A program made the position numbers and the translations under genes. From Verrucomicrobiota bacterium (GTDB taxonomy: Bacteria > Verrucomicrobiota > Verrucomicrobiia > Opitutales > Opitutaceae), in the NCBI GenBank assembly GCA_028293565.1, contig JAQGON010000203.1, forward strand, positions 1-62,733: DNA of 62,733 nt. Reading direction: 5' to 3'. This document shows positions 1-62,733 of this stretch, in pieces; position 1 is the first letter of the stretch; every line of letters starts with the position of its first letter. The notes below the pieces were generated by a model that was not told the origin of the DNA, did no database searches, and saw nothing but the letters and a program-made list of their open reading frames with translations.

Positions 1-2
1 TC

Positions 3-3000
3 CTTTTCGTCAACTACGGCGACTTCACCAGCAACAGCCTGAACCACATCGGCGCGTTCGCGAACCGGCTCACGCTGCTCGGGCACGCATGCATCGTCGC
101 CGTCCCGGAGAATCCGGAGACGCTCTCCGTGATTCCGGATCCGTTGTTCACGCCGGCGACCGGCGCGCAGCTGCTGGAGGGCGGCGCGGGATTTCCGGAC
201 CGCCGGCCCGCGGATGTGCTCCATGCCTGGACGCCGCGCGAGAACGTGCGGGAATTCTCCCTCGCCTACCTCGCACGAAATCCGTCGACCGCGCTCATCG
301 TCCATCTCGAGGACAACGAGTATTTCCTCATGGAGAACTATGCGCGCGAGCCGCTCGCGACGTTGCGTCTGCGCACGGACGAGGAACTCGCCGCCAAGCT
401 CTCGCCCCGCCTTTCCCACCCGCTGCGCTTTCCGAATTTCCTGCGCGTCGCCCACGCCGTGACGTTCATCACGAACCGCCTGCAGGAACACATCCCGGTG
501 GGAAAGCCGTCCCGGCGCCTCCTGCCTGGCGTCGATCCCGCGTTTTACCAGCCGCTGATCCCCGACCCCGCGTTTCGGGCCGAGCTGAATCCCGCCCCCG
601 GAGAAAAACTGATCGTCTACACCGGCAGCACCACCTTCGCGAACCTCGCGGACGTGCGCACGCTGCTGCTCGCGGTCCGGCTGATCAACGAGCGCGGCAC
701 GCCGTGCCGGCTGGTCCGCACCGGGCTCAATCCCCCCGATCTCGCGCGTGAACTCGCCGCCATCGGCGGATCGCACGTGCTCGACCTCGGGTTCCTGCCG
801 AAGGCCCGTCTCGGGCCGCTGCTCGCGCTGGCCGACGTCCTCGTCCAGCCCGGGGCCGCCGATGCCTTTAACGATTACCGCCTGCCGTCGAAGATCCCGG
901 AATTCCTCTGCGTCGGCCGGCCGGTGATCCTGCCGCAGGCCAACCTCGCGGCGGAAATGGAGGACGGCCGCCACGCCCTTTTTCTGCGGACCGGATCGGC
1001 GGAGGAGATCGCGGACGCGTGCCAGCGGGTCTTCGCCGACGACTCCCTCGCGCAGCGGCTGGCCGACGGCGCGCTCGAGTTCGCGCGGGCGCACTTCGAT
1101 CTCAAGGCCAACACCGCGGGGCTGCTCGCGTTCTACGACGAGGTCCGCGCGCGGGCCCGGCCGATTTTCAGCGATCCCACCACGCCGCCGTCGGAGGATG
1201 TCCTGCTGGCGGACGGCGACGCCGCGCTGCGGATGCGGGCGAAGGAATCCTCGCTCGGTTCCCTCCGCCAGCGCCTCGCCGTTTTCCAGGCGCAGAACGC
1301 GCGCCTGATCGCGGAGACCGGCTACGTCCACGCGAAACTCCAGGACGCGCGCAACCAGGTCGAGATCCTGCGGTCGCGCCTCGACGACGCCGTCGACACC
1401 ACGACGCGGCTCGCGCACTCGCGGAATCCGGACGAGCTTCGCCAGCGCGATGACAAAATCCGCCGCATGACGGAGTCGTTCTCCTGGAAAGCCACGAGTC
1501 CGTTGCGGGCCATCCGCCGCGCGTTCGTCGACCGGCGGAAAAAACCGGCCGCCTCGGGTGCGGCCACTCTGCCCGCGCCGGTCCCGGGCTTCGCCTACAT
1601 GATTGACGAGCCGGCCGACTGGACGGACGTGCCGCCTTCCGGGGAACTGCGGGGCTGGGTGCTCGCCCCCGCCGGCAGCCGCATCGTGTCCGTGCGCGCG
1701 CGGGCGGGCGGCAAGACGTTTGAAGCCGCGTACGGCCTGCCGCGCAACGACGTCGCCGCCGGAAATCCGGATCATCCCCAGGCGGGCAACTCCGGGTTCA
1801 TCCTTGGCTATTCCCTGCCCGCCGAAAGCGCCCAGCCGCTGGCGCTCGAGGCGCTGACCGGCGACGGAGTCTGGCGCTGCTTCGCGGTCCCGACCGCGAG
1901 GATCAGCGCCGCGCTGCCGGACCATCTCCGCCGGGATTATGCGACGTGGGTGAAGCGCTTCGACACGCCGAAGCTCGAGGAAATCGTCGACCTGCGCGCC
2001 GACCTCGAATCGCTCCCGCCCGAGCAGCGTCCCCTGGTCTCGATCCTGATGCCGGTGTACAACACCCCCGAGCAGTGGTTGGCGAAGGCGATCGGATCCG
2101 TCCGGGCCCAGCTGTATCCGCATTGGGAGCTCTGCGTCGCGGACGACGCGTCGACCGAACCCCACGTTCGCCGCGTGCTCGAGGATTTCGCGCAGCGCGA
2201 CGCGCGGATCAAGGTCATCTTCCGCGAGGAAAACGGCCACATTTCCGCGGCGTCGAACTCCGCGCTCGACCTGGCCACGGGCACGTTCGTCGCGCTGCTG
2301 GATCACGACGACGAGCTGGCGCCCCGCGCGCTGGCGGACGTCGTGCTCGCGCTCGCGCGCCGTCCGGCGCTCGAGTTCATTTATTCGGACGAGGACAAGA
2401 TCGACGAGCAGGGCCGGCGCTTCGACCCGTACTTCAAGCCGGATTGGAATCCCGACCTGCTGCTCGGGCAGAATTACACCTGTCATCTTTCGGTTTTTCG
2501 CGCGGCCCGCGTCCGCGCCATCGGCGGTTTCCGCACCGGTTTCGAAGGCAGCCAGGACTGGGACCTGACGCTGCGCTTCACCGCGGGGCTCGCGCCGGCG
2601 CAGGTGCACCACATCTCGCGCGTCCTGTACCACTGGCGCGCCATCCCGGGATCGACCGCCCTCGTGATCGACGAGAAGAGCGACTATCCGTTCATCGCGG
2701 CGAAAAAGGCCCTCGCGGACCATCTCCGCCACCTCGACGCGAAGGCCGAGCTGGTGCCCGTCAAGGGACGGCACTGGCGGATCCGGCACCCGCTGCCGTC
2801 GCCGGCGCCGAAGGTTTCGATCATCGTTCCCACGCGGAACGGCGCGGACCTGCTCCGCCTCTGCGTCGGATCGATCCTCGCGAAGACGATCTATCCGGAC
2901 TTTGAAATTCTCGTCGTCAACAACCGCTCGGACGACGCCGCCACGCTGGCCTATTTCGACGAGCTGCGCGCGCTCGGGATCCGGGTGCTCGATTTCGACG

Positions 3001-3656
3001 CCCCCTTCAATTTCTCGGCGTTGAATAATTTCGCGGTGCGGGCCGGCGCGGGATCCATGCTCGCGTTCCTGAACAACGACCTCGAGGTGATCTCGGCCGA
3101 CTGGCTCGACGAGATGGTCTCGCAGGCGCTGCGTCCGGAAATCGGCGCGGTCGGGGCGATGCTTTACTACCCCGACGACACGGTGCAGCACGCCGGGGTC
3201 GTGCTCGGCCTGACCGGTCCGGCGGCGCGCGACGGCGTGGCGGGCCATGCGTTCAAGGGCGCGGCGCGCGGCGGCGAAGGCCAGCGCAACCGGCTGCGCC
3301 TCGCGCAGAACTACTCCGCCGTCACCGCCGCCTGCCTCGTGATCCGGCGGAAGACTTTCGAGGCGGTGGGCGGTTTCAACGAGACCGACCTTCCGGTCGC
3401 CTTCAACGATATCGATTTCTGCCTCCGCGTGCAGCAGGCGGGGTTCCGGAATCTCTGGACGCCCTTTGCCGAGCTCTACCATCACGAGTCGGCGAGCCGC
3501 GGCGCCGAGGACACGCCGGAGAAGGTCGAGCGGTTCGCACGCGAGGCGACATATATGCGCCGCGTCTGGGGCGGCCGCCTCGACCGCGATCCGGCCTACA
3601 ATCCGAATCTCACGCTGGCACGCGAGGATTTCTCCCTCGCCTTCCCCCCGCGCTGA
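3..3656 (+). CDS. Multidomain glycosyltransferase (GT4-like + two GT2 domains), 5' partial
   Basis: The frame is open from base 3, so the true start lies outside the window; about 1217 residues are visible. Residues 1-375 resemble a GT4 glycosyltransferase (conserved region near PGAADAFNDYRLPSKIPEF). A charged, probably coiled-coil stretch follows (about 415-500). A GT2 domain begins at PLVSILMPVYN (about 676) with DDAS and LDHDDE donor-binding motifs. A second GT2 domain begins at PKVSIIVPTRNG (about 935) with LNNDLEV and a C-terminal FNDIDFCLRVQQAGF block. Such tandem transferases assemble O-antigen or capsule chains at the cytoplasmic face of the membrane. It is the first of a run of + strand surface-glycan genes. 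Exact sugars and linkages cannot be read from sequence. Confidence 0.9.
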   Translation, partial: LFVNYGDFTSNSLNHIGAFANRLTLLGHACIVAVPENPETLSVIPDPLFTPATGAQLLEGGAGFPDRRPADVLHAWTPRENVREFSLAYLARNPSTALIVHLEDNEYFLMENYAREPLATLRLRTDEELAAKLSPRLSHPLRFPNFLRVAHAVTFITNRLQEHIPVGKPSRRLLPGVDPAFYQPLIPDPAFRAELNPAPGEKLIVYTGSTTFANLADVRTLLLAVRLINERGTPCRLVRTGLNPPDLARELAAIGGSHVLDLGFLPKARLGPLLALADVLVQPGAADAFNDYRLPSKIPEFLCVGRPVILPQANLAAEMEDGRHALFLRTGSAEEIADACQRVFADDSLAQRLADGALEFARAHFDLKANTAGLLAFYDEVRARARPIFSDPTTPPSEDVLLADGDAALRMRAKESSLGSLRQRLAVFQAQNARLIAETGYVHAKLQDARNQVEILRSRLDDAVDTTTRLAHSRNPDELRQRDDKIRRMTESFSWKATSPLRAIRRAFVDRRKKPAASGAATLPAPVPGFAYMIDEPADWTDVPPSGELRGWVLAPAGSRIVSVRARAGGKTFEAAYGLPRNDVAAGNPDHPQAGNSGFILGYSLPAESAQPLALEALTGDGVWRCFAVPTARISAALPDHLRRDYATWVKRFDTPKLEEIVDLRADLESLPPEQRPLVSILMPVYNTPEQWLAKAIGSVRAQLYPHWELCVADDASTEPHVRRVLEDFAQRDARIKVIFREENGHISAASNSALDLATGTFVALLDHDDELAPRALADVVLALARRPALEFIYSDEDKIDEQGRRFDPYFKPDWNPDLLLGQNYTCHLSVFRAARVRAIGGFRTGFEGSQDWDLTLRFTAGLAPAQVHHISRVLYHWRAIPGSTALVIDEKSDYPFIAAKKALADHLRHLDAKAELVPVKGRHWRIRHPLPSPAPKVSIIVPTRNGADLLRLCVGSILAKTIYPDFEILVVNNRSDDAATLAYFDELRALGIRVLDFDAPFNFSALNNFAVRAGAGSMLAFLNNDLEVISADWLDEMVSQALRPEIGAVGAMLYYPDDTVQHAGVVLGLTGPAARDGVAGHAFKGAARGGEGQRNRLRLAQNYSAVTAACLVIRRKTFEAVGGFNETDLPVAFNDIDFCLRVQQAGFRNLWTPFAELYHHESASRGAEDTPEKVERFAREATYMRRVWGGRLDRDPAYNPNLTLAREDFSLAFPPR

Positions 3657-3759
3657 AACCTCCGGTTTCAAGACGCCCATGAACGCCAGCCCTCCGCCGA
3701 TGGAATCGATGCCCCTCGTCCGCTTGGCGAAAATCGGCGCGGATTAGCGGTCAAACGGC

Positions 3760-4773
3760 ATGCACATCGCGAGCGTCGTCGACCAGCCCCGGGAGGGCGA
3801 TTTCCACTATCGCCAGCGCATTCCCGTCAAGGGTTGGGTGCATGCGGGCTACCGTCACGACCAGATCAGGCGGATTTCCGTGCACGCGCCCAACGGCGAG
3901 ATCGGCTGGACCAGCCAGCTTTATCCGCGCGCGGACGTCGCGCTGGCCCACCACCTCGCGCCCGAGGTCCGCACCGGCTTCCGTCTCGTGGCGACTTATC
4001 AGCCCGCCGGTCCGCCGCCACCAGTGCTGGGCATCGAGATCCGTGTCGAATTCGCCGACGGCACAACCACGCCGCTGGCCGGAATCCACCTCCAGCTCCT
4101 GCGTGACGACCACACCGGCGCGCCCTACGGGAATCTCTGCAACCCGAAGCACGTGGCGGTGCTGCACCGCGAGCACCTTTACTCGACCGGCAATCCCTCG
4201 GAGACCGCAAGCCCCGAGTGTGTCGATTTGATCGCGGACTATCTCCCGCCCGGCACCAGCCTCCTCGACGTCGGCTGCGGCATCGGCGCCTACTGCGAGC
4301 CGCTGCGCGCGAAGGGATTTTCCTGGATCGGCTGCGAGACCAGCCTCGATTGCGCGCATCAGCTCGCCCTGAAGAGCCGCCCGCATCGCGTCGTCAAGAC
4401 CGGCTCATGGCCGTGGTCGCGCTACCGGCTGCCGGCTGCGGACCGGGAATTCGACGCCGCGATCGCGATCGAGGTGCTCGAACACGTCCCGGAGCCGGAC
4501 GCCTTCCTCGCCGAAATGTCGCGGGTGACGCGCCGCCATGCGGTTTTTTCGGTGCCGAATCTCGAGACCCTTCCCTACCTCGCGAGCCGCCTCGTCGCGC
4601 CGTGGCACCTGCTCGAGGGCGATCACCGGAATTTTTTCACGCGCTTCAGCCTGCGTCCGCTGCTCGAACGCCATTTCCGGAAGGTGGAGGTCCTCGATTA
4701 CGGCCCGCTGCCGCTCGCCTCCGTCGACGGCCTCCCGCTGCCGAATCATCTCTTCGCCGTCTGCGAAGTCTGA
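3760..4773 (+). CDS. SAM-dependent methyltransferase with N-terminal beta-rich domain
   Basis: This 337-residue protein has a class I methyltransferase core from about residue 150. The SAM-binding motif is LLDVGCGIGAY (about 167), followed by an acidic residue at the end of strand 2 (GCETS) and AIAIEVLEHVPEPDAF typical of Methyltransf_11/23 proteins. The first about 125 residues look like a beta-sandwich (SVHAPNGEIGWTSQLYP) and resemble glycan-associated accessory domains, but I cannot name the family. It lies 103 bp after the glycosyltransferase and probably modifies a sugar or chain end of the same polysaccharide. The ATG at 3760 is the first start in frame after a short gap. Confidence 0.8.
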   Translation: MHIASVVDQPREGDFHYRQRIPVKGWVHAGYRHDQIRRISVHAPNGEIGWTSQLYPRADVALAHHLAPEVRTGFRLVATYQPAGPPPPVLGIEIRVEFADGTTTPLAGIHLQLLRDDHTGAPYGNLCNPKHVAVLHREHLYSTGNPSETASPECVDLIADYLPPGTSLLDVGCGIGAYCEPLRAKGFSWIGCETSLDCAHQLALKSRPHRVVKTGSWPWSRYRLPAADREFDAAIAIEVLEHVPEPDAFLAEMSRVTRRHAVFSVPNLETLPYLASRLVAPWHLLEGDHRNFFTRFSLRPLLERHFRKVEVLDYGPLPLASVDGLPLPNHLFAVCEV

Positions 4774-4811
4774 ATAGTGGTCGTCCGGAACCTCATGATG
4801 AACCCCGTTGA

Positions 4812-6638
4812 ATGTCTCTCCGCCCTCGCTCCAGCGATGCGGGCATTGCCCCACCGATGAGGTCGCTGCCACGCTGGCTGTTCGCGATGGGTTTCAGTCT
4901 GCTGATTTTCGGCGGAAAGCTCTGGTTCATTGACGCCGCGGGGAGCGACCTGCCGACGTGGGACCAGTGGGACGCCGAGGGCGAGGTCGTGCTGCGGCCG
5001 TGGCTCGAAGGGTGGATGCGGGCAAAGGAAATCTTCCATCCGCACAACGAGCACCGCGTGGTCACCACCAAGCTTTACGCCCTCGGCCTGTTCGTCGCCA
5101 ACCGGCAGTGGGACGCCTTCGTCGAGACGACGGCGAATGCGGCGGTCCACACCGCGAGCGCGCTGGTGCTCCTGCTGCTCGCCCGGCGCTGGCTGGCGCG
5201 CCCCTGGCTCGGGATGTTCGCCGTCCTCCTTGCGGTCCTCTTCACCCTGCCGTTCTCCTGGGAAAACACGCTCTTCGGGTTCCAGGTGCCGTTTTATTTC
5301 CTGCTCCTTTTCTCGATCGGCCACGTCGCGCTGACGCTGCAGGAGGACCGGTTCAGCGGACGATGGGGCCTGGGACAACTCTGCGGCGCGCTGGCGGTGC
5401 TGTCGCTCGCCTCCGGATTTTTTTCCGCGCTGGCGATCCTGGCGGTGCTGGGGCACCGGTTCGTCCGCGAGCGCCGGTGGAACGCACAGCAGATCACCAC
5501 CGCCGTGCTCGCGGCCGGGTTCGCGGTCGCGGGCTGGAAGCTGAAGAACGACGTGCCCGGACACGCTTACCTCCGGGCGCACGGGCCGGTGGAATTCGGG
5601 CACGCCCTCCTCCAGCTCGTCGCGTGGCCGGGGTCGGCGACGTTTCCCTGGTCGCTGCTGCTCTTCGGACCCGCCGTCGTGTTCGCGGTCCGTCGCGTCC
5701 GCGCCCGCGCCACGGAACCGGCCGAGGCGGTCCTTCTCGGTCTTTTCCTCTGGCTCGTCCTGCAGTGCCTCGCGACGGCCTACGCGCGCGGCGCCGGCGC
5801 GGTGCTCTCGCCGCGTTACTTCGACCTGCTCGCGTTGAACGTCGCGCTCGGATTCGTTTTTCTGATCCGGGAATTCGCGGGCCGGACGCGGATCGTGCTG
5901 GCGGCGCTGTGGCTCGCCGGCGTTGGCGCAGGGCTCGCCGAACAAAGCCGCACGATGTGGCGGGACTTTGTCGCGCCAAACATTCCGCGGCAGGCGCGGC
6001 AGGAGGAAAACGTCCGCGATTACCTGCGGACGCGCGATCCCGCTCACCTGCTGAACAAGCCGTGGGGCGAGGTGCCCTATCCCGTCGGCGAGACGCTGGT
6101 AGAGCGCCTCAAGGTTCCGGTGATTCAGGAGGTCATGCCCCCGAGCGTGCGGCGGTCCGTGCCCGTGGGGAACGGCGCCCCGTCCGAGCTTCCTCCGGGG
6201 CTGCCCGCTCCGGTTCGGCCGGTCGCGCTCAGCACGTGGTCGCTGCCCTCCCACCCGCAGCGGTTTCATTGGCGGAGCGCGCTCCAGCCCGACACCTCCC
6301 TCCCCGTCCTGCGCTTCCGGATCGCGGGCGATCTCGGGAATCCGGACCGGGACGGCGAGCTTCTCGTGAGAAGCGCTTCCGGCGAGGTCAGCGTGGTGCC
6401 GGACACCGCGCCGGGGAATCGCTGGAAAACAGCGAATGTCTTTCGTCCCGCGGGCGAGTGGTGGCTCGAGGCGACCGCACCGAGCGCCGGCGCGTGGTTC
6501 GCCTTCACGGAGCCGGTCGAGGTCGGCCGCTGGACCTGGGTTGCCGAGAAACTTTTGAAGTACCATTTTGTCCTCATGGCCGCCGGGCTCGCGCTCGTCG
6601 CGGCGTCCGGCTGGTCGCGGCGGCGCGCGGACGCCTGA
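4812..6638 (+). CDS. Polytopic membrane protein, possibly a GT-C-type glycosyltransferase
   Basis: The 608-residue product has many hydrophobic segments (first at about residue 20, then repeated through about 400, and a last one near the C-terminus). A soluble, probably extracytoplasmic segment lies between about 420 and 570. The pattern fits lipid-linked-sugar GT-C enzymes or polysaccharide membrane proteins, but no diagnostic DD/DE loop is certain. An alternative start is the ATG at 4857 (MRSLPRWLF). It is followed after 3 bp by another membrane protein, so the two are probably co-translated and may work together in the glycan pathway. Confidence 0.7.
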   Translation: MSLRPRSSDAGIAPPMRSLPRWLFAMGFSLLIFGGKLWFIDAAGSDLPTWDQWDAEGEVVLRPWLEGWMRAKEIFHPHNEHRVVTTKLYALGLFVANRQWDAFVETTANAAVHTASALVLLLLARRWLARPWLGMFAVLLAVLFTLPFSWENTLFGFQVPFYFLLLFSIGHVALTLQEDRFSGRWGLGQLCGALAVLSLASGFFSALAILAVLGHRFVRERRWNAQQITTAVLAAGFAVAGWKLKNDVPGHAYLRAHGPVEFGHALLQLVAWPGSATFPWSLLLFGPAVVFAVRRVRARATEPAEAVLLGLFLWLVLQCLATAYARGAGAVLSPRYFDLLALNVALGFVFLIREFAGRTRIVLAALWLAGVGAGLAEQSRTMWRDFVAPNIPRQARQEENVRDYLRTRDPAHLLNKPWGEVPYPVGETLVERLKVPVIQEVMPPSVRRSVPVGNGAPSELPPGLPAPVRPVALSTWSLPSHPQRFHWRSALQPDTSLPVLRFRIAGDLGNPDRDGELLVRSASGEVSVVPDTAPGNRWKTANVFRPAGEWWLEATAPSAGAWFAFTEPVEVGRWTWVAEKLLKYHFVLMAAGLALVAASGWSRRRADA

Positions 6639-6641
6639 GCC

Positions 6642-8264
6642 ATGCTCTTGCTGCTCACCTGGCTCCTGGTTTTTTTGCTCGTCGCCCTGCCCGTTCATGC
6701 GACCGGCGTCTGGCTCCGGCGCCGCGGCGAGACGGATCCAGGCGTCCTGATCGCGGCCCCGCTGGTGGCCTGCGGGATTGCCGCGTATGCGGCGTTCGGC
6801 CTGTTTTTCCTGCACCCGGTCGCCGGAAAAGTTTTCTCGTATGGCGTGATGGTGGGAAGCGGCTGGTTCGTCTGGCGCGACCGGCGGAATTTTTCGACGG
6901 GCGTCGGATCGTGGCGGATCCCCGCGCTGCTGGTCCTCGCCATCGGGCTCTTCCATCTCGCGCTGCTTTATCTGCCGGAGCTCGGACGCGAGCCGGAATG
7001 GCAAGCGCAGGGGCGTTTTCTCTACGAATTCCCGATGGACGCGAACCTGCCGAAGCTGCTCGGCGACCGCCTGTACGACGGAGTTTCACCGAAGCCGTTC
7101 CTTCCCGACGCCGGATGGCTGAGCAGCGACCGCCCGCCGCTCCAGGCCGGATTTTACCTCCTGGTGCGTCCGTGGCTCGAGCTCGCTCACCTGCCGGTGG
7201 GGCTGGGTTACCAATGCATCGGGACGCTCGTGCAGCTTTTCTGGGTGCCGGCCTTCTGGCTCGCCGGCCGCCGGCTCGGACTCGCGCCGCGACCGACCGC
7301 GGCCGTGATCCTGCTCACGGCCGCCTCGGGTTTCGCGCTGTTCAACGGCACGTACGTGTGGCCAAAACTGCTGGCCGGCGCATACACCCTGATGGCGGCG
7401 GGCCTCCTGCTCCGCGCCGCGGCGACGCCCACCCGGTTTTCCGCGGCGGTGGCGGGCGCCGCGGCAGCGCTGGCGTGGCTCGCCCATGGCGGCGCGGCGT
7501 TTTCGCTCGGGACGCTTGTCCTCGTGCTGGTGGTCCCGCGCTGGTTTCCGGGATGGAAAAACACGGCGGCCGCGGCCGGCGTCCTCGCGCTGCTGGTCCT
7601 GCCATGGACCGCCTACCAAAAAGCGTACGATCCCCCGGGCAACCGGCTCGTCAAGTGGCACCTCGCCGGCGTGGTTCCGATCGACGCGCGTCCGGTGTTC
7701 CAGACGGTCGGCGACGAATACGACGCACTCGCCCACGACACCCTCGTGGCGAACAAGCGCGCGAATTTCAAAACCCTGTTTTATGGCGACTTCAAATCGG
7801 CGCTCGACGTCTTCACCACCCCCGCGCGGCAACGAAGGGTCGAGGAGTTCTTCTATGTTTTCCGCAGCCTCGGGATTCTCAACCTGGCATGGGTGCTCGC
7901 GCCGCTGGCGTGGCTGGTTCGCCGGCGCCTGCCGTCGGGTTTCGAACCGCAGGTTTTTTTGCTGGCGTGGACCGCGGCCACGCTCGTGGCCTGGCCGCTG
8001 CTGATGTTCATCCCCGGTTCCACGATCCTGCACCAGGGATCCTATGCGATGGTGCTCTCGCTGTTTCTGCTCGCCATCGTGTTCCTCCTCCAACTGCCGC
8101 GGTGGCTCGGAATACCGGTGCTCGTGTGGCATGTGCTCGGCTTTGGGTTGACCTGGGTGGTCTACTACAAATCCGCCCCGCTCGAGGGGACGATGTTCGT
8201 GCTGATGGCGCTGGCGGCGGGACTGGCAGGGTTCACGCTTCGGCGCAGCCTACGGTCGGGGTAG
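6642..8264 (+). CDS. Polytopic membrane protein of the surface-glycan block
   Basis: The 540-residue product starts with a strongly hydrophobic helix (MLLLLTWLLVFLLVALPVHA) and contains about ten or more membrane segments. A larger loop after the fifth or sixth helix carries aromatic and charged residues (KLLGDRLYDGVSPKPFLPD). This organisation recalls GT39/GT83-like membrane transferases, but I do not recognise a specific family. It starts 3 bp after the stop of the preceding membrane-protein gene, which implies translational coupling. The role, most likely transfer or modification of a lipid-linked saccharide, is inferred only from topology and neighbours. Confidence 0.65.
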   Translation: MLLLLTWLLVFLLVALPVHATGVWLRRRGETDPGVLIAAPLVACGIAAYAAFGLFFLHPVAGKVFSYGVMVGSGWFVWRDRRNFSTGVGSWRIPALLVLAIGLFHLALLYLPELGREPEWQAQGRFLYEFPMDANLPKLLGDRLYDGVSPKPFLPDAGWLSSDRPPLQAGFYLLVRPWLELAHLPVGLGYQCIGTLVQLFWVPAFWLAGRRLGLAPRPTAAVILLTAASGFALFNGTYVWPKLLAGAYTLMAAGLLLRAAATPTRFSAAVAGAAAALAWLAHGGAAFSLGTLVLVLVVPRWFPGWKNTAAAAGVLALLVLPWTAYQKAYDPPGNRLVKWHLAGVVPIDARPVFQTVGDEYDALAHDTLVANKRANFKTLFYGDFKSALDVFTTPARQRRVEEFFYVFRSLGILNLAWVLAPLAWLVRRRLPSGFEPQVFLLAWTAATLVAWPLLMFIPGSTILHQGSYAMVLSLFLLAIVFLLQLPRWLGIPVLVWHVLGFGLTWVVYYKSAPLEGTMFVLMALAAGLAGFTLRRSLRSG

Positions 8265-8304
8265 CTGGAAACGCGGATTTCGCATCCGCCGGAAGGCACT
8301 CTTT

Positions 8305-8340
8305 CATTGGAGCTTGGATGTTGGAATTTGGAGTTTAGCG
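8305..8340. repeat. Diverged partial copy of the AACTTCCAAC intergenic repeat
   Basis: A 36-base stretch just before the epimerase gene resembles the reverse orientation of the short repeat seen at 9433-9530 and 20613-21084 (shared feel of TTGGAxxTTGGA steps). It is too diverged to be sure, and no function is apparent. Confidence 0.35.
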
Positions 8341-8350
8341 TTTTTGCCTG

Positions 8351-9418
8351 ATGTCGAAGACCCTTCTTGTCACCGGCTCGTCCGGCCTCATCGGTTCGGA
8401 GGTGTGCGTTTATTTTGCCCGCGAGCTGGGGTATGCGGTGCATGGCGTGGATAACAACCAGCGCGCCGTTTTTTTTGGCCCGCAGGGCGACACGCGCTGG
8501 AACCAGCAGCGGCTGGTGAAGGAACTGCCGGGTTTTGTGCACCACGAGCTCGACATCCGCGACCGCGCGGGCGTGCTCGCGCTGGTGAAGTCGGTGAGGC
8601 CCGACGTGCTGGTCCACACGGCGGCGCAGCCCAGCCACGATCGCGCGGCGGCGATTCCGTTCGACGACTTCGACACGAACGCGGTCGGCACGCTCAACCT
8701 CCTCGAGGCGGTCCGGCAGGCCGCGCCGGAGTCGCCGTTCGTCCACATGAGCACGAACAAGGTGTACGGCGACGCCCCGAACCGGATCGCGCTGAAGGAG
8801 CTGGCGACCCGCTGGGATTACGCCGATCCGGCCTACGAGCACGGCATCGCGGAAACCTTCACGATCGACCAGTCGAAGCACTCGCTTTTCGGCGCATCGA
8901 AGGTGGCGGCGGACGTGATGGTCCAGGAGTACGGCCGCTACTTCAACCTGCCGTGCTGCTGCCTGCGCGGCGGCTGCCTCACGGGGCCGAACCATTCGGG
9001 CGTCGAACTGCACGGCTTCCTCAGCTACCTCGTGAAATGCAATCTCGAGGGCCGCGAGTACAAGGTTTTCGGTTACAAGGGAAAACAGGTGCGCGACAAC
9101 ATCCATTCGCTCGACGTCGCGCGTTTCATGGCGGCATTCGTGGCGGCGCCGCGCGCGGGCGAGGTCTACAACCTCGGCGGCGGGAAGGCGAACAGCACCT
9201 CGATCCTCGAGGCGTTCCGGCACGCGGAGAAATTCAGCGGCAAGGCGCAGGTCTTCACCTACGTCGAGGAGAACCGCATGGGCGACCACATCTGCTATTA
9301 CAGCGACCTCCGGAAAATGCGCGCGCACTATCCCGCCTGGGACATCACCCAGTCGCTGGAGGAGACCATCCGGCAGATCGTGGAAGCCTGGCGGAGGCGG
9401 AGCCGCGAGGCGAAATGA
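8351..9418 (+). CDS. NAD-dependent sugar-nucleotide epimerase, CDP-paratose/tyvelose 2-epimerase-like
   Basis: The 355-residue protein is an extended SDR. It has the Rossmann glycine motif TGSSGLIG (residues 8-15), STNKVYGD near 134-141 and a long conserved run from [18 protein letters not shown] to [13 protein letters not shown] that matches CDP-tyvelose epimerase-like proteins. In the usual YxxxK catalytic pair the lysine is present (K184), but the tyrosine position is Phe (SLFGASK, F180). The gene lies in the surface-glycan block and probably supplies or modifies an activated sugar. The start ATG at 8351 gives the standard N-terminus directly before the Rossmann fold. Confidence 0.85.
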
Positions 9419-9432
9419 GGCGCGCCGGGGAA

Positions 9433-9530
9433 CGGGCGAACATCGAACTTTCAACGCTCAACTTCCAACCTCGAACTTCAGAAAGGATCGGCATTCAATG
9501 TTGGAAGTTGAGCGTTGGAAGTTCGATCGG
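9433..9530. repeat. Inverted pair of the AACTTCCAAC repeat between epimerase and surE
   Basis: The left arm (9433-9475) contains GAACATCGAACTTTCAACG and CTCAACTTCCAAC. The right arm (9493-9530) is its reverse complement with TTGGAAGTTGAGCGTTGGAA. The two arms can fold as a long hairpin. The same core recurs at 20613, 20770, 20927 and, inverted, at 21046, so it is a dispersed, REP-like element. Confidence 0.8.
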
Positions 9531-9600
9531 ATCGGCGGCTTTTTGACCCGGCTTTTTTTCCAATCGTAAATCATCACCCCGGCCGCCATTTTGCCGGGCC

Positions 9601-10383
9601 ATGCGGCTCCTGGTCACGAATGACGACGGCATCGACAGCGTCTTTCTCCACGAATTGGTCCGGGCGTTGCGCGGCGCCGGCCACGATCTCTTTGTCACGG
9701 CCCCGAAACACGAGCAGAGCTGGATTGGAGCCGCGAAGTCCCGCCATCGTCCCGTGCATGCGACGGCCGCCGACCGCGGGTTCGGCTGCCCGACCTGGAT
9801 CGTCGACGGCACGCCCAGCGACGGGGTGAACATCGCGCTCGACCATCTCCTCCCGCCGGGCGCCGGCCCCGAGGGCGTGGTTTCCGGGATCAACGTCGGG
9901 CTGAACGCGAGCCTCGGGTTCATCATCGCGAGCGGCACGGTCGCCGGCGCGTGGGAGGGTGCGCTGCACGGCCTCCCGTCGATCGCCTTCTCGCAGGACC
10001 TCACGATCGAGACCTACGATCGCCTCAAGGCGCACGGAGGACAGCCGGACAGCGAACTCCTGCGCTCGCTGCTCACGTCCGCGCGGAAAGCCGCCGAGCT
10101 GACGCCCGCCTTGATCTGCGGAACCCCCGCGCGGAGTTTCATCGTGCACAACGTGAACTTTCCCTTCCCGCACGACCGCCCGGCCGACGTGCATCGCACC
10201 GTCCCGGCTCAGGTCGTGGTCCCGCGCCTGTTCAGCCCTGCCGCCGACGACGGCACGCATCGGCTGGTCTTCCGGCATGGCGAGGATCTCTCGCCCGCGT
10301 CGCCGATGACCGACCGCGCCGCCATCGCCGCGGGACACATCAGCCATACGATCCTGGATTACCGGAAGCTCGGTCATCCCTGA
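9601..10383 (+). CDS. surE: 5'/3'-nucleotidase SurE
   Basis: The 260-residue protein begins MRLLVTNDDGIDS, the metal-binding N-terminus that defines SurE phosphatases (Asp pair at residues 8-9). It continues with DLFVTAPKHEQSWIGA, GTPSDGVNIAL and SGINVGLNASLGFIIASGTVAGAWEGA, all SurE landmarks. SurE dephosphorylates nucleoside monophosphates in the cytoplasm. It stands after a repeat-containing spacer and has no obvious functional tie to the glycan genes upstream. The length matches the family. Confidence 0.92.
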   Translation: MRLLVTNDDGIDSVFLHELVRALRGAGHDLFVTAPKHEQSWIGAAKSRHRPVHATAADRGFGCPTWIVDGTPSDGVNIALDHLLPPGAGPEGVVSGINVGLNASLGFIIASGTVAGAWEGALHGLPSIAFSQDLTIETYDRLKAHGGQPDSELLRSLLTSARKAAELTPALICGTPARSFIVHNVNFPFPHDRPADVHRTVPAQVVVPRLFSPAADDGTHRLVFRHGEDLSPASPMTDRAAIAAGHISHTILDYRKLGHP

Positions 10384-10490
10384 ACGCGAATCGCCCGGCG
10401 CAGAAGCCCTTCGGCGCCGGCATCCCCTCGCCCACGCTCGCGGCTACAAGGTTTGCGTCCGCCCTCGTTTCTGTTTGCTTTCGCGGTTCC

Positions 10491-11522
10491 ATGATCGAAG
10501 TCCGTCATCTCACGCGCGTGTTCCGCACCTACAAGAAACGGCCGGGTTTCTGGGGCGGCGTGCGGGGCCTGTTCCGGCGCGAGTTCGAGGAAACGGCGGC
10601 CGCGAAGGACGTCTCCTTCGACATCGCCGAGGGCGAGTTCGTCGGCTTTCTCGGACCCAACGGCGCCGGCAAGACCACGACGCTCAAGATGCTTTCGGGG
10701 CTGATTTACCCGACCAGCGGCACGGCGCGCGTGGCGGGTTTCGACCCGACCAAGCGCGAGAACGCGTACCGGCGGCTGTTCGCCCTCGTGCTCGGCCAGA
10801 AGAACCAGCTGTGGTGGGACCTCCCCGCGATCGAGTCGTTCAATCTCCTCTGCGCCATCTACGGCCTGCCCGCGAACGAGTTCAAGGCGTCGCTCGACGA
10901 GCTCGTGACGCTTCTCGACGTCGGGAAAAAACTCAACGTGATGGTCCGCGAGCTCTCCCTCGGCGAGCGGATGAAGATGGAGCTGATCGCCGCGCTGATC
11001 CACCGCCCGCGCGTGCTTTTTCTCGACGAGCCGACCATCGGGCTCGATGTCGTTTCGCAGAAGGCGGTGCGGCAGTTCCTGCGGGACTACAACCGGCGCC
11101 ATCGCGTCACGATCCTGCTGACCAGCCACTACATGGCGGACATCAAGGAACTTTGCGACCGCGTGATCGTGATCCACAAGGGCACGAAGATCTACGACGG
11201 CGCGCTCGACCGCCTGGAAACCGCCGGCGGCGCGCGCCAAAAAATCATCACGTTCCTCCCCGCCCTGGCGGGAACCCTGAGCCTGGCGAACGGATTGCCG
11301 GCCGGCGCCCGAGGCACCTCGCCCGCATTTCCGGACACATGGCAGTCCCGCCACGGCACGACGACCCGCTCCGACGACGGGAAATTCACGCTGCGCGTGC
11401 CGGTCGACCAGGTCGTCGCCGTCTCCCAGGAAATCCTGAGCGCCGGCCCCGTCGCCGACATCACGATCGAGGACGTCCCGCTCGAGGACGTGATCGCCGA
11501 GCTGTTCACCTCGCAGAAATAA
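10491..11522 (+). CDS. ABC-2 type transporter ATP-binding protein (orphan)
   Basis: The 343-residue protein has Walker A GPNGAGKTTTLKML (about residue 54), signature LSLGERMKMEL (about 154), Walker B VLFLDEPTIGLD (about 174) and a switch region LLTSHYMADI. An N-terminal extension after residue 10 (TYKKRPGFWGGVRGLFRRE) and a C-terminal domain of about 100 residues match the subfamily that pairs with ABC-2 permeases such as those for O-antigen or viologen-type export. The start ATG at 10491 begins MIEVRHLTRVF, the usual first strand. No permease gene follows: the next genes are convergent. The partner must be outside the window or absent. Confidence 0.88.
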   Translation: MIEVRHLTRVFRTYKKRPGFWGGVRGLFRREFEETAAAKDVSFDIAEGEFVGFLGPNGAGKTTTLKMLSGLIYPTSGTARVAGFDPTKRENAYRRLFALVLGQKNQLWWDLPAIESFNLLCAIYGLPANEFKASLDELVTLLDVGKKLNVMVRELSLGERMKMELIAALIHRPRVLFLDEPTIGLDVVSQKAVRQFLRDYNRRHRVTILLTSHYMADIKELCDRVIVIHKGTKIYDGALDRLETAGGARQKIITFLPALAGTLSLANGLPAGARGTSPAFPDTWQSRHGTTTRSDDGKFTLRVPVDQVVAVSQEILSAGPVADITIEDVPLEDVIAELFTSQK

Positions 11523-11586
11523 GCCCCGGCAGGGTTGTCGCCGCGAAGCTCGCGCAGGGAATCGTCCCGCGCCGCCCCCACCACCC

Positions 11587-12426
11587 TTAACCCAGCTCCG
11601 GCCACGCCGCCGCTTTTCCCGTGAGCTGGTGGATCAAGCTCCGGGTTCCGCCGATCGCGCGCAGGATCGCCGCGCGCAGCGATGCCTCGTTCAGCGCGAC
11701 CTCGAACCTCACACTCGCCAGTTCCTCCGGCGTCAGCAGCTGCTCCACCCTCCTCCCGTCGGGATACGACACGAGGCGGCGCCGATATCTCAGCTCATGC
11801 ATGAGCCGGAAATTCGTCTCGACCAGCGAGCGATGCAGCCAGCGCTGGACGGCGACAAATTCGCCGCGCTCCAGTTTCCCGAGGATCGACTTCGCGTCGA
11901 CATACGCGCCGTCCGCGAGCGAAACCGCGTCCTCGTCCGAAAGATGCGACAGCGGGATCTCCTTCACCGCCCGCGCATAAAACCGCTGCCAGCCCTCCCC
12001 GCCCTTCAGCACGACCTGCCCGAAGCTCATCACCAGCGCGAATTCCCCGAGGCCGCGCTGGATGCTTTTCACCCGCCGGTGCAGGCCGAGAGTGAAGGCG
12101 AGCCGCCCGAGCCACAGCCGGCGATACGGCACCACCACGAAATCCGCCTCGCCGCCCGAAAAGAGCGCCGTGACCTTCTGCACCCCGCCGAACACCGGAC
12201 GCACCGCGTACGCGACCAGGGTCTGGCCCCGCACACCGGCGGTCCAGCTGCGATCGAGGTAAATCCGCGGCCGGGTCGTGACGATCTGCAGGTCGACGTC
12301 CGACCACGGGTCCGCCGGCTGCGCTTCGCCGGCGAGCGAGCGCGCGTGCGAGCCGAACACCGCGGCGACGCGGATGTCCCGCTGCGTCCTCATCCAGTCG
12401 CGCAGGGAATCCAGCAGCGTCACCAT
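11587..12426 (-). CDS. ANT(6)/AadK-like nucleotidyltransferase
   Basis: The 279-residue product carries the nucleotidyltransferase-fold active site: FGSHARS (G25-S26) followed by PWSDVDLQIVT with metal-binding aspartates D43 and D45. The WSDxDL form is typical of streptomycin 6-adenylyltransferase-like proteins (PF04439). Members transfer AMP to small molecules, but many are not resistance enzymes. Its ATG overlaps the stop of the upstream kinase gene (7-base overlap with the gene ending at 12420), so it is the last gene of the 18.5-11.6 kb operon. That context suggests a role linked to signalling rather than drug resistance; this is an inference. Confidence 0.75.
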   Translation of the reverse strand: MVTLLDSLRDWMRTQRDIRVAAVFGSHARSLAGEAQPADPWSDVDLQIVTTRPRIYLDRSWTAGVRGQTLVAYAVRPVFGGVQKVTALFSGGEADFVVVPYRRLWLGRLAFTLGLHRRVKSIQRGLGEFALVMSFGQVVLKGGEGWQRFYARAVKEIPLSHLSDEDAVSLADGAYVDAKSILGKLERGEFVAVQRWLHRSLVETNFRLMHELRYRRRLVSYPDGRRVEQLLTPEELASVRFEVALNEASLRAAILRAIGGTRSLIHQLTGKAAAWPELG

Positions 12427-14201
12427 TGGCGCAGCGACAGCAGGATCTCGGTGCCTTCCATGCCGGGCCCGGCGTGGATTTCGCCGTGATGCAGCCGCAG
12501 GATTTCCCTGGCCAGGAAGACCCCCATGCGCCCCTGGTTCGGCACCGCGCCCTCGACCGGCTCGGGCAGGATGCCCTCGAGCTCGAGCTGGCGGCCCTTG
12601 AGGGAAAAGAGCGCGGTGAGATCCGCCCCGCTTCCGGTCGAGCGCACCTGCAGCGAAAGTTCGCGGGCGCCCAGCTCGCCGCGGTTCTCCGTCACCGTCG
12701 CGATCAGCGACCGCAACGCGAAATCGAGGAGCTTGCGGCTCACCGGGAGGACCACCGGGTCGGGCCCCACCTCGACGCGCACGCCCAGCGAATGCCCGAT
12801 CGTCTGCGCCAGCTCGCGCAGGTCGGTCAGCGCCACCTCGGACTCGTGCAGCGCGTGCATCATCCCGATCTGGCGGTTCAGCGCCTCGAGCTTCGTGATG
12901 TCGCTCTTCACCGTCTCGATCAGCGGCGGCGTCAGCGGCTGTTCCGGCGTGCTGTGGCGGTACGTCGCCAGCGACACCAGCGCGTTGCCCAGCTCGTGGC
13001 TCAGCGTCAGCGCCAGCTCGCGCAGCAGCATCCGGCGATTGTTCCGCTGCCGGGACGCCGCGTCGTGCACCTCGCCGCTCGCCTCCTCCCAGAACGCCCA
13101 CACCCCGCCGGTCTCGGCCAGCAGTCCCGCGCTGGCGCGAAACGGCTGCCCCGTGGCCGGCGCGATCCGGCACACCTGGCGCGTGCGCCGGGCCTGGCCG
13201 ATCAGGTCCCGCACGACCAGCGGCACGTGCCGCGGCACGCCCTCGTCCGGTTCCAGGACCAGCGTGCTCGGAAGATATTTCGCGCCGAGCCGCGCCTGCT
13301 CGGCCATCTGGTGCAGGCGGGTGAGATGCGCCGACTTCGCCAGAAAGTGCCGCAGGAGCCGGGCGAAAAAAACGGCGCGGGTGCGGTCCGACTCCTCGTA
13401 AGGCTCGCCGTCGTCACGCACGCCGAGCGCGATCAGGCCGAGGAGGCGGCCGTTGTCGTGGATCGGCACGAGGAGCCGCGCGCCCCAGAGCGCGAGCCGG
13501 TTGCGCACCGCCAGCTCGGAGACCGGGTCCGCCGGGCCCTCCCAGTTCGAACCGTCGATCACCGCCGGGTGGCCCTCGAGCAGCGCGACGATCGGGTCGT
13601 CGACCGAGAAAAACGACGTGCCGCGGTCCGCGCGGAAACCGTCCGCCTCGCGGAGGAAAAACACCGCGTGCGAGGCGCGGAGCATCTGCCGCGACGCCCG
13701 CCGGCACTCGGCGATCAGCCGGTCGCGATGGTCGAGGTTCTCCACCGCGCCCTCGACGAAATCCCAGAGCTCCGCGACGTCGGCGACGCCCGACGTCCGC
13801 ACCGGCGGCCGCGCGGCCTCCGAGCGGCGCGCCTTTTCCGTGAGGAGCTCCACCATCGACTGTTTTTCCGCGAGCTCGTCGACCAGCGGAAGCAGCTCCG
13901 CCAGCCGCGTTGTGCTCTCCTCGTAGGAAAGGTACACCCGCGCCCGTCCCGACAGCCGCGCCTGCTCGAAGGGAAGGCTGCGCGGCTCGCCGACGAAGAT
14001 GGTGGGGCTGCGCGCGAGCGACGAGGGCAGCGACGATTCCGCCGCCGCGTCGAGCACCACGACCGCCGCGAAGCCCGGCGCCGTGCCCGAAGGGAAATTC
14101 TGCGGCGCCAGCCGGAGGGCCGACTGCCCCGCGGGCAGCTGGCGCTCCCACGCGTCCGCGAGGACGGTGTCGGCAGTCGCAAGAATGACTAGGCTTGGCA
14201 T
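12420..14201 (-). CDS. Degenerate cytosolic sensor kinase with GAF domain
   Basis: The 593-residue protein starts with a receiver-like fold (MPSLVILATADTVLADAWE) that lacks a clear phospho-acceptor. A GAF-like domain follows at about 165-290, then a dimerisation helix with an H-box-like ALTLSHELGNALVSL (H402). The expected ATPase part is poorly conserved: I find no N-box asparagine and no DxGxG, only a late GVFLAREILRLHHGEI and GPGMEGTEILLSL resembling G2/G3. It may be a pseudokinase acting as a scaffold or partner of the membrane kinase gene just upstream, which it overlaps by 13 bases. No membrane segments are seen. Confidence 0.75.
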   Translation of the reverse strand: MPSLVILATADTVLADAWERQLPAGQSALRLAPQNFPSGTAPGFAAVVVLDAAAESSLPSSLARSPTIFVGEPRSLPFEQARLSGRARVYLSYEESTTRLAELLPLVDELAEKQSMVELLTEKARRSEAARPPVRTSGVADVAELWDFVEGAVENLDHRDRLIAECRRASRQMLRASHAVFFLREADGFRADRGTSFFSVDDPIVALLEGHPAVIDGSNWEGPADPVSELAVRNRLALWGARLLVPIHDNGRLLGLIALGVRDDGEPYEESDRTRAVFFARLLRHFLAKSAHLTRLHQMAEQARLGAKYLPSTLVLEPDEGVPRHVPLVVRDLIGQARRTRQVCRIAPATGQPFRASAGLLAETGGVWAFWEEASGEVHDAASRQRNNRRMLLRELALTLSHELGNALVSLATYRHSTPEQPLTPPLIETVKSDITKLEALNRQIGMMHALHESEVALTDLRELAQTIGHSLGVRVEVGPDPVVLPVSRKLLDFALRSLIATVTENRGELGARELSLQVRSTGSGADLTALFSLKGRQLELEGILPEPVEGAVPNQGRMGVFLAREILRLHHGEIHAGPGMEGTEILLSLRQW

Positions 14202-16207
14202 GGGAAAACGATGCGGAAGGTCGCGCCGCGACCAGGGATTGTGGGGTCAACCGCAATGGTCGCGTCGAGGCCCGCGAGAATGTCGCTGCAGATCGCGAGT
14301 CCAAGCCCAAAGCCGGACGACTTCGTCGATTGGAACGGCTGGAAGAGCCGCGGCCGGATTTCCGGCGAGATGCCGGGGCCGCTGTCCTCGAGGACGACCT
14401 CGATGCCCGCCGGCACGTTGCGCGTGGCGATCTTCACCCAGCGTTCGCCGGACTGGCTCTCGACGGCCTGGATGGCGTTGAAGCACAGGTTCAGGAGCAC
14501 CTGCTTGGCCGCCGAGGCGTCGGTGTACACCTTGTCCGGCGCGGCCTGGAAGTCCGTGAGGAACGGGATGCGCTTGTCGACCGCCTTGGCCGCCACGAGC
14601 TCGAGGCTCGAACGCAGCACCGGGTGCAGTTCGATCGTCTCGGCCAGGTAGACGCGCGGCGACGCCAGGTCGAGCAGCTGCTCGGTCAGGCGATCGATGC
14701 GCATGACCTCGTCGCCGATCAGCCGGAAGAACTTCTCGCGGAACGCCGGGTCGTGGTAGTGCTGCGGCAGGAGCTGCACGAACGCCTTGATCGAGACGAG
14801 GGGATTCCGGATCTCGTGCGCGAGGCTCGCGCCGAGGAGGCCGACGGTGGCGAGCTGCTCCGCGCGCTGGGCCTTGACCGAGAAATGCGCGCGCTCGAGG
14901 GCGTTCTCGATGATCGACGCGAGCTCCATCAGCTGCGTGACCTGCGGGTAGGTGAACGGCTGCCGCGAGGCCGACACGCCGACGCCGATGACAACGGTGA
15001 GCGTGGGGCCCTCGCCGATCACCACGACGCCGAGCTGGTGCTCCGCCAGGAATTTCCCGAGCTCGATCCGCTCGGGCGTGGTTTTTTCGCGGGCGAGGCG
15101 CTCCGGCGTGGCCCAGCGGATCTGGCGGAGCGTCCGCACGACCGAACATTCCTCCGGCAGCTCCACGCCGCAGCCGCGGAGCGGGAGCGTCCCGCCGCCC
15201 GAGAGGACGATGCCGTTGTCGGTGTGCCCCCACCCTTTCAGCACGGTCAGGAACGCCTGTTCGAGGCTTTCGACACGGAGCTCGCGGCGGGCGACGGCGT
15301 ACGCGGCCTGCCGGACGGCCGAATCCTGCGGGTAAAACTGGAAAACGCGGTTCAGCCACCCGTTGAGCGACGCGGCGAACCAGAGCGCGAGCGCGGTGGT
15401 GGCGATGAAGGCGAACGGCTCGGGCAGGACGAGCTGCACGACGAGGTCCGCGACGTATGCCGTCGTCGCGACGAGCAGAATGAGCGTCACCTTCTGCAGG
15501 CCGACCTTCATGATCTGGCGCGCGTCGAAGATCCGGTGGGTCGTGATCGCGATGACGAGGGCGGTGTAGAAGGCCAGGATGACGAGCGGCTGGAGCTTGA
15601 TCAGTCCGGGCATGCCGAGGACGGCGCGGAGCACCATCAGGAACAGCACGGCGAGCACGGTCGAGCTCCCGCCGAGGAGCACGAGCTGGAGCTCGAGGCG
15701 GCTGACGCCCTTCTGGGACCGGACCTGGCTGATCGCCTCGCGGCAGAGCGCGGCGTAAACGAGGACGATGCCGGCGGTGTAGGCGTAATAGCCCCAGCCG
15801 TAGACCTGCTTCTCCGCGGCCTGGTGGGTTTCCCGCCCGGGAATGAACCAGTCGGTGAACGGCAGGATCGCGAGGGCCAGCGTCGCGAGGAACCACCACC
15901 GGCTCCGCCACAGCACGCGCCCGAGCGCCTCGCCGCCGGTGACGATGCTTTCCTTCATCACCCACAGCTGCAGCGGCAGGAAGGCGCCGACGGCGGTCGT
16001 GACCCGCAGCCACCTCAGGCCGTTTTCCTTGTCCGTGACGGCCATGTACAGGAACCACAGCCACGTCGCGACGTGAAGCGAGGCGCTGAAGAAGTTCTGG
16101 TTGATCCGCCGGCGCGGGTTCGACCACAGCGCCGCGAAACCCACGATCACGGCGGCCAGCGCCGCGAACACGTACGGATTGAGGATTATCGATTGAGCAC
16201 CACGCAT
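14189..16207 (-). CDS. Membrane sensor histidine kinase (multi-TM, GAF-like, HisKA, HATPase)
   Basis: The 672-residue protein has an N-terminal membrane domain of about seven helices (residues 10-300). A GAF-like region follows (about 310-440), then HisKA with SLAHEIRNPLVSIKAF (His about 464) and a complete HATPase domain: NLCFNAIQAVE (N box), VLEDSGPGISPEI (G1), STKSSGFGLGLAICSDIL (G2). The architecture resembles PrsK-type kinases of exosortase systems, but no exosortase is visible here. It overlaps the ketoacyl-synthase-like gene by 22 bases and the next kinase by 13, showing strong translational coupling. The likely partner receiver is the hybrid protein encoded at 17396-18535. Confidence 0.88.
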   Translation of the reverse strand: MRGAQSIILNPYVFAALAAVIVGFAALWSNPRRRINQNFFSASLHVATWLWFLYMAVTDKENGLRWLRVTTAVGAFLPLQLWVMKESIVTGGEALGRVLWRSRWWFLATLALAILPFTDWFIPGRETHQAAEKQVYGWGYYAYTAGIVLVYAALCREAISQVRSQKGVSRLELQLVLLGGSSTVLAVLFLMVLRAVLGMPGLIKLQPLVILAFYTALVIAITTHRIFDARQIMKVGLQKVTLILLVATTAYVADLVVQLVLPEPFAFIATTALALWFAASLNGWLNRVFQFYPQDSAVRQAAYAVARRELRVESLEQAFLTVLKGWGHTDNGIVLSGGGTLPLRGCGVELPEECSVVRTLRQIRWATPERLAREKTTPERIELGKFLAEHQLGVVVIGEGPTLTVVIGVGVSASRQPFTYPQVTQLMELASIIENALERAHFSVKAQRAEQLATVGLLGASLAHEIRNPLVSIKAFVQLLPQHYHDPAFREKFFRLIGDEVMRIDRLTEQLLDLASPRVYLAETIELHPVLRSSLELVAAKAVDKRIPFLTDFQAAPDKVYTDASAAKQVLLNLCFNAIQAVESQSGERWVKIATRNVPAGIEVVLEDSGPGISPEIRPRLFQPFQSTKSSGFGLGLAICSDILAGLDATIAVDPTIPGRGATFRIVFPCQA

Positions 16208-17388
16208 GCGTTGGTTCCGGAAAGTCCGTGGGCGTTCACGATCGTCGTGCGGTGCGCGACATGACGCGCCTGGGCGCTCAGGTTCAACGGGCAGCTAGGA
16301 TCGGGGTATTCCCAGTTGACGGTCGGGGGGATGATCGAGTGTTTCAGCGAAAGCGCCGCGCATCCCGCCTGGATCGCGCCGCCCGCGCCGAGGGGATTGC
16401 CGATCGCGCCCTTGAGCGAGACCGCGGGGATCCCCGCGAGATTCGCCCCATAGATCCGCTGCAGCGCCTGCGCCTCGGCCTGGTCGATCAGCTTGTGGCC
16501 CGGGCCCCACGCGTTGATGCAGTCGACGTCGTTGAGGTGGATGCCCGCATTGGCCACGGCCAGCCGGATCGCGTCGTAAAGCCCCGCGCCCAGGCTGTCG
16601 ACCGGGTCCGACGCGAAGGCGTACCCCGTGACGTAGGCGTAGGCCTCGCGCGGGCTCTGCTCGGGCTCGAGCAGGAGGACGCACGCGCCTTCGCCGATCA
16701 CGCCGGTGGTGCGCCACAGGTCGAACGGCCGCGATTGGCGCTGCGGATTCTCCGGGTTTCCGGGGGCGAGGCCGGCCATCTTGAGCTCCAGCATCGGGTG
16801 GAAATAAATCGGGGCCTCCGTGCCGCCGCAGAGCGCGATGTCCGTCTCCCCGCGCGCCACCATCTCGGCGGCATGCCCGATCGCGTCCGTCCCCGCGCAG
16901 CACGCGCTCTGCAGCGCCAGCGTGCGGGTCACGCCGCCGATGATCTCGCCCAGCGTCCCGGAAATCGAGCTGACCGACGCCGAGAACACCGAGCTGGGAA
17001 GCCCGTTCACCGGACCCTTCCGCACGATCATCTCCACCCCCTTGTTGATCGACCCGAAATCCATCAGCGACGCCCCGATCATGACCAGCGGCGAGCGCCC
17101 GCGCAGCGATGCCAGCGTCAACCCCGCGTCCTGCATCGCCAGCGACGCCGCCGCGACCGCGAACTGGGTGTGCCGCGGCATGCGCTTGCTCGACACGTCG
17201 GGGATGTGGGATTCCATCCGGAAGCCCTTCACCTCCGCCGCCACGAAATGACCGGCCTCCTCGGGAAATTTTTTCGCCGTGCTGACGTGGCTGACGGGCT
17301 CGAGGATGCCCCGCCAGAACGCCTCCTTGCCGATCCCGGCGGGTGTGATGAATCCGAGTCCGGTGATCTTGACGCGGCGGCGTTTCAT
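16186..17388 (-). CDS. Beta-ketoacyl-ACP synthase-like protein with His-to-Trp change
   Basis: The 400-residue product has a full thiolase-fold layout: KITGLGFITPAGIG at the N-terminus, nucleophile Cys163 in ALQSACCAGTDAIG, conserved Lys326 in SLKGAIGNPLGAGG and the second active-site histidine in VNAHGLSGTNACVVL (H387). The position of the first catalytic histidine, normally NAHGT, reads NAWGPGH (W294). FabF-type enzymes use Cys-His-His for decarboxylative condensation, so this one may acylate without condensing or act as a partner subunit. No acyl carrier protein or other fatty-acid gene is adjacent; it sits between a receiver/kinase hybrid and a membrane kinase, 7 bp after the former. Confidence 0.85.
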   Translation of the reverse strand: MKRRRVKITGLGFITPAGIGKEAFWRGILEPVSHVSTAKKFPEEAGHFVAAEVKGFRMESHIPDVSSKRMPRHTQFAVAAASLAMQDAGLTLASLRGRSPLVMIGASLMDFGSINKGVEMIVRKGPVNGLPSSVFSASVSSISGTLGEIIGGVTRTLALQSACCAGTDAIGHAAEMVARGETDIALCGGTEAPIYFHPMLELKMAGLAPGNPENPQRQSRPFDLWRTTGVIGEGACVLLLEPEQSPREAYAYVTGYAFASDPVDSLGAGLYDAIRLAVANAGIHLNDVDCINAWGPGHKLIDQAEAQALQRIYGANLAGIPAVSLKGAIGNPLGAGGAIQAGCAALSLKHSIIPPTVNWEYPDPSCPLNLSAQARHVAHRTTIVNAHGLSGTNACVVLNR

Positions 17389-17395
17389 GAAGCGG

Positions 17396-18535
17396 TCAGT
17401 CCGCCGCCGGAAAAACCATGCGCACGATCGAGCCTTCGCCGGGAGTTGATTCGAGCGTCATCGTCGCGCCGTGCGCGCCGAGCAGATGCCGGCAGATGCT
17501 GAGGCCGAGGCCGGTGCCGTTTTTCTTGCTGCTGAAGCCGCCCTTCAGCGCGCGCTTCATCCCGTCGGCGTCCATTCCGGCGCCGTTGTCCAGGATCGTC
17601 AGCTCGATGTTCCGCCCCGCCCGCGCCACCTCGACGGAGATGCGGTCCGCGCCGGCCTCGAGCGAGTTCTTGAAGACATTCTGGAAGACCCGCATCAGCT
17701 CGAACTTCGAGCCCCGGATCGCCGCATGCGGCAGCCCGGAAAACTGGATCGCGACCGTGCTGAAGAACACCACCTGCTGGACGTCGCGCGCGACCTCCAC
17801 CAGATCCAGCGGGGTGAAGTCGGCGGTCTGCTTCGAGGTGAGGCGCCAGTTTTCGGAAAGATGATGACAGTATTCCGCCGCCCGCTCGACGACGCTGGCG
17901 TAGTCCAGGAGCCGGCGCCCGCGTTCCGGGTCGGTGTTGCTCACCATCCGGGCCTCCTCCACCAGCAGCGTGGCGTAGCCAATCACGACGGTCAGCGGGT
18001 TGTTCAGGTCGTGCACCAGTTCCACCGACGCCCGCCCCTGCCAGATCTGCGGCTCCTTCTGCTCGATCTCGCGCTTCAGCGCCGCGTTCAATTCGTGCGC
18101 CTCGGAATTCATCTTCGCCTGCTGCCGGCGCACGCGCGTGGCCTCGGTCTGCTTCCGCGCCGCCTCGATCAGTTCCACGATGTCCGGCGGCTTCCGCAGG
18201 TACTGGTTCGCCCCCGCCACCATCGCCTGCTGCGCGGTGTTCAGCGTGCCGTAGCCCGTGAGCATGATCACCGACACATGCGGATCGATTTTCCGGAGCT
18301 CCTCCAGCGCGCGGATTCCGTCCATTTCCGGCATGCGGATGTCCAGCACCACGAGATGATACGGTTTGGCCCGCAGTTTCGCCAGCGCTTCGGCCGCCCG
18401 CTCCGCCGTTTCGACCGCAAATTCGGACGACAGCGTGAAGGCGATGGATTCCCGCGGCCCGTACTCGTCGTCGACGACCAGAACGAGCGGCTTTTCACCC
18501 ACGGTCAGACCCGTCGCAGAAGGGGGGGTCAGCAT
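17396..18535 (-). CDS. Response-regulator receiver fused to histidine kinase
   Basis: The 379-residue protein has an N-terminal receiver domain: acidic pair VVDDEYG, phospho-acceptor D65 in VVLDIRMPEMDG, and K115 in YLRKPPD. A coiled linker (about 125-165) leads to HisKA with VELVHDLNNPLTVVIGY (H175) and an HATPase with NVFKNSLEAG (N), ILDNGAGMDADG (G1) and GTGLGLSICRHLLG (G2). Such receiver-first hybrids relay phosphate between kinases. It heads the five-gene operon running to 11587. A TTG start at 18553 would add six residues; the ATG at 18535 is preferred because the receiver then has a normal length. Confidence 0.88.
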   Translation of the reverse strand: MLTPPSATGLTVGEKPLVLVVDDEYGPRESIAFTLSSEFAVETAERAAEALAKLRAKPYHLVVLDIRMPEMDGIRALEELRKIDPHVSVIMLTGYGTLNTAQQAMVAGANQYLRKPPDIVELIEAARKQTEATRVRRQQAKMNSEAHELNAALKREIEQKEPQIWQGRASVELVHDLNNPLTVVIGYATLLVEEARMVSNTDPERGRRLLDYASVVERAAEYCHHLSENWRLTSKQTADFTPLDLVEVARDVQQVVFFSTVAIQFSGLPHAAIRGSKFELMRVFQNVFKNSLEAGADRISVEVARAGRNIELTILDNGAGMDADGMKRALKGGFSSKKNGTGLGLSICRHLLGAHGATMTLESTPGEGSIVRMVFPAAD

Positions 18536-18653
18536 GGCGCGGATTCGGACCAAAAAAGCCGCCGGTTGCCGGGTAAATAACGCTCGGGGAGCATGACAGG
18601 TGTTTGCAGACGGGGCTAACCGGTGTCAAGAGACGCATCGGCGGGGATTTCAA

Positions 18654-18745
18654 AGGTGGAACGCATTGCCTCGACGCGTGGGACGGTTGTCCACAAAGCG
18701 CGGCAGGCTCGCGCCGCCAGCGCGTTGAGGCGACGCGCTTCGCCC
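18654..18745. repeat. Imperfect inverted intergenic repeat (GGTGGAACGC family)
   Basis: Between the divergent operon start and rmuC a stretch beginning GGTGGAACGCATTGCC is followed by loosely complementary GCGTTGAGGCGACGCGC. It resembles the clearer element at 54628-54720 and the partial copy near 47211. No gene is seen in 18536-18791; the promoters of both flanking genes must lie here. Confidence 0.45.
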
Positions 18746-18791
18746 AACCATCTGAGGTTGATTTCAACCCCCGGGACCAAACACTGGGCGG

Positions 18792-20072
18792 GTGGAAGTT
18801 CTCGTGCCCGCACTCATCGCCCTGGTCGTCGGCGTGTTCGTTTTTCTCTATTCCCGCGGGCAAAATGCGGCCCTGGTCGAGCGCCTCCGGAGCACCGGCG
18901 ACGAAAACCAGCGGCTCACCGGCGAAGTGGTCGCGCTCCGCCGCGAATCCGCGCAGCTCTCCACCGTCAACGCCCAGCTCGCGACCCAGCTCACGGCCGA
19001 GAAGGACGCCCAGGCGCGGCTGACCACCGAGTTCAAGGCCCTTTCGGCCGACGCGCTGAGCCGCAACAACACCTCGTTCCTCGAGCTGGCGCGCGAGGCG
19101 TTCGCCAAGCTCCAGCAGCAGTCCACCGGCGACCTCGACCAGCGCCAGCAGGCGATCGACGCCCTGGTCAGGCCGCTGAAGGAATCGCTGCAGCAGGTGG
19201 ACGCGAAGATCGTCGCGATCGAAAATTCGCGAAAGGAGGCGTATGGCATGCTCACCGAGCAGCTCCGGTCGCTGAACAGCGTCCAGCTGCAGCTGCAGAA
19301 CGAAGCGAGCAAGCTGTCGACCGCGCTGCGCTCGACCACGACCGCGGGCACCTGGGGAGAGCTCCAGCTGCGCCGGGTGGTCGAGATGTCCGGCATGGCG
19401 AGCTACTGCGATTTCGCCGAGCAGCAGACGACCGCCGGCTTCCGGGCGGACCTCGTGGTGCGGCTCCCCGGCGGGCAGCAGATCGTCGTCGATGCGAAGA
19501 CGCCGCTCGACTCGTACCGCGAGGCGGCGAACGCCGTCGACGCCGTGGTCCGCACGGCGAAGCTCGCCGAGCACACGGCGAAGGTTCGCGGCCACATCGA
19601 CGCCTTGGGCGCGAAGAATTACTGGGAGCAGTTCCAGCCCTCGCCGGAATTCGTCGTGCTCTTCCTGCCCGGGGACCAGTTTCTCTCCGGCGCGCTGGAA
19701 TCCGACCCGACGATCATCGATCGGGCGATCAACCGGAAAATCCTGCTGACGACGCCCGCCTCGCTCATCGCGCTGCTCAAGGCCGCGGCCTACGGGTGGC
19801 GGCAGGAGTCGGTTTCCAAGAACGCCGAGGTGATCGCGGCGATCGGACGCGACCTGCACGACCGGGTGGCGACGTTCGGCGACCATCTCGAGAGCATCGG
19901 CACCGGCCTGAAATCCGCCCTGACGAATTACAACAAGGCGGTGGGCTCGTACGAAAGCGCGCTGCTCCCGGGCGCCCGCAAGTTCGTCGAACTCGGCGCG
20001 AAGGGCGCCAAGGAAATCTCCTCTCCCCCGCCGGTCGAAATCGCCCCCCGCGACCTCATCAAGCGCTCCTGA
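18792..20072 (+). CDS. rmuC: DNA recombination protein RmuC
   Basis: The 426-residue product has an N-terminal membrane anchor (LVPALIALVVGVFVFLYS) and a long coiled coil (about 30-185). The RmuC core follows: TTTAGTWGELQLRRVVEMSGM, FRADLVVRLPGGQQIVVDAK and NYWEQFQPSPEFVVLFLPGD. RmuC limits inversions at short inverted repeats and is thought to be a nuclease-like protein anchored in the membrane. The start is a GTG at 18792 directly before the anchor. It is a single-gene unit next to repeat-rich spacers. Confidence 0.92.
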   Translation: MEVLVPALIALVVGVFVFLYSRGQNAALVERLRSTGDENQRLTGEVVALRRESAQLSTVNAQLATQLTAEKDAQARLTTEFKALSADALSRNNTSFLELAREAFAKLQQQSTGDLDQRQQAIDALVRPLKESLQQVDAKIVAIENSRKEAYGMLTEQLRSLNSVQLQLQNEASKLSTALRSTTTAGTWGELQLRRVVEMSGMASYCDFAEQQTTAGFRADLVVRLPGGQQIVVDAKTPLDSYREAANAVDAVVRTAKLAEHTAKVRGHIDALGAKNYWEQFQPSPEFVVLFLPGDQFLSGALESDPTIIDRAINRKILLTTPASLIALLKAAAYGWRQESVSKNAEVIAAIGRDLHDRVATFGDHLESIGTGLKSALTNYNKAVGSYESALLPGARKFVELGAKGAKEISSPPPVEIAPRDLIKRS

Positions 20073-20077
20073 TTTTT

Positions 20078-20112
20078 TTCACCGCGAAGGACGCGAAGCC
20101 CGCGAAGGGAAA
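20078..20112. repeat. CGCGAAGG-type repeat after rmuC
   Basis: A stretch with repeated GCGAAGGACGCGAAG and CGCGAAGGG steps follows the rmuC stop. It is related to the ACCACGAAGGCCGCGAAG arms in the duplication at 61023-61436 and is probably half of such an element. Confidence 0.45.
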
Positions 20113-20215
20113 ACCGCAGGCCGCCAGACGCCACGTCCAATGTCGTTCATGACCGCTCCGTGGAAAAATCTTCTTCGTTGCGTTCTATTCGATGGGTCTG
20201 AAATGAAGCCCGGAC

Positions 20216-20581
20216 ATGGATGACGCCGCTGCGATTGTGGGGACCTGGGGGATTGTGAAGGCCGAGCTCAACGGTGAGGAAATGCCGGCGATGGCGATGG
20301 AAAAAATGGAGGTCGAACTCGGCGACGGCACTTATGCGGTTCGATTCGGCGGAGAAGAGCCGGCGGACCGGGGAACCTTCCGGCTGGGCGCGGCCAGCGA
20401 GCTGAAGACTCTGCTGCTTTCGAGCGTCGAAGGCACCAATGCCGGCCGGACCATCCCCGCGATCTACCAGCTCGCCGGGAACCGCCTGCGCGTCTGTTAC
20501 GGCCTCGATGGAAATTCCCCCGACGCCTTCTGCACGACGCCCGGCGCGAACCGTTACCTCGTGACCTACCGGAGAAAGTAG
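20216..20581 (+). CDS. TIGR03067-like small protein of unknown function
   Basis: The 121-residue protein begins with an IVGTW motif, continues with KAELNGEEMP, and ends IYQLAGNRLRVCYGLDG and CTTPGANRYLVTYRR. This arrangement matches the TIGR03067 family of planctomycete and verrucomicrobial proteins: a lipocalin-like fold with GTW at the start and a YELDGDxLxxC block in the second half. Most relatives are exported, yet no signal peptide is visible here, so this one is probably cytoplasmic or its start is misjudged. Function is unknown. Confidence 0.65.
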   Translation: MDDAAAIVGTWGIVKAELNGEEMPAMAMEKMEVELGDGTYAVRFGGEEPADRGTFRLGAASELKTLLLSSVEGTNAGRTIPAIYQLAGNRLRVCYGLDGNSPDAFCTTPGANRYLVTYRRK

Positions 20582-20612
20582 GCACAAGCAGGGGCCGGCC
20601 CCGGGCCCGGCC

Positions 20613-20972
20613 CGGGCGAACATCGAACTTTCAACGCTCAACTTCCAACCTCGAATTCCGGACCGTAGCTACGCGCGTCAGCGCGTGGGCCTTGGACATC
20701 GCTCTCCACTCGTTCACGTACGCAGTCGCCGGTTCAATCGAGCGATTCGATGAACAGGGCGGCCGCTTCCGGGCGAACATCGAACTTTCAACGCTCAACT
20801 TCCAACGTCGAATTCCGGACCGTAGCCACGCGCGTCAGCGCGTGGGCCTTGGACATCGCCCTCCACTCGTTCACGCACGCAGTCGCCGGTTCAATCGAGT
20901 GATTCGATGAACAGGGTGGCCGCTCCCGGGCGAACGTCGAACTTTCAACGCTCAACTTCCAACGTCGAATTT
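20613..20972. repeat. 157-bp tandem repeat, two full units plus a partial third
   Basis: Units start at 20613, 20770 and 20927, exactly 157 bases apart; the third stops after about 46 bases. Each begins with a short core that contains ATCGAACTTTCAACGCTC and AACTTCCAAC. It continues with a small hairpin (ACGCGCGTCAGCGCGTGGG in the first unit) and a unique tail. The units differ by only a few bases, so the duplication is recent. The core alone recurs elsewhere (9433, inverted at 21046). No coding potential is convincing. Confidence 0.88.
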
Positions 20973-21045
20973 CGAAGCGAGCCCCGGATCCGCGCCTCCG
21001 CTCGCAGTCAGGAGCTGGATAGGATGTCTTGGTACCACCGGTCCG

Positions 21046-21084
21046 GAATTCGAGGTTGGAAGTTGAAAGTTGGACGTTCGATGT
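21046..21084. repeat. Inverted copy of the repeat core
   Basis: TTCGAGGTTGGAAGTTGAAAG and the following bases are the reverse complement of the core that starts each 157-bp unit. Together with the third unit it brackets about 75 bp of unique sequence upstream of the aldolase promoter. Confidence 0.75.
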
Positions 21085-21121
21085 CCGCCCGGCCGGCCCG
21101 CGAGATTCCGGAAATCAGGAT

Positions 21122-21160
21122 TTGACACCATGGTTGCTCTCAGAAATATCCATGTATACA
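21122..21160 (+). promoter_or_regulatory. Promoter with GTATAC-centred operator before HpcH/HpaI aldolase
   Basis: A TTGACA at 21122-21127 is followed after 17 bases by AATATC (21145-21150), a plausible sigma-70 promoter. The palindrome TGTATACA (21153-21160) lies just downstream of the -10 box, where a bound repressor would block initiation. Similar palindromes lie at 33430, 34866, 39161 and 53738; the encoded GntR/FCD protein is the likely binder. Confidence 0.65.
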
Positions 21161-21178
21161 CGAGAGTTCATCTTCCCC

Positions 21179-22006
21179 ATGAGTACCTCCCCGCCCCTTC
21201 TCCGGAAAAGCCGCGTGCTGGCCGCGCTGCGCTCCGGACGCCCCGCCACCTGCCTCAAGCTCAACCTCGCCGACCCGCGCATCGCCGAGATCTCGGGCAT
21301 CGCCGGCGTCGACGCCGTCTGGCTCTGCAACGAGCACGTGCCGAACCACTGGCTCAACATGGAGGGCCAGATCCGCGCGGCGAAGCTCTACAACGTCGAC
21401 ACCTTCGTGCGCGTCGAAAAGGGCAGCTACAGCGATTACATCCGCCCGTTCGAGGCGGACGCGAACGGGATCCTCGTGCCGCACGTCACCACGGCGGACG
21501 AGGCCCGGCAGATCGTGGCGTGGACGCGCTTCCAGCCGGTCGGCCGCCGGCCGCTCGACGGCGGGAACGCCGACGCCCGGTTCTGCGCCGTGCCGCTCGA
21601 GGACTACCTGGCGCACAGCCTGCGGGAGCAGTTCGTCATCCTGCAGATCGAGTCGCCCGAGGCGCTGGAAAATCTGGAGGAGATCGCGGCGGTCCCCGGC
21701 TTCGACATGTTCTGCTTCGGCCCCGGCGATTACTCCCACCTCATCGGCAAGCCCGGCCAGGTGACCGCCCCCGAGGTCGTGGCCGCCCGCCAGCGCGTCG
21801 CGCGCGTGGCCCGCGAGCATGGCAAGTTCGTCATGACCTCCGGCCTGATGGCGTCGCGCCAGACGATGGAGGAGGAAGGCCACGGGCTCTTCAACCTCGG
21901 CGCCGATGTCGTCGGCCTGTCCGACTACGTGCGCCAGAAGCTCAAGAGCTTCCATGACGCGCCCGGCGGGGCGTTCGCCGGGACCGCCGCCGCCGCGCGA
22001 GCGTAG
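21179..22006 (+). CDS. HpcH/HpaI-family class II aldolase (copy 1)
   Basis: The 275-residue protein fits the HpcH/HpaI family, which cleaves 2-keto-3-deoxy sugar acids (GarL acts on 5-keto-4-deoxyglucarate) to pyruvate and an aldehyde. The substrate-binding Arg is in TFVRVEKGS; metal ligands are Glu in LQIESPEA and Asp in CFGPGDYS; IAAVPGFDMFCFGPGD is the classic family signature. The ATG at 21179 is chosen because an in-frame ATG at 21152 sits inside the operator. It is closely related to the protein encoded at 29939-30760. It begins the catabolic island and lies just before a sugar ABC transporter. Confidence 0.85.
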   Translation: MSTSPPLLRKSRVLAALRSGRPATCLKLNLADPRIAEISGIAGVDAVWLCNEHVPNHWLNMEGQIRAAKLYNVDTFVRVEKGSYSDYIRPFEADANGILVPHVTTADEARQIVAWTRFQPVGRRPLDGGNADARFCAVPLEDYLAHSLREQFVILQIESPEALENLEEIAAVPGFDMFCFGPGDYSHLIGKPGQVTAPEVVAARQRVARVAREHGKFVMTSGLMASRQTMEEEGHGLFNLGADVVGLSDYVRQKLKSFHDAPGGAFAGTAAAARA

Positions 22007-22049
22007 GCGCCGACGCGCGGGGCGGGACCGCCGTTCGCACCCACCCCAA

Positions 22050-22090
22050 ATTCAATGTTGGATGTTCGACGTTCCCTCTCCGATGTTCGT
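22050..22090. repeat. Degenerate repeat core before the solute-binding protein gene
   Basis: ATTCAATGTTGGATGTTCGA and the following bases resemble the right arm of the element at 9493-9530. It lies immediately upstream of the ABC transporter operon. Confidence 0.4.
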
Positions 22091-22102
22091 CCGCAACCGG
22101 GC

Positions 22103-23548
22103 ATGCGCGCTCTCCTTCTCAGTGTGTTCGCTTTTCTGACCGCCCTGAGCGCCGTGGCGATCTGGTGGATCCCCGCCCCGCCCCGCGGGCAGACCACGAT
22201 CCTCTGGGCCAGCAGCGAAAACCCGTTCCGCCGCGCGCAGATCGCGCGGTTCAACGCCCTGCATCCCGACCTGCTCCTGCAGCTCGACCGGAGCAACAAC
22301 CGGTTCGACAAGATCATCGTCCAGACGAGCAGCGGCGTCGGCCCCGACTGCTTCGACGTCCTCACCAGCACCTATCTCCAGGCCTACGTCGAATCGGGCG
22401 TCGCCTGGGATCTCTCGGCGGAGGCCGACGCCCGCGGAATCCTCGTGGACCGCGACGCCTGGCCTTCGATCCACAACGAGATCACGTACCAGGGCCGCCA
22501 ATACGGCTATCCCGCCAATGCGGGCACGTTCCTCATTCTCTACAACCGGAACATCTTTGACCGCTGCCGCGAGCCGTACCCGCCGGCGGCGATGACCTGG
22601 GAGGAATTCTTCGCGCTCCTGCGGCGCGTCGCGGCCGCCGCGGCCGGCGACGGGCCCCGCGTCTGGGGCACCAACGCGATCGACTACAGCGGCCGAATGC
22701 CGGCGCCGTTCCTCTGGAAGACGCTTTTCTACTCGCAGCACGGCGAGTTCTTTTCCGCCGACGGAACCCGGCCGACCATCGACACGCCCGAGATTCGCAC
22801 GGCGTTCCAGCTGCACCACGATGCGGTGTTTCTCCATCGCGTGATCCCGTCGGCGGTGGAAATGGGGACGCTGACGGGCCAGGGCGGCTGGGGCGGCGGC
22901 GCGCTGACGCAGTTTGCCGAGGGGCGGTTCGTGACGATCGTCTCGGGCAAGTTCGCCCTCGCCTCGCTGCGCGGATTCGTCGAGCAGCAGAAGTCGGACC
23001 TCGCCCGCTGGGAGGCGGACCCGGAGCGGCGCCGCCGCGAGCCGCGGCCGGAGGTGCTTCGCATCGGCGTGGTGCCGCTCCCGCATTTTCCAGGACGGCC
23101 GAGCACTGGGGTCGCGCTGTCGCAGACCGTCGTGATCAACCCGCGCAGTCCCCACCGGGAAGCGGCGTTGACGTTCCTCCAGTTTCTCGCAAGCGACACC
23201 TACGCGCGGATGGTGGAAATCTACGGCATGCCGGGAAATCCCGCGAAAGTGCGGTACGATTACCCGATCGCCCACGCGGAGCTGGCGGAGCACGAGCTGA
23301 CGCGCGCCGTCGCGGAGTCGCTGCAGCACGGCTACCAGACGCGCAAGAGCCCCTTCCTGCTCGATTTCGACGTCGAGCGCGTGCTGATGGAGCAGATTTT
23401 CCGGCTCGAGTCCGATCCGCAGCTCGATCCCGCCGCGCTGGTGCGCGAGGCCCAGCGCCAGCTCGACGAGCTGCTGCAGGGGAACCTGGCGCGCGATCCG
23501 CGCCTGGCGAAACTTTACCGCGCGCGCGCCGCAGCGGAGCCGCGATGA
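22103..23548 (+). CDS. ABC transporter extracellular sugar-binding protein
   Basis: The 481-residue protein has an N-terminal hydrophobic segment (MRALLLSVFAFLTALSAVAI) serving as signal peptide or anchor. It then has a family-1 solute-binding fold: TTILWASSENPFRRAQIARF, a hinge region ITYQGRQYGYPANAGTFLILYNRNIFD, and AALTFLQFLASDTYARM near the C-terminal lobe. No lipobox cysteine is obvious, so it may be membrane anchored or periplasmic. It overlaps the following permease gene by 4 bases (ATGA). Substrate is probably a mono- or oligosaccharide released by the island's enzymes. Confidence 0.88.
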   Translation: MRALLLSVFAFLTALSAVAIWWIPAPPRGQTTILWASSENPFRRAQIARFNALHPDLLLQLDRSNNRFDKIIVQTSSGVGPDCFDVLTSTYLQAYVESGVAWDLSAEADARGILVDRDAWPSIHNEITYQGRQYGYPANAGTFLILYNRNIFDRCREPYPPAAMTWEEFFALLRRVAAAAAGDGPRVWGTNAIDYSGRMPAPFLWKTLFYSQHGEFFSADGTRPTIDTPEIRTAFQLHHDAVFLHRVIPSAVEMGTLTGQGGWGGGALTQFAEGRFVTIVSGKFALASLRGFVEQQKSDLARWEADPERRRREPRPEVLRIGVVPLPHFPGRPSTGVALSQTVVINPRSPHREAALTFLQFLASDTYARMVEIYGMPGNPAKVRYDYPIAHAELAEHELTRAVAESLQHGYQTRKSPFLLDFDVERVLMEQIFRLESDPQLDPAALVREAQRQLDELLQGNLARDPRLAKLYRARAAAEPR

Positions 23549-24645
23549 AGCGCCGCCAGCCGCTGGTCGTCGGACTTTTTCTCGCGCCGAACCTCGCGGG
23601 ATTCCTCGTGTTCACCCTCGTGCCGGTGGCGCTCACGTTCGCGGGGAGCTTCACCAACTGGAGCCTGCGCCCCGCCCTGCCCCTCGAGTTCGTCGGGCTC
23701 CAGAATTATTCCCGCCTGATCCATGACCGGAGCTTTTACCTCTATCTCTACAACACGGCGTACCTGATGCTGGCGCTGCCGCTGGCGATCGGCGGCGCGC
23801 TGTTCCTCGCCGTGCTGCTCCACGGCAACCTGAATTTCCGGCACGCGCGCAACCGCGCGCGCGCCACGTGGGCGAGCGCGCTGGTCTCGGCCCTCTCGGC
23901 CGCGGCGCTCTGGTTCGCCGGCTCGGAAAATCTCGCCTGCGTCGTCGCGGCGCTCGGCGCGCTGGGCACGCTGGGCTTTGCGCTCGGCAGCACGGCCTAC
24001 CGCACGACCTTCTATCTTCCGAATTTCACCGCGGGCGCGGCGACGATCCTGCTGTGGACGCAGCTCTACAATCCGAACGTCGGCCTGATCAACCAGGGCA
24101 TTGCCCGCGTCGGCGGCTTCTTCGGCGTCGCCGTCACCGGACCCGGCTGGCTCACCAGCACCCGGTCCCTGCTCGGTTTCCTGCCGTGGCCGGAGTGGTT
24201 CAACAACGGCGGCTTCGGGGTCGGCGCGCGCGAGGCGATCATGCTCATGGGCATCTGGGCCGCGATCGGGGGGAACAACCTCATCCTCTTCCTGGCGGGG
24301 CTGAGCAACATTCCGCCGGAACTGAACGAAGCCGCCGAAATCGACGGCGCGGGCGGATGGCAGCGTTTCCGGCATATCACCTGGCCGCAGCTGGCGCCGA
24401 CCACGTTCTTCATCGTCATCATCTCGCTGATCGCCGGGCTGCAGGGCGGCTTCGAGCAGGCGCGGATGATGACGAACGGCGGGCCCGCGGGCACGACCAC
24501 GACGCTCAGCTATTACATCTACCTGCAGGGTTTCGAGCGGCTCGATCTCGGCTACGGCTCGGCGGTGGCCTGGATGCTCTTCCTCCTCGTGTTCGGACTG
24601 ACGGCCCTGCAGTGGCGGCGCGGCGCGCGCGACGGCGCGGACTGA
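23545..24645 (+). CDS. Sugar ABC transporter permease (MalF-like) with extra TM insertion
   Basis: The 366-residue inner-membrane permease has the MalF-type start (LVVGLFLAPNLAGFLVFTLVPVA split across the first helix) and the EAA loop NEAAEIDGAGGWQRFRHITW that contacts the ATPase. Between the second helix and the conserved RTTFYLPNF segment there is an insertion at about residues 98-151. It contains two hydrophobic stretches that usual family members of about 290-300 residues lack. Overlaps with the binding-protein gene and a 2-bp gap to the next permease define one operon. Confidence 0.87.
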   Translation: MKRRQPLVVGLFLAPNLAGFLVFTLVPVALTFAGSFTNWSLRPALPLEFVGLQNYSRLIHDRSFYLYLYNTAYLMLALPLAIGGALFLAVLLHGNLNFRHARNRARATWASALVSALSAAALWFAGSENLACVVAALGALGTLGFALGSTAYRTTFYLPNFTAGAATILLWTQLYNPNVGLINQGIARVGGFFGVAVTGPGWLTSTRSLLGFLPWPEWFNNGGFGVGAREAIMLMGIWAAIGGNNLILFLAGLSNIPPELNEAAEIDGAGGWQRFRHITWPQLAPTTFFIVIISLIAGLQGGFEQARMMTNGGPAGTTTTLSYYIYLQGFERLDLGYGSAVAWMLFLLVFGLTALQWRRGARDGAD

Positions 24646-24647
24646 CG

Positions 24648-25496
24648 ATGAACCGCGAGCTGAAGATTTTCCTGAAGCACTTCTGCCTGCTCTTTCTCGG
24701 GCTGAGCATGATCTTTCCGTTCCTCTGGATGGCCGGCGCGAGCTTCAAGCCGAACGCCGAGATCGAGCACCTTTCCCTCCTGCCCAGCGAGGCCCATCCC
24801 GACAACTACGCCATTGTGCTCCGGCAGATCCCGGACCCGCACACCGGCCAGAAGCTGAACCTCGATTTTCCGAAATGGTACTTCAACTCCTTCTTCGTCG
24901 CGGCGTGGGTCACGAGCCTCCAGGTCCTGACCAGCGCGATGGCCGCGTTCGCCTTCTCGCGGCTGGAGTGGCGCGGGCGCGACACGGTGTTCCTGCTCTA
25001 TCTCGGGACGATGATGGTGCCGAGCGTCGTGCTGATGCTGCCGAATTACCAGGTGATGGTGAAACTCGGGCTGGTGAACACCTATCGCGGATTGATCCTG
25101 CCGATGGCGTTCTCCGCGTTCGGGACGTTCCTGCTGCGGCAGTTCATGATCACGCTCCCGCGAAGCTACGACGAAGCCGCGGAGATCGACGGCGCCACGC
25201 CGCTCCAGCTTTTCCTCGACGTGATCCTGCCCCTGACGCGGCCCGGGATCGTCGCGCTGGCCATCCTGACTTTCCTGGGGAATTTCCAGTCGTTCACCTG
25301 GCCGCTGGTGATGGTGAAGGACGATTATCTGCGGACGATCCCGATCGGGCTGCTGTCATTCCAGACTGACTATGGACAGCAGACCGAGCTCATCATGGCC
25401 GCGACGGTGATGAACATCGTTCCGCTGATCGCGCTGTTCATCGTCATGCAACGCCAGCTCGTCAGCGGCATCCAGCTCGGCGGCGTCAAGGGCTAA
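24648..25496 (+). CDS. Sugar ABC transporter permease (MalG-like)
   Basis: The 282-residue protein has six membrane segments and the MalG-family EAA motif DEAAEIDGATPLQLFLDVILP near residue 175. It follows the first permease by 2 bp. The operon ends here without a gene for the ATP-hydrolysing subunit. Systems of this CUT1 type often share a MsmK/UgpC-like ATPase encoded elsewhere. A repeat-derived hairpin follows and may terminate transcription. Confidence 0.88.
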   Translation: MNRELKIFLKHFCLLFLGLSMIFPFLWMAGASFKPNAEIEHLSLLPSEAHPDNYAIVLRQIPDPHTGQKLNLDFPKWYFNSFFVAAWVTSLQVLTSAMAAFAFSRLEWRGRDTVFLLYLGTMMVPSVVLMLPNYQVMVKLGLVNTYRGLILPMAFSAFGTFLLRQFMITLPRSYDEAAEIDGATPLQLFLDVILPLTRPGIVALAILTFLGNFQSFTWPLVMVKDDYLRTIPIGLLSFQTDYGQQTELIMAATVMNIVPLIALFIVMQRQLVSGIQLGGVKG

Positions 25497-25507
25497 GAGG
25501 TGCGCGT

Positions 25508-25613
25508 GTAGCACGGGTCTCCGACCCGTGAAGGTGGACTCGAGCGAAACGGGTGTGCTCGGCGTTCTCCGTTGGCTGAGTCCGCCTTCACGGGTCGGAG
25601 ACCCGTGCTACGC
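25508..25613. repeat. Long inverted repeat overlapping a gene end
   Basis: The left arm (25508-25541) and right arm (25579-25612) are near-perfect complements. Each contains an inner palindrome, CACGGGTCTCCGACCCGTG. The right arm contains the last codons of the FAD oxidoreductase gene on the - strand, whose C-terminal GVARVSDP is therefore repeat-encoded. The structure lies between convergent genes and could act as a two-way terminator. Confidence 0.85.
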
Positions 25614-27165
25614 CGAGGATCGCTTGCGCCGCGTTGTAGCCAGGAGCCCCCGAGACCTCTCCCCAGGGATGCATGCCGCCGCCGCAGAGGTACAGGCCTT
25701 CGATCGGCCCGCGATACCGGGCCAGCTCCGGCAACGGCCGCCGCCACAGCAGCTGCGACGGGATCGCGTCAAGGTGGTGAATGTTTCCGTCGGTGAGATA
25801 ATTCCGCGTCTCGAGATCCTCCGGCGTCAGGAGCACGTGGTCCTGCAGGGCGCGGCGGAAATTCGTCGTGTGCTTCTCCATCACCCGGATCACCCGCTCG
25901 ACCATCGCCGGCTTCAGCTCGGCCCAAGTGCCCGCCCGCGGACGCACCGGCGCCCAGACGAGATACGCCGACCACGTGTACTTCCCGCGCGGCGCCAGCG
26001 ACGGATCGTACACGCTCGTCATGAAGGCCGCGAGCACCGGCTCGTCCGGCAGATCCCCCTGCGCCGCCGCGCGCCAGGCCGCGAGGCGATAGGCGCGGTC
26101 CGGGGCCAGGATCAGCGTCGAGCGCAATTTCTGCTCGTCGGTGAGACCGTCGGCGATGCGGTACTGCAGGGGCTCGGAGAGCGTGCAGTGAATCTTGAGG
26201 CCCGCGGCGGCGTGGGTCTGCAATCCGCGGATTCTCCCGCGGAATTTTTCGTCGAGCGCGGCGGGTTCGATCAACTGGAGAAAAGTCCGCTTCGGATCGA
26301 CGTTCGAAACGACCGTCGCCGCCGCCAGGGTTTCCCCCGACGCCAGCTCCACGCCGCGTGCGGCCCCGTGCTCGACGACGATGCGTTTCACGACGGCGCC
26401 CGTGCGGACTTCGACCCCATGCTCCCTCGCCGCCAGCAGCATCGTCTCGCTGATCCGGCCCATTCCGCCCCGCACGTAACCGTTCAGAACCGGCTCGCCG
26501 GTCTCGCTGTAGCCGCCCATCGCGGCGGTCAGCGCGAAGAGCAGGCCGGTGCCGACGTCGTGGACGTCGCCGATGTCCGCCGCGACGCCGACGTCGCGCA
26601 TGACCTCGCTTTCAAAGAACCGGTCCGCGATCGCGGCGATCGAGTTCGTGAGCACCAGGTCGAGCGCCGCCCGGTCGGCGGGATCGGTGCAAGCCGCCTG
26701 GATCTCCTCGATCCGCGGCGGCGGGCGCATCAGCCAGGGCCCGAAGATGCGCACCAGTCTTCCGACAAACTCCTGCCACCGCGGATACGCCTCCGCGTCG
26801 GCGGCCGAGAACTTCGCAATTTCCCTCTGCGTTTCCGCGAGCGTCCCGTCCCCGTCCACGCTTCCCATGTTCCGCCCCGAAAAAAGATAGCGCCCGTCCG
26901 GCTGCAGCCGCAGGAAAACCCGCGAGTCCACGACCAGCCCGTGACGCGCCAGTTCCATGTCCCGCACGATCTGCGGCCGCAACGCCCACACCAGATTGGC
27001 GCAGGTCGAAAAGCGGTAGCCCGGAATCAGCTCCTCGGTCACGCAGCATCCGCCGAGGATGGGGCGCGCCTCGAGGACGAGCACGCGCCGGCCGGCGCGC
27101 GCGAGGTAGAAGGCGGCGACGAGCCCGTTGTGCCCGCCGCCAATGACGATGACATCGTGGTCCAT
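25588..27165 (-). CDS. FAD-dependent oxidoreductase of the phytoene desaturase/PYROXD2 type
   Basis: The 525-residue protein opens with the dinucleotide-binding motif HDVIVIGGGHNGLVAAFYLARAG (Rossmann GxGxxG) and continues ILGGCCVTEEL. Mid-protein it has GMGRISETMLLAAREHGVEV, and the C-terminal FAD-contact region is YLCGGGMHPWGEVSGAPGYNAAQA. This pattern fits the PYROXD2 branch of phytoene-dehydrogenase-like proteins, whose substrates are mostly unknown; carotenoid synthesis is unlikely as no other crt gene is present. It is the last of a five-gene operon starting at 30760 and lies 6 bp after the NanQ-like gene. Confidence 0.82.
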   Translation of the reverse strand: MDHDVIVIGGGHNGLVAAFYLARAGRRVLVLEARPILGGCCVTEELIPGYRFSTCANLVWALRPQIVRDMELARHGLVVDSRVFLRLQPDGRYLFSGRNMGSVDGDGTLAETQREIAKFSAADAEAYPRWQEFVGRLVRIFGPWLMRPPPRIEEIQAACTDPADRAALDLVLTNSIAAIADRFFESEVMRDVGVAADIGDVHDVGTGLLFALTAAMGGYSETGEPVLNGYVRGGMGRISETMLLAAREHGVEVRTGAVVKRIVVEHGAARGVELASGETLAAATVVSNVDPKRTFLQLIEPAALDEKFRGRIRGLQTHAAAGLKIHCTLSEPLQYRIADGLTDEQKLRSTLILAPDRAYRLAAWRAAAQGDLPDEPVLAAFMTSVYDPSLAPRGKYTWSAYLVWAPVRPRAGTWAELKPAMVERVIRVMEKHTTNFRRALQDHVLLTPEDLETRNYLTDGNIHHLDAIPSQLLWRRPLPELARYRGPIEGLYLCGGGMHPWGEVSGAPGYNAAQAILGVARVSDP

Positions 27166-27171
27166 GCGGAA

Positions 27172-28967
<1,796 letters not shown>

Positions 28968-29010
28968 AAAAGTCTGGCGCAGACATGCCGCCGGCCTGGG
29001 TCGCGGGCGA

Positions 29011-29928
29011 TCACAGCCATCCCTTGCCCTTGAGAAAGGCCGAGACGCGATTCATCTCCTCGTCGTTCAGGCTGTAATAGGGGGAACGCCGCCACCGCTG
29101 CGCCAGGCCCTTCGCCTCCATGATGCCATGGACGACGGCGTCGAAACTCCCGGGCGTGCTCACCATGAACTCCCAGAACGGAATATCGACCTCGGCAATG
29201 ATTTTCCGGATCGCGGCGTCGTTCCTTCCTTTCGCCGCGGCCCAGAAGGCGTGGGCGATTTCCGGTTTGATGTAGATGAAGCTCGAGAGATATCCGTCGC
29301 AGCCGAAGGGAACGTTGTTCAGGACGATCTGCTTGGTGCCGCTGGCGAACACCGCCCATCGGTCATGCACTTCAAGGCCGAGATGACGGCCGAGTTCGCC
29401 GCACACGTCGTCCTTCACCGCGAGAATTCCCGGCACCTCGTCGCGCAGCCGCCGCAGCAGCTCCAGGGTCCGCGACAGCGGCCATTTCAGCAGGAAGTTG
29501 GTCACCACCATCACGGGAATCTGCCGCGCCACCTGGCGATAGTGATCCACGAGGGTGTCCACCGTGCAGCTCTGGCACCAGTCCGGCGGCAGCACCATCA
29601 GCATGTCGGCGCCGGCATCGCGGCAAAAGGCGGAAAACTCGACCGTCTTCCCGGTCCACCACATGCGGTCGGCCGCCACGACGAGCGCGCGCCGCGCCGT
29701 GTGGTCGACGGTGGCCTTCGTCACGGTCGCGACCTCCTCGTCCGTCAGGAGCGAGTACAGGCTGTCCCCGTACGTGAGCAGGATGGTCCGGCTTCCGCCC
29801 GCGATGACGAAGTCGATGAAGTTCCTCAGGCCGGCAAAATCGATTTGCCCGGTCCGGGTGAAGGGAACCGAGAGCGAGGCGATCGGGCCGGAGAGGGCGT
29901 GGCGGATTTCCGCGAGGGTCTTGGACAT
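29011..29928 (-). CDS. DHDPS/N-acetylneuraminate lyase family protein
   Basis: The 305-residue TIM-barrel protein has the Schiff-base lysine in GILAVKDDVCG (K172). The catalytic tyrosine usually found in an F/YN motif after strand 5 is replaced: the segment reads MVVTNFLLKW (T143). Family enzymes cleave or form 2-keto acids (N-acetylneuraminate, 2-keto-3-deoxygluconate, dihydrodipicolinate). In this operon, together with sialidase-like and NanQ-like genes, a lyase or dehydratase acting on a sugar acid is likely. It lies 10 bp after the aldolase gene. The ATG at 29928 gives the standard N-terminus. Confidence 0.82.
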   Translation of the reverse strand: MSKTLAEIRHALSGPIASLSVPFTRTGQIDFAGLRNFIDFVIAGGSRTILLTYGDSLYSLLTDEEVATVTKATVDHTARRALVVAADRMWWTGKTVEFSAFCRDAGADMLMVLPPDWCQSCTVDTLVDHYRQVARQIPVMVVTNFLLKWPLSRTLELLRRLRDEVPGILAVKDDVCGELGRHLGLEVHDRWAVFASGTKQIVLNNVPFGCDGYLSSFIYIKPEIAHAFWAAAKGRNDAAIRKIIAEVDIPFWEFMVSTPGSFDAVVHGIMEAKGLAQRWRRSPYYSLNDEEMNRVSAFLKGKGWL

Positions 29929-29938
29929 GGAAAGGTCG

Positions 29939-30760
29939 TCAGCGGCGGCGTTTTTTCGCGGGTTTCCGCGCGGGAGCGGCATGGAACTCCGCGACTTTTC
30001 CGCGCACGTAATTGCCGAGGCCGACCACGTCCGCGCCGAGCGTGATGAGGCGGTGGCCCTCCTGCTGCAGCGCCGCGCCCGAGACGCTCGAGCCCGCGGC
30101 CATCGCGAATTTTCCGTGGGCCTGCGCGCGCCGCGCGACCAGGCGCCGGGCGGCGACGACGCGGGCGTCATCGGTCCGGCCGGGCAGTCCCGACAGGTGG
30201 GCGAAATCCGCCGGCCCGAAGCAGACGAGGTCAAAGCCGGGCACCGCGAGGATCTCGTCCAGGTTCTCGAGCGCCTCGGGCGACTCGATCTGCATGACGA
30301 TGATCCGCTCCCGGAGATTGTTCGCGATGTAGTCGTCCACGCCCAGCGCGCAGAACTTGCCGTCGGCGTTGCCGCCGTCCATCGCGCGCGAGCCGACGGG
30401 CTTGAAGCGCGTCCACTTGACGGTCTGGCGCGCCTCCTCCGCGGTCGTGACATGCGGCACGAGGATCCCCGTCGCGTCGGCCTCGAACGGCTTGACGTAG
30501 TCGCTGTAGCTTCCCTTCTCCACGCGGACCAGCGTGTCGACGTCGTAGAGCTTCGCGGCGCGGATCTGGTTCTCGATCATCGTCCAGGTGCTCGGCACGT
30601 GCTCGTTGCACAGCCAGACGGAATCGACGCCGGACATGGCGGCGATTTCGATGACGCGGGGGTCCGAGAGGTTGGACTTGAAGCACGTCGCAGCGCCGCC
30701 GCTGCGAAGGAGCTTGAGGATGCGGCTTCGGCGTAACAGGCGGTTGGGCTGGTTTTTCAT
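29939..30760 (-). CDS. HpcH/HpaI-family class II aldolase (copy 2)
   Basis: The 273-residue protein shares long identical stretches with the gene at 21179 (for example VDSVWLCNEHVP, RVEKGSYSDY and FEADATGILVPHVTT). It keeps the family ligands Glu (MQIESPEA) and Asp (CFGPADFA). The C-terminus is a basic tail, KPAKKRRR, absent from copy 1. It heads the 30.8-25.6 kb operon. The two copies may cleave different stereoisomers of a keto-deoxy sugar acid. No GTATAC palindrome is seen before this gene. Confidence 0.85.
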   Translation of the reverse strand: MKNQPNRLLRRSRILKLLRSGGAATCFKSNLSDPRVIEIAAMSGVDSVWLCNEHVPSTWTMIENQIRAAKLYDVDTLVRVEKGSYSDYVKPFEADATGILVPHVTTAEEARQTVKWTRFKPVGSRAMDGGNADGKFCALGVDDYIANNLRERIIVMQIESPEALENLDEILAVPGFDLVCFGPADFAHLSGLPGRTDDARVVAARRLVARRAQAHGKFAMAAGSSVSGAALQQEGHRLITLGADVVGLGNYVRGKVAEFHAAPARKPAKKRRR

Positions 30761-30961
30761 GGGTGGGACCGGAATCAGACGCCGGCAGAGAGCTAGTCAT
30801 TCGGCGCACGCGCAGACAATCCTCATGCGCGGACGTCTCGGATGGCCGGTCGCCGCGGGCGTGCAGCGGCGCATGGCGCGGACTTCCGGATCGCTCAGCC
30901 GCCATGTGAAAAGAAAGAGGGGTTGGACGCCCACAGGGACATCCTTGCTTCGGTTGAAATC

Positions 30962-30991
30962 GGCCCCGCCCGGAGTGAGCCGGGCGGGGCC
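30962..30991 (-). terminator. Strong hairpin after the TonB receptor gene
   Basis: A 12-bp perfect stem (GGCCCCGCCCGG with its complement) and a 6-base loop lie 12 bases beyond the TAA of the receptor gene. On the - strand it is followed by GATTTC, a weak U-tract. It probably terminates or protects the receptor transcript. Confidence 0.7.
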
Positions 30992-31003
30992 GCGAGTGCG
31001 GAA

Positions 31004-33226
31004 TTACCAGGAGTACGTTCCGGTCAGTTTGGTGCGGCGGCCTTCCTGAACATAGACGGCGGCCGGGGTGTCCTCACGGGTGAAGCCGATGCCGTCCGAA
31101 ACGTTGGTGCAGGACAGCAGGAACTTCAGACTGCCCTTCGAGAGCTTCAGGGAATAGCTCGCAAAAAGGTCCGTCGTGCCGAAACCCGGCGAGATCAGCA
31201 GGCGCGTGCTGGCGACCTGGTCGCCCTGGTAACGGTAGCCGCCGCCCACCGAGAGGCTGTCGGTGATGTTGTACTTCGCCCAGAGATTATAGGTGATCTT
31301 CGGCGAGAACACCGCGCGCAGGTTTCCCGCCGGCTGGATGCCGGTGGCGGGCTGGTTTTTCTGATAGGGACCATCCGCGCTGTAGAATCCGCCCATGACG
31401 GAATAGCGCTTGTTGGAATAACCGATCTGGCCTTCCACGCCGGTGTTCTTCTGGTCGCCATCCTGGACAAAGTAGCCGGGATTGAACGGATCCGGCCGCC
31501 ATTTGTTCGACACGTCCATCGAGAAGTACGCGATGCTGCCGGTGACAATCCCGCCGAGCAGCTGCATGTCGACCTTGGTGCCGACCTCGTCGTCCTGGCC
31601 CGACTCGGGCTGCAGCGCCTTGCCGGCGACCGTGAAACCGGTGGCGACGGGCGAATAGGCCTCGGTGTGGCCGTAGTAGAGCGACCAGCTCGGGATCGGC
31701 TTGTAGACGGCGCCCCAGTCCATCGTGGTTTTTTCGGTGACGACCGTGGCGGCGGGCGTGCCGACGAGCGGGCTCGCCGGATTGTTGGCCGGCGTCCGGA
31801 TCTGGGTGAGCGAGCCGTTCTGGTCGTAGTTATAGCGCGCGCGGAAGACGAGCTGGAGCTTCTTGTCAAACAGGCCGAACGTCTCGCTGACCGCCGCGCC
31901 CGAGGTGTTCTGCGTCACATACGGCAGCACCTGGAACGGATAGTCGAAGTTGTACCTCATCGCGGCGAGGTCGGGATTCGACGGATCGATCAGCGGATTT
32001 GCCCGCGGATTGGTCGACCCCAGCATGTTGTTCGCGAGGAATTTGATGTTCTCGTTGAAGTTGTCGAAGCCGATGTTGAAGAAGATGTCGTTCGACAGGC
32101 CGTGGCCGAAGTCGTCCACCTTCCAGTCCAGCGTGGCGTCACCGTAGAATGACTTCTGCACATATTTGCGCTGGTTGGGCGTGAACACATAGAACTGCGC
32201 CGGCAGGCCCGGCGTCAGATCGGTCATCCCGTAGGTGTACTTCCAGTCGTTGCTCATCGTCTGGAGCAGCGTGTTGAGCTTGAGGCTCCACGTCTCGGAA
32301 AGCTGCGAGGTGAACGTCGCCTGGACGATGCGGTTGATGTCGAGGTTCCGCATGTCGTCCTCCGCCTCGTTGGAAGAAAAGGCCCGCACCAGCTTGCCGT
32401 TCTTGTCCAGCTGCGAGGGCGTCCACGACTGGTCGGATTTGATCCACTCGAAGCGCAGGACGAAGCGCGTCTTGGCGGAGATGTCGTACGCGATCGACGG
32501 CGCGATCATCAGGTATTTGTTGTAATCGTAATTCTTCGCCGGGTAATCGCTGTTCTCCGAGCTGATCACGACGCGGTACTGGAAGTTCTTGTCCGCGCCC
32601 AGCGCCTGCCCGTAGTCCACCATGCCGTGGTAATAGTTGGCGGTGCCGATGCCGAACTGGACCGAGTTCACCGGCGTGCGCTTCGGCGTCTTCATCGTGA
32701 CGTTGATATAGCCGCCGTAGCCGCCGTAACGGCCGTACATCAGGACCGAGGGGCCCTTGATCACCTCGATGGTCTCGAAGTTGTCGCTGACGAGCTGGCT
32801 GAGATAATGGGTCGTGGCCCCGTTGACCGCCCAGTTCTGCGCGCGGAAGCCGCGGATCACGGCGTTGGTGCCCTCGATGCCGGGGCCGGTGAGGTTCGAG
32901 ACGCCCGGCGCGAAGAACTCGAACAGCGCGTTCGGATCGCTCAGGCCGGAGTCGTCCATCGCCTCGCGCGTGATCACGTTCAGCGTCTGCGGCATGTCGA
33001 TGATCTTCATCGCCACCTTCGAGCCCGACGCCGTGTCGGTCGCGAGGTAGCCCTTGACCGCATCCTGCGAGACCGTGAACGGATTCATGCGCACCGTCTT
33101 GTTCTCGGGATCGTCGGCGGAGGTTCCGGAGGCGGTGGCTTGGGCCAGGGCGGCAATCGGGAGGAGCAGCGCTCCTCCGAGCAGACAGCATACCTTGCAC
33201 TTGGCGAACAGGGTCAGCGGTTTCAT
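31004..33226 (-). CDS. TonB-dependent outer-membrane receptor
   Basis: The 740-residue protein has a signal peptide (CCLLGGALLLPIAALAQA) and a TonB-box-like stretch near NPFTVSQDAVKGY. Its plug domain has DMPQTLNVITREAMDD, NAVIRGFRAQNW and ETIEVIKGPSVLMYGRYGGY, followed by a beta-barrel ending in a C-terminal aromatic (GTYSW). It resembles the siderophore-receptor-like subgroup, often used by glycan degraders for other ligands. The ATG at 33226 gives a complete signal peptide. Its promoter region contains a GTATAC operator about 205 bp upstream, tying it to the catabolic regulon; a sugar or glycan ligand is therefore more likely than iron. Confidence 0.88.
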   Translation of the reverse strand: MKPLTLFAKCKVCCLLGGALLLPIAALAQATASGTSADDPENKTVRMNPFTVSQDAVKGYLATDTASGSKVAMKIIDMPQTLNVITREAMDDSGLSDPNALFEFFAPGVSNLTGPGIEGTNAVIRGFRAQNWAVNGATTHYLSQLVSDNFETIEVIKGPSVLMYGRYGGYGGYINVTMKTPKRTPVNSVQFGIGTANYYHGMVDYGQALGADKNFQYRVVISSENSDYPAKNYDYNKYLMIAPSIAYDISAKTRFVLRFEWIKSDQSWTPSQLDKNGKLVRAFSSNEAEDDMRNLDINRIVQATFTSQLSETWSLKLNTLLQTMSNDWKYTYGMTDLTPGLPAQFYVFTPNQRKYVQKSFYGDATLDWKVDDFGHGLSNDIFFNIGFDNFNENIKFLANNMLGSTNPRANPLIDPSNPDLAAMRYNFDYPFQVLPYVTQNTSGAAVSETFGLFDKKLQLVFRARYNYDQNGSLTQIRTPANNPASPLVGTPAATVVTEKTTMDWGAVYKPIPSWSLYYGHTEAYSPVATGFTVAGKALQPESGQDDEVGTKVDMQLLGGIVTGSIAYFSMDVSNKWRPDPFNPGYFVQDGDQKNTGVEGQIGYSNKRYSVMGGFYSADGPYQKNQPATGIQPAGNLRAVFSPKITYNLWAKYNITDSLSVGGGYRYQGDQVASTRLLISPGFGTTDLFASYSLKLSKGSLKFLLSCTNVSDGIGFTREDTPAAVYVQEGRRTKLTGTYSW

Positions 33227-33429
33227 TGGGATCAGGCGGTTTGGGTTGGGATGCGCCCGGCCGTTTTGGCCGCGCGCAAAGGGATCGGGTGACGGAAGAA
33301 ACTCACGACCGCCGCCAGGCCGCCGCCTCCCCGCACGCGGAACGAAGGCGGCCGTCACAGCGTGGGAAAGAAAGTGCATCAGACCTCGGGGCGCGGCGTG
33401 ATGTAGACCTTGTCATGCCTCAATGCGAT

Positions 33430-33450
33430 GTGTGTATACACACTAATACC
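33430..33450 (-). promoter_or_regulatory. GTATAC operator upstream of the TonB receptor
   Basis: A perfect 14-bp palindrome, GTGTGTATACACAC (33430-33443), is followed by AATACC at 33445-33450. Read on the - strand this gives GGTATT-N5-GTATAC, identical in spacing to sites at 34869, 39152 and 53728. It implies a leader of about 200 bases before the receptor start. Confidence 0.7.
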
Positions 33451-33508
33451 TAGGTCAACACTTTTATAACCGCGCGTGGGCCGGCGCTCCTCCGGACCCC
33501 GCCGCGCC

Positions 33509-34825
33509 TCACTCCACCGGGATCCGGTAGAGCCACGCGTCCGCCGTCCAATTGTAGGTCTTTCCCACCGAGCGAGCGCCCCACCGGGTCAGGTTGAGCA
33601 CGATCTCCCCCGTCTCGCGGTCCTCGCGCGCGCTCGGGCTCGACAACGCCAGCAGCTCGCCGTCCTCCGGTCGGCGGTCGTCGACCGTGCGGATGGACCG
33701 CCGGTCGAGCAGCCCGGTGCGGCGGTCGACTTCGCCAATGACAAACGGATACCGCGGACGATTGCCCGTCGGATTTTCCGGCACGATGTTGCCCAGCCAG
33801 AAGATCCGCCCCGAGGAATGGGCGATCAGCTGGGATGAGGCGGCGGGCGAATAGAACAGCTCGCCGCCGGTGTACGACCAGTATTCCGGCTTCGACCACG
33901 TCCTGCCCTGGTCGCCGGAGTAGGAAGCCCACCGCCGGCCGGGCAGCCCGGGCTGCTTGTCGTTCGAACCGCGACACACCATCAGCAGGCGGCCGTCGTC
34001 CAGCTCCGCCACCGTGGGTTCATCCATCCCGCGGGTCGACAACCGCGGATCGGCGGCCACGCGCTCCGACAGTTCCCACTCGAGGTGCCGCCCGTCCGCC
34101 GCCCAGCTGCCCCGAAGCACCGCGGCGTCGCTGTACGTGTAGCCGCCGCCCGGGTTGTAATAATGTCCGGCCTTGTCCACCGGCGAAATGATCACGGGGA
34201 CAATCAGCGTGCCGTCCTTCAGGAAGAATTGCCGGGAGGCGTGATCGCCGATCATGACGCAGTTGTGCCCGACGGTCACTCCGGGAACCGGGTGGCTCGC
34301 ATCGAACCCGGCGCCGCGGCAGATTATTTCCTCGTCGAGGTACCAGGTCAGGCCGCCGTCTTCGGACGCCGCATATTTCACCACCCACCGCCAGAATCCC
34401 TCGAGCGGGTCGTCGCTCGGAAGCAGCGCCTCATTGTAGAAACGGAGGAACCGGCCGCTCGCCGGATCGACGGTCGCGCCGCGCAGGGCCCGGCGCAGCT
34501 TGGCATGGGGACGAAGCCCGAAGGTCGCGATGTCCTCCCCCACCTGCCAGGTTCGGCCGTTGTCGTTCGAATAGCGCAGGTGGGCCGCCTCGATCGTGTC
34601 CGAGCGCTTCATGATCTCGTGCGTCGAGATCAGGTCCAGCCCGGTCCGCCGTGTATAAAATGTCGTCGCCTGGATGCTCTCCGCCGGATTGGCGGGCAGA
34701 AAGATCTCCCGGCGGATCGCGCCCGGCGCCGCGGCCGCCTGCGCGAAAACCCGGCCCAGCACCATCGGCGCCGCCGCCGCGAGCAGCGTGCCTTTGACGA
34801 AATCGCGACGGCTGTGGGTGTTCAT
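33509..34825 (-). CDS. Sialidase-like BNR/Asp-box protein with Tat-type signal (copy 2)
   Basis: The 438-residue protein begins MNTHSRRDFVKGTLLAAAAP, a twin-arginine leader. Asp boxes are SNDNGRTW, SEDGGLTW and SGDQGRTW, with the same spacing as the copy at 27636. Strings such as GGGYTYSDAAVLRG and RGMDEPTVAELDDGRLLM are nearly the same in both. It also ends with YRIP (WLYRIPVE). It is transcribed alone from its own operator-containing promoter, separately from copy 1. The pair may split substrates or cell locations; sialidase activity is inferred from fold only. Confidence 0.83.
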   Translation of the reverse strand: MNTHSRRDFVKGTLLAAAAPMVLGRVFAQAAAAPGAIRREIFLPANPAESIQATTFYTRRTGLDLISTHEIMKRSDTIEAAHLRYSNDNGRTWQVGEDIATFGLRPHAKLRRALRGATVDPASGRFLRFYNEALLPSDDPLEGFWRWVVKYAASEDGGLTWYLDEEIICRGAGFDASHPVPGVTVGHNCVMIGDHASRQFFLKDGTLIVPVIISPVDKAGHYYNPGGGYTYSDAAVLRGSWAADGRHLEWELSERVAADPRLSTRGMDEPTVAELDDGRLLMVCRGSNDKQPGLPGRRWASYSGDQGRTWSKPEYWSYTGGELFYSPAASSQLIAHSSGRIFWLGNIVPENPTGNRPRYPFVIGEVDRRTGLLDRRSIRTVDDRRPEDGELLALSSPSAREDRETGEIVLNLTRWGARSVGKTYNWTADAWLYRIPVE

Positions 34826-34865
34826 CGGAAGGTCCCGGCGGACACTTCGCGCCGGTATGCATATG

Positions 34866-34885
34866 TGGGTATACTCAACAATACC
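34866..34885 (-). promoter_or_regulatory. GTATAC operator upstream of sialidase-like copy 2
   Basis: TGGGTATACTCA (34866-34877) is an almost perfect palindrome, and AATACC lies at 34880-34885. On the - strand the layout is GGTATT-N5-GTATAC, and a TTGACA directly precedes GGTATT. The gene start is 41 bases further on. Confidence 0.65.
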
Positions 34886-34998
34886 TGTCAATGAAGTAGC
34901 GTTGCTCCCTCTTCCTCCGGCAATGCCCGCTCGTCGGCGATGCGGCGCCACCTTGCCCGATCGCGACGCCGGCCGCCGCGGCAATCCCTCTGGCAGCG

Positions 34999-36069
34999 CT
35001 ACCGCGGAGACTGCGGCGACTGCGTGCGGGCCGCGGCGTAGAGGGCTTCGATGACCGCGACGGAGCGCCGGCCCTCCCGGCCGTCGATCGCCGGCGGGCG
35101 CCCGGCCCGGATGGCCGCGGCCATTTCCGCCACCACCCGCCGGTGTCCTTCAGTGCCGATCGCGCGCGGGTCGGAGCTGCCGCCTCCCGCCGCCGGCCCG
35201 CTGGCGCCGGTGAGAATCTCCGCGTCGTGCGGCTGCGGCTCGTCAAACGCCCAGCGCACCAGCCGGTCGTCCTCGAGCGCCGCGGATCCGCGCGTCCCCG
35301 AGATTTCAATCCGCCGCGGCGAGCCGGGGGCGCAGGACGTGGCGCATTCGATGCTCCCCAGTCCTCCATGAGCGAAGCGCAGGCTGGCCGCGAGCGTGTC
35401 CTCGACGGCGATGGCGTGGGCCAGCGTCGCGGCGTGGGCCGTGACGGTTGACGGCATTCCGGCCAGCCACACCAGCAGGTCCACCGCGTGGATTCCCTGG
35501 TTCATCAGCGCGCCGCCTCCGTCGAGCTCCCACGTTCCGCGCCATTTTCCCGCGCGATAATAATCTTCGGTCCGCCACCATCGCACCGCGGCGCTGCAAA
35601 GCGTCAGCCGGCCAAACCGTCCAGCTTCCACCGCCCGTTTCAACGCCACCGCGCCGTCACCCATGCGGGCCGGAAGCACCACGCCGAGAAAGCGCCCGCA
35701 CTCCTCCGCGCGCTGGATCAGGCGGTCGATCCGCTCCGTCGAAATCTCGAGCGGCTTCTCGCAGAGCACGTGTTTTCCCGCCGCGAGCGCCGGCAATGCG
35801 ATCTCGCCGTGCGCGCCGCTGGGGGTCGTGACGCACACCACGTCAATCTCCGGACGCCGCAGCAGCGCCCCGGGATTTCCGTCGGCGACGGTCCCGTGCG
35901 CCTCGGCAAAAACCCGCGCCTTCGCCGCATCGCGGCTCGCCACGGCGTACAGGCGCGCGCCCGGCACCTGCGCGATGGCCCGGGCATGGAAGTCCGCGAT
36001 GGATCCCGTGCCGACGATTCCAAAGCCGATGGTCCTGGCGTCACTCATGGTGGATGGGATCCCGTTCAT
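34999..36069 (-). CDS. Gfo/Idh/MocA-family oxidoreductase (with nagB operon)
   Basis: The 356-residue protein has the N-terminal NAD(P) motif GIVGTGSIADFHA, the family signature GKHVLCEKPLE (Lys of EKP) and a C-terminal substrate domain with GGGALMNQGIHAVDLLVW, where H is a catalytic candidate. The ATG at 36069 overlaps the nagB stop as ATGA, supporting that start; an internal ATG at 36048 (MSDARTIGFG) is the alternative. It is the last gene of the 39.1-35.0 kb operon with DegT-type aminotransferase, nagA and nagB, so it likely oxidises an amino-sugar-derived compound. Confidence 0.85.
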   Translation of the reverse strand: MNGIPSTMSDARTIGFGIVGTGSIADFHARAIAQVPGARLYAVASRDAAKARVFAEAHGTVADGNPGALLRRPEIDVVCVTTPSGAHGEIALPALAAGKHVLCEKPLEISTERIDRLIQRAEECGRFLGVVLPARMGDGAVALKRAVEAGRFGRLTLCSAAVRWWRTEDYYRAGKWRGTWELDGGGALMNQGIHAVDLLVWLAGMPSTVTAHAATLAHAIAVEDTLAASLRFAHGGLGSIECATSCAPGSPRRIEISGTRGSAALEDDRLVRWAFDEPQPHDAEILTGASGPAAGGGSSDPRAIGTEGHRRVVAEMAAAIRAGRPPAIDGREGRRSVAVIEALYAAARTQSPQSPR

Positions 36070-36860
36070 GCCGGCTCGCCCCGCCAGCGCGCGGCGGATT
36101 CGGAATCGAGATAAAGCGTCGCATCCAGATGGGTCCGGAGGATCGATGCGGGACACCCCGGCGCGACCGGTCCGCGCAGCGCGCGTTCCACCGCCTGCGC
36201 CTTGCGCGGCCCCGGGACGATGCAGAACAGGCGCGCGCCCGAAAGCAGCGCGGGAATCGTGAGCGTGACCGCCCGGCGCGGCACGTCGCCGAGCGACGGA
36301 AAACAGCCGTCGTTCACCTGCTGCCGCCGGCACGCTTCGTCGAGATCAACGAGCTTCACGCGGACCGGATCGCGGAAGCTGGCGACGGGCGGATCGTTGA
36401 AGGCGAGATGTCCGTTCTCGCCAATTCCGAGGCAGACTGCGTCGATCGGCCCTTCGCCCAGCAGCGAGGCGTAACGCCGGCATTCGCCCTCTGGATCCGC
36501 CGCGTCGCCCGCGATCTCGTTGGTTTTTCCGAGCGGGACGAGCGAGGTGACATGCTCGCGCAGGTAAGCGCGGAAACACGCGGGGTGGTTCGCGGGAAGG
36601 CCGAGGTACTCGTCCATGTGGAACGCGGTGACGCGGCCCCAGTCGATCCCGGCCTCCGCCGTGAGCGTGGCCAGGAACTCATTCTGCGATGGCGCGCAGG
36701 CAAAAATCATCCGCACCTGCCGCTGCCCGGCCAAGAGGGCCCGGAGATGCGCCGCGGCCGCCTTCCCTGCATTTGTGCCCGCGGCCGCGCGCGAGGGGTG
36801 GACCTCGATTTTCAGCCGGTCGACGGCGGCCCGCAGGGTGATCGGATCGGCGGCGGGCAT
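36066..36860 (-). CDS. nagB: Glucosamine-6-phosphate deaminase
   Basis: The 264-residue protein has the NagB landmarks: TAFHMDEYLGL (general base Asp), CLGIGENGHLAFNDPP with catalytic His/Asp, and RAVTLTIPALLSGARLF. NagB converts glucosamine-6-phosphate to fructose-6-phosphate and ammonia in the cytoplasm. The ATG at 36860 leaves 2 bp after nagA, and the stop overlaps the next start. Length agrees with the family. Confidence 0.9.
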   Translation of the reverse strand: MPAADPITLRAAVDRLKIEVHPSRAAAGTNAGKAAAAHLRALLAGQRQVRMIFACAPSQNEFLATLTAEAGIDWGRVTAFHMDEYLGLPANHPACFRAYLREHVTSLVPLGKTNEIAGDAADPEGECRRYASLLGEGPIDAVCLGIGENGHLAFNDPPVASFRDPVRVKLVDLDEACRRQQVNDGCFPSLGDVPRRAVTLTIPALLSGARLFCIVPGPRKAQAVERALRGPVAPGCPASILRTHLDATLYLDSESAARWRGEPA

Positions 36861-36862
36861 CG

Positions 36863-37819
36863 TCAGGAAGGGCTCGGGTCGAGGACGGGCAGCGCGATGT
36901 TGAAGATTTTCGCCACCGCCACGGACGCCATCGCCCATGCGTCCGCGTGCGGAATCCCGATCCAGGACGCGGCGTGGTCCACGCCCCGGTCGAGGAGAAG
37001 CGACGACCCCGCGAAGTTCGGCCTCCCCGGCTCGCGCACGACGCCGTCGCGATCCGAGGTGATCTGCAGCGGGCCGACCGTATAGTTTCCGGGCGGCGCG
37101 CCCGCGGCGGCCACGGCGTCGCTCGTCAGGATCGTCTTCCCCGGCGGCTTCGCGCGCACGAAGTTCTTCAGCACGTTCGGCGGAAGATGGAAGCCGTCGG
37201 GAATAAAACAGGCGGTGAGCTCGTCCCGCGCGAGGAGGCGTTGGACCACGTTGTCGTGGCGCGGCAGCGTTGCCGGCACCGCGTTGCCGAGGTGGGTGCA
37301 GAGGCTCGCCCCGGCCGCGATCGCCGCGTCGATGTCAGCGTCGCCCGCCTGCGTGTGTCCGAGGGAAATCACGATTCCGGCCTGCCGCGCCGCGCGGATG
37401 AACTCCGCGCTGCCCGGCAATTCCGGCGCCAGCGTGACGAGCCGGACGCTCCCTCCCGCCGCATCGTTCAACCGGCGCAGTTCGGCGATCGACGGCACGC
37501 GCATTTTGGCCGGCGGATGCGCGCCGCAGTAGCCGGCCGCGGCACTGAGGTACGGGCCCTCGAGATGATAGCCGCACACCGTTTCACCCACCGCGGCATC
37601 CGCCTGGCGGAGGGTTTCGATGCGCTCGAGCTGGCGGCACATCGCGTCGATCTCGTCGGTGATGAGCGTCAGCAGGATCCGGTGGATCGAATGGCGGCGA
37701 AGGGCGTCGACCGATTCGCGCAGGGCGACCCCGGACAGCGTCGGCTGCTGGTAGTCGACGCCCGCGAAGCCATTGACCTGGAGGTCGAAGAGCGCGGGCC
37801 GGGACCGTGGGGTTGTCAC
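36863..37819 (-). CDS. nagA: N-acetylglucosamine-6-phosphate deacetylase
   Basis: The 318-residue amidohydrolase has the metal ligand Glu in CGYHLEGPYLS, His in ISLGHTQAG, His in CTHLGNAVPAT and the catalytic Asp in TILTSDAVAAAG. The N-terminus DLQVNGFAGVDY fits NagA rather than HxH amidohydrolases. It is shorter than the usual about 380 residues because the N-terminal beta-sandwich strands are missing. It lies directly before nagB and after the aminotransferase gene (15 bp). Together NagA and NagB feed GlcNAc-6-P into glycolysis; no nagK or PTS is visible. Confidence 0.87.
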   Translation of the reverse strand: MTTPRSRPALFDLQVNGFAGVDYQQPTLSGVALRESVDALRRHSIHRILLTLITDEIDAMCRQLERIETLRQADAAVGETVCGYHLEGPYLSAAAGYCGAHPPAKMRVPSIAELRRLNDAAGGSVRLVTLAPELPGSAEFIRAARQAGIVISLGHTQAGDADIDAAIAAGASLCTHLGNAVPATLPRHDNVVQRLLARDELTACFIPDGFHLPPNVLKNFVRAKPPGKTILTSDAVAAAGAPPGNYTVGPLQITSDRDGVVREPGRPNFAGSSLLLDRGVDHAASWIGIPHADAWAMASVAVAKIFNIALPVLDPSPS

Positions 37820-37834
37820 GCCGGAAGAAAGGAA

Positions 37835-39130
37835 TCAACGCGCCGCCATGGCAACCGCGCGTTGCGAAGCGTGCTCCCGGCAAGCCGACCAGGCGCGCAC
37901 GATCGCGTCGCCGACATAATCGACATCGTCGTTTCCATAGAGCACGCCGAGGGGAATCGCGATCATGCGCTCGATCAGGGCGCGCGTGCGCGGAAAATCC
38001 TCCTCGCGATATCCCGGCGCCGGCCACTCCGGAAATTCCGCGAAGGGCGACGCCGCCGGCGAATGCGCGCGGCCGTTCCGGCAGTAGGCGCGCGCGTAGT
38101 GGCAATAGGTTCCGGTGTGCTGCGTGGCGTTCACCCCGGCCGCGGCCAGGGCGGTGCGGAACGCCGCGAGGCGGGCGGCATCCGGAAGGTAGAGATAAGT
38201 CTCGAATCCGAGGTCGCCCTCCGGATGGGGGATGCGGCGCCAGGCCATGTCCTCCAGCGCGCCGATTTTTTCCAGGAGACGCGCCCGGAGCGAGCGCAGG
38301 TGAGCCACGATCGACGGCAGCCGGCGAAACTGCGCCAGCGCGACCGCCGCCGTGAGCTCGCTCATGCGAAAATTGCCGCCGGCAAAAGCCTCGCCCGCCG
38401 CCGGCTGCAGCTGCTCGTGAAAGGCACGATATTGCCCGAGATCGCTCATCCTCACGGCGCGCTCGTACAGGCGCGCGTCGTTCGTCGCCACGATCCCGCC
38501 CTCGCCCGCCGTGATGATCTTGCGGGCCTGGAAACTGAAGATGGCGATGTCGCCGATGGAACCGACGGGCCGGCCGCGATAGGTCGCGCCGGCGCTTTCG
38601 GCACAGTCCTCGATCACCCGGATTCCGGCCGCCTTCGCCGCCGCCATGATCGCGTCGAGGTCCGACGCGACGCCCTGATAATGGACGACCATCATGGCCC
38701 TCGTCCGCGAAGTCGTCAGCCGCGCAATCTCGCGCGGATCGAGCCCGAGCGTCTCGTCGATCTCCGCCAGCACCGGCCGCGCCCCGAGCCGCACGACCGC
38801 CGTGAAACAGGAGATCCAGCTCCACACCGGCACGATGACCTCGTCGCCGGGGCCGATCCCCAGGGCGCCCAGCGCCACCTCCAGCGCCGCGGTGCCGCTG
38901 GTGACGCCGAGGGCAAACCGCGTTCCGACCGCCCGGGCAAATTCGCGCTCGAGCGTCGCCGCCATCCCCGGCGCGGCGCCTCCGCCCACGCCGTAATAAC
39001 GGAACGGCTGCCGGCGATCCAGCACGGCGAGGGCAAGTTCCTTTTCCTCGACGCCGATGAGACATTCGCCCAATCCCATGGCAGGCAGGGCGCGGCGCGG
39101 AAGCGGAATGTCGGAATTTGTCATCGGCAT
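37835..39130 (-). CDS. DegT/DnrJ/EryC1/StrS-type PLP aminotransferase
   Basis: The 431-residue protein has TSGTAALEVALGALGIGPGD, VIEDCAESAGATYRG and the PLP lysine in FSFQARKIITAGEGG. These are standard for sugar aminotransferases, with Gln replacing the common His before the lysine. Family members usually aminate keto-sugars on nucleotides; here it heads an operon with nagA and nagB, suggesting catabolic transamination or deamination of an amino sugar. The start at 39130 is only about 31 bp from the operator at 39161-39170 shared with the divergent amidohydrolase operon. An ATG at 39124 is an alternative start. Confidence 0.85.
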   Translation of the reverse strand: MPMTNSDIPLPRRALPAMGLGECLIGVEEKELALAVLDRRQPFRYYGVGGGAAPGMAATLEREFARAVGTRFALGVTSGTAALEVALGALGIGPGDEVIVPVWSWISCFTAVVRLGARPVLAEIDETLGLDPREIARLTTSRTRAMMVVHYQGVASDLDAIMAAAKAAGIRVIEDCAESAGATYRGRPVGSIGDIAIFSFQARKIITAGEGGIVATNDARLYERAVRMSDLGQYRAFHEQLQPAAGEAFAGGNFRMSELTAAVALAQFRRLPSIVAHLRSLRARLLEKIGALEDMAWRRIPHPEGDLGFETYLYLPDAARLAAFRTALAAAGVNATQHTGTYCHYARAYCRNGRAHSPAASPFAEFPEWPAPGYREEDFPRTRALIERMIAIPLGVLYGNDDVDYVGDAIVRAWSACREHASQRAVAMAAR

Positions 39131-39170
39131 TGACAGACGTCAGTCGCGCTAGGTATTTCTGTGTATACAC
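39130..39170 (+). promoter_or_regulatory. Divergent control region with GTATAC operator
   Basis: On the + strand TTGACA (39130-39135), a 17-base spacer and GTATTT (39153-39158) form a promoter, followed at once by the perfect palindrome GTGTATACAC (39161-39170). GGTATT (39152-39157) and GTATAC (39163-39168) are 5 bases apart. The -35 box overlaps the start codon of the divergent aminotransferase gene, so one repressor may control both directions. Confidence 0.72.
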
Positions 39171-39192
39171 GTCGGAGCAAGCTGAATTTCCC

Positions 39193-40101
39193 ATGCCCCT
39201 ACCCACCCGGATCGTCGATTCCCACCAGCACGTCAACTGGCACAAGCGCGATGCCGTCGGCCTGATCGCCGACATGGATGCCCACGGCATCGCGTACTCC
39301 TGGCTCCTGAACTGGTGCCTCGGGCCGGCCGAGTTCGAGTCGGCGGACTACCAGCCTTACCTGAATCCCTTCGTGCTGACCGAGGGAAATTCCCATCCGG
39401 GAATCCCGATGTCGGAGCTCCTGGGGGCCCGCGACCGGTTTCCCCGGCGCTTTCATCTGGGCTACTGTCCGAATCCCCTCTGGAAGAACGCGCCGAAGCT
39501 GCTGGAGGTCGCGCACGAGATGCACGGCGTGCGGATCTGCGGCGAGTGGAAATACCGCCAGCTCTTCGACGATCCCCGCAGCCTGGAGATCTTCCGCGTC
39601 GCGGGCAGCCTGAAGATGCCGGTCGTGCTGCACCTCGACATGCCCTATCTGCGCAACGCGGAAGGAAAAGCGGAGTACCAGCCGCTGTGGTTCGGCGGCA
39701 CGGTGGCGAACCTGGAGCGCGCCCTCGAGGCCTGCCCGGACACGGTCTTCGTCGGCCACGCGCCGGGGTTCTGGCGCGAGATCAGCGGCGACGCCGGCCA
39801 GGATTCCAGGCAGTATCCCGAGGGCCCCGTCACTCCCGGCGGGCACGTCGCGCGCCTCTTCGACACCTACCCTCACCTCCATGCCGACCTGTCGGCCGGC
39901 TCCGGGCGCACCGCACTCGCACGCGACCCGAAAAACGCCATCGCGTTTGTGACGCGCTACGCCGACCGTCTTCTCTTCGGCCGCGATTACTACGAGCAGA
40001 AGCTCCACGATTTCCTCCAGACCCTTCCGCTCGCCCGCGAGGTGGTCGAAAAAATCTACTGGCAGAACGCCGAGCGCCTGGTGCCCGCCCCCACCCGCTG
40101 A
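39193..40101 (+). CDS. Amidohydrolase 2-family metal hydrolase
   Basis: The 302-residue TIM-barrel protein opens with the metal-binding IVDSHQHVNWH. It carries a further histidine in VVLHLDMPYL, another in VFVGHAPGFW, and ends with RLLFGRDYYEQ. This pattern is that of amidohydrolase-2 lactonases and decarboxylases. The ATG at 39193 follows the operator by 22 bases. It is the first gene of a seven-gene run to 47208 and overlaps the next gene as TGATG. A lactone of a sugar acid is a plausible substrate. Confidence 0.82.
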   Translation: MPLPTRIVDSHQHVNWHKRDAVGLIADMDAHGIAYSWLLNWCLGPAEFESADYQPYLNPFVLTEGNSHPGIPMSELLGARDRFPRRFHLGYCPNPLWKNAPKLLEVAHEMHGVRICGEWKYRQLFDDPRSLEIFRVAGSLKMPVVLHLDMPYLRNAEGKAEYQPLWFGGTVANLERALEACPDTVFVGHAPGFWREISGDAGQDSRQYPEGPVTPGGHVARLFDTYPHLHADLSAGSGRTALARDPKNAIAFVTRYADRLLFGRDYYEQKLHDFLQTLPLAREVVEKIYWQNAERLVPAPTR

Positions 40102-41009
40102 TGCCGGCTTCAGCCCTGAACATCGGCCTCGTCGGCCTGGACACCTCCCACGTCGAGGGATTCGCGTCGCTGCTGCACGATCCGAAAAATCCGGACCACG
40201 TCGCCGGCGGCCGCATCGTCGCCGGTTTTCCCGGGGGATCGCCGGATTTCCCGCTCAGCGCCAGCCGCGTGGAGGGTTACACCCGGAAGCTGCGCGACGA
40301 ACACCAGGTGCGCATGCTCGGGTCGCCGCGGGAGGTGGCCGAGAGCGTCGACGCCGTGCTCCACACCACCGTCGATGGCCGCCTTCATCTCGCGCAGTTC
40401 GCCGAGATCGCCCCGCTGCGCCGGCCGGTGTTCCTCGACAAGCCCTTCGCCGTCACGAGCGCCGACGCCCGCGCGATCGCCGCGCTGGCCCGGCAGCATG
40501 GCACGCCGCTGTTCAGCAGCTCCAGCCTCCGTTTCGCCGGCGCGCTGCAGGCGGCGCTGGCGGACCAGGCCGGCGGCCGGATTTTCGGGGCGGATTTCCA
40601 CGGGCCGCTGAACCTGCAGCCGACGCAGCCGGGCTTCTTCTGGTACGGGATCCACACCGCCGAGATGCTGTTCGCGACGCTGGGCGCCGGCTGCGCGCGC
40701 GTCCGCGCGATTTCCACGGCGGACCACGAGGTCGCGGTGGGAACGTGGCACGACGGGCGCATCGGCGTCATTCGCGGGAACCGCGTCGCGAACAATTCCT
40801 TCGGCGGGGTGATCCACCGGGAAAAGGCCCACCAGTGGGTCGACGTCGACCGCGGACGCCGCCCGGATGCCGGGCTGACCGTGGCGATCATGGAATTTTT
40901 CCGCGGCGGACCCTCGCCGGTGCCGCTCGACGAGACGGTTGAGATCATCCGTTTTCTCGAGGCGGCCAACGAGAGCCGCGACCGCGGCGGCGCGGACGTC
41001 GCGCTCTAG
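40101..41009 (+). CDS. Gfo/Idh/MocA-like oxidoreductase, short form
   Basis: The 302-residue protein has an altered nucleotide-binding loop (NIGLVGLDTSHVEGF), the conserved lysine in PVFLDKPFAV and a C-terminal domain with WYGIHTAEMLFATLG, where His is the catalytic candidate. Relatives are often annotated only as oxidoreductases. Translation is coupled to the amidohydrolase (TGATG). It is distinct from the other two family members in this window, at 34999 and 42368, and substrate is unknown. Confidence 0.8.
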   Translation: MPASALNIGLVGLDTSHVEGFASLLHDPKNPDHVAGGRIVAGFPGGSPDFPLSASRVEGYTRKLRDEHQVRMLGSPREVAESVDAVLHTTVDGRLHLAQFAEIAPLRRPVFLDKPFAVTSADARAIAALARQHGTPLFSSSSLRFAGALQAALADQAGGRIFGADFHGPLNLQPTQPGFFWYGIHTAEMLFATLGAGCARVRAISTADHEVAVGTWHDGRIGVIRGNRVANNSFGGVIHREKAHQWVDVDRGRRPDAGLTVAIMEFFRGGPSPVPLDETVEIIRFLEAANESRDRGGADVAL

Positions 41010-41023
41010 CGCATTTCCCTTCC

Positions 41024-42349
41024 ATGCCCAAATCCCACACCGGACAGGAACTTTATCGCGCGGCCAAGCGCCGGATTCCGGGAGGCACGCAGCTGTTGAG
41101 CAAGCGTCCCGAGATGTTCCTGCCGGAAAACTGGCCGGCCTACTACCGCCGGGCCGAAGGTTGCACGGTGTGGGATCTCGACGGCAACGCCTACGTCGAT
41201 TTCACCTCCTGCGGAATCGGGTGCTGCCTTCTCGGCTATGCCGATCCGACGGTCAATGCGGCCGTCACCGACCGGATCGCACAGGGCAGCATGTGTTCGC
41301 TCAACACGCCGGACGAACTCGAACTCGCCGACGCGCTCTGCGCGATTCATCCCTGGGCGGAGAAGGTCCGGTACGCGCGCGCCGGCGGCGAGGCGATGGC
41401 CATCGCGGTGCGGATCGCGCGCGCCGCCACGGGCCGGGCGAAGCTCGCGTTCTGCGGCTACCATGGCTGGGCCGACTGGTATCTCGCCGCCAATCTCGGG
41501 GAAACGTCGGCCCTCAACGGGCACCTCCTTCCGGGCCTTGACCCGGCCGGCGTGCCGGACTCGCTCCGCGGCACGGCCTTTCCGTTCCGCTATAACCAGA
41601 TTGCCGAGCTCGAGACGATCGTGGCGGCCCACGGGCGGGAGCTGGCGGCGATCGTGATGGAGCCGATGCGGCACGACGCCCCGCGCGACGGCTTCCTCGA
41701 AAAAATCCGCGTGATCGCCGACCGGATTGGCGCGGTGCTGATCTTCGACGAAGTCACGTCCGGATGGCGCAGCCACCACGGCGGCATCCACCTGACGCTC
41801 GGCGTCGATCCCGACATCGCCGTCTTCGCGAAGTCGATCTCGAACGGATTTCCCATGGCCGCCATCATCGGCCGCGCCCAGCCGATGGAGGCCGCACAGC
41901 ACACCTTCGTCAGCAGCACCTACTGGACCGAGTCGATCGGGCCCAGCGCGGCCCTCGCCACGCTGAAGAAACTCCGCGAGACCGACGCCGTCGCGCGGAT
42001 AGGGGAGATTGGCGAGCTGACGCGGCGGGGATGGCGGACGCTGGGCGAGAAGCACGGCCTGAAACTCAAGGTCGGCGGGCTCCCGGCGCTGGCGACGTTC
42101 GGCTTCGGACAGGGCGACGACAGCCGCCTGCTGATGACGCTCTTCACGCAGGAGATGCTCGAGCGCGGCTACCTGGCGAGCGGCGTGTTTTATCCGATGG
42201 CGACGCACACGCCGGCGATCGTCGAGGGCTACCTCGCGGCGGTGGACGCGGTGTTCGCGTTCATCCGGCAGCAGACCGATTCCGGCGGGGCCAAGGCCGC
42301 GTTGCGCGGTCCGATCGCGCACACCGGGTTCGCCCGCCTCACGGGTTGA
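41024..42349 (+). CDS. Class-III PLP aminotransferase, glutamate-1-semialdehyde aminomutase-like
   Basis: The 441-residue protein has the class-III framework: YRAAKRRIPGGTQLLSKRP at the start, ARAGGEAMAIAVRIARAATG, LIFDEVTSGWR and the PLP lysine in VFAKSISNGFPMAA. The overall form resembles HemL, but a HemL in the middle of a catabolic operon is unlikely. Many such proteins transaminate amino alcohols or 2-amino acids. It follows the oxidoreductase by 14 bp. In the proposed pathway it could produce a keto acid for the dehydrogenases; this is a guess. Confidence 0.82.
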   Translation: MPKSHTGQELYRAAKRRIPGGTQLLSKRPEMFLPENWPAYYRRAEGCTVWDLDGNAYVDFTSCGIGCCLLGYADPTVNAAVTDRIAQGSMCSLNTPDELELADALCAIHPWAEKVRYARAGGEAMAIAVRIARAATGRAKLAFCGYHGWADWYLAANLGETSALNGHLLPGLDPAGVPDSLRGTAFPFRYNQIAELETIVAAHGRELAAIVMEPMRHDAPRDGFLEKIRVIADRIGAVLIFDEVTSGWRSHHGGIHLTLGVDPDIAVFAKSISNGFPMAAIIGRAQPMEAAQHTFVSSTYWTESIGPSAALATLKKLRETDAVARIGEIGELTRRGWRTLGEKHGLKLKVGGLPALATFGFGQGDDSRLLMTLFTQEMLERGYLASGVFYPMATHTPAIVEGYLAAVDAVFAFIRQQTDSGGAKAALRGPIAHTGFARLTG

Positions 42350-42367
42350 GGCGCCTCCTCTCTCCCC

Positions 42368-43387
42368 ATGAAAATTCTCCAGATTGGCGCCGGCTCAATG
42401 GGCACGCGACGCCTGCGCGACCTGCACGCCCGCGGGGGCCTCACGATCGCGCTCCTCGACGGGCGCGCGGACCGCCGGCAGCGGGCGAAGGACCGGTTCG
42501 GCCTCGAGGTCTTTGCCGGATTGCCCGAGGCGCTGGCGTGGAAACCGGACGCGTTCGTCATCTCCACGCCGCCGGGCACCAAGGACGCCTACGTGAAGGC
42601 GGCCCTGGACGCCGGGGTGCACCACTTCATCGAGGCCGACATCTGGGTGCGCGGGGCCGCGGAGATCGAACGGGTGGCCGCGAAAAAGAAACTGATCGCC
42701 GCGCCTTCGGGCTCGTTTGAATTCCTGCCGCTCGTGCGCGCCATCGGACAGCGCGTCCGGGACGATCTCGGCACGCTCCTTTCCTACCAGTGTTACATGG
42801 CGACCTACATGCCCGGCTGGCATTCGACGGAAGGGGCCGAATATTACGCGCGCCACCGGAACACGACCGCCGCGCGGGAGATGATCCCGTTCGAGCTGCA
42901 CTGGCTGAACGCGCGCTTCGGCGCGCCGACCGAGGTGGCCGGACGCTATGAGAAGGGCGGCGACCTCCCGTTTGCCTTCGAGGACACGTGGTCGCTGTCG
43001 ATGCGCCTCGACCGGGGCGGCGTGGGCCAGCTGTGCGTCAGCATGGCGTGTCCGGTCGACTACCGGCGCGGTGCCTGTTTCGGGACGAAGGGCATGATTA
43101 CCTGGGATATCTACGGGGGCACCCTCGCGGTGCAGCGCGCAGGGGAAAAATCGGAGACGACCGAAAGTTTCGGGGCGATGCCGGATGTCATCGAGCCGGC
43201 GTACGCAGTGGAGATCAACACCTTCATCGACGCCTGCCTCGGGCGGGCGAAATGGCCGCAGAGTTATTCCGCCAGCCAGCACTCCAGCGCGACGCTGGCC
43301 GCGGGGGAAAAGAGTTTCCTCACCAAGCGGTGGGAGCGCGTCGACCCTGCGGCCGACCCGCTCGATCCGCTTCCGTCCGCCAGCTGA
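42368..43387 (+). CDS. Gfo/Idh/MocA-family oxidoreductase without the EKP lysine
   Basis: The 339-residue protein begins MKILQIGAGSMGTRRLRDLH, a clear Rossmann loop, and has VISTPPGTKDAYVKAAL. Where the family shows EKP, this protein reads IEADIWVRG, so the conserved lysine is missing. The C-terminal part carries MIPFELHWLNARFG with a histidine at the usual catalytic position. It may bind NAD without normal hydride chemistry. It lies 18 bp after the aminotransferase and 25 bp before the symporter gene. Confidence 0.8.
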   Translation: MKILQIGAGSMGTRRLRDLHARGGLTIALLDGRADRRQRAKDRFGLEVFAGLPEALAWKPDAFVISTPPGTKDAYVKAALDAGVHHFIEADIWVRGAAEIERVAAKKKLIAAPSGSFEFLPLVRAIGQRVRDDLGTLLSYQCYMATYMPGWHSTEGAEYYARHRNTTAAREMIPFELHWLNARFGAPTEVAGRYEKGGDLPFAFEDTWSLSMRLDRGGVGQLCVSMACPVDYRRGACFGTKGMITWDIYGGTLAVQRAGEKSETTESFGAMPDVIEPAYAVEINTFIDACLGRAKWPQSYSASQHSSATLAAGEKSFLTKRWERVDPAADPLDPLPSAS

Positions 43388-43412
43388 TCCGGGTCGAACG
43401 CCCTTGAACGCG

Positions 43413-44936
43413 ATGCATGCGAGTTTCTCCCTCGTGGATTACGTGCTGCTGATCGCGTACGTCCTGACGAGCCTCGCGGTCGGCCTCTGGTTTGCGCGGA
43501 GCCAGAAGAGTGTCGAAGGCTATTTTCTCGCGGGCCGGTCCGCGCCGTGGTGGGTCGTCGCGATTTCGCTGATCAGTTCCGACACCTCCGCCATCAGCTA
43601 CATGGGCGTGGCCGCCCTGGTGTTCATGGGCGACCTGCAGCTTTTCCCGGCGGCCATCGCGCTGCCCTTCGGCGCGCTGTTCGTCGCGTACGCCTTCGTG
43701 CCCTTCCTCGCCCGGCACAAGGTGTTCACGATTTATGAATACCTGGAGCACCGGTTCAGCCTCCAGGTCCGGACCTTCGCGTCCGCGCTTTTCATCCTCA
43801 TGCGCGGGACGCACCTGGCCGTCGCCCTCTACGCCGCGGGGCTCGCGCTGTCGCAGGTGATGGGCCTACCGATGTGGATCAGCCTCGCGACACTGGGCGG
43901 GCTGACCACGCTCTACACGGTGCTGGGAGGAATGAAGGCGGTGCTCTGGACGGATGTGATGCAGTTTTTCGTGATGATGATCGGCCTGGTGGCCATCCTC
44001 ATCGGCGTCTCGACGGCGTTTGGATGGGACCTTTCGGCGATCTGGAACCTCGCGTCGCATCCGCCGTCCGAGAGCGTCCCCTGGCTCGACGGGAAATCCA
44101 GCGCCGCCAGCCACACCCGGATGTTCGATTTCAGCTTCAGCCCGGCGGCGATGACCTTCTGGGCCGTCATCATCAACTCGTTCCTCACCTTCGTCGGCTC
44201 CTACGGCAGCGACCAGGTTCTCGTGCAGCGCTATCTTTCCGCCGGTTCGAAAAAGAGCATGGCCGCCTCGCTGATCGGCGCGAGCCTCCTGACCGTCCCG
44301 GTCAACCTGATCTTCTTCGCCACCGGCGTGTTCCTGGTGGCCTTCTATTACCGGTTCCTGCACGTCCCGGGCCACGAGTGGGTCGGCGGCCTGACGGATG
44401 CCAACCGCGTAATCACTCATTTCATCAGCAACGGCCTTCCCGGCAAACTGGGCGCGATCGTGATCGCGGGATTGTTCGCCGGCACGATGTCCAGTTTTTC
44501 CGCCGGGTTGAATTCGCTGAGCACGGCCACGTACATCGACTTCGTGACCCGCTTCGGCGGGCCCGCGCGCTCGGAGCGGCAGGGCGTGGCGCGCGCCAAG
44601 CTTCTCACCCTGTTCTGGGGCGTCGCGATCGTGCTCGTCGCGGCGCTGATCGGCGGGAGCGATTCGATCTTCGCCATCGGCGCGAAGGTGATCGGTCCCT
44701 TCTCGGGTCCGCTCCTCGGGATTTTCCTCCTCGGGATGCTGTCGCGCCGCGCGAACAACGTCGGCGCCATCGCCGGCGCGATCGTCGGCGCGGCCGCGAC
44801 GGTCTACGTGCCGTACTGCACCCCGATCCACTGGCTCTGGTATGTTGTCGTGGGACGCATGGTGGGATTCAGCGCCGGCTATGTCCTCAGCTTCCTCCAA
44901 CCCGCGCCCGTCCTGCGGGCCGAGGCCAGCGCGTGA
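43413..44936 (+). CDS. Sodium:solute symporter (SSS family)
   Basis: The 507-residue inner-membrane protein has about 13 helices and SSS landmarks: SLISSDTSAISYMGVAALVF near helix 2, GMKAVLWTDVMQFFVMM, and AGLFAGTMSSFSAGLNSLST with the family serine/threonine sodium site. SGLT-like symporters import sugars, sugar acids, sialic acid or myo-inositol. The ATG at 43413 is chosen; a TTG nine bases upstream is possible. The stop overlaps the kinase start (GTGA). It probably imports the substrate of the surrounding operon. Confidence 0.88.
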   Translation: MHASFSLVDYVLLIAYVLTSLAVGLWFARSQKSVEGYFLAGRSAPWWVVAISLISSDTSAISYMGVAALVFMGDLQLFPAAIALPFGALFVAYAFVPFLARHKVFTIYEYLEHRFSLQVRTFASALFILMRGTHLAVALYAAGLALSQVMGLPMWISLATLGGLTTLYTVLGGMKAVLWTDVMQFFVMMIGLVAILIGVSTAFGWDLSAIWNLASHPPSESVPWLDGKSSAASHTRMFDFSFSPAAMTFWAVIINSFLTFVGSYGSDQVLVQRYLSAGSKKSMAASLIGASLLTVPVNLIFFATGVFLVAFYYRFLHVPGHEWVGGLTDANRVITHFISNGLPGKLGAIVIAGLFAGTMSSFSAGLNSLSTATYIDFVTRFGGPARSERQGVARAKLLTLFWGVAIVLVAALIGGSDSIFAIGAKVIGPFSGPLLGIFLLGMLSRRANNVGAIAGAIVGAAATVYVPYCTPIHWLWYVVVGRMVGFSAGYVLSFLQPAPVLRAEASA

Positions 44937-45934
44937 GCCGCGACACCCCCGAACACGCCGGCTTGCTCGCGGAATTGCGCGGGGCGGGCCTGACGCGCAC
45001 CGATCATCCGGTGATCGCGCCGCTGCCGGGCGGCGTGTCGAGCGAGATTCTTCGCGTGACCGACGGCGGCCGGGACTTCGTGGTGAAGCGCGCGCTGGCC
45101 AAACTCAAGGTCCGCGATGACTGGTTCGCCGACGTCAGCCGGAGCCGGTCGGAACTGGCCTACCTCCGGCGGGCGTCGGCGATCGCGCCGGGATGCACGC
45201 CGCGCGTGCTGTTTTCACCGCCGTCGGGGGACTGGTTCGCGATGGAATACCTCGGCCCGGAATTCTCCAACTGGAAGACCCTCCTCCTCGCCGGATCCGT
45301 CGACCCGTGGCCCGCGCGCGAGGCGGGCGCGCTGCTGGGACGCATCCATCGCGCCACCTGGCTCGATCCGGAGATCGCGCGCGAATTCGCGACGCTCGGG
45401 AACTTTCGCCAGCTTCGGCTCGAACCCTACCTCGCGACCGCCGCGCGGCGGGTTCCCGACCTCGCGCCGCTGCTCCTCGAGGAGCAGGAGCGGCTCGCCG
45501 GAAGCTCCACTGCGCTGGTGCACGGGGACTTCAGCCCGAAGAACATCATGGTCGCATCGCAACGGGTGATCCTCCTTGATGCCGAGGTGGCGTGGTGCGG
45601 GGACCCGGCCTTCGATCCGGCCTTCCTGCTCGCGCATTGCCTGCTCAAGAGCCTGCTGCGCCCGGCGGCGCCGGAACCGGTGCTGGGGATCGCAGGCATC
45701 TTTTGGCGCTCCTATGCGCAGGCGCTCGGGTCCGTCGACGACAGCATCGAGCCGCGCACCACCCGCCTCGTGCTCTGCCTCCTGCTCGCGCGGGTGCATG
45801 GAAAATCGCCCGTCGAATATCTCTCGGCCCGCCAGCAGACGGTTGTCACCGGCTTCGTGCGCGCCCATCTTTCGCAGCCGCCTTCCCGTCTCGAGTCGCT
45901 CGTCGACGCCTGGCGCGAAACCCTTCGTGCATGA
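44933..45934 (+). CDS. APH-fold small-molecule kinase
   Basis: The 333-residue protein has the phosphotransferase signature LVHGDFSPKNIMV (catalytic Asp) and a second metal Asp in ILLDAEVAWCGDP, the Brenner motif of aminoglycoside/choline/homoserine kinases. A lysine in FVVKRALAKLK aligns with the ATP-binding lysine. It starts at a GTG overlapping the symporter stop and ends overlapping the enolase-like gene (ATGA), a tight trio of importer, kinase and lyase. It likely phosphorylates the imported compound or a product such as glycerate; antibiotic resistance is not indicated. Confidence 0.85.
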   Translation: MSRDTPEHAGLLAELRGAGLTRTDHPVIAPLPGGVSSEILRVTDGGRDFVVKRALAKLKVRDDWFADVSRSRSELAYLRRASAIAPGCTPRVLFSPPSGDWFAMEYLGPEFSNWKTLLLAGSVDPWPAREAGALLGRIHRATWLDPEIAREFATLGNFRQLRLEPYLATAARRVPDLAPLLLEEQERLAGSSTALVHGDFSPKNIMVASQRVILLDAEVAWCGDPAFDPAFLLAHCLLKSLLRPAAPEPVLGIAGIFWRSYAQALGSVDDSIEPRTTRLVLCLLLARVHGKSPVEYLSARQQTVVTGFVRAHLSQPPSRLESLVDAWRETLRA

Positions 45935-47208
45935 AAATCACCTCGGTCAAAGCCTACCAGGTTTTCGACAGCCGCGGAAATCCGACGGTGGAAACCCTCG
46001 TGGAACTCGAGGACGGCACGCAGGGCGCCGGCCTCGTCCCGTCGGGCGCGTCCACCGGCCGCCATGAAGCGAAGGAACTCCGCGACGGCGTGCCGGGACG
46101 ATTTGCGGGCCGCTCGGTGCTCAACGCCGTTGCGAACGTGAACGGCGCGCTGGCCGCGGCGGTTCTGGGACGCGACGCGCTCGACCAGGCCGGCCTCGAT
46201 GCCGCGCTGATCGCGGCGGACGGAACGGCCGACAAATCCCGGCTCGGCGCCAACGCGCTCCTGAGCGTTTCCATGGCGGTGGCGCGCGCGGCGGCCGGCA
46301 CGCGCCGCGAGCCGCTGCACGCCTGGCTCGGCGGCGGCCAGGGCACGCTGCTGCCGCTGCCGCAGGTCCAGATCATCGGCGGCGGAAAACACGCGAACGG
46401 GCGCGTGGACGTGCAGGACTTCATGATCGTGCCGCTGGCGGCGCGCTCCTACGAGGAGGCGCTGGAGATCGCGTTCAACGTGTATCATCGCGCGGGCGCG
46501 GTCATGCGCTCGCGCGGACTGCTGGCGGGGGTGGCGGACGAAGGCGGCTACTGGCCGCAGTTCGCGAGCAACGAAGCCGCGTTCGACGTGCTGCTCGAGG
46601 GAATTTCCGCCGCGGGGCACGTCCCCGGCAGGGATGTCGGCATCGCGGTCGACATCGCGGCGACGGATCTTTTTCGGGATGGAAAATATCACCTCGTCCT
46701 GGAAAACCGCGTCTGCGACACCGACGCCTTCTCGAACCTGATCATTTCCTGGCTCGATCGGTTTCCGATTGTCTCGATCGAGGATCCGCTGGCGGAGGAC
46801 GACTGGGAGGGCTGGAGCAAATTGCGGGCCGCGATCGGCGGACGATGCCAGCTCGTCGGCGACGATCTGTTCACGACCAACCTCGCCCGCATCGAACAGG
46901 GCGTCGCGCGGCAGGCGGCGAATGCGGTGCTGATCAAGCTCAACCAGATCGGCACCGTGAGCGAGACCATCGCGGCGATCCGGCGCACGCAGGCGGCGGG
47001 CTGGCGCCCGATCGTCTCGGCCCGCTCGGGCGAAACCGAAGACGCCTTCATCGCGCACCTCGCGGTCGCGACCAATGCCGGCCAGCTCAAGGTCGGCTCG
47101 TTCTGTCGCAGCGAACGCATGGCGAAGTGGAACGAGGTCCTGCGCATTCACCATCAGCTCGGGAGCCGCGCGCGGTTCGAGATCCCCGAGTTCCGCAGTT
47201 CCAGATAG
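45931..47208 (+). CDS. Enolase paralog with altered active site
   Basis: The 425-residue protein aligns along the whole length of enolase: FDSRGNPTVE, PSGASTGRHEAKELR, GGGKHANGRVDVQDFMIVP, ADEGGYWPQF, IEDPLAEDDW, VGDDLFTTN, IKLNQIGTVSETI, SARSGETEDAFIAHLAV and VGSFCRSERMAKWNE. Metal ligands D241, E284 and D311, base K336 and E204 are present. Two positions differ from classical enolase: the Glu of ALQEFMI is Asp (D163) and the His of SHRSGE is Ala (A364). The gene is coupled to an APH-fold kinase, so it may dehydrate a phosphorylated hydroxy acid, perhaps 2-phosphoglycerate or a relative. It is probably not the housekeeping enolase. Confidence 0.85.
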   Translation: MKITSVKAYQVFDSRGNPTVETLVELEDGTQGAGLVPSGASTGRHEAKELRDGVPGRFAGRSVLNAVANVNGALAAAVLGRDALDQAGLDAALIAADGTADKSRLGANALLSVSMAVARAAAGTRREPLHAWLGGGQGTLLPLPQVQIIGGGKHANGRVDVQDFMIVPLAARSYEEALEIAFNVYHRAGAVMRSRGLLAGVADEGGYWPQFASNEAAFDVLLEGISAAGHVPGRDVGIAVDIAATDLFRDGKYHLVLENRVCDTDAFSNLIISWLDRFPIVSIEDPLAEDDWEGWSKLRAAIGGRCQLVGDDLFTTNLARIEQGVARQAANAVLIKLNQIGTVSETIAAIRRTQAAGWRPIVSARSGETEDAFIAHLAVATNAGQLKVGSFCRSERMAKWNEVLRIHHQLGSRARFEIPEFRSSR

Positions 47209-47565
47209 CGGTGGAACGCGTTGCCGGAGACCCTGAGCTTCACCGACTGGTAGCAGCCGCCGTCAGGCGGCTGAACCCAAGGCGTCTACGCAGCCAAACG
47301 CGGGCCACAGCCTCCTCACGTCGGCTGCTACCGGGAGGCCTGGAGCTTTTAACTAAAACTGTGGCCGCCGAATGCCCGGCGGCGCCGAGAAATTCCGGCG
47401 CGGAGGTTGGCCGCAAAAATGCGCAAGGGCACTGGGGTTGCGCAGGAGCTGCCATCGCGCCCATAGGCGCACGGGAGATTCGATCCGGAGCCGCCGAGCC
47501 CTTGTGCTTTTTTTGCGGCCAACCCCTTCCCGGCTTCCTGGCCGACGCACTTTTTTTGAAGTGCC
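47209..47565. repeat. Gene-free spacer with two inverted repeats
   Basis: This 357-bp gap between convergent genes holds two structures. The first pairs 47249-47273 (GGTAGCAGCCGCCGTCAGG and on) with 47308-47332 (ending CACGTCGGCTGCTACC). The second pairs 47405-47430 (GGTTGGCCGCAAAAATGCG and on) with 47498-47524, leaving a 67-bp inner part, like a small non-autonomous element. A partial GGTGGAACGCGTTGCC copy is at 47211. I see no gene. Confidence 0.75.
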
Positions 47566-48495
47566 CTAATTCACCACGTTCTGCGGCGCGCCTTCGGCGA
47601 AACGGCGCACGTTTTCCACCGCGATTTTCATCAGGCGGCCGCGCGCGGCCTGCGTGGCCCAGGCGTGATGCGGCGTGACCAGGCAGTTCCGCGCCGCGAT
47701 CAGCGGGCTTCCGTTGACCGGCGGCTCCGTCGACAAAACATCCACCGCCGCGCCGGCCAGCCGTCCGGCATTGAGCGCCGCCGCCAGATCGTGCTCGGCC
47801 ACCAGCGGACCGCGGCTGGTGTTGATCAGGAACGCGGTGGGTTTCATCCGCGCCAGCGTCGAGGCATTGATCAATTCCCGGGTCTCGGCGGTAAGCGGGC
47901 AATGAAGGCTGATCACGTCGCTCTCACCGAGCACGCGATCAAGCTCATCCTTCCCTCCGGTCCGGGTCGCGAAGATCACCTTCATGCCAAGCGCCCGCGC
48001 GAGGCCCGCGACCGCCTGCGCAATCCGTCCCGATCCGATGAGACCCAGCGTCCGGCCGTCCAGCTCAACCAGGGGCGTTTCAGCGAAGCAGAAATCCGGG
48101 CAGCGCGCCCAGTTGCCGGCGCGCACGCTGGCGGCGTGACGCCCGACCTGGTTCGTGAGCTCGAGCAACAGCGCGACGGTGTGCTGCGCAACCGACATCG
48201 TGCCATAAGCCGGAACATTGGTCACCGGAATGTTCCGCGCCCGGGCCGCCTTCGCGTCGACGACGTTGAATCCCGTCGCAAGCACGCCGATATACCGAAG
48301 GGCGTCGAGCTGGGCGATGGTCTCCCCGGAAAGGACCGTCTTGTTCGTCAGCACGATTTCGGCGCCACGCGCCCGCGGAAGCACGTCCTCGGGCGCGGTC
48401 CGGTCGTGAACCTCGCACGGAGCGATCCGCGACAGATCCGCCCAGCTGAGGTCGCCGGGATTCAGCGTGGCTCCGTCGAGGACGACAATTCTCAT
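47566..48495 (-). CDS. D-2-hydroxyacid dehydrogenase, glycerate/hydroxypyruvate-type
   Basis: The 309-residue protein has LGLIGSGRIAQAVAGLARA (NAD loop) and the catalytic triad Arg in LINTSRGPLV, Glu in VLSTEPPV and His in LVTPHHAWAT. ATGFNVVD and IPVTNVPAYGTMSVAQHTVA are typical of glycerate dehydrogenases (hydroxypyruvate reductase). It would interconvert hydroxypyruvate or tartronate semialdehyde-related acids and glycerate. It is the last gene of the 53.6-47.6 kb operon, 10 bp after the SDR gene. Confidence 0.87.
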   Translation of the reverse strand: MRIVVLDGATLNPGDLSWADLSRIAPCEVHDRTAPEDVLPRARGAEIVLTNKTVLSGETIAQLDALRYIGVLATGFNVVDAKAARARNIPVTNVPAYGTMSVAQHTVALLLELTNQVGRHAASVRAGNWARCPDFCFAETPLVELDGRTLGLIGSGRIAQAVAGLARALGMKVIFATRTGGKDELDRVLGESDVISLHCPLTAETRELINASTLARMKPTAFLINTSRGPLVAEHDLAAALNAGRLAGAAVDVLSTEPPVNGSPLIAARNCLVTPHHAWATQAARGRLMKIAVENVRRFAEGAPQNVVN

Positions 48496-48505
48496 GCCGC
48501 CAGCA

Positions 48506-49243
48506 TCAGTCGTGCGTCCAGCCGCGGTCAACCGTGAGACACTGCCCGGTCACGTCGCGGCTGTCGTCCGAGGCGAGAAACGCGAACACCGGTTCGACCG
48601 TCTCCGGCGTCAGCCGCCCGCGCAGCGCCTGCTTTTCCTCGAGGCTCTGCAGCACCGCCGCCTGGTCGGGAAACAATCTGAGCTCCCCCTCCGTGAGCAC
48701 CGCCCCGAGGTGCACGCAGTTGACCCGCACGTTGTGCCGGCCGAGGTCGCGGGCCAGTCCGCGCGTCATTCCGACCAGTCCGCCCTTGCTCGCGAGGTAG
48801 TGCGTCAGATGGGACATGCCCAGGCGGAGGACGACGCTGCCGACATTGATGATCACGCCGCCCTGCTGCCGCTTGAGCTGCGGAATGATCGCCTCGCAGC
48901 AGCGCCACGCGCCGTCGAGGTTGGTGTCGAGGATTTTTCGCCAGCTCTCCGTCGTGATCTCGTCGGCCGGCTGGCGCGGATAAATCCCCGCGTTGTTGAT
49001 CCACACATCGATCCGGCCGAATCGCGCGACGATCGCCGCCACCGCCTCCCGGATTTCCTCCGCGTTCGTCACGTCGAGCTTCACCGCCCACGCCGGAGCG
49101 ACCGCCGCCGCCGATTTCTCGAGGCTCCGCACGCCCGCGACCGCATGCGCGCCCCGCCGCAGGAAACCCGCCACGAGCCCGCGGCCGACGCCTTCGCCGG
49201 CGCCGGTGACGACGCAGACCTTGTCCGTCAGCTCGATTGCCAT
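48506..49243 (-). CDS. Short-chain dehydrogenase/reductase
   Basis: The 245-residue classical SDR has VVTGAGEGVGRG (cofactor loop), INNAGIYPRQP, Ser in INVGSVVLRLG and the active-site SHLTHYLASKGGL (YxxxK). DVTNAEE suggests NAD preference. It overlaps the MlrC-like gene by 16 bases, so it is translationally coupled within the sugar-acid operon. A role as alcohol or sugar-acid dehydrogenase is likely; the substrate is unknown. Confidence 0.85.
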   Translation of the reverse strand: MAIELTDKVCVVTGAGEGVGRGLVAGFLRRGAHAVAGVRSLEKSAAAVAPAWAVKLDVTNAEEIREAVAAIVARFGRIDVWINNAGIYPRQPADEITTESWRKILDTNLDGAWRCCEAIIPQLKRQQGGVIINVGSVVLRLGMSHLTHYLASKGGLVGMTRGLARDLGRHNVRVNCVHLGAVLTEGELRLFPDQAAVLQSLEEKQALRGRLTPETVEPVFAFLASDDSRDVTGQCLTVDRGWTHD

Positions 49244-50697
49244 CGTGAAACGGGTGCCTTCGGCGCGGGGTTCATGGGAAAGAGATCACGCCGTTCCCCG
49301 GTGAACGGCAATCGCGCAAAATCGAGGGATGCACTGCCGGGTCCGTCGAAAATCAACCCCCACTCCGCCGGCGCGGAATACCCGGCCTGCCAGCCCATGA
49401 GGCTCTTCACCTGGACGGCGAGCGCCCGGATCGGCTCGAGCCGGAGGCACTCGTAAAACGCCGGGTCCGCGCCAAGCGTGCCCGCGCTGCTGACCACGAT
49501 GCGGAGCCGGCCCGCCGCGAGCACCACGGTCTGTCCCATCGAGAACGCCAGCCCCGTGTACGCCCGGCCGCGCGCCCGGTAATTTCCCTCGCCGCTGAAA
49601 ATGACATCGCCCGTAATTTCCACCTGGCCTTCCCCGACGCGCCCGCCCCTCGCGCCGGCCTGAAACGCGCGGCACGCCCGGGCGTCGACCACCCAGAGCA
49701 GCACCTCTCCCGGCAGTTTCTCCCGCAGCGGCCAGAGCCGCGCGATCGCCTCCGCGCTCGCCCCGCTCGAACCGGCGGTCGTGGCGTCGGCGGAATCCAC
49801 CAGGATCCACGGATGTTCCGCCGGCTGCCGCAAGGTCGCCAGGATTTTTTCCCAAGGTTGCACGCCGGTTTTCCACTCGAGGCGCTGGTCATACCAGCGC
49901 TGCGCCAGCCTCGCCGCAGCCGACTCCCCTTCCGCCCCGCCCGACGTGGTGACGACAATGCTGCTGCCCATCTCCGCCACGTCCATCCACGGCTGCACCG
50001 GGAAAACGCTCGCCTCCAGCACGCCGGGAAGCGTCTCGATCCGGCGCGCCTCCGTCAGAATCTCGGAAAATCGTCCGTGCGCATGGTGCGTGTCGGTGGG
50101 CGGGATCAGCGCCGCCATCTTGGCGAGAACGCGGGTGGTGTGGGCCGGCCCGGCCAGCGCCAGCCGGGCGGCGCGTTCTCCCGTCGCGCGAAAATCGAGG
50201 TGCGGCATCGTGCGGTAGGCCGTGATCGCGTCGGCATGGATCAGCATGCGGCGCGTGACGTTCGCATGCAGGTCGAGGGAAACCACCAGCGGACCCGAAA
50301 AACCCAGTTCGCGCCGGACGCGCTCGAGAAGGTTTCCTTCCGCGTCGTCCTCGCCTTCGGCGCAGGCGGCACCGTGAAGGTGGAGCACAATCACGTCGGC
50401 CATTCCGGCGGCCCCCAGGCGCTCGAGCAGGATCGAGCCGATCGCCGCGAAGCAGGCGGCGCTCATCCGGCCCGCCGGCGTCCCGCAGCTTGCCACCAAC
50501 ACAGGGCGCGCCTCCCAGCCGGCCGCATCGAACACCGACAGGCTGCCCGCCATTTGGGTGTCGGCCACCTCGCACCAGCTCCGGATCGCCGCTTCTTCCG
50601 TCAGCCAGGTGCCGCCGCGGGTAAAGAGCTCCAGCTCCGCCGGGGCGTCGTTGAACGTATTCGTCTCAAAGATAAACTGCGCGAGCACGACCTTCAT
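49228..50697 (-). CDS. M81-family metallopeptidase (MlrC-like)
   Basis: The 489-residue protein has the M81 layout: VVLAQFIFETNTFND at the start, VIVLHLHGAACAEGEDDAEG, VSLDLHANVTRRML and YRTMPHLDFRATGERAARL. MlrC cleaves linearised microcystin fragments, but homologues are widespread and many probably act on other amide or ester bonds. It overlaps the dehydratase-like gene by 4 bases and the SDR gene by 16. In this sugar-acid operon it could hydrolyse an N-acyl or lactone group; this is an inference. Confidence 0.8.
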   Translation of the reverse strand: MKVVLAQFIFETNTFNDAPAELELFTRGGTWLTEEAAIRSWCEVADTQMAGSLSVFDAAGWEARPVLVASCGTPAGRMSAACFAAIGSILLERLGAAGMADVIVLHLHGAACAEGEDDAEGNLLERVRRELGFSGPLVVSLDLHANVTRRMLIHADAITAYRTMPHLDFRATGERAARLALAGPAHTTRVLAKMAALIPPTDTHHAHGRFSEILTEARRIETLPGVLEASVFPVQPWMDVAEMGSSIVVTTSGGAEGESAAARLAQRWYDQRLEWKTGVQPWEKILATLRQPAEHPWILVDSADATTAGSSGASAEAIARLWPLREKLPGEVLLWVVDARACRAFQAGARGGRVGEGQVEITGDVIFSGEGNYRARGRAYTGLAFSMGQTVVLAAGRLRIVVSSAGTLGADPAFYECLRLEPIRALAVQVKSLMGWQAGYSAPAEWGLIFDGPGSASLDFARLPFTGERRDLFPMNPAPKAPVSRWQSS

Positions 50698-51677
50698 TTC
50701 CCGAGGGCCGGCGGCGCGTCCGGCTTCCCAAAAATCGGCTCCATCAGTCCCTTCAAATACCCGATCGCGAAAATATTTCCGTGCAGGCCGTAGCCGTCAT
50801 GCGCTCCGGGATCCGTGACCAGGTGCGGGACGTGGTCGGACCGGATGAAACCGTCATACCCGATTTCCCGATACGTCTGGAAGACCTTCACCAGGTCCGT
50901 CGGCCCGTTGTCCGGAAAGGTCTCGTGGAATTTTTCGAGGCGGCCGGAGACATCGCGGCAGTGCACAAAATTGATTCGTCCGCGGAAATGGCGGATCGTC
51001 GCGCAAAGGTCCGCGCCCAGCTCGGCAAAGCACCCCTGGCAGAGCGTGATGCCGTTCGCCGGGCTCGGGGCCAGCGCGAGGAGCCGATCGAAATTCTCCA
51101 CGCTCCGCATGATGCGCGCGAGCTGCCACATCGGCGAAAGCGGCGGGTCGTCCGGATGCATCGCGAGCCGGACGCCGGCGGCCTCGGCGGCCGGGACCAC
51201 CCGGCGCAGAAAATACTCCAGGTTGTCCCACATCTGCTCGTCCGTCGTGCGGCCCTCGGAAGTGACGCGCTCCCGGTCGAAGGCCGACAGGTCGAAGCCG
51301 CTCGTCACCGCCCCGCCGCGCTCGCGCACCGTCGTCGACGTGCGGATGACCATCGCGTCCGCCGTGATCTGGGGCATGAAATTGTAGCAGAGGACCCCGA
51401 TCCCGAGCCGGCCCATCGCCTCGAGGGCGCGCTTGTACTCCTCGATCTGCGCGTCGCGTCCGTCCTTGCCGAGCACGATGCGGTCGATCGGCGGTCCGCC
51501 CTCGACCGCCGCGAGCCGCAGGCCCGCGCGCGCGGCGCGTTCCTGCTCCTGGCGCAGCGCCTCGAGTCCGGCCGGCATCCCGTTCATGTTGTAATAGACG
51601 AGGTCCGGCACGCCGAGCTGCGCGAGCAGGCGGAAATTCTCGTCGGTGGGCGGGGTGATGACGGCGGACAGTTTCAT
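50694..51677 (-). CDS. Mannonate dehydratase (UxuA)-like TIM-barrel protein
   Basis: The 327-residue protein has UxuA features: GVLCYNFMPQ, metal-binding LAMHPDDPPLSP, ITLCQGCFAELG, and INFVHCRDVSG close to the C-terminal strands, then GFIRSDHVPHL. UxuA dehydrates D-mannonate to 2-keto-3-deoxygluconate. It overlaps the AroD-like gene by 4 bases and the MlrC-like gene by 4. The length is slightly below E. coli UxuA (394). It likely acts on an aldonic acid in this operon. Confidence 0.82.
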   Translation of the reverse strand: MKLSAVITPPTDENFRLLAQLGVPDLVYYNMNGMPAGLEALRQEQERAARAGLRLAAVEGGPPIDRIVLGKDGRDAQIEEYKRALEAMGRLGIGVLCYNFMPQITADAMVIRTSTTVRERGGAVTSGFDLSAFDRERVTSEGRTTDEQMWDNLEYFLRRVVPAAEAAGVRLAMHPDDPPLSPMWQLARIMRSVENFDRLLALAPSPANGITLCQGCFAELGADLCATIRHFRGRINFVHCRDVSGRLEKFHETFPDNGPTDLVKVFQTYREIGYDGFIRSDHVPHLVTDPGAHDGYGLHGNIFAIGYLKGLMEPIFGKPDAPPALGK

Positions 51678-52444
51678 GCGAGATCGAGCAGGGCGCGGGC
51701 CCGCGCCACCAGCGGCTGGGCGGGCAGGCGGTTCGAACCGGACGCTGGCCGGGCCAGCAGGTACGCGGCCCCGAACGCCGTCATGAAGGGGCGCACCGTC
51801 TCCGCGCCCGGACCAAGCGGCAGGAAGACAAAGGGAAAGTCGTGGGCCGCGCGCAGCCGGAGGCTGAGGCGGACCGAATCCAGCGCTTCGGAGACGCTGC
51901 GCACCCGCTCGACCACTTTCACGAAATCGGCGCCGCGGTCGCGCAGCGCGGCCACGGCCCGCGACGCCTCGCGCCAAGCCAGTTTCCTCGGCGGGTGCCA
52001 GGAATAGATCACGGTCTTCCGCGCTCGCTGCGCTGCTGCGACCACTTCGGCCTGCCGGCGCAGGGCTCCGCGCTCACGCGTCCATTCGTCGGCGCACGCG
52101 GCGAACGTGTCCGCCTCGAGATCGAGCCCCGCCGCGCCCGCCACCAGCGCCGACAGCTGGAGCTCCATCCGGCGTGCGTCCGCGCGCGCGGACAGCTGTC
52201 TGAATTTCGCTCCGTAAACCGTCATGAAACGCGCGCGCCGGCAGGAGGTGTAAACCGGTCCGGGGAGGCGCGCAAAGAACGCGCGGCCCGGCAGGTCATC
52301 GTCGTCCAGCGACGCCAGGTTGAGCTCGACCGCGTCCGCGCCCTCGCGAAACGCCGCGGAGGCGGCGCGGCGGGCGGCGCCGGCGTCACGCTCCGCCACC
52401 ACTCCCACCACGAACGGGCGCTTGAGCTGGGTCAGGCTCACCAT
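51674..52444 (-). CDS. Type I 3-dehydroquinate dehydratase-like protein
   Basis: The 256-residue barrel resembles AroD. It has Glu40 in DAVELNLASL, Arg69 in VYTSCRRA, His150 in VIYSWHPP and the Schiff-base lysine K176 in ADFVKVVE; the end has FLPLGPGAETVRPF and MTAFGAAYLLARP, close to the AroD phosphate/carboxylate loop. Overlaps of 4 and 7 bases place it between a UxuA-like and a glucarate-dehydratase-like gene. A role in quinate breakdown or in lysine-dependent dehydration of another keto acid is more likely than shikimate synthesis. Confidence 0.78.
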   Translation of the reverse strand: MVSLTQLKRPFVVGVVAERDAGAARRAASAAFREGADAVELNLASLDDDDLPGRAFFARLPGPVYTSCRRARFMTVYGAKFRQLSARADARRMELQLSALVAGAAGLDLEADTFAACADEWTRERGALRRQAEVVAAAQRARKTVIYSWHPPRKLAWREASRAVAALRDRGADFVKVVERVRSVSEALDSVRLSLRLRAAHDFPFVFLPLGPGAETVRPFMTAFGAAYLLARPASGSNRLPAQPLVARARALLDLA

Positions 52445-53649
52445 AGCGGCACGTGCGGAATCCAGCCGGGGCGGTTCGGGTCGAAGAACTCGATCCGGTC
52501 GCCCAGCTTGAGGTAAAGCCGGTGGTATTTCTCGAGCTTCTCGCGGTCGATCTCGACGCCGAGACCCGGCCCCTGCGGAAGGGACACCGCGCCGTTTTTC
52601 CAGCGGAGGGGCTTGGTGATGATGTCGTCGACCTGGAAGGCGTAGTGCGAATCGTACTTGTGGCAGAGCGATGGCGTGGTGGCCCAGAGGTTGAGGCTCG
52701 CCGTCATGCCGATTCCCAGCTCGCGATCGCTGTGGATCGCAAGGCCGAAGCCGAAGGTCTCGGCGACCGCGGCGAGCTTTTTGCACTGGGTGATGCCGCC
52801 CCAGAAATAGGGGTCGACGAGGATGACGTCGAGCGCGTGCATCCGGAGCATCGGGGCGACCTGGTCGAAGTTGAGCACGGCCATGTTGGTGGCGAGCGGG
52901 ACGTTGACCGACGCCCGGACGCGCGACATGCCCTCGAGATTGAAGGTCGGATCCTCGCAGTACTCGAGGTCGTACTCGTCCAGTTTCTTCAGCTCGTTGA
53001 TCGCGGTCTCGGTGCTCCAGACCTGGTTCGGGTCGACGCGGAGGTGCTGGATCTGATCGCCGAATTTTTTCCGCAGCGCCTTCACCGTCGCGCGCTCGAT
53101 CGCCGGCTCGAACACGCCGGTCTTGAGCTTCAACCCGGTGAAACCGAAGCGCTCGACGTGATCGGCGTATTGCTCGCAGATGCCGGCGGGCCCGTCCTCG
53201 CCGCCGATCTTTCCGTTGCGGCTTTTGTAGCGGTAGAAAAGGTACGCCACGAAGGGGACCTGCTCGGAGTCCGCGCCGCCCCACAGGTCGCAGACCCTTT
53301 TTCCCTGCGCCTTCCCGATGATGTCCCAGCACGCCATCTCGACCGCGGCCGCCACGTAGCGGAGCTCGATCGTCAGCGCCGACTGCTCGCTCGTCGTGCG
53401 GAAAACCTCGAAATTCTTGACGATGCGCGAGACCTCCAGCGGATCGTAGCCGAGGAAGAACGGCTCCGCGCTCTTGAAGCGCGCGGCGGTGCTCGCGCCC
53501 CCGTAGGTTTCCCCGAGGCCGACGATGCCCTCGTCGGTGTGCAGCTCGAGAATCGTCCGGGTCGTGCCGGTTTCCACGCCCATGCTCCAGCGCAGGGGGG
53601 CCTCCATCGGAATGTGCACGGGGGTGCAGACGAAGCGCGTGATTTTCAT
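52438..53649 (-). CDS. Mandelate racemase/enolase-superfamily dehydratase, glucarate dehydratase-like
   Basis: The 403-residue protein has the K-x-K motif GLKLKTGV (K174, K176), metal ligands D206 (RVDPNQVW), E232 (YCEDPT) and D279 (LVDPYFWGG), and the C-terminal base H306 in LAIHSDRELG. The KxK plus His pair is that of glucarate-dehydratase-type enzymes, which eliminate water from aldaric acids to give keto-deoxy acids. It is the first gene of the six-gene - strand operon and lies about 90 bp from a GTATAC operator. Exact substrate (glucarate, galactarate or a related acid) is not certain. Confidence 0.85.
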   Translation of the reverse strand: MKITRFVCTPVHIPMEAPLRWSMGVETGTTRTILELHTDEGIVGLGETYGGASTAARFKSAEPFFLGYDPLEVSRIVKNFEVFRTTSEQSALTIELRYVAAAVEMACWDIIGKAQGKRVCDLWGGADSEQVPFVAYLFYRYKSRNGKIGGEDGPAGICEQYADHVERFGFTGLKLKTGVFEPAIERATVKALRKKFGDQIQHLRVDPNQVWSTETAINELKKLDEYDLEYCEDPTFNLEGMSRVRASVNVPLATNMAVLNFDQVAPMLRMHALDVILVDPYFWGGITQCKKLAAVAETFGFGLAIHSDRELGIGMTASLNLWATTPSLCHKYDSHYAFQVDDIITKPLRWKNGAVSLPQGPGLGVEIDREKLEKYHRLYLKLGDRIEFFDPNRPGWIPHVPLW

Positions 53650-53727
53650 AGGGTCAGCGGGACCGCCGCGGACAGCGGCCGGCCCGCCTCCATCACGGAT
53701 CGTCCCGCCTCCGGGTCAATATTTTTA

Positions 53728-53745
53728 GGTATTTTTGTGTATACA
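53728..53745 (+). promoter_or_regulatory. GTATAC operator between the dehydratase operon and gntR-type gene
   Basis: GGTATT (53728-53733) and GTATAC (53739-53744, inside palindrome TGTATACA 53738-53745) have the same 5-base spacing as the other sites. The layout points to the + strand regulator gene, suggesting autoregulation, but the palindrome could also control the divergent operon starting at 53649. No strong -35 box is visible. Confidence 0.65.
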
Positions 53746-53886
53746 TGATGGCCGATTATGTTACCGTCGTTTCGTCCGGTTCGGGCGATCCGCTTTTTCT
53801 TCGCCCGCTGCCGGCCGAATCGGCTGCACGCCGGAAGAGCCCGGTTCGGTCTTGCCACATCCCCCTGCCGGCGAAAGGTATCTCTT

Positions 53887-54609
53887 ATGGAGCTGGTCAA
53901 CACCGACGTCGCCTACAAGTTCATCCGCGAAAAAATCCTCTCGGGGGTCTACTCGGCCGGAATGCCGCTGGCGTCGAAAAACCTCTCCAAGGAAATCGGC
54001 GTGAGCCGGACCCCCGTGCGCGACGCCCTGCGCCAGCTCGAGGCCGACGGTCTGGTGATCATCAAGCCGCGCATCGGGGCGAGCGTGAAGTCGATGGACC
54101 TGAAGGAATTCAAGGACCTCTGCGGGCTGCGGCAGGCGCTCGAGACGTACGCGGCGGGATTGGCGGCGCACAATCGGACGGAGTCCGAGCTCGAGGAGAT
54201 CCACGGCGCGCTGGAAGCGATGCGGGTGATCGTCGAAAAAATGCTCAAGACCGCGAACGACAAGGAGCTCCTTGGCGACCTCGCGCGGGAGGACGTCCGC
54301 TTCCACCTCGCGATCATCAACGTCGCCAAGAACGACCTGATCAAAAAGGAGATCATGCGCCTCAGCCTGATCAACCGCGTGGTTTCGAATCCGCCGAAGG
54401 GAAAATCCACGGAGACCCTGGCCAACCGACGCACCGTGCTGGAAAGCCATCAGGAAATTTTCGACGCGATCGCGTCGAAGAATGTCGCCGCCGCCAAGAA
54501 CGCGATGGAGCGCCATCAGCAGAAGAACCTGGAGAAGGTGATCCTGATGATGGGCGTCAAGGAACGCTCCAAGTTCCACTCGGAATTGGGCATCGCGGTG
54601 AAGGGCTGA
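53887..54609 (+). CDS. GntR-family regulator with FCD domain
   Basis: The 240-residue protein has a winged helix-turn-helix at about 25-75 (ASKNLSKEIGVSRTPVRDAL, RQLEADGLVIIKPR). A helical FCD ligand domain follows with metal-binding pattern EDVRFHLAIINVAKN, LESHQEIFDAI and MERHQQKNL. FCD regulators bind sugar acids or other carboxylates and usually repress catabolic genes. The ATG at 53887 follows an AAAGGT-like ribosome site; upstream Met codons would put nonsense before the HTH. It is the best candidate to bind the GTATAC palindromes across the island, including one about 140 bp ahead of itself. Confidence 0.9.
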   Translation: MELVNTDVAYKFIREKILSGVYSAGMPLASKNLSKEIGVSRTPVRDALRQLEADGLVIIKPRIGASVKSMDLKEFKDLCGLRQALETYAAGLAAHNRTESELEEIHGALEAMRVIVEKMLKTANDKELLGDLAREDVRFHLAIINVAKNDLIKKEIMRLSLINRVVSNPPKGKSTETLANRRTVLESHQEIFDAIASKNVAAAKNAMERHQQKNLEKVILMMGVKERSKFHSELGIAVKG

Positions 54610-54627
54610 GCGACGCGAGCGGCTGGG

Positions 54628-54720
54628 GGTGGAACGCGTTGCCCCTAACGCGTTGGACGCTCCGTCAGCCCTTTGAGCCCTGCTCGCACCTCCAGCGCAT
54701 TGAGGGCAATGCGCTCCACC
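54628..54720. repeat. Inverted repeat between convergent genes
   Basis: GGTGGAACGCGTTGCCCC and following bases (54628-54657) pair imperfectly with 54691-54720 (TCCAGCGCATTGAGGGCAAT and on). The right arm stops at the stop codon of the dehydrogenase. It may serve as a two-way terminator. Related pieces are at 47211 and 18654. Confidence 0.75.
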
Positions 54721-55671
54721 TTAGTAACCCCGCGCGGCGTCGATCTGGTCGTGCAGTTCCTCGCCGCGCGCAAAGCGCGCGAAATTCTCGAGGAACCGGT
54801 CGATCTTCGCGTCGACTTCTCCCGGGAAGCGTCCCCCGGTGTGCTGCGTGAGGATCACCTTCGGATGCGTCCAAAGACGGCTCGTCGCCGGCAACGGTTC
54901 AATCGCCGTGACGTCGAGCACGGCGCCACCCAGCCGGCCGCCGTCGAGCGCCTCGACCAAAGCGTCCTCGTCGACCGCCGATCCGCGGCCCACGTTCACC
55001 ACGAGCGCGGAGGCCGGCAGCAGCGCCAGGCGCGAACGGGAAAGCAGGCCGACGGTTTCCGGAGTCTGCGGCAGCGTGTTGATGAGAAGGTCGGTCGACG
55101 GGAGCGCCGCGTCGAGCTGTCCGAGCGTGCGCACCTGCGCGTCCGGCGCGCGGCGGGCAAAGAACCGCAGCGTCGTGTCGAAGGGCGCCAGCAAGGCGGC
55201 GACTTTCCGTCCGATCGCGCCGGCGCCGAGAATGAGCACCCGCGCGCCGTGCAGCTGTCCGATGGTCGGTTCGACCGCGGTCTTGATCCACCGCTTCTCG
55301 GGCTGCGCCCGCAGGAGCAGCGGCAGCTGCCGGTGGAAGGCGAGCACTCCGGCCAGGACCGACTCCGCCACCGGCATCGCGAAGAAATTCTTCAGGTGCG
55401 TGATGAGGATCGGGCGGCTCCGCGCCGCGTTGACCCCGAGATAGGAGTCGAATCCCGCGGAATCGAGCTGCGCCCACCGCAGCACCGGTCCCGCGACCAG
55501 GGCCGCGGCCGGCACGTTCCCGAACACGATCTCGGCCTTCGCCAAGGCGCCGGCGCGTGCGCCCTCGTCGGCGAGCGTCCGCAGAAACACGAGCGGATGG
55601 CCGGCCAGCGCCGACTCCAGGCGGGAGCGATGACGGGGCGTGAGATCGGCGACATTGATGCAGATGTTCAT
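54721..55671 (-). CDS. D-2-hydroxyacid dehydrogenase, second copy
   Basis: The 316-residue protein has the NAD loop VLILGAGAIGRKVAALL and the catalytic triad Arg in VVNVGRGSAVD, Glu in DVTAIEPLP and His in ILTQHTGGRF. It belongs to a different branch from the one encoded at 47566 (closer to GhrA/PdxB-like forms). The ATG at 55671 gives MNICINVADL. It is transcribed convergently with the regulator and lies just downstream of a diverged GTATAC site at 55698-55714, so it may be in the same regulon. Confidence 0.85.
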   Translation of the reverse strand: MNICINVADLTPRHRSRLESALAGHPLVFLRTLADEGARAGALAKAEIVFGNVPAAALVAGPVLRWAQLDSAGFDSYLGVNAARSRPILITHLKNFFAMPVAESVLAGVLAFHRQLPLLLRAQPEKRWIKTAVEPTIGQLHGARVLILGAGAIGRKVAALLAPFDTTLRFFARRAPDAQVRTLGQLDAALPSTDLLINTLPQTPETVGLLSRSRLALLPASALVVNVGRGSAVDEDALVEALDGGRLGGAVLDVTAIEPLPATSRLWTHPKVILTQHTGGRFPGEVDAKIDRFLENFARFARGEELHDQIDAARGY

Positions 55672-55697
55672 GGGCTGGGCGGAGGGGAAAGGTCCGA

Positions 55698-55714
55698 AGC
55701 ATTTTTGTGCATAC
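55698..55714. promoter_or_regulatory. Possible diverged operator between dehydrogenase and Ntn-hydrolase genes
   Basis: GCATTTTTGTGCATACCTG (from 55699) resembles the site at 53729 (GTATTTTTGTGTATACATG), differing in a few bases. It lies between the dehydrogenase gene on the - strand and the + strand hydrolase gene, so its target is unclear. Confidence 0.45.
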
Positions 55715-55823
55715 CTGGTGATGCAACGCGGAACTTCATCCGGAAGGGAATCCGGAGCCCGCGGCGCCGAAGCAAAGTTGCCGGGTCCAGTTGACGCCGC
55801 GCCGATCCCGATAAAGTAGGCAG

Positions 55824-56708
55824 ATGACGGTTTGCATCGGCGCAATCTGCGAGGGCCACACGATCTTCGGCGCGTGCGACCGCATGATCACCGGCGGCGA
55901 CATCCAGTTCGAGCCCGCCAACCAGGCGTCGCCCCCGAGCAAGATTTTCATGCTGACCAATTCCATCGTGGCGATGTCCGCCGGCGACGTCGGCATCCAG
56001 CGGGAGATTCTCGGGGAGCTGGTGGTCGCCGTCAGCGACCGCGTCCGCAAGGAGCCGTCGAACTGGTGGCAGGTGAAGGACGTCGCCGACCTCTACGTGA
56101 GCATCTACGACCGGCTGAGCATGAAGCGGTCGCGCAGCGCAGTCCTCGCGCCGCTGGGCCTCGACGAGCATTCCTTTTTGCAGCGGCAGAAGGAAATGAC
56201 GGATCCGTTCGTCGAGGAGGTGCGACGAAAGCTCCAGAATTTCTCCCTGCCCAATGTCGAGACGATCCTCGCGGGCAAGGACACGCAGGGACCGCACATT
56301 TACATCCTCATCGGGAGCGAGGTCATCTGCGCCGATCTGATCGGCTTCGGCGCGATCGGCAGCGGCCGGCGGCATGCGCAGTCACAGTTCATGCAGGCGC
56401 GCCACGACCCGATGTCGAAGGATGCCGAGACCCTTTTCCTGACCTACCTCGCCAAGAAGCGGGCGGAGATCGCGCCCGGCGTCGGGCGGTTCACCGACAT
56501 GGTCAAGGTCGGGCCCGAGATCGGGTCGGCCGCGGTGATCAACCGCAACCGCATCGAGCGGCTCGAGGAGATTTATCAGCAGCACCTCGGCCGCGAGGCG
56601 GATGCCTGGAGCAAGGCAAAGCTGGCGGCCACGCAGTACGCCGAGGAGCTCAAGCGCGAATCGAAGCAGGTCGAGCAGCGCCCGGTGCCTCAAGCGGTGT
56701 TCTCCTGA
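55824..56708 (+). CDS. Proteasome-like Ntn hydrolase
   Basis: The 294-residue protein begins MTVCIGAICEG: removal of Met would expose a Thr nucleophile, as in proteasome beta subunits. Asp19 (GACDRMIT) and Lys40 (SKIFML) follow at distances close to Asp17 and Lys33 of proteasomes. IVAMSAGDVGIQREI and GAIGSGRRHAQSQF match the SGxxxD and GSG segments. The C-terminal 80 residues (ERLEEIYQQHLGREADAW) are probably helical and extra to the fold. No signal peptide is seen, so it is cytoplasmic, and no unfoldase gene is adjacent. It differs from HslV in length and ending. Confidence 0.75.
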   Translation: MTVCIGAICEGHTIFGACDRMITGGDIQFEPANQASPPSKIFMLTNSIVAMSAGDVGIQREILGELVVAVSDRVRKEPSNWWQVKDVADLYVSIYDRLSMKRSRSAVLAPLGLDEHSFLQRQKEMTDPFVEEVRRKLQNFSLPNVETILAGKDTQGPHIYILIGSEVICADLIGFGAIGSGRRHAQSQFMQARHDPMSKDAETLFLTYLAKKRAEIAPGVGRFTDMVKVGPEIGSAAVINRNRIERLEEIYQQHLGREADAWSKAKLAATQYAEELKRESKQVEQRPVPQAVFS

Positions 56709-56942
56709 TTCATCGGCGGGACGTTTTCCCTCTGCGCATTCCCTGCGATCTGCGCGATTGAAACAAGGTCGGGGCCGGGACGGATTTGGTCGCCGCAACG
56801 ATGGCAGAGGCCGCGAAGGGATGCCGGCGGCGGCGCCGGGAGACGCGCCGCCCTCTTCTCGCTCATTTGGCGAACCACCGTGCTGAACGTCGGTCTATTT
56901 GTGCTTAGCCGCACCCTCATCCGCACCACGCCTCCTCCCGCA

Positions 56943-57176
56943 ATGAAGAATTCTTTTGGCCTAATCCTGCTGCTGGGGGGTGCCGCGATCATCCTGTGCG
57001 GTCTGGCCAGTGCCACCAACACCGTCGCGCTCGTCCTGCTCGGCATCGTCACGACGTTCCTCGGCATCAGCGGCCTGCTTGTCCCGCGCAAGAAACGCCG
57101 GGGCCACATCCGCCCGCTCCGCCGCACCCTTTCCTCCAGCCGTCGCTCATCACCATCAACCTCCATATCACCATGA
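56943..57176 (+). CDS. Small two-helix membrane protein
   Basis: The 77-residue protein starts MKNSFGLILLLGGAAIILCG and has two hydrophobic helices (about 4-25 and 28-46) followed by a very basic, serine-rich tail (RKKRRGHIRPLRR). It resembles DUF3185-like small membrane proteins, but identity is not certain. The stop overlaps the start of the DUF883-like gene (ATGA), so both are made together. The preceding 230 bp contain no other gene. Confidence 0.5.
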   Translation: MKNSFGLILLLGGAAIILCGLASATNTVALVLLGIVTTFLGISGLLVPRKKRRGHIRPLRRTLSSSRRSSPSTSISP

Positions 57177-57382
57177 AAACCACCACCCACCGCGCCCAGA
57201 ACGGCGCCGATGTTTCCGCCACCGACCGTATCACCCAGCTTTATTCCGGAGCCAAGGACCGGGTCGTCGCCGGCGCCAAGGCCACCGACTCCGCGATTCG
57301 CGACAAGCCGTACCACTCCCTGGCCATCGCGGCCGCCGTCGGCGCGATCATTGGAGTGCTCGTCGGACGCCGGACCCGCTAG
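57173..57382 (+). CDS. DUF883 (ElaB/YqjD)-like protein
   Basis: The 69-residue protein has a hydrophilic helix (TDRITQLYSGAKDRVVAGAK) and ends with DKPYHSLAIAAAVGAIIGVL followed by GRR, the C-terminal tail-anchor motif of DUF883 proteins, which attach ribosomes or stress factors to the inner membrane in enterobacteria. It is shorter than the usual about 100 residues. It overlaps the upstream small membrane gene by 4 bases. Confidence 0.75.
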   Translation: MKTTTHRAQNGADVSATDRITQLYSGAKDRVVAGAKATDSAIRDKPYHSLAIAAAVGAIIGVLVGRRTR

Positions 57383-57610
57383 GCGCTGTGGCGCCAGGCT
57401 CCGCGCCCGCGGGCCGGCTCTTCCGCGCCGGGTTGCCGCAAGCGTTGGGGCGACCTGCCGCCTGACGTCGGCGGCGCCCGCCCGGCCGCGAATTTGTCGC
57501 GCCTCGCGAACAAATCCCTTCCGCCGCGGTCGATCAAGCCGGCGACGTTTCCTGCCTGCGCCTCGCGTCCATCGTCCGGGTTTCGGAGCAGGCGCGTCCG
57601 CCTTTTCCCG

Positions 57611-58237
57611 ATGAACCTCCCGCAGCCCCAGCTTCCGCGGATTCACCTGATTCGTCACGGTGAGACCGAGTGGTCGCTGTCCGGGCGTCACACCAGCCGC
57701 ACCGAAATCCCGCTGACCTCCGAGGGCGAGGACCAGGCGCGGCGGCTCGGGGAACAGCTCCGGCATGTGGAATTTTCCCGCGTCTTCACCAGCCCCCGGC
57801 TGCGCGCGCGGCAGACCTGCGAGCTCGCCGGCTTCGGACCCGTCGCCGAGGTTGAGGCGGAGCTCCGCGAATGGGACTACGGGGACTATGAAGGCCGCAC
57901 CAGCGCCGAGATCCGCGCGGCGCGCGTGGACTGGAACCTGTTCGTCGACGGCGCCGCCGGCGGCGAGACGCCGGCGCAGGTGTTCGCGCGCGCGGAGAGT
58001 TTTGCGCGCCACCTCCACGTGATGGGAGGAAACATCCTCGTGTTTTCGCACGGCCATTTTCTGCGCGTCCTCGCCGCCGCCTGGGCCGGCTTCCCCGTCG
58101 TCCAGGCGCGCCGTCTCGGGCTGGATCCCGGATCGCTCAGCATCCTGGCCTTCGACCATCAGCGGGCGGACAGCCCGATCATCTCGCTCTGGAACGACAC
58201 GTCGGTCTCCGTGCCCGCCCATCAGCCGGTGCATTGA
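57611..58237 (+). CDS. Histidine phosphatase (phosphoglycerate mutase-like) family protein
   Basis: The 208-residue protein begins with the RHG motif IHLIRHGETEWSLSGRHT, has VFTSPRLRARQTCELAG with a second phosphate-binding Arg, the acidic ELREWDYGDYEGRT and the second catalytic His in ILVFSHGHFLRVLA. It is a branch-1 histidine phosphatase; possible substrates include sugar phosphates or phosphoglycerate. The ATG at 57611 begins just before the beta strand of the RHG motif. It is a single-gene unit. Confidence 0.9.
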   Translation: MNLPQPQLPRIHLIRHGETEWSLSGRHTSRTEIPLTSEGEDQARRLGEQLRHVEFSRVFTSPRLRARQTCELAGFGPVAEVEAELREWDYGDYEGRTSAEIRAARVDWNLFVDGAAGGETPAQVFARAESFARHLHVMGGNILVFSHGHFLRVLAAAWAGFPVVQARRLGLDPGSLSILAFDHQRADSPIISLWNDTSVSVPAHQPVH

Positions 58238-58247
58238 GCCCCCGGAA

Positions 58248-58264
58248 GCCGCGGACTCCGCGGC
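58248..58264. terminator. Short GC hairpin after the phosphatase gene
   Basis: GCCGCGG, a 3-base loop and CCGCGGC lie 10 bases after the stop at 58237. The T-run that normally follows is missing, so termination is only possible. Nothing else is recognised in 58265-58446. Confidence 0.4.
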
Positions 58265-58446
58265 CGGAAATTTGGGATCGCGCGCATTTTTCTCCGAACC
58301 AAAATTCGGCGCGCGTGACCAAGGGCGATCAGCGTCCTTCGAAATTCCGGACTGACCCTCATGGCATCGCGCTCATCGCAAGGGCCCCGTAAAATCAGGG
58401 ACGCTGGTAATCTCCCCTCCCCGCCGCAGCAAAGATCGCGACGCGC

Positions 58447-59241
58447 CTAGCCGAGCAGCAGCGATTCGCCGCCGTCGATGAACACCTCGGTGCCCGTGAT
58501 ATGGCTCGCCTCGTCGGACGCGAGAAACGCCACGAGCCGCGCGACTTGCTCGGGCGATCCCGGCGCGCCTCCGGTGAGCGGGACAGCACCCTTCGGCACG
58601 ATGATCGGCAGGTGAAGATTCTCGACGTCCCGCACCTCCGTGTTTTTTCCCAGGTTGGTGCGGATCGCGCCGGGGCAGATCGTGTTCACGCGGATCCGGT
58701 GATCGGCGAGCTCCAGCGCGATCATCCGTCCGAAGGCCAGCTGCGCCGCTTTCGACGTCGCGTACGGCGATGCGCCGGAATTGTGAAAGAGGCGCGTGCC
58801 CTGCACGGACGAGGTGATGATCACGGACCCGCCGCGTTGCCGGAGGAGCGGCAGGGCGCCCTTTACCGTGAGAAAAGTGCCGCGCAGGTTGATCCGGATG
58901 GTTTCATCCCATTCGCTGGTCCGGAGATTTTCCAGCCGCGTCCACACGCCGTTGATCCCGGCATTCGCGAACACGATGTCGAGGCGCCCCCACTCGCGGC
59001 GGATCCGGGCCATGCAGCGCGCGATCGCGCGCTCGCTCGCGACATCGCCGGCCACGGTCAGGCAGATTCCCTTCCGGGCGACGATTTCCCGCTTCGCCTG
59101 GCGAAGGTCCGCCACCCGGCGGTCGAACAGGGCGACCCGCGCTCCGCGCGCCGCAAGCTCGAGGGCCGACGCTTTTCCGATCCCGGAACCGCCGCCGGTG
59201 ATGAGGGCGGTTTTGCCGCGCAGATTTTTTTGGGTTTCCAT
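58447..59241 (-). CDS. Short-chain dehydrogenase/reductase
   Basis: The 264-residue classical SDR has ALITGGGSGIGKASAL, VFANAGINGVWTRLE, Ser in VIITSSVQGTRLF and the catalytic SPYATSKAAQLAFG (YxxxK). FDRR after strand 2 suggests an NAD preference. It stands alone on the - strand beside the divergent ABC ATPase pair. Substrate cannot be inferred; many relatives oxidise sugars or sugar alcohols. Confidence 0.85.
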   Translation of the reverse strand: METQKNLRGKTALITGGGSGIGKASALELAARGARVALFDRRVADLRQAKREIVARKGICLTVAGDVASERAIARCMARIRREWGRLDIVFANAGINGVWTRLENLRTSEWDETIRINLRGTFLTVKGALPLLRQRGGSVIITSSVQGTRLFHNSGASPYATSKAAQLAFGRMIALELADHRIRVNTICPGAIRTNLGKNTEVRDVENLHLPIIVPKGAVPLTGGAPGSPEQVARLVAFLASDEASHITGTEVFIDGGESLLLG

Positions 59242-59361
59242 GGGGACGCCACGGCGGGCGGCGTTGATCCGCCCCCCGCGGCCCGATAGTGCTCCAAACC
59301 GGAGGGCGGTTCCGCGCGTTGCCTCTTGCCCGGAGCGCGCACGGCCCGTTTGTTGTCCACA

Positions 59362-60198
59362 ATGGATTCACCGGCGGAACCACCGTTGCTCGAGGTCGAG
59401 GATCTCCGGACCAGCTTCATCACAGCGGAGGGAACCGTTCCCGCGGTCGACGGCGTGACGTTTTCCATCGGCCGCGGACGCACCCTGGCGCTGGTGGGCG
59501 AAAGCGGCTCGGGCAAAAGCGTGACGGCGTATTCGCTGCTGCGCCTGATCCAGCCTCCCGGGCGGATCGTCGGCGGACGGATTCTTCTCCGCTCGGCGCG
59601 CGCCGGAAACATCGACATCGCCGGATTGGACGAGCGCTCGGACGTGCTTTATCAGCTTCGCGGCGGACTCATCAGCATGGTTTTCCAGGAACCGATGACG
59701 GCGCTTTCGCCCGTTCATTCGATCGGAAGCCAGATCGCCGAAGCGATTTTGCTTCACCAGCATGTCGCGAAGGCCGAGGCGCGGCGGCTGACCATCGAGA
59801 TGCTCGACAAGGTCGGCATCGGCCAGGCCGCGCAGCGGTTCGACCAGTTCCCGCACGAGCTTTCCGGCGGCATGCGGCAGCGGGTGGTGATCGCCATGGC
59901 GCTGGTTTGCCGTCCGGAGCTGCTGATCGCAGACGAACCGACCACCGCGCTCGACGTCACGATCCAGGCCCAGATCCTCGGGCTGATCAGGAGCCTCCAG
60001 CGCGAGATCGGATGCTCGGTGCTTTTGATCACCCACGATTTCGGGATCGTCGCGCAGGTGGCCGACGACGTGGCGGTGATGCACCGCGGCCGGATCGTCG
60101 AGCACGGCGCCGTGCGGGCCGTCCTCAAGCAGCCGCAGCATCCCTACACCCGCGCCCTCCTCGACGCGCTGCCGAGCCGGCGTTCCCGCGTCGCATGA
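59362..60198 (+). CDS. Oligopeptide-type ABC transporter ATPase (DppD/OppD-like)
   Basis: The 278-residue protein has Walker A ALVGESGSGKSVTAYSLL, Q-loop MVFQEPMTALSP, signature FPHELSGGMRQRVVIA, Walker B ELLIADEPTTALD and switch LLITHDFGIVAQ. It ends QHPYTRALLDALPSRR, the OppD/OppF hallmark. It overlaps the next ATPase gene by 4 bases. The permeases and binding protein for this dipeptide/nickel-type importer are not in the window, as the upstream neighbour is an SDR on the other strand. Confidence 0.88.
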   Translation: MDSPAEPPLLEVEDLRTSFITAEGTVPAVDGVTFSIGRGRTLALVGESGSGKSVTAYSLLRLIQPPGRIVGGRILLRSARAGNIDIAGLDERSDVLYQLRGGLISMVFQEPMTALSPVHSIGSQIAEAILLHQHVAKAEARRLTIEMLDKVGIGQAAQRFDQFPHELSGGMRQRVVIAMALVCRPELLIADEPTTALDVTIQAQILGLIRSLQREIGCSVLLITHDFGIVAQVADDVAVMHRGRIVEHGAVRAVLKQPQHPYTRALLDALPSRRSRVA

Positions 60199-61073
60199 AC
60201 CCGGCCTCCGGATCACCCCTGCTCTCGGTCCGCGGACTGACCAAGCATTTTCCCGGGCTCAGCCGCGGACTGCGGCCGCGGACCATGCCGGTCGTCAAGG
60301 CCGTCGACGACGTGAGCTTCGACCTTGCGGCCGGCGAAACGCTCGGGCTGGTCGGCGAAAGCGGTTCGGGAAAAACGACCGCAGCGCGCTGCATCCTGCG
60401 CGCGCTCGACCCCACCGCCGGGGAAATTCTTTTTCGGCTGCCCGATGGCCGCACCGTCGATCTCGCGGCGCTGTCCGACCGCGAGCTGAAACCCGTGCGG
60501 CCGCACGCGCAGATGGTCTTCCAGGATCCGTTTTCCTCGCTGAACCCGCGCATGACGGTCGGCGCGATCGTCGGCGAGCCTCTCGTGATCCACCGCCTCG
60601 CGCGCGGCGGCGAACTCCAGGACCGGGTGGCGGAGGTGCTGCGCCGCGTCGGATTGAAACCGGAGCACGGCGCGCGTTATCCGCATGCCTTCAGCGGCGG
60701 ACAGCGGCAGCGCATCGGCATCGCGCGCGCGCTGGTGATGAGGCCCTCGCTGATGGTCTGCGACGAGGCGACGTCGGCGCTCGACGTCTCGGTGCAGGCG
60801 CAGGTGCTCGACCTGCTGCTGGAACTGCAGGCGGAATTCCGCCTCACGTATCTTTTCGTCGCGCACAACCTGGACGTCGTCCGGAATTTTTGCGGGCGCG
60901 TGGCGGTGATGCGCCGTGGGCGGATCGTCGAACTCGCGCCGACCGCGGAGATATTTTCGGCGCCGCGGCATCCGTACACGCGGATTCTCCTGTCCGCCGT
61001 CCCCTCGCCGGACCCGGATGTTCCGATGAATTTCCGGGTCGCCGAAGAGCTGGCGAAGCTGGACGCGGAATAG
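60195..61073 (+). CDS. Oligopeptide-type ABC transporter ATPase (DppF/OppF-like)
   Basis: The 292-residue protein has GLVGESGSGKTTAARCIL, VFQDPFSSLNPRMTVG, FSGGQRQRIGIARAL, LMVCDEATSALDVS and YLFVAHNLDVV, and the family ending RHPYTRILLSAVPSPDP. The last 17 codons, MNFRVAEELAKLDAE and the two before, lie inside a 207-bp unit that is tandemly duplicated downstream; the second copy keeps the reading but has lost the stop. The start overlaps the OppD-like gene (ATGA). Confidence 0.88.
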   Translation: MNPASGSPLLSVRGLTKHFPGLSRGLRPRTMPVVKAVDDVSFDLAAGETLGLVGESGSGKTTAARCILRALDPTAGEILFRLPDGRTVDLAALSDRELKPVRPHAQMVFQDPFSSLNPRMTVGAIVGEPLVIHRLARGGELQDRVAEVLRRVGLKPEHGARYPHAFSGGQRQRIGIARALVMRPSLMVCDEATSALDVSVQAQVLDLLLELQAEFRLTYLFVAHNLDVVRNFCGRVAVMRRGRIVELAPTAEIFSAPRHPYTRILLSAVPSPDPDVPMNFRVAEELAKLDAE

Positions 61074-61436
61074 CGCCGGGCTTCGTTCGGGGCGAATCGC
61101 AGGAGCGAGGTTTTGTTTTTACCACGAAGGCCGCGAAGAGCGCAAAGACCGATCCCCTGCATCGATCCGATCTTCGCGTTCTTCGCGATCTTCGTGGTAA
61201 AAAATTCCTGGATAAACCGCTGCTGTATCCCGATGAATTTCCGCGTCGCCGAAGAGCTGGCGAAGCTGGACGCGGAGTGGCGCCAGGCCGCGTTCGGAGC
61301 AAATCGCAGGAGCGAGGTTTGGTTTTTACCACGAAGGCCGCGAAGGGCGCAAAGGTCGATCCCCTGCATCGATCCGATCTTCGCGTTCTTCGCGATCTTC
61401 GTGGTGAAAATTCCCCGGATAAAACCGCGGCTGCGC
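61023..61436. repeat. 207-bp tandem duplication spanning the oppF-like 3' end
   Basis: Unit 1 (61023-61229) and unit 2 (61230-61436) are nearly identical. Each contains the last 51 bases of the ATPase gene, a spacer, and an inverted repeat with arms TTTTTACCACGAAGGCCGCG and CGCGATCTTCGTGGTAAAAA (first unit about 61116-61147 and 61171-61204). The repeat could fold into hairpins serving as a terminator. It fills the gap of 368 bp before the kinase gene on the other strand; there is no gene in it. Confidence 0.85.
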
Positions 61437-61441
61437 TTCGG

Positions 61442-62731
61442 CTATTTGAGCTCGAGCTGGTCGGCGGCGCGTGAAGCCGGGGCGGATTTCGCGGTCTTGC
61501 GGCGGCGCTTGGAGCCGCCGTCGCTGTAGTAGGAATAGTTGTTCGTATAATACCCGTAGTCCTCGCCGGAGTGCAGCGGGACCTGGTTGAGTACAACCCC
61601 GAGCAGCGGGGTCTTGAGTCCTTCGACGATCTGCTGGGCGCGGACAACCATGCTCTGCGGATTGCGGCGGTGCTGGATCAGCAGGATCGCGCCGTCGACC
61701 GCGCTGGCGAGCACGCTGGCGTCGCTGACCCCGATGATCGGCGGCGAATCGAACACGATCTTGTCGTACCTGCCGCGCAGCGTGGCAATGAGATCCTTCA
61801 GCCGGTGGAGGTGCAGGAGCCCGAGCGTGAAACCGTCGACGTCGCCGCTGGGGATGAAATCGAGGTTCGCGGCAATCGACTGCTGGATCACCGCCTCGAG
61901 CGGCTGCTGGTTGAGGAGATATTCCGCGAGGCCGGGAATCCGGGGACGCCCGGCGAGGTGGTGCTGCGTCGGGCGGCGGACATCGGAGTCGATCAGGATG
62001 ACGCGCTCGCCCGCCAGCGCCATGAGACGCACGAGATGGTGGAGCGTCGTCGATTTTCCCTCGCCCGGGCCGGCGGAAAAGAGCACCAGGCTCGCCGCGG
62101 CCCCGGGTTTCAGCGCGAGATTCAGATTGGTGTGCAGGACGCGGTAGGGTTCCGCCTCGGCCGGATCGGAGTCGTCCGACAGCGGGTCCGCCTGGAAGGG
62201 AATCACGCCGAGCACGGGAAGCTTCAGCCGGTTTTCGACGTCGGCGACGTTGCGGAAGCTCGTGTCGAAATATTCCAGGAGCATCGCGACGCCGACGCCG
62301 AGGATGCCGCCGAAGAGGAAGGCGAACGCGAGGTTGAGGGGCCAGTTCGGCCGGCTGGGCCGGCGCGCCGGCTCGGCGGTGTTGAGGATCTCGATGGTGC
62401 GCTTCGGCACCTGGAAATCGATTTCGCGCTGGCGCAGCGTCAGCTTCAGCGTGGTCATCAGCCTCGTTTCGTCCTCGAGTTTTTGCGCCGCCTCCTCGAA
62501 CGGGCGCATCCGGTCGCGCGCGGAAAGGATCTGGTCGACCTTCGCCTGCCCCAGCTGCTGCTTGAGCTCGGTCACGCGCGAGTCGGCCTCCTTGTACGCG
62601 ATTTCCAGGGCGCTCTCGTAGCCGCGGAGCTGGCCGTCGAGCTGCTCCTTGATCTTCGCGCGGTTCTCGACGGCCGAGATCAGGTCGGGATGGGCCTCGC
62701 CGAGGCGCGCCTTCAGCTTGGTGACGTTCTG
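61442..62731 (-). CDS. Wzc/BY-kinase-like exopolysaccharide tyrosine autokinase, 5' partial
   Basis: Visible are 429 residues from the window edge to the stop. A coiled-coil part of the periplasmic Wzz/GNVR domain (VTKLKARLGEAHPDLISAV) runs to a GNVR-like end and a transmembrane helix (LAFAFLFGGILGVGVAMLLE). The cytoplasmic kinase has Walker A SAGPGEGKSTTLHHLV, Walker A' VILIDSDVRRP, Walker B KIVFDSPPIIGVSD and a C-terminal tyrosine cluster GEDYGYYTNNYSYYSDG. Such fused proteins control chain length and export of capsule or exopolysaccharide. This links the right edge to the surface-glycan genes at the left edge. Confidence 0.9.
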   Translation of the reverse strand, partial: QNVTKLKARLGEAHPDLISAVENRAKIKEQLDGQLRGYESALEIAYKEADSRVTELKQQLGQAKVDQILSARDRMRPFEEAAQKLEDETRLMTTLKLTLRQREIDFQVPKRTIEILNTAEPARRPSRPNWPLNLAFAFLFGGILGVGVAMLLEYFDTSFRNVADVENRLKLPVLGVIPFQADPLSDDSDPAEAEPYRVLHTNLNLALKPGAAASLVLFSAGPGEGKSTTLHHLVRLMALAGERVILIDSDVRRPTQHHLAGRPRIPGLAEYLLNQQPLEAVIQQSIAANLDFIPSGDVDGFTLGLLHLHRLKDLIATLRGRYDKIVFDSPPIIGVSDASVLASAVDGAILLIQHRRNPQSMVVRAQQIVEGLKTPLLGVVLNQVPLHSGEDYGYYTNNYSYYSDGGSKRRRKTAKSAPASRAADQLELK

Positions 62732-62733
62732 GT

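Follow-up and report, generated by a model that had tools for sequence, protein, structure and literature searches.

Six palindromic sites dispersed along a stretch of DNA of 62,733 nucleotides (the window, by which we mean the whole stretch analysed) are, judged from sequence, very probably operators of the FCD-type GntR regulator encoded at 53887, and would define a local, autoregulated regulon. In the mechanism that we propose, the 53887 protein would regulate, besides the gene that encodes it, as many as seven further transcription units of a sugar-acid and amino-sugar catabolic island. A dimer would read the palindrome TGTATACA; exactly one helical turn (10 bp) upstream of it, and on the same face of the DNA, a neighbouring dimer or subunit would hold a weaker half-site, GGTAT(T), raising both affinity and specificity. 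The protein is most likely a repressor, since the sites stand 19-54 bp ahead of the start codon at five promoters or separate divergent genes; an organic-acid intermediate of the pathway would free it from the DNA by binding to the FCD domain. Binding, the stoichiometry at the half-site, repression and the effector are predictions of this model.

Table 1. Putative operators, the regulator gene and its proposed targets in the window
Feature	Position	Strand	Remarks
Site GAAATATCCATGTATAC	21143..21159	+	Core intact, half-site decayed; 19 bp before HpcH/HpaI aldolase ATG 21179
Site GGTATTAGTGTGTATAC	33434..33450	-	Exact; upstream of TonB-dependent receptor operon (31004-33379, -)
Site GGTATTGTTGAGTATAC	34869..34885	-	Exact; 43 bp upstream of start of second BNR (sialidase-like) gene (33509-34825, -)
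Site GGTATTTCTGTGTATAC	39152..39168	+	Exact; intergenic region of divergent DegT aminotransferase (37835-39130, -) and amidohydrolase (39193-40101, +)
Site GGTATTTTTGTGTATAC	53728..53744	+	Exact; between regulator and divergent enolase-superfamily gene (52438-53649, -)
Sixth site GCATTTTTGTGCATAC	55699..55714	+	One of six degenerate-pattern sites in the genome; half-site altered (GCAT)
GntR/FCD regulator, 240 aa	53887..54609	+	ATG 53887; proposed binder of all sites and own promoter
HpcH/HpaI aldolase, solute-binding protein, two permeases	21179..25496	+	Pfam; proposed target operon
TonB receptor, second HpcH aldolase, DHDPS-family, BNR, YhcH/DUF386 and amine oxidase genes	25588..33379	-	Pfam; proposed target operon
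DegT aminotransferase, NagA-like and NagB-like genes	36066..39130	-	Pfam; proposed targets of 39152 site
Enolase-superfamily dehydratase, UxuA-like, M81/MlrC, SDR, 2-hydroxyacid dehydrogenase	47566..53649	-	Pfam; proposed targets of 53728 site

The proposal builds on the sites themselves, their concentration in the window, their conservation at orthologous promoters of another species and the co-occurrence of the core with the clade of the regulator, all of which were observed. An earlier note on this DNA had reported five GTATAC cores. All are present, although the coordinates it gave were off by 1-4 bases: a pattern search of the window places them at 21154, 33434, 34869, 39163 and 53739. 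Shuffled windows contained a mean of 0.74 copies, and none of 100 reached five. The further observation that GGTATT stands five bases from GTATAC in four of the five was correct, as the four sites marked exact in Table 1 match GGTATT-N5-GTATAC without mismatch. Allowing up to two mismatches, the window holds five matches against 0.22 expected, the fifth lying at 6774 with two mismatches. Across the assembly (4,155,081 bases in 239 contigs) the exact pattern occurs four times, always inside the window, so that the genome-wide check suggested in the earlier note revealed restriction rather than random scatter; this count, like the other genome-wide motif counts, comes from pattern searches. With one mismatch allowed the assembly total rises to five by the addition of C148:4116, and the reversed control gives none. 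The degenerate pattern GYATTNNNNNGYATAC, which was widened after the 55699 site had been seen, finds six sites in the genome, five of them in the window, and one in the reversed control. The copy on contig C148 precedes an alcohol-dehydrogenase-like gene, apart from the catabolic island. An RNA element and a tRNA-linked island were also considered as readings of the window and were ruled out, as an Rfam search matched no RNA element and a tRNA search found no tRNA there.

The regulator belongs to the GntR/FCD class, with an N-terminal GntR winged helix (PF00392, E 4.3e-17) and a C-terminal FCD domain (PF07729, E 4.8e-19), each passing the curated cut-off in a Pfam search run on the longer open reading frame 53758-54609. 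None of the NCBIfam equivalogs reaches its cut-off with the 53887 protein. Identity as a NanR ortholog was rejected: NF003011 scores 46 bits against a cut-off of 260, and the 32-residue N-terminal extension is absent, alignment to solved GntR chains beginning at residue 8-13. Near its own gene lies an A/T-rich GT..AC palindrome, the GTATAC at 53739, with GT and AC 2 nt apart, a spacing reported for several FadR-subfamily groups (PMC4494728).

To place the motif, 252 genomes of the same family were searched. A homolog of the 53887 regulator at or above 83% identity occurs in two of them, the window's own and one other (G007). The pattern RGTATTNNNNNGTATACMY is found in four genomes, and seven of its nine sites fall in the two that carry this homolog; the other two genomes have one match each, about what the reversed control gives (7 sites spread over 6 genomes). 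In G007 the window consensus AGGTATTNNTGTGTATACA with up to three mismatches matches five sites, all on two island contigs, with none for the reversed control; a related pattern had previously picked up three of these five. Alignable blocks are present at the orthologous promoters of the regulator, the TonB receptor, the amidohydrolase/DegT pair and HpcH1. Because two species alone carry this version of the operator, its conservation is judged from 11 sites. That the motif family tracks the ortholog group of the 53887 FCD GntR is supported by these sequence comparisons, and the assignment of the sites to this regulator in the earlier note gains support both from this tracking and from the orthologous sites in the genome with the 83% homolog.

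At the level of individual promoters, the 53728 site has a counterpart upstream of the G007 regulator ortholog (C36:41677), in an alignable block within a diverged spacer. The 39152 site corresponds to C60:2867, in the matching DegT/amidohydrolase intergenic region, and the 33434 site to C60:5169; no separate copy of the promoter of the second BNR gene was seen in G007. As the earlier note implied, the core at 21154 is without GGTATT, and GAAATA stands in its place. Its ortholog at C60:17132 reads AGGAATTTCTGTGTATACA, with the half-site again altered (GAAT), before an HpcH1 gene whose product is 83% identical to that of the window. The diverged sixth site, at 55699, faces away from a 2-hydroxyacid dehydrogenase gene (54721-55671, -), its near edge 27 bp and its core 37 bp upstream; it likely lies upstream of the plausible ATG 55671 of this gene rather than inside it. 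In G007 a homolog of the dehydrogenase (57%, C60:17369) and HpcH1 are divergently oriented, and the intervening DNA holds the C60:17132 site. Both the 21154 core and the 55699 site look real, the former because of its better-kept orthologous copy and the latter because it is upstream of the likely true start of the dehydrogenase gene.

The view that the sites precede genes of the catabolic island stands after the start codons were re-read, except that of the two sialidase-like genes it is the second that has the site. With the C148 copy set aside, this placement adds to the case for the 53887 protein. Gene order is partly shared with G007: the TonB-HpcH-DHDPS-BNR order is kept on C60 and the dehydratase-to-dehydrogenase order on C36, where one extra gene lies between regulator and dehydratase. 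The NagA- and NagB-like genes are matched by the corresponding NCBIfam models below their cut-offs. Taken together, the site set suggests genes that jointly degrade one sugar-acid or amino-sugar substrate.

Further support for the link to the 53887 protein comes from the surroundings of related regulator genes. Within -300..+20 of the own gene, GTATAC is present for 31 of 36 clade regulators, the window's included (2.0 expected), and absent for five; TGTATACA is present for 23 of the 36 (0.1 expected). The 36 were drawn from 70 listed places, and the 34 outside the count include L016, L017 and the C226 copy of the window's own genome. Three more of the 36 have GTATAC at -75 to -246 only. Among relatives 47-59% identical, 26 of 34 have GTATAC 15-40 bp before their own start. 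It was not found in the stretch covered at four loci of 41-46% identity (L015, L016, L017 and L031, one of them with 104 bp upstream), which are outside the count of 36, L015 and L031 coming from another family. More distant homologs (27-38%) have GTATAC within about 220 bp upstream in 6 of 13 cases, so the core is not exclusive to the clade. Of 46 genomes with a clade regulator, 27 contain the extended pattern TGTATACA-N3-GYAT, against 10 of the 206 that lack one (Fisher P 4e-16, relatedness ignored); the association is partly circular since loci of these very genomes supplied the pattern. Of its 50 sites, 23 lie at most 60 bp upstream of a clade regulator, compared with 6 in the reversed control. 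As a refinement, these sequences suggest that TGTATACA on its own is the core common to the clade, GGTATT being a separate, half-site-like element.

The position of this element differs between sister groups. In the 53887 ortholog group, 9 of the 11 sites have GYAT at -10, no other flanking offset exceeding 1/11; in relatives it stands at +10 in 21 of 26, no other flanking offset exceeding 3/26. This puts the half-site centre 11 bp and 9 bp, respectively, from the palindrome centre. Both distances are within the 7-12 nt described for additional half-sites (Suvorova 2015), and the -10 placement is beyond chance. The side of the half-site, rather than the core, could tentatively be seen as an address code that insulates the paralogs of one genome, at -10 in the 53887 group and at +10 in most other clade members, although we regard this as rather unlikely.

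Several other explanations were weighed. We hold it unlikely, though deserving of some weight, that TGTATACA alone is the operator and GGTATT a promoter -10 element, its phase being fixed by an overlap of the repressor with the transcription start. Four of the 11 sites (the two amidohydrolase and the two HpcH1 sites) have a perfect TTGACA 17-19 bp upstream of the GGTATT stretch, and a fifth has TCGACA, a 5/6 match, at 16 bp; in relatives, TTG at -11 (16/26) with GYAT at +10 (21/26) fits -35 and -10 elements spaced by about 16 bp, the core falling between them. GGTATT may have a promoter role at two promoters. At the other six of the 11 sites, however, the best -35 matches 2-3 of 6 positions, though the half-site is intact at the TonB, BNR2 and regulator sites of the window. 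The 55699 and G007 DHDPS sites, where the -35 test is not expected to work because they face away from the gene, nevertheless have the half-site. In relatives, G before YAT is as constant as A (23/26 each) and T gives way to C in 8 of 26, unlike a -10 box; when one promoter region (38900-39300) was scanned for a consensus promoter, none was found. Chance recurrence of an AT-rich palindrome has a negligible probability: GTATAC alone is found elsewhere too, and TGTATACA occurs eight times in the genome, once inside a predicted open reading frame (C99), but the assembly counts, the controls, the G007 sites, the phyletic match and the orthologous positions strongly contradict it.

It is also improbable that the sites are common to several paralogous FCD regulators, with the island under joint or other control. 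At E <= 1e-15 the window's own genome yields five matches, among them the window regulator itself (the paralogs being on C221, C214, C226 and C17), and because these paralogs share the GTATAC core and the RTPVR/RTPIR contact motif, the assignment of each site to one of them is provisional. TGTATACA also stands before the gene of the C221 paralog, a protein that shares the contact residues but differs in and after the recognition helix, and C148:4117 displays both half-site geometries. Against shared control, the half-site lies on opposite sides in the two groups, the -10 geometry is above background only in the two genomes with a 53887 ortholog, and genome G003 has a C221-like regulator (54%) and no -10-geometry site. 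We give a similarly small chance to the 53887 protein being an activator at these sites. The FCD regulator CitO induces genes with its ligand present (PMC4746285), whereas the distances of 19-54 bp from the start codon at five promoters (142 bp at the regulator) are ones at which a bound protein usually blocks, and the relatives NanR and Atu1419 are repressors.

The proposed repression by the 53887 protein from a palindrome plus half-site can be compared with characterised systems. Atu1419 of Agrobacterium fabrum, an FCD/VanR-type GntR repressor solved with its operator ATGTATACAT (PMC7797058; 6z74), is a sequence relative (E 6.8e-12) of low overall similarity. It is alike in its short palindromic core, domain architecture, autoregulation with catabolic targets (predicted for the 53887 protein) and three of four cited contact residues: Arg45, Thr46 and Arg49 align with Arg41, Thr42 and Arg45 of the 53887 protein, and Glu34 is replaced by Ser30. 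Unlike the window system, with its fixed half-site 10 bp away, Atu1419 is described as a tetramer able to loop DNA and as using palindromes only. The E. coli NanR operator is (GGTATA)3, and NanR resembles the 53887 protein as an FCD GntR with a GGTAT half-site, several NanR dimers packing closely on one operator (PMC8012715), as may those of the 53887 protein; a further resemblance is that the island holds sialidase-like, NagA/NagB-like and YhcH genes. NanR differs in its direct repeats and 32-residue N-terminal extension, the 53887 match to solved relatives starting at residue 8. The NagQ repeats, TGGTATT, are nearly identical to the half-site in sequence, but NagQ belongs to the HutC subfamily and its repeats are direct (PMC4494728).

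Closest in layout are operators reported for the FadR, HutC and YtrA subfamilies (Suvorova 2015, PMC4494728), which likewise join a full palindrome to a weaker adjacent half-site, 7-12 nt from its centre; that study left the function of the half-sites open. In the available portion of PMC4494728, the taxon table has no Verrucomicrobia row and no switch of half-site side between sister clades is described. The layout, in which a palindrome is joined by an additional half-site at the distance of one DNA turn, is known but rarely tested. Palindrome and extra half-sites both have precedents, and the flip of side between sister clades is the interesting part. The literature searched, as far as its text was available, yielded no characterised GntR regulon in this lineage, its one mention of GntR being a table entry; in such a lineage, the present work offers a local regulon with six testable predicted sites. 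Since the sister groups differ in the side of the half-site and share the core and contact residues, they also make possible a clean experiment on the role of the half-site.

Within the window (G+C 67%), GTATAC occurs five times against 0.74 expected, and GGTATT-N5-GTATAC is present in four exact copies, which bears out the palindrome family described in the earlier note. The note's placement of these sites before genes of the catabolic island also holds, as the cores lie 19-142 bp ahead of start codons that were re-read before the distances were counted (see table). A genome-wide pattern search for random occurrence found the exact composite confined to the window, with no other copy in the whole 4.16-Mb assembly and none for the reversed control; the one single-mismatch copy is at C148:4116. 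The degenerate pattern GYATTNNNNNGYATAC, widened after the 55699 site had been seen, matches six places in the genome, five of them in the window, against one for its reversed control. Four of the eight genomic copies of the palindrome TGTATACA fall in the window (binomial P 3e-6), although, as for the other patterns, it is partly derived from the very sites counted with it. Of the four outside, two are upstream of paralogous GntR genes (contigs C17 and C221), a third falls inside a predicted ORF (C99), and the fourth is the C148 copy.

Candidate operator sites in the window and in the second species, G007
Site	Gene	Position of core or site
Window, HpcH1	First aldolase, 21179 (+)	Core 19 bp before start
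Window, TonB receptor	TonB receptor	Core 54 bp before ORF start
Window, BNR2	Second BNR gene, 33509-34825 (-)	Core 43 bp before start
Window, amidohydrolase (39152)	Amidohydrolase and DegT, divergent	Core 24 bp before start; 21 bp from DegT
Window, regulator (53728)	FCD-type GntR, 53887..54609 (+), and enolase-superfamily gene, divergent	Core 142 bp before start; 78 bp from enolase-superfamily gene
Window, 55699	2-hydroxyacid dehydrogenase, 54721-55671 (-)	Near edge 27 bp, core 37 bp from start at 55671
G007, 1	Regulator	Upstream
G007, 2	DegT/amidohydrolase	Intergenic region
G007, 3	TonB	Upstream
G007, 4	HpcH1 and dehydrogenase homolog	Between the two
G007, 5	Regulator-adjoining gene C36:39830, DHDPS-like by look of sequence	Upstream

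The TonB receptor may instead begin further in, at 33226, where a signal-like sequence follows. By Pfam and NCBIfam matches, the island proteins include two HpcH and a DHDPS-family aldolase, NagA/NagB-like, YhcH/DUF386 and two BNR sialidase-like proteins, an ABC importer, a TonB receptor and an SSF symporter, and UxuA-like and enolase-superfamily dehydratases, alongside DegT and class III aminotransferases, Gfo/Idh proteins, dehydrogenases and an MlrC-type M81 protein. Among the matches listed in an NCBIfam scan of ten island proteins, none reached the cut-off, and the substrate is therefore narrowed no further than a sugar acid or amino sugar. A full enolase gene also lies within the island (45592-47208), with no match on the G007 island contigs as compared (C36 whole, C60 1-32000).

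The metagenome-assembled genome G007 carries a regulator 83% identical to that of the window, and its island is divided between contigs C36 and C60, with homologs 57-91% identical and mostly in conserved blocks. All five matches to the window consensus in G007 lie on these two contigs, and the reversed control gave none. When orthologous upstream regions were compared, the sites formed alignable blocks amid otherwise poorly aligned sequence; the block before the regulator reads GTCAATATTTTTA(A/G)GTATTTTTGTGTATACAT. The left half of the HpcH1 site is decayed in the window and closer to consensus in G007, where this site also faces the dehydrogenase, a gene with its own site in the window. No counterpart of the BNR2 site was seen in G007. 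Separately, the repeat TTGGAAGTTGAAAGTTG occupies window positions 9450-9519 and 20611-21074, and at 20611-20971 a related copy belongs to a tandem array (157 bp, 2.3 copies) that stops some 180 bp short of the HpcH1 site. With up to one mismatch it occurs at 45 places in the genome (reversed control, 7), including about ten inverted pairs 40-250 bp apart, and looks like an interspersed repeat family.

The half-site 10 bp before the core is known from two species only. In a search for this layout, RGTATTNNNNNGTATACMY, among 95 relatives, the two positive genomes were the two carrying the regulator ortholog; among 252 family genomes four were positive, and seven of the nine sites lay in those same two. 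As the reversed control yields seven sites in six of the 252 genomes, the single sites in G166 and G240 are at background level.

We favor a model, drawn from sequence comparison, in which a regulator dimer would bind the palindrome with help from a further contact at the half-site, and act as a repressor. This preference rests on the Atu1419 core, published half-sites, the 10-bp phase and NanR dimer packing. Atu1419, an FCD repressor and detectable homolog of the window regulator, has an operator, ATGTATACAT, that equals the core here (PMC7797058). A FadR-subfamily survey gives a GT/AC box spacing range that takes in 2 nt, which the window core fits, and reports that 13 groups have additional half-sites at 7-12 nt from the palindrome centre, their role left open (PMC4494728). 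At a spacing of 10 bp, core and half-site face the same side of the DNA helix. NanR provides an example of FCD dimers binding cooperatively to GGTATA repeats that lie close together, by way of an N-terminal extension that the window regulator lacks. Alternatively, GGTATT may be a -10 box, a reading that suits two promoters in each of the two species and possibly the G007 regulator promoter, but fits poorly at the other six sites, and two composite sites point away from their gene. In the literature searched, which mostly excluded subscription papers, no GntR regulon was found for this lineage.

The core itself recurs across the wider clade: among 36 of its regulators, 47-100% identical and including the window's own, GTATAC at -300..+20 accompanies 31 (2.0 expected) and TGTATACA 23 (0.1 expected). 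GTATAC is absent from the loci of four homologs at 41-46% identity and lies within about 220 bp upstream of 6/13 at 27-38%. In a more distant GntR group (L043:4598-4612 on contig C17, L022, L025 and L027), two GTATAC palindromes 8 bp apart stand at the regulator's own promoter, which makes a third operator layout built on this core. Outside the window's ortholog group, 26 of 34 clade relatives have the core 15-40 bp before the start; for 23 of these, the distance from its first base to the nearest start codon is 24-27 nt. A Shine-Dalgarno-like word occurs in just two of these 26 (L008-L014, L028, L030, L055-L077) and upstream TTG/YAT elements show promoter-like spacing; the regulator mRNAs may be leaderless.

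An extra G(T/C)AT follows the core by 10 bp in 21 of the 26 relatives (14 GTAT, 7 GCAT), and the extra half-site precedes it by 10 bp at 9/11 sites of the window's ortholog group. TGTATACA-N3-GYAT was found in 27/46 genomes with a clade regulator versus 10/206 without, and at 23 of its 50 places a regulator of this kind begins no more than 60 bp downstream (reversed control, six places), a test that is partly circular, the pattern having been read off loci of the same genomes, and whose Fisher's P ignores relatedness. At C148, 49 bp upstream of an alcohol-dehydrogenase-like (ADH_N-domain) gene truncated by the contig end, half-sites flank the core on both sides, GTATT at -10 and GCAT at +10 (L039:4117-4140), and two paralogous regulators may both read this site. 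In two genomes (L053, around C226:20697, and L016:2415), GGAATTCAAGTGTATGCA, a degenerate variant of the window motif, lies downstream of GntR paralogs with 41-43% identity; the own-genome copy is close to where a TonB receptor ORF begins. The helix stretch RTPVRDALRQLEADGLV is identical to that of the window protein in many relatives, their half-site being on the opposite side. The C221 paralog in the same genome keeps RTPVR and continues with REALHKLKADGLV, and residue differences could therefore also help to keep paralogs apart.
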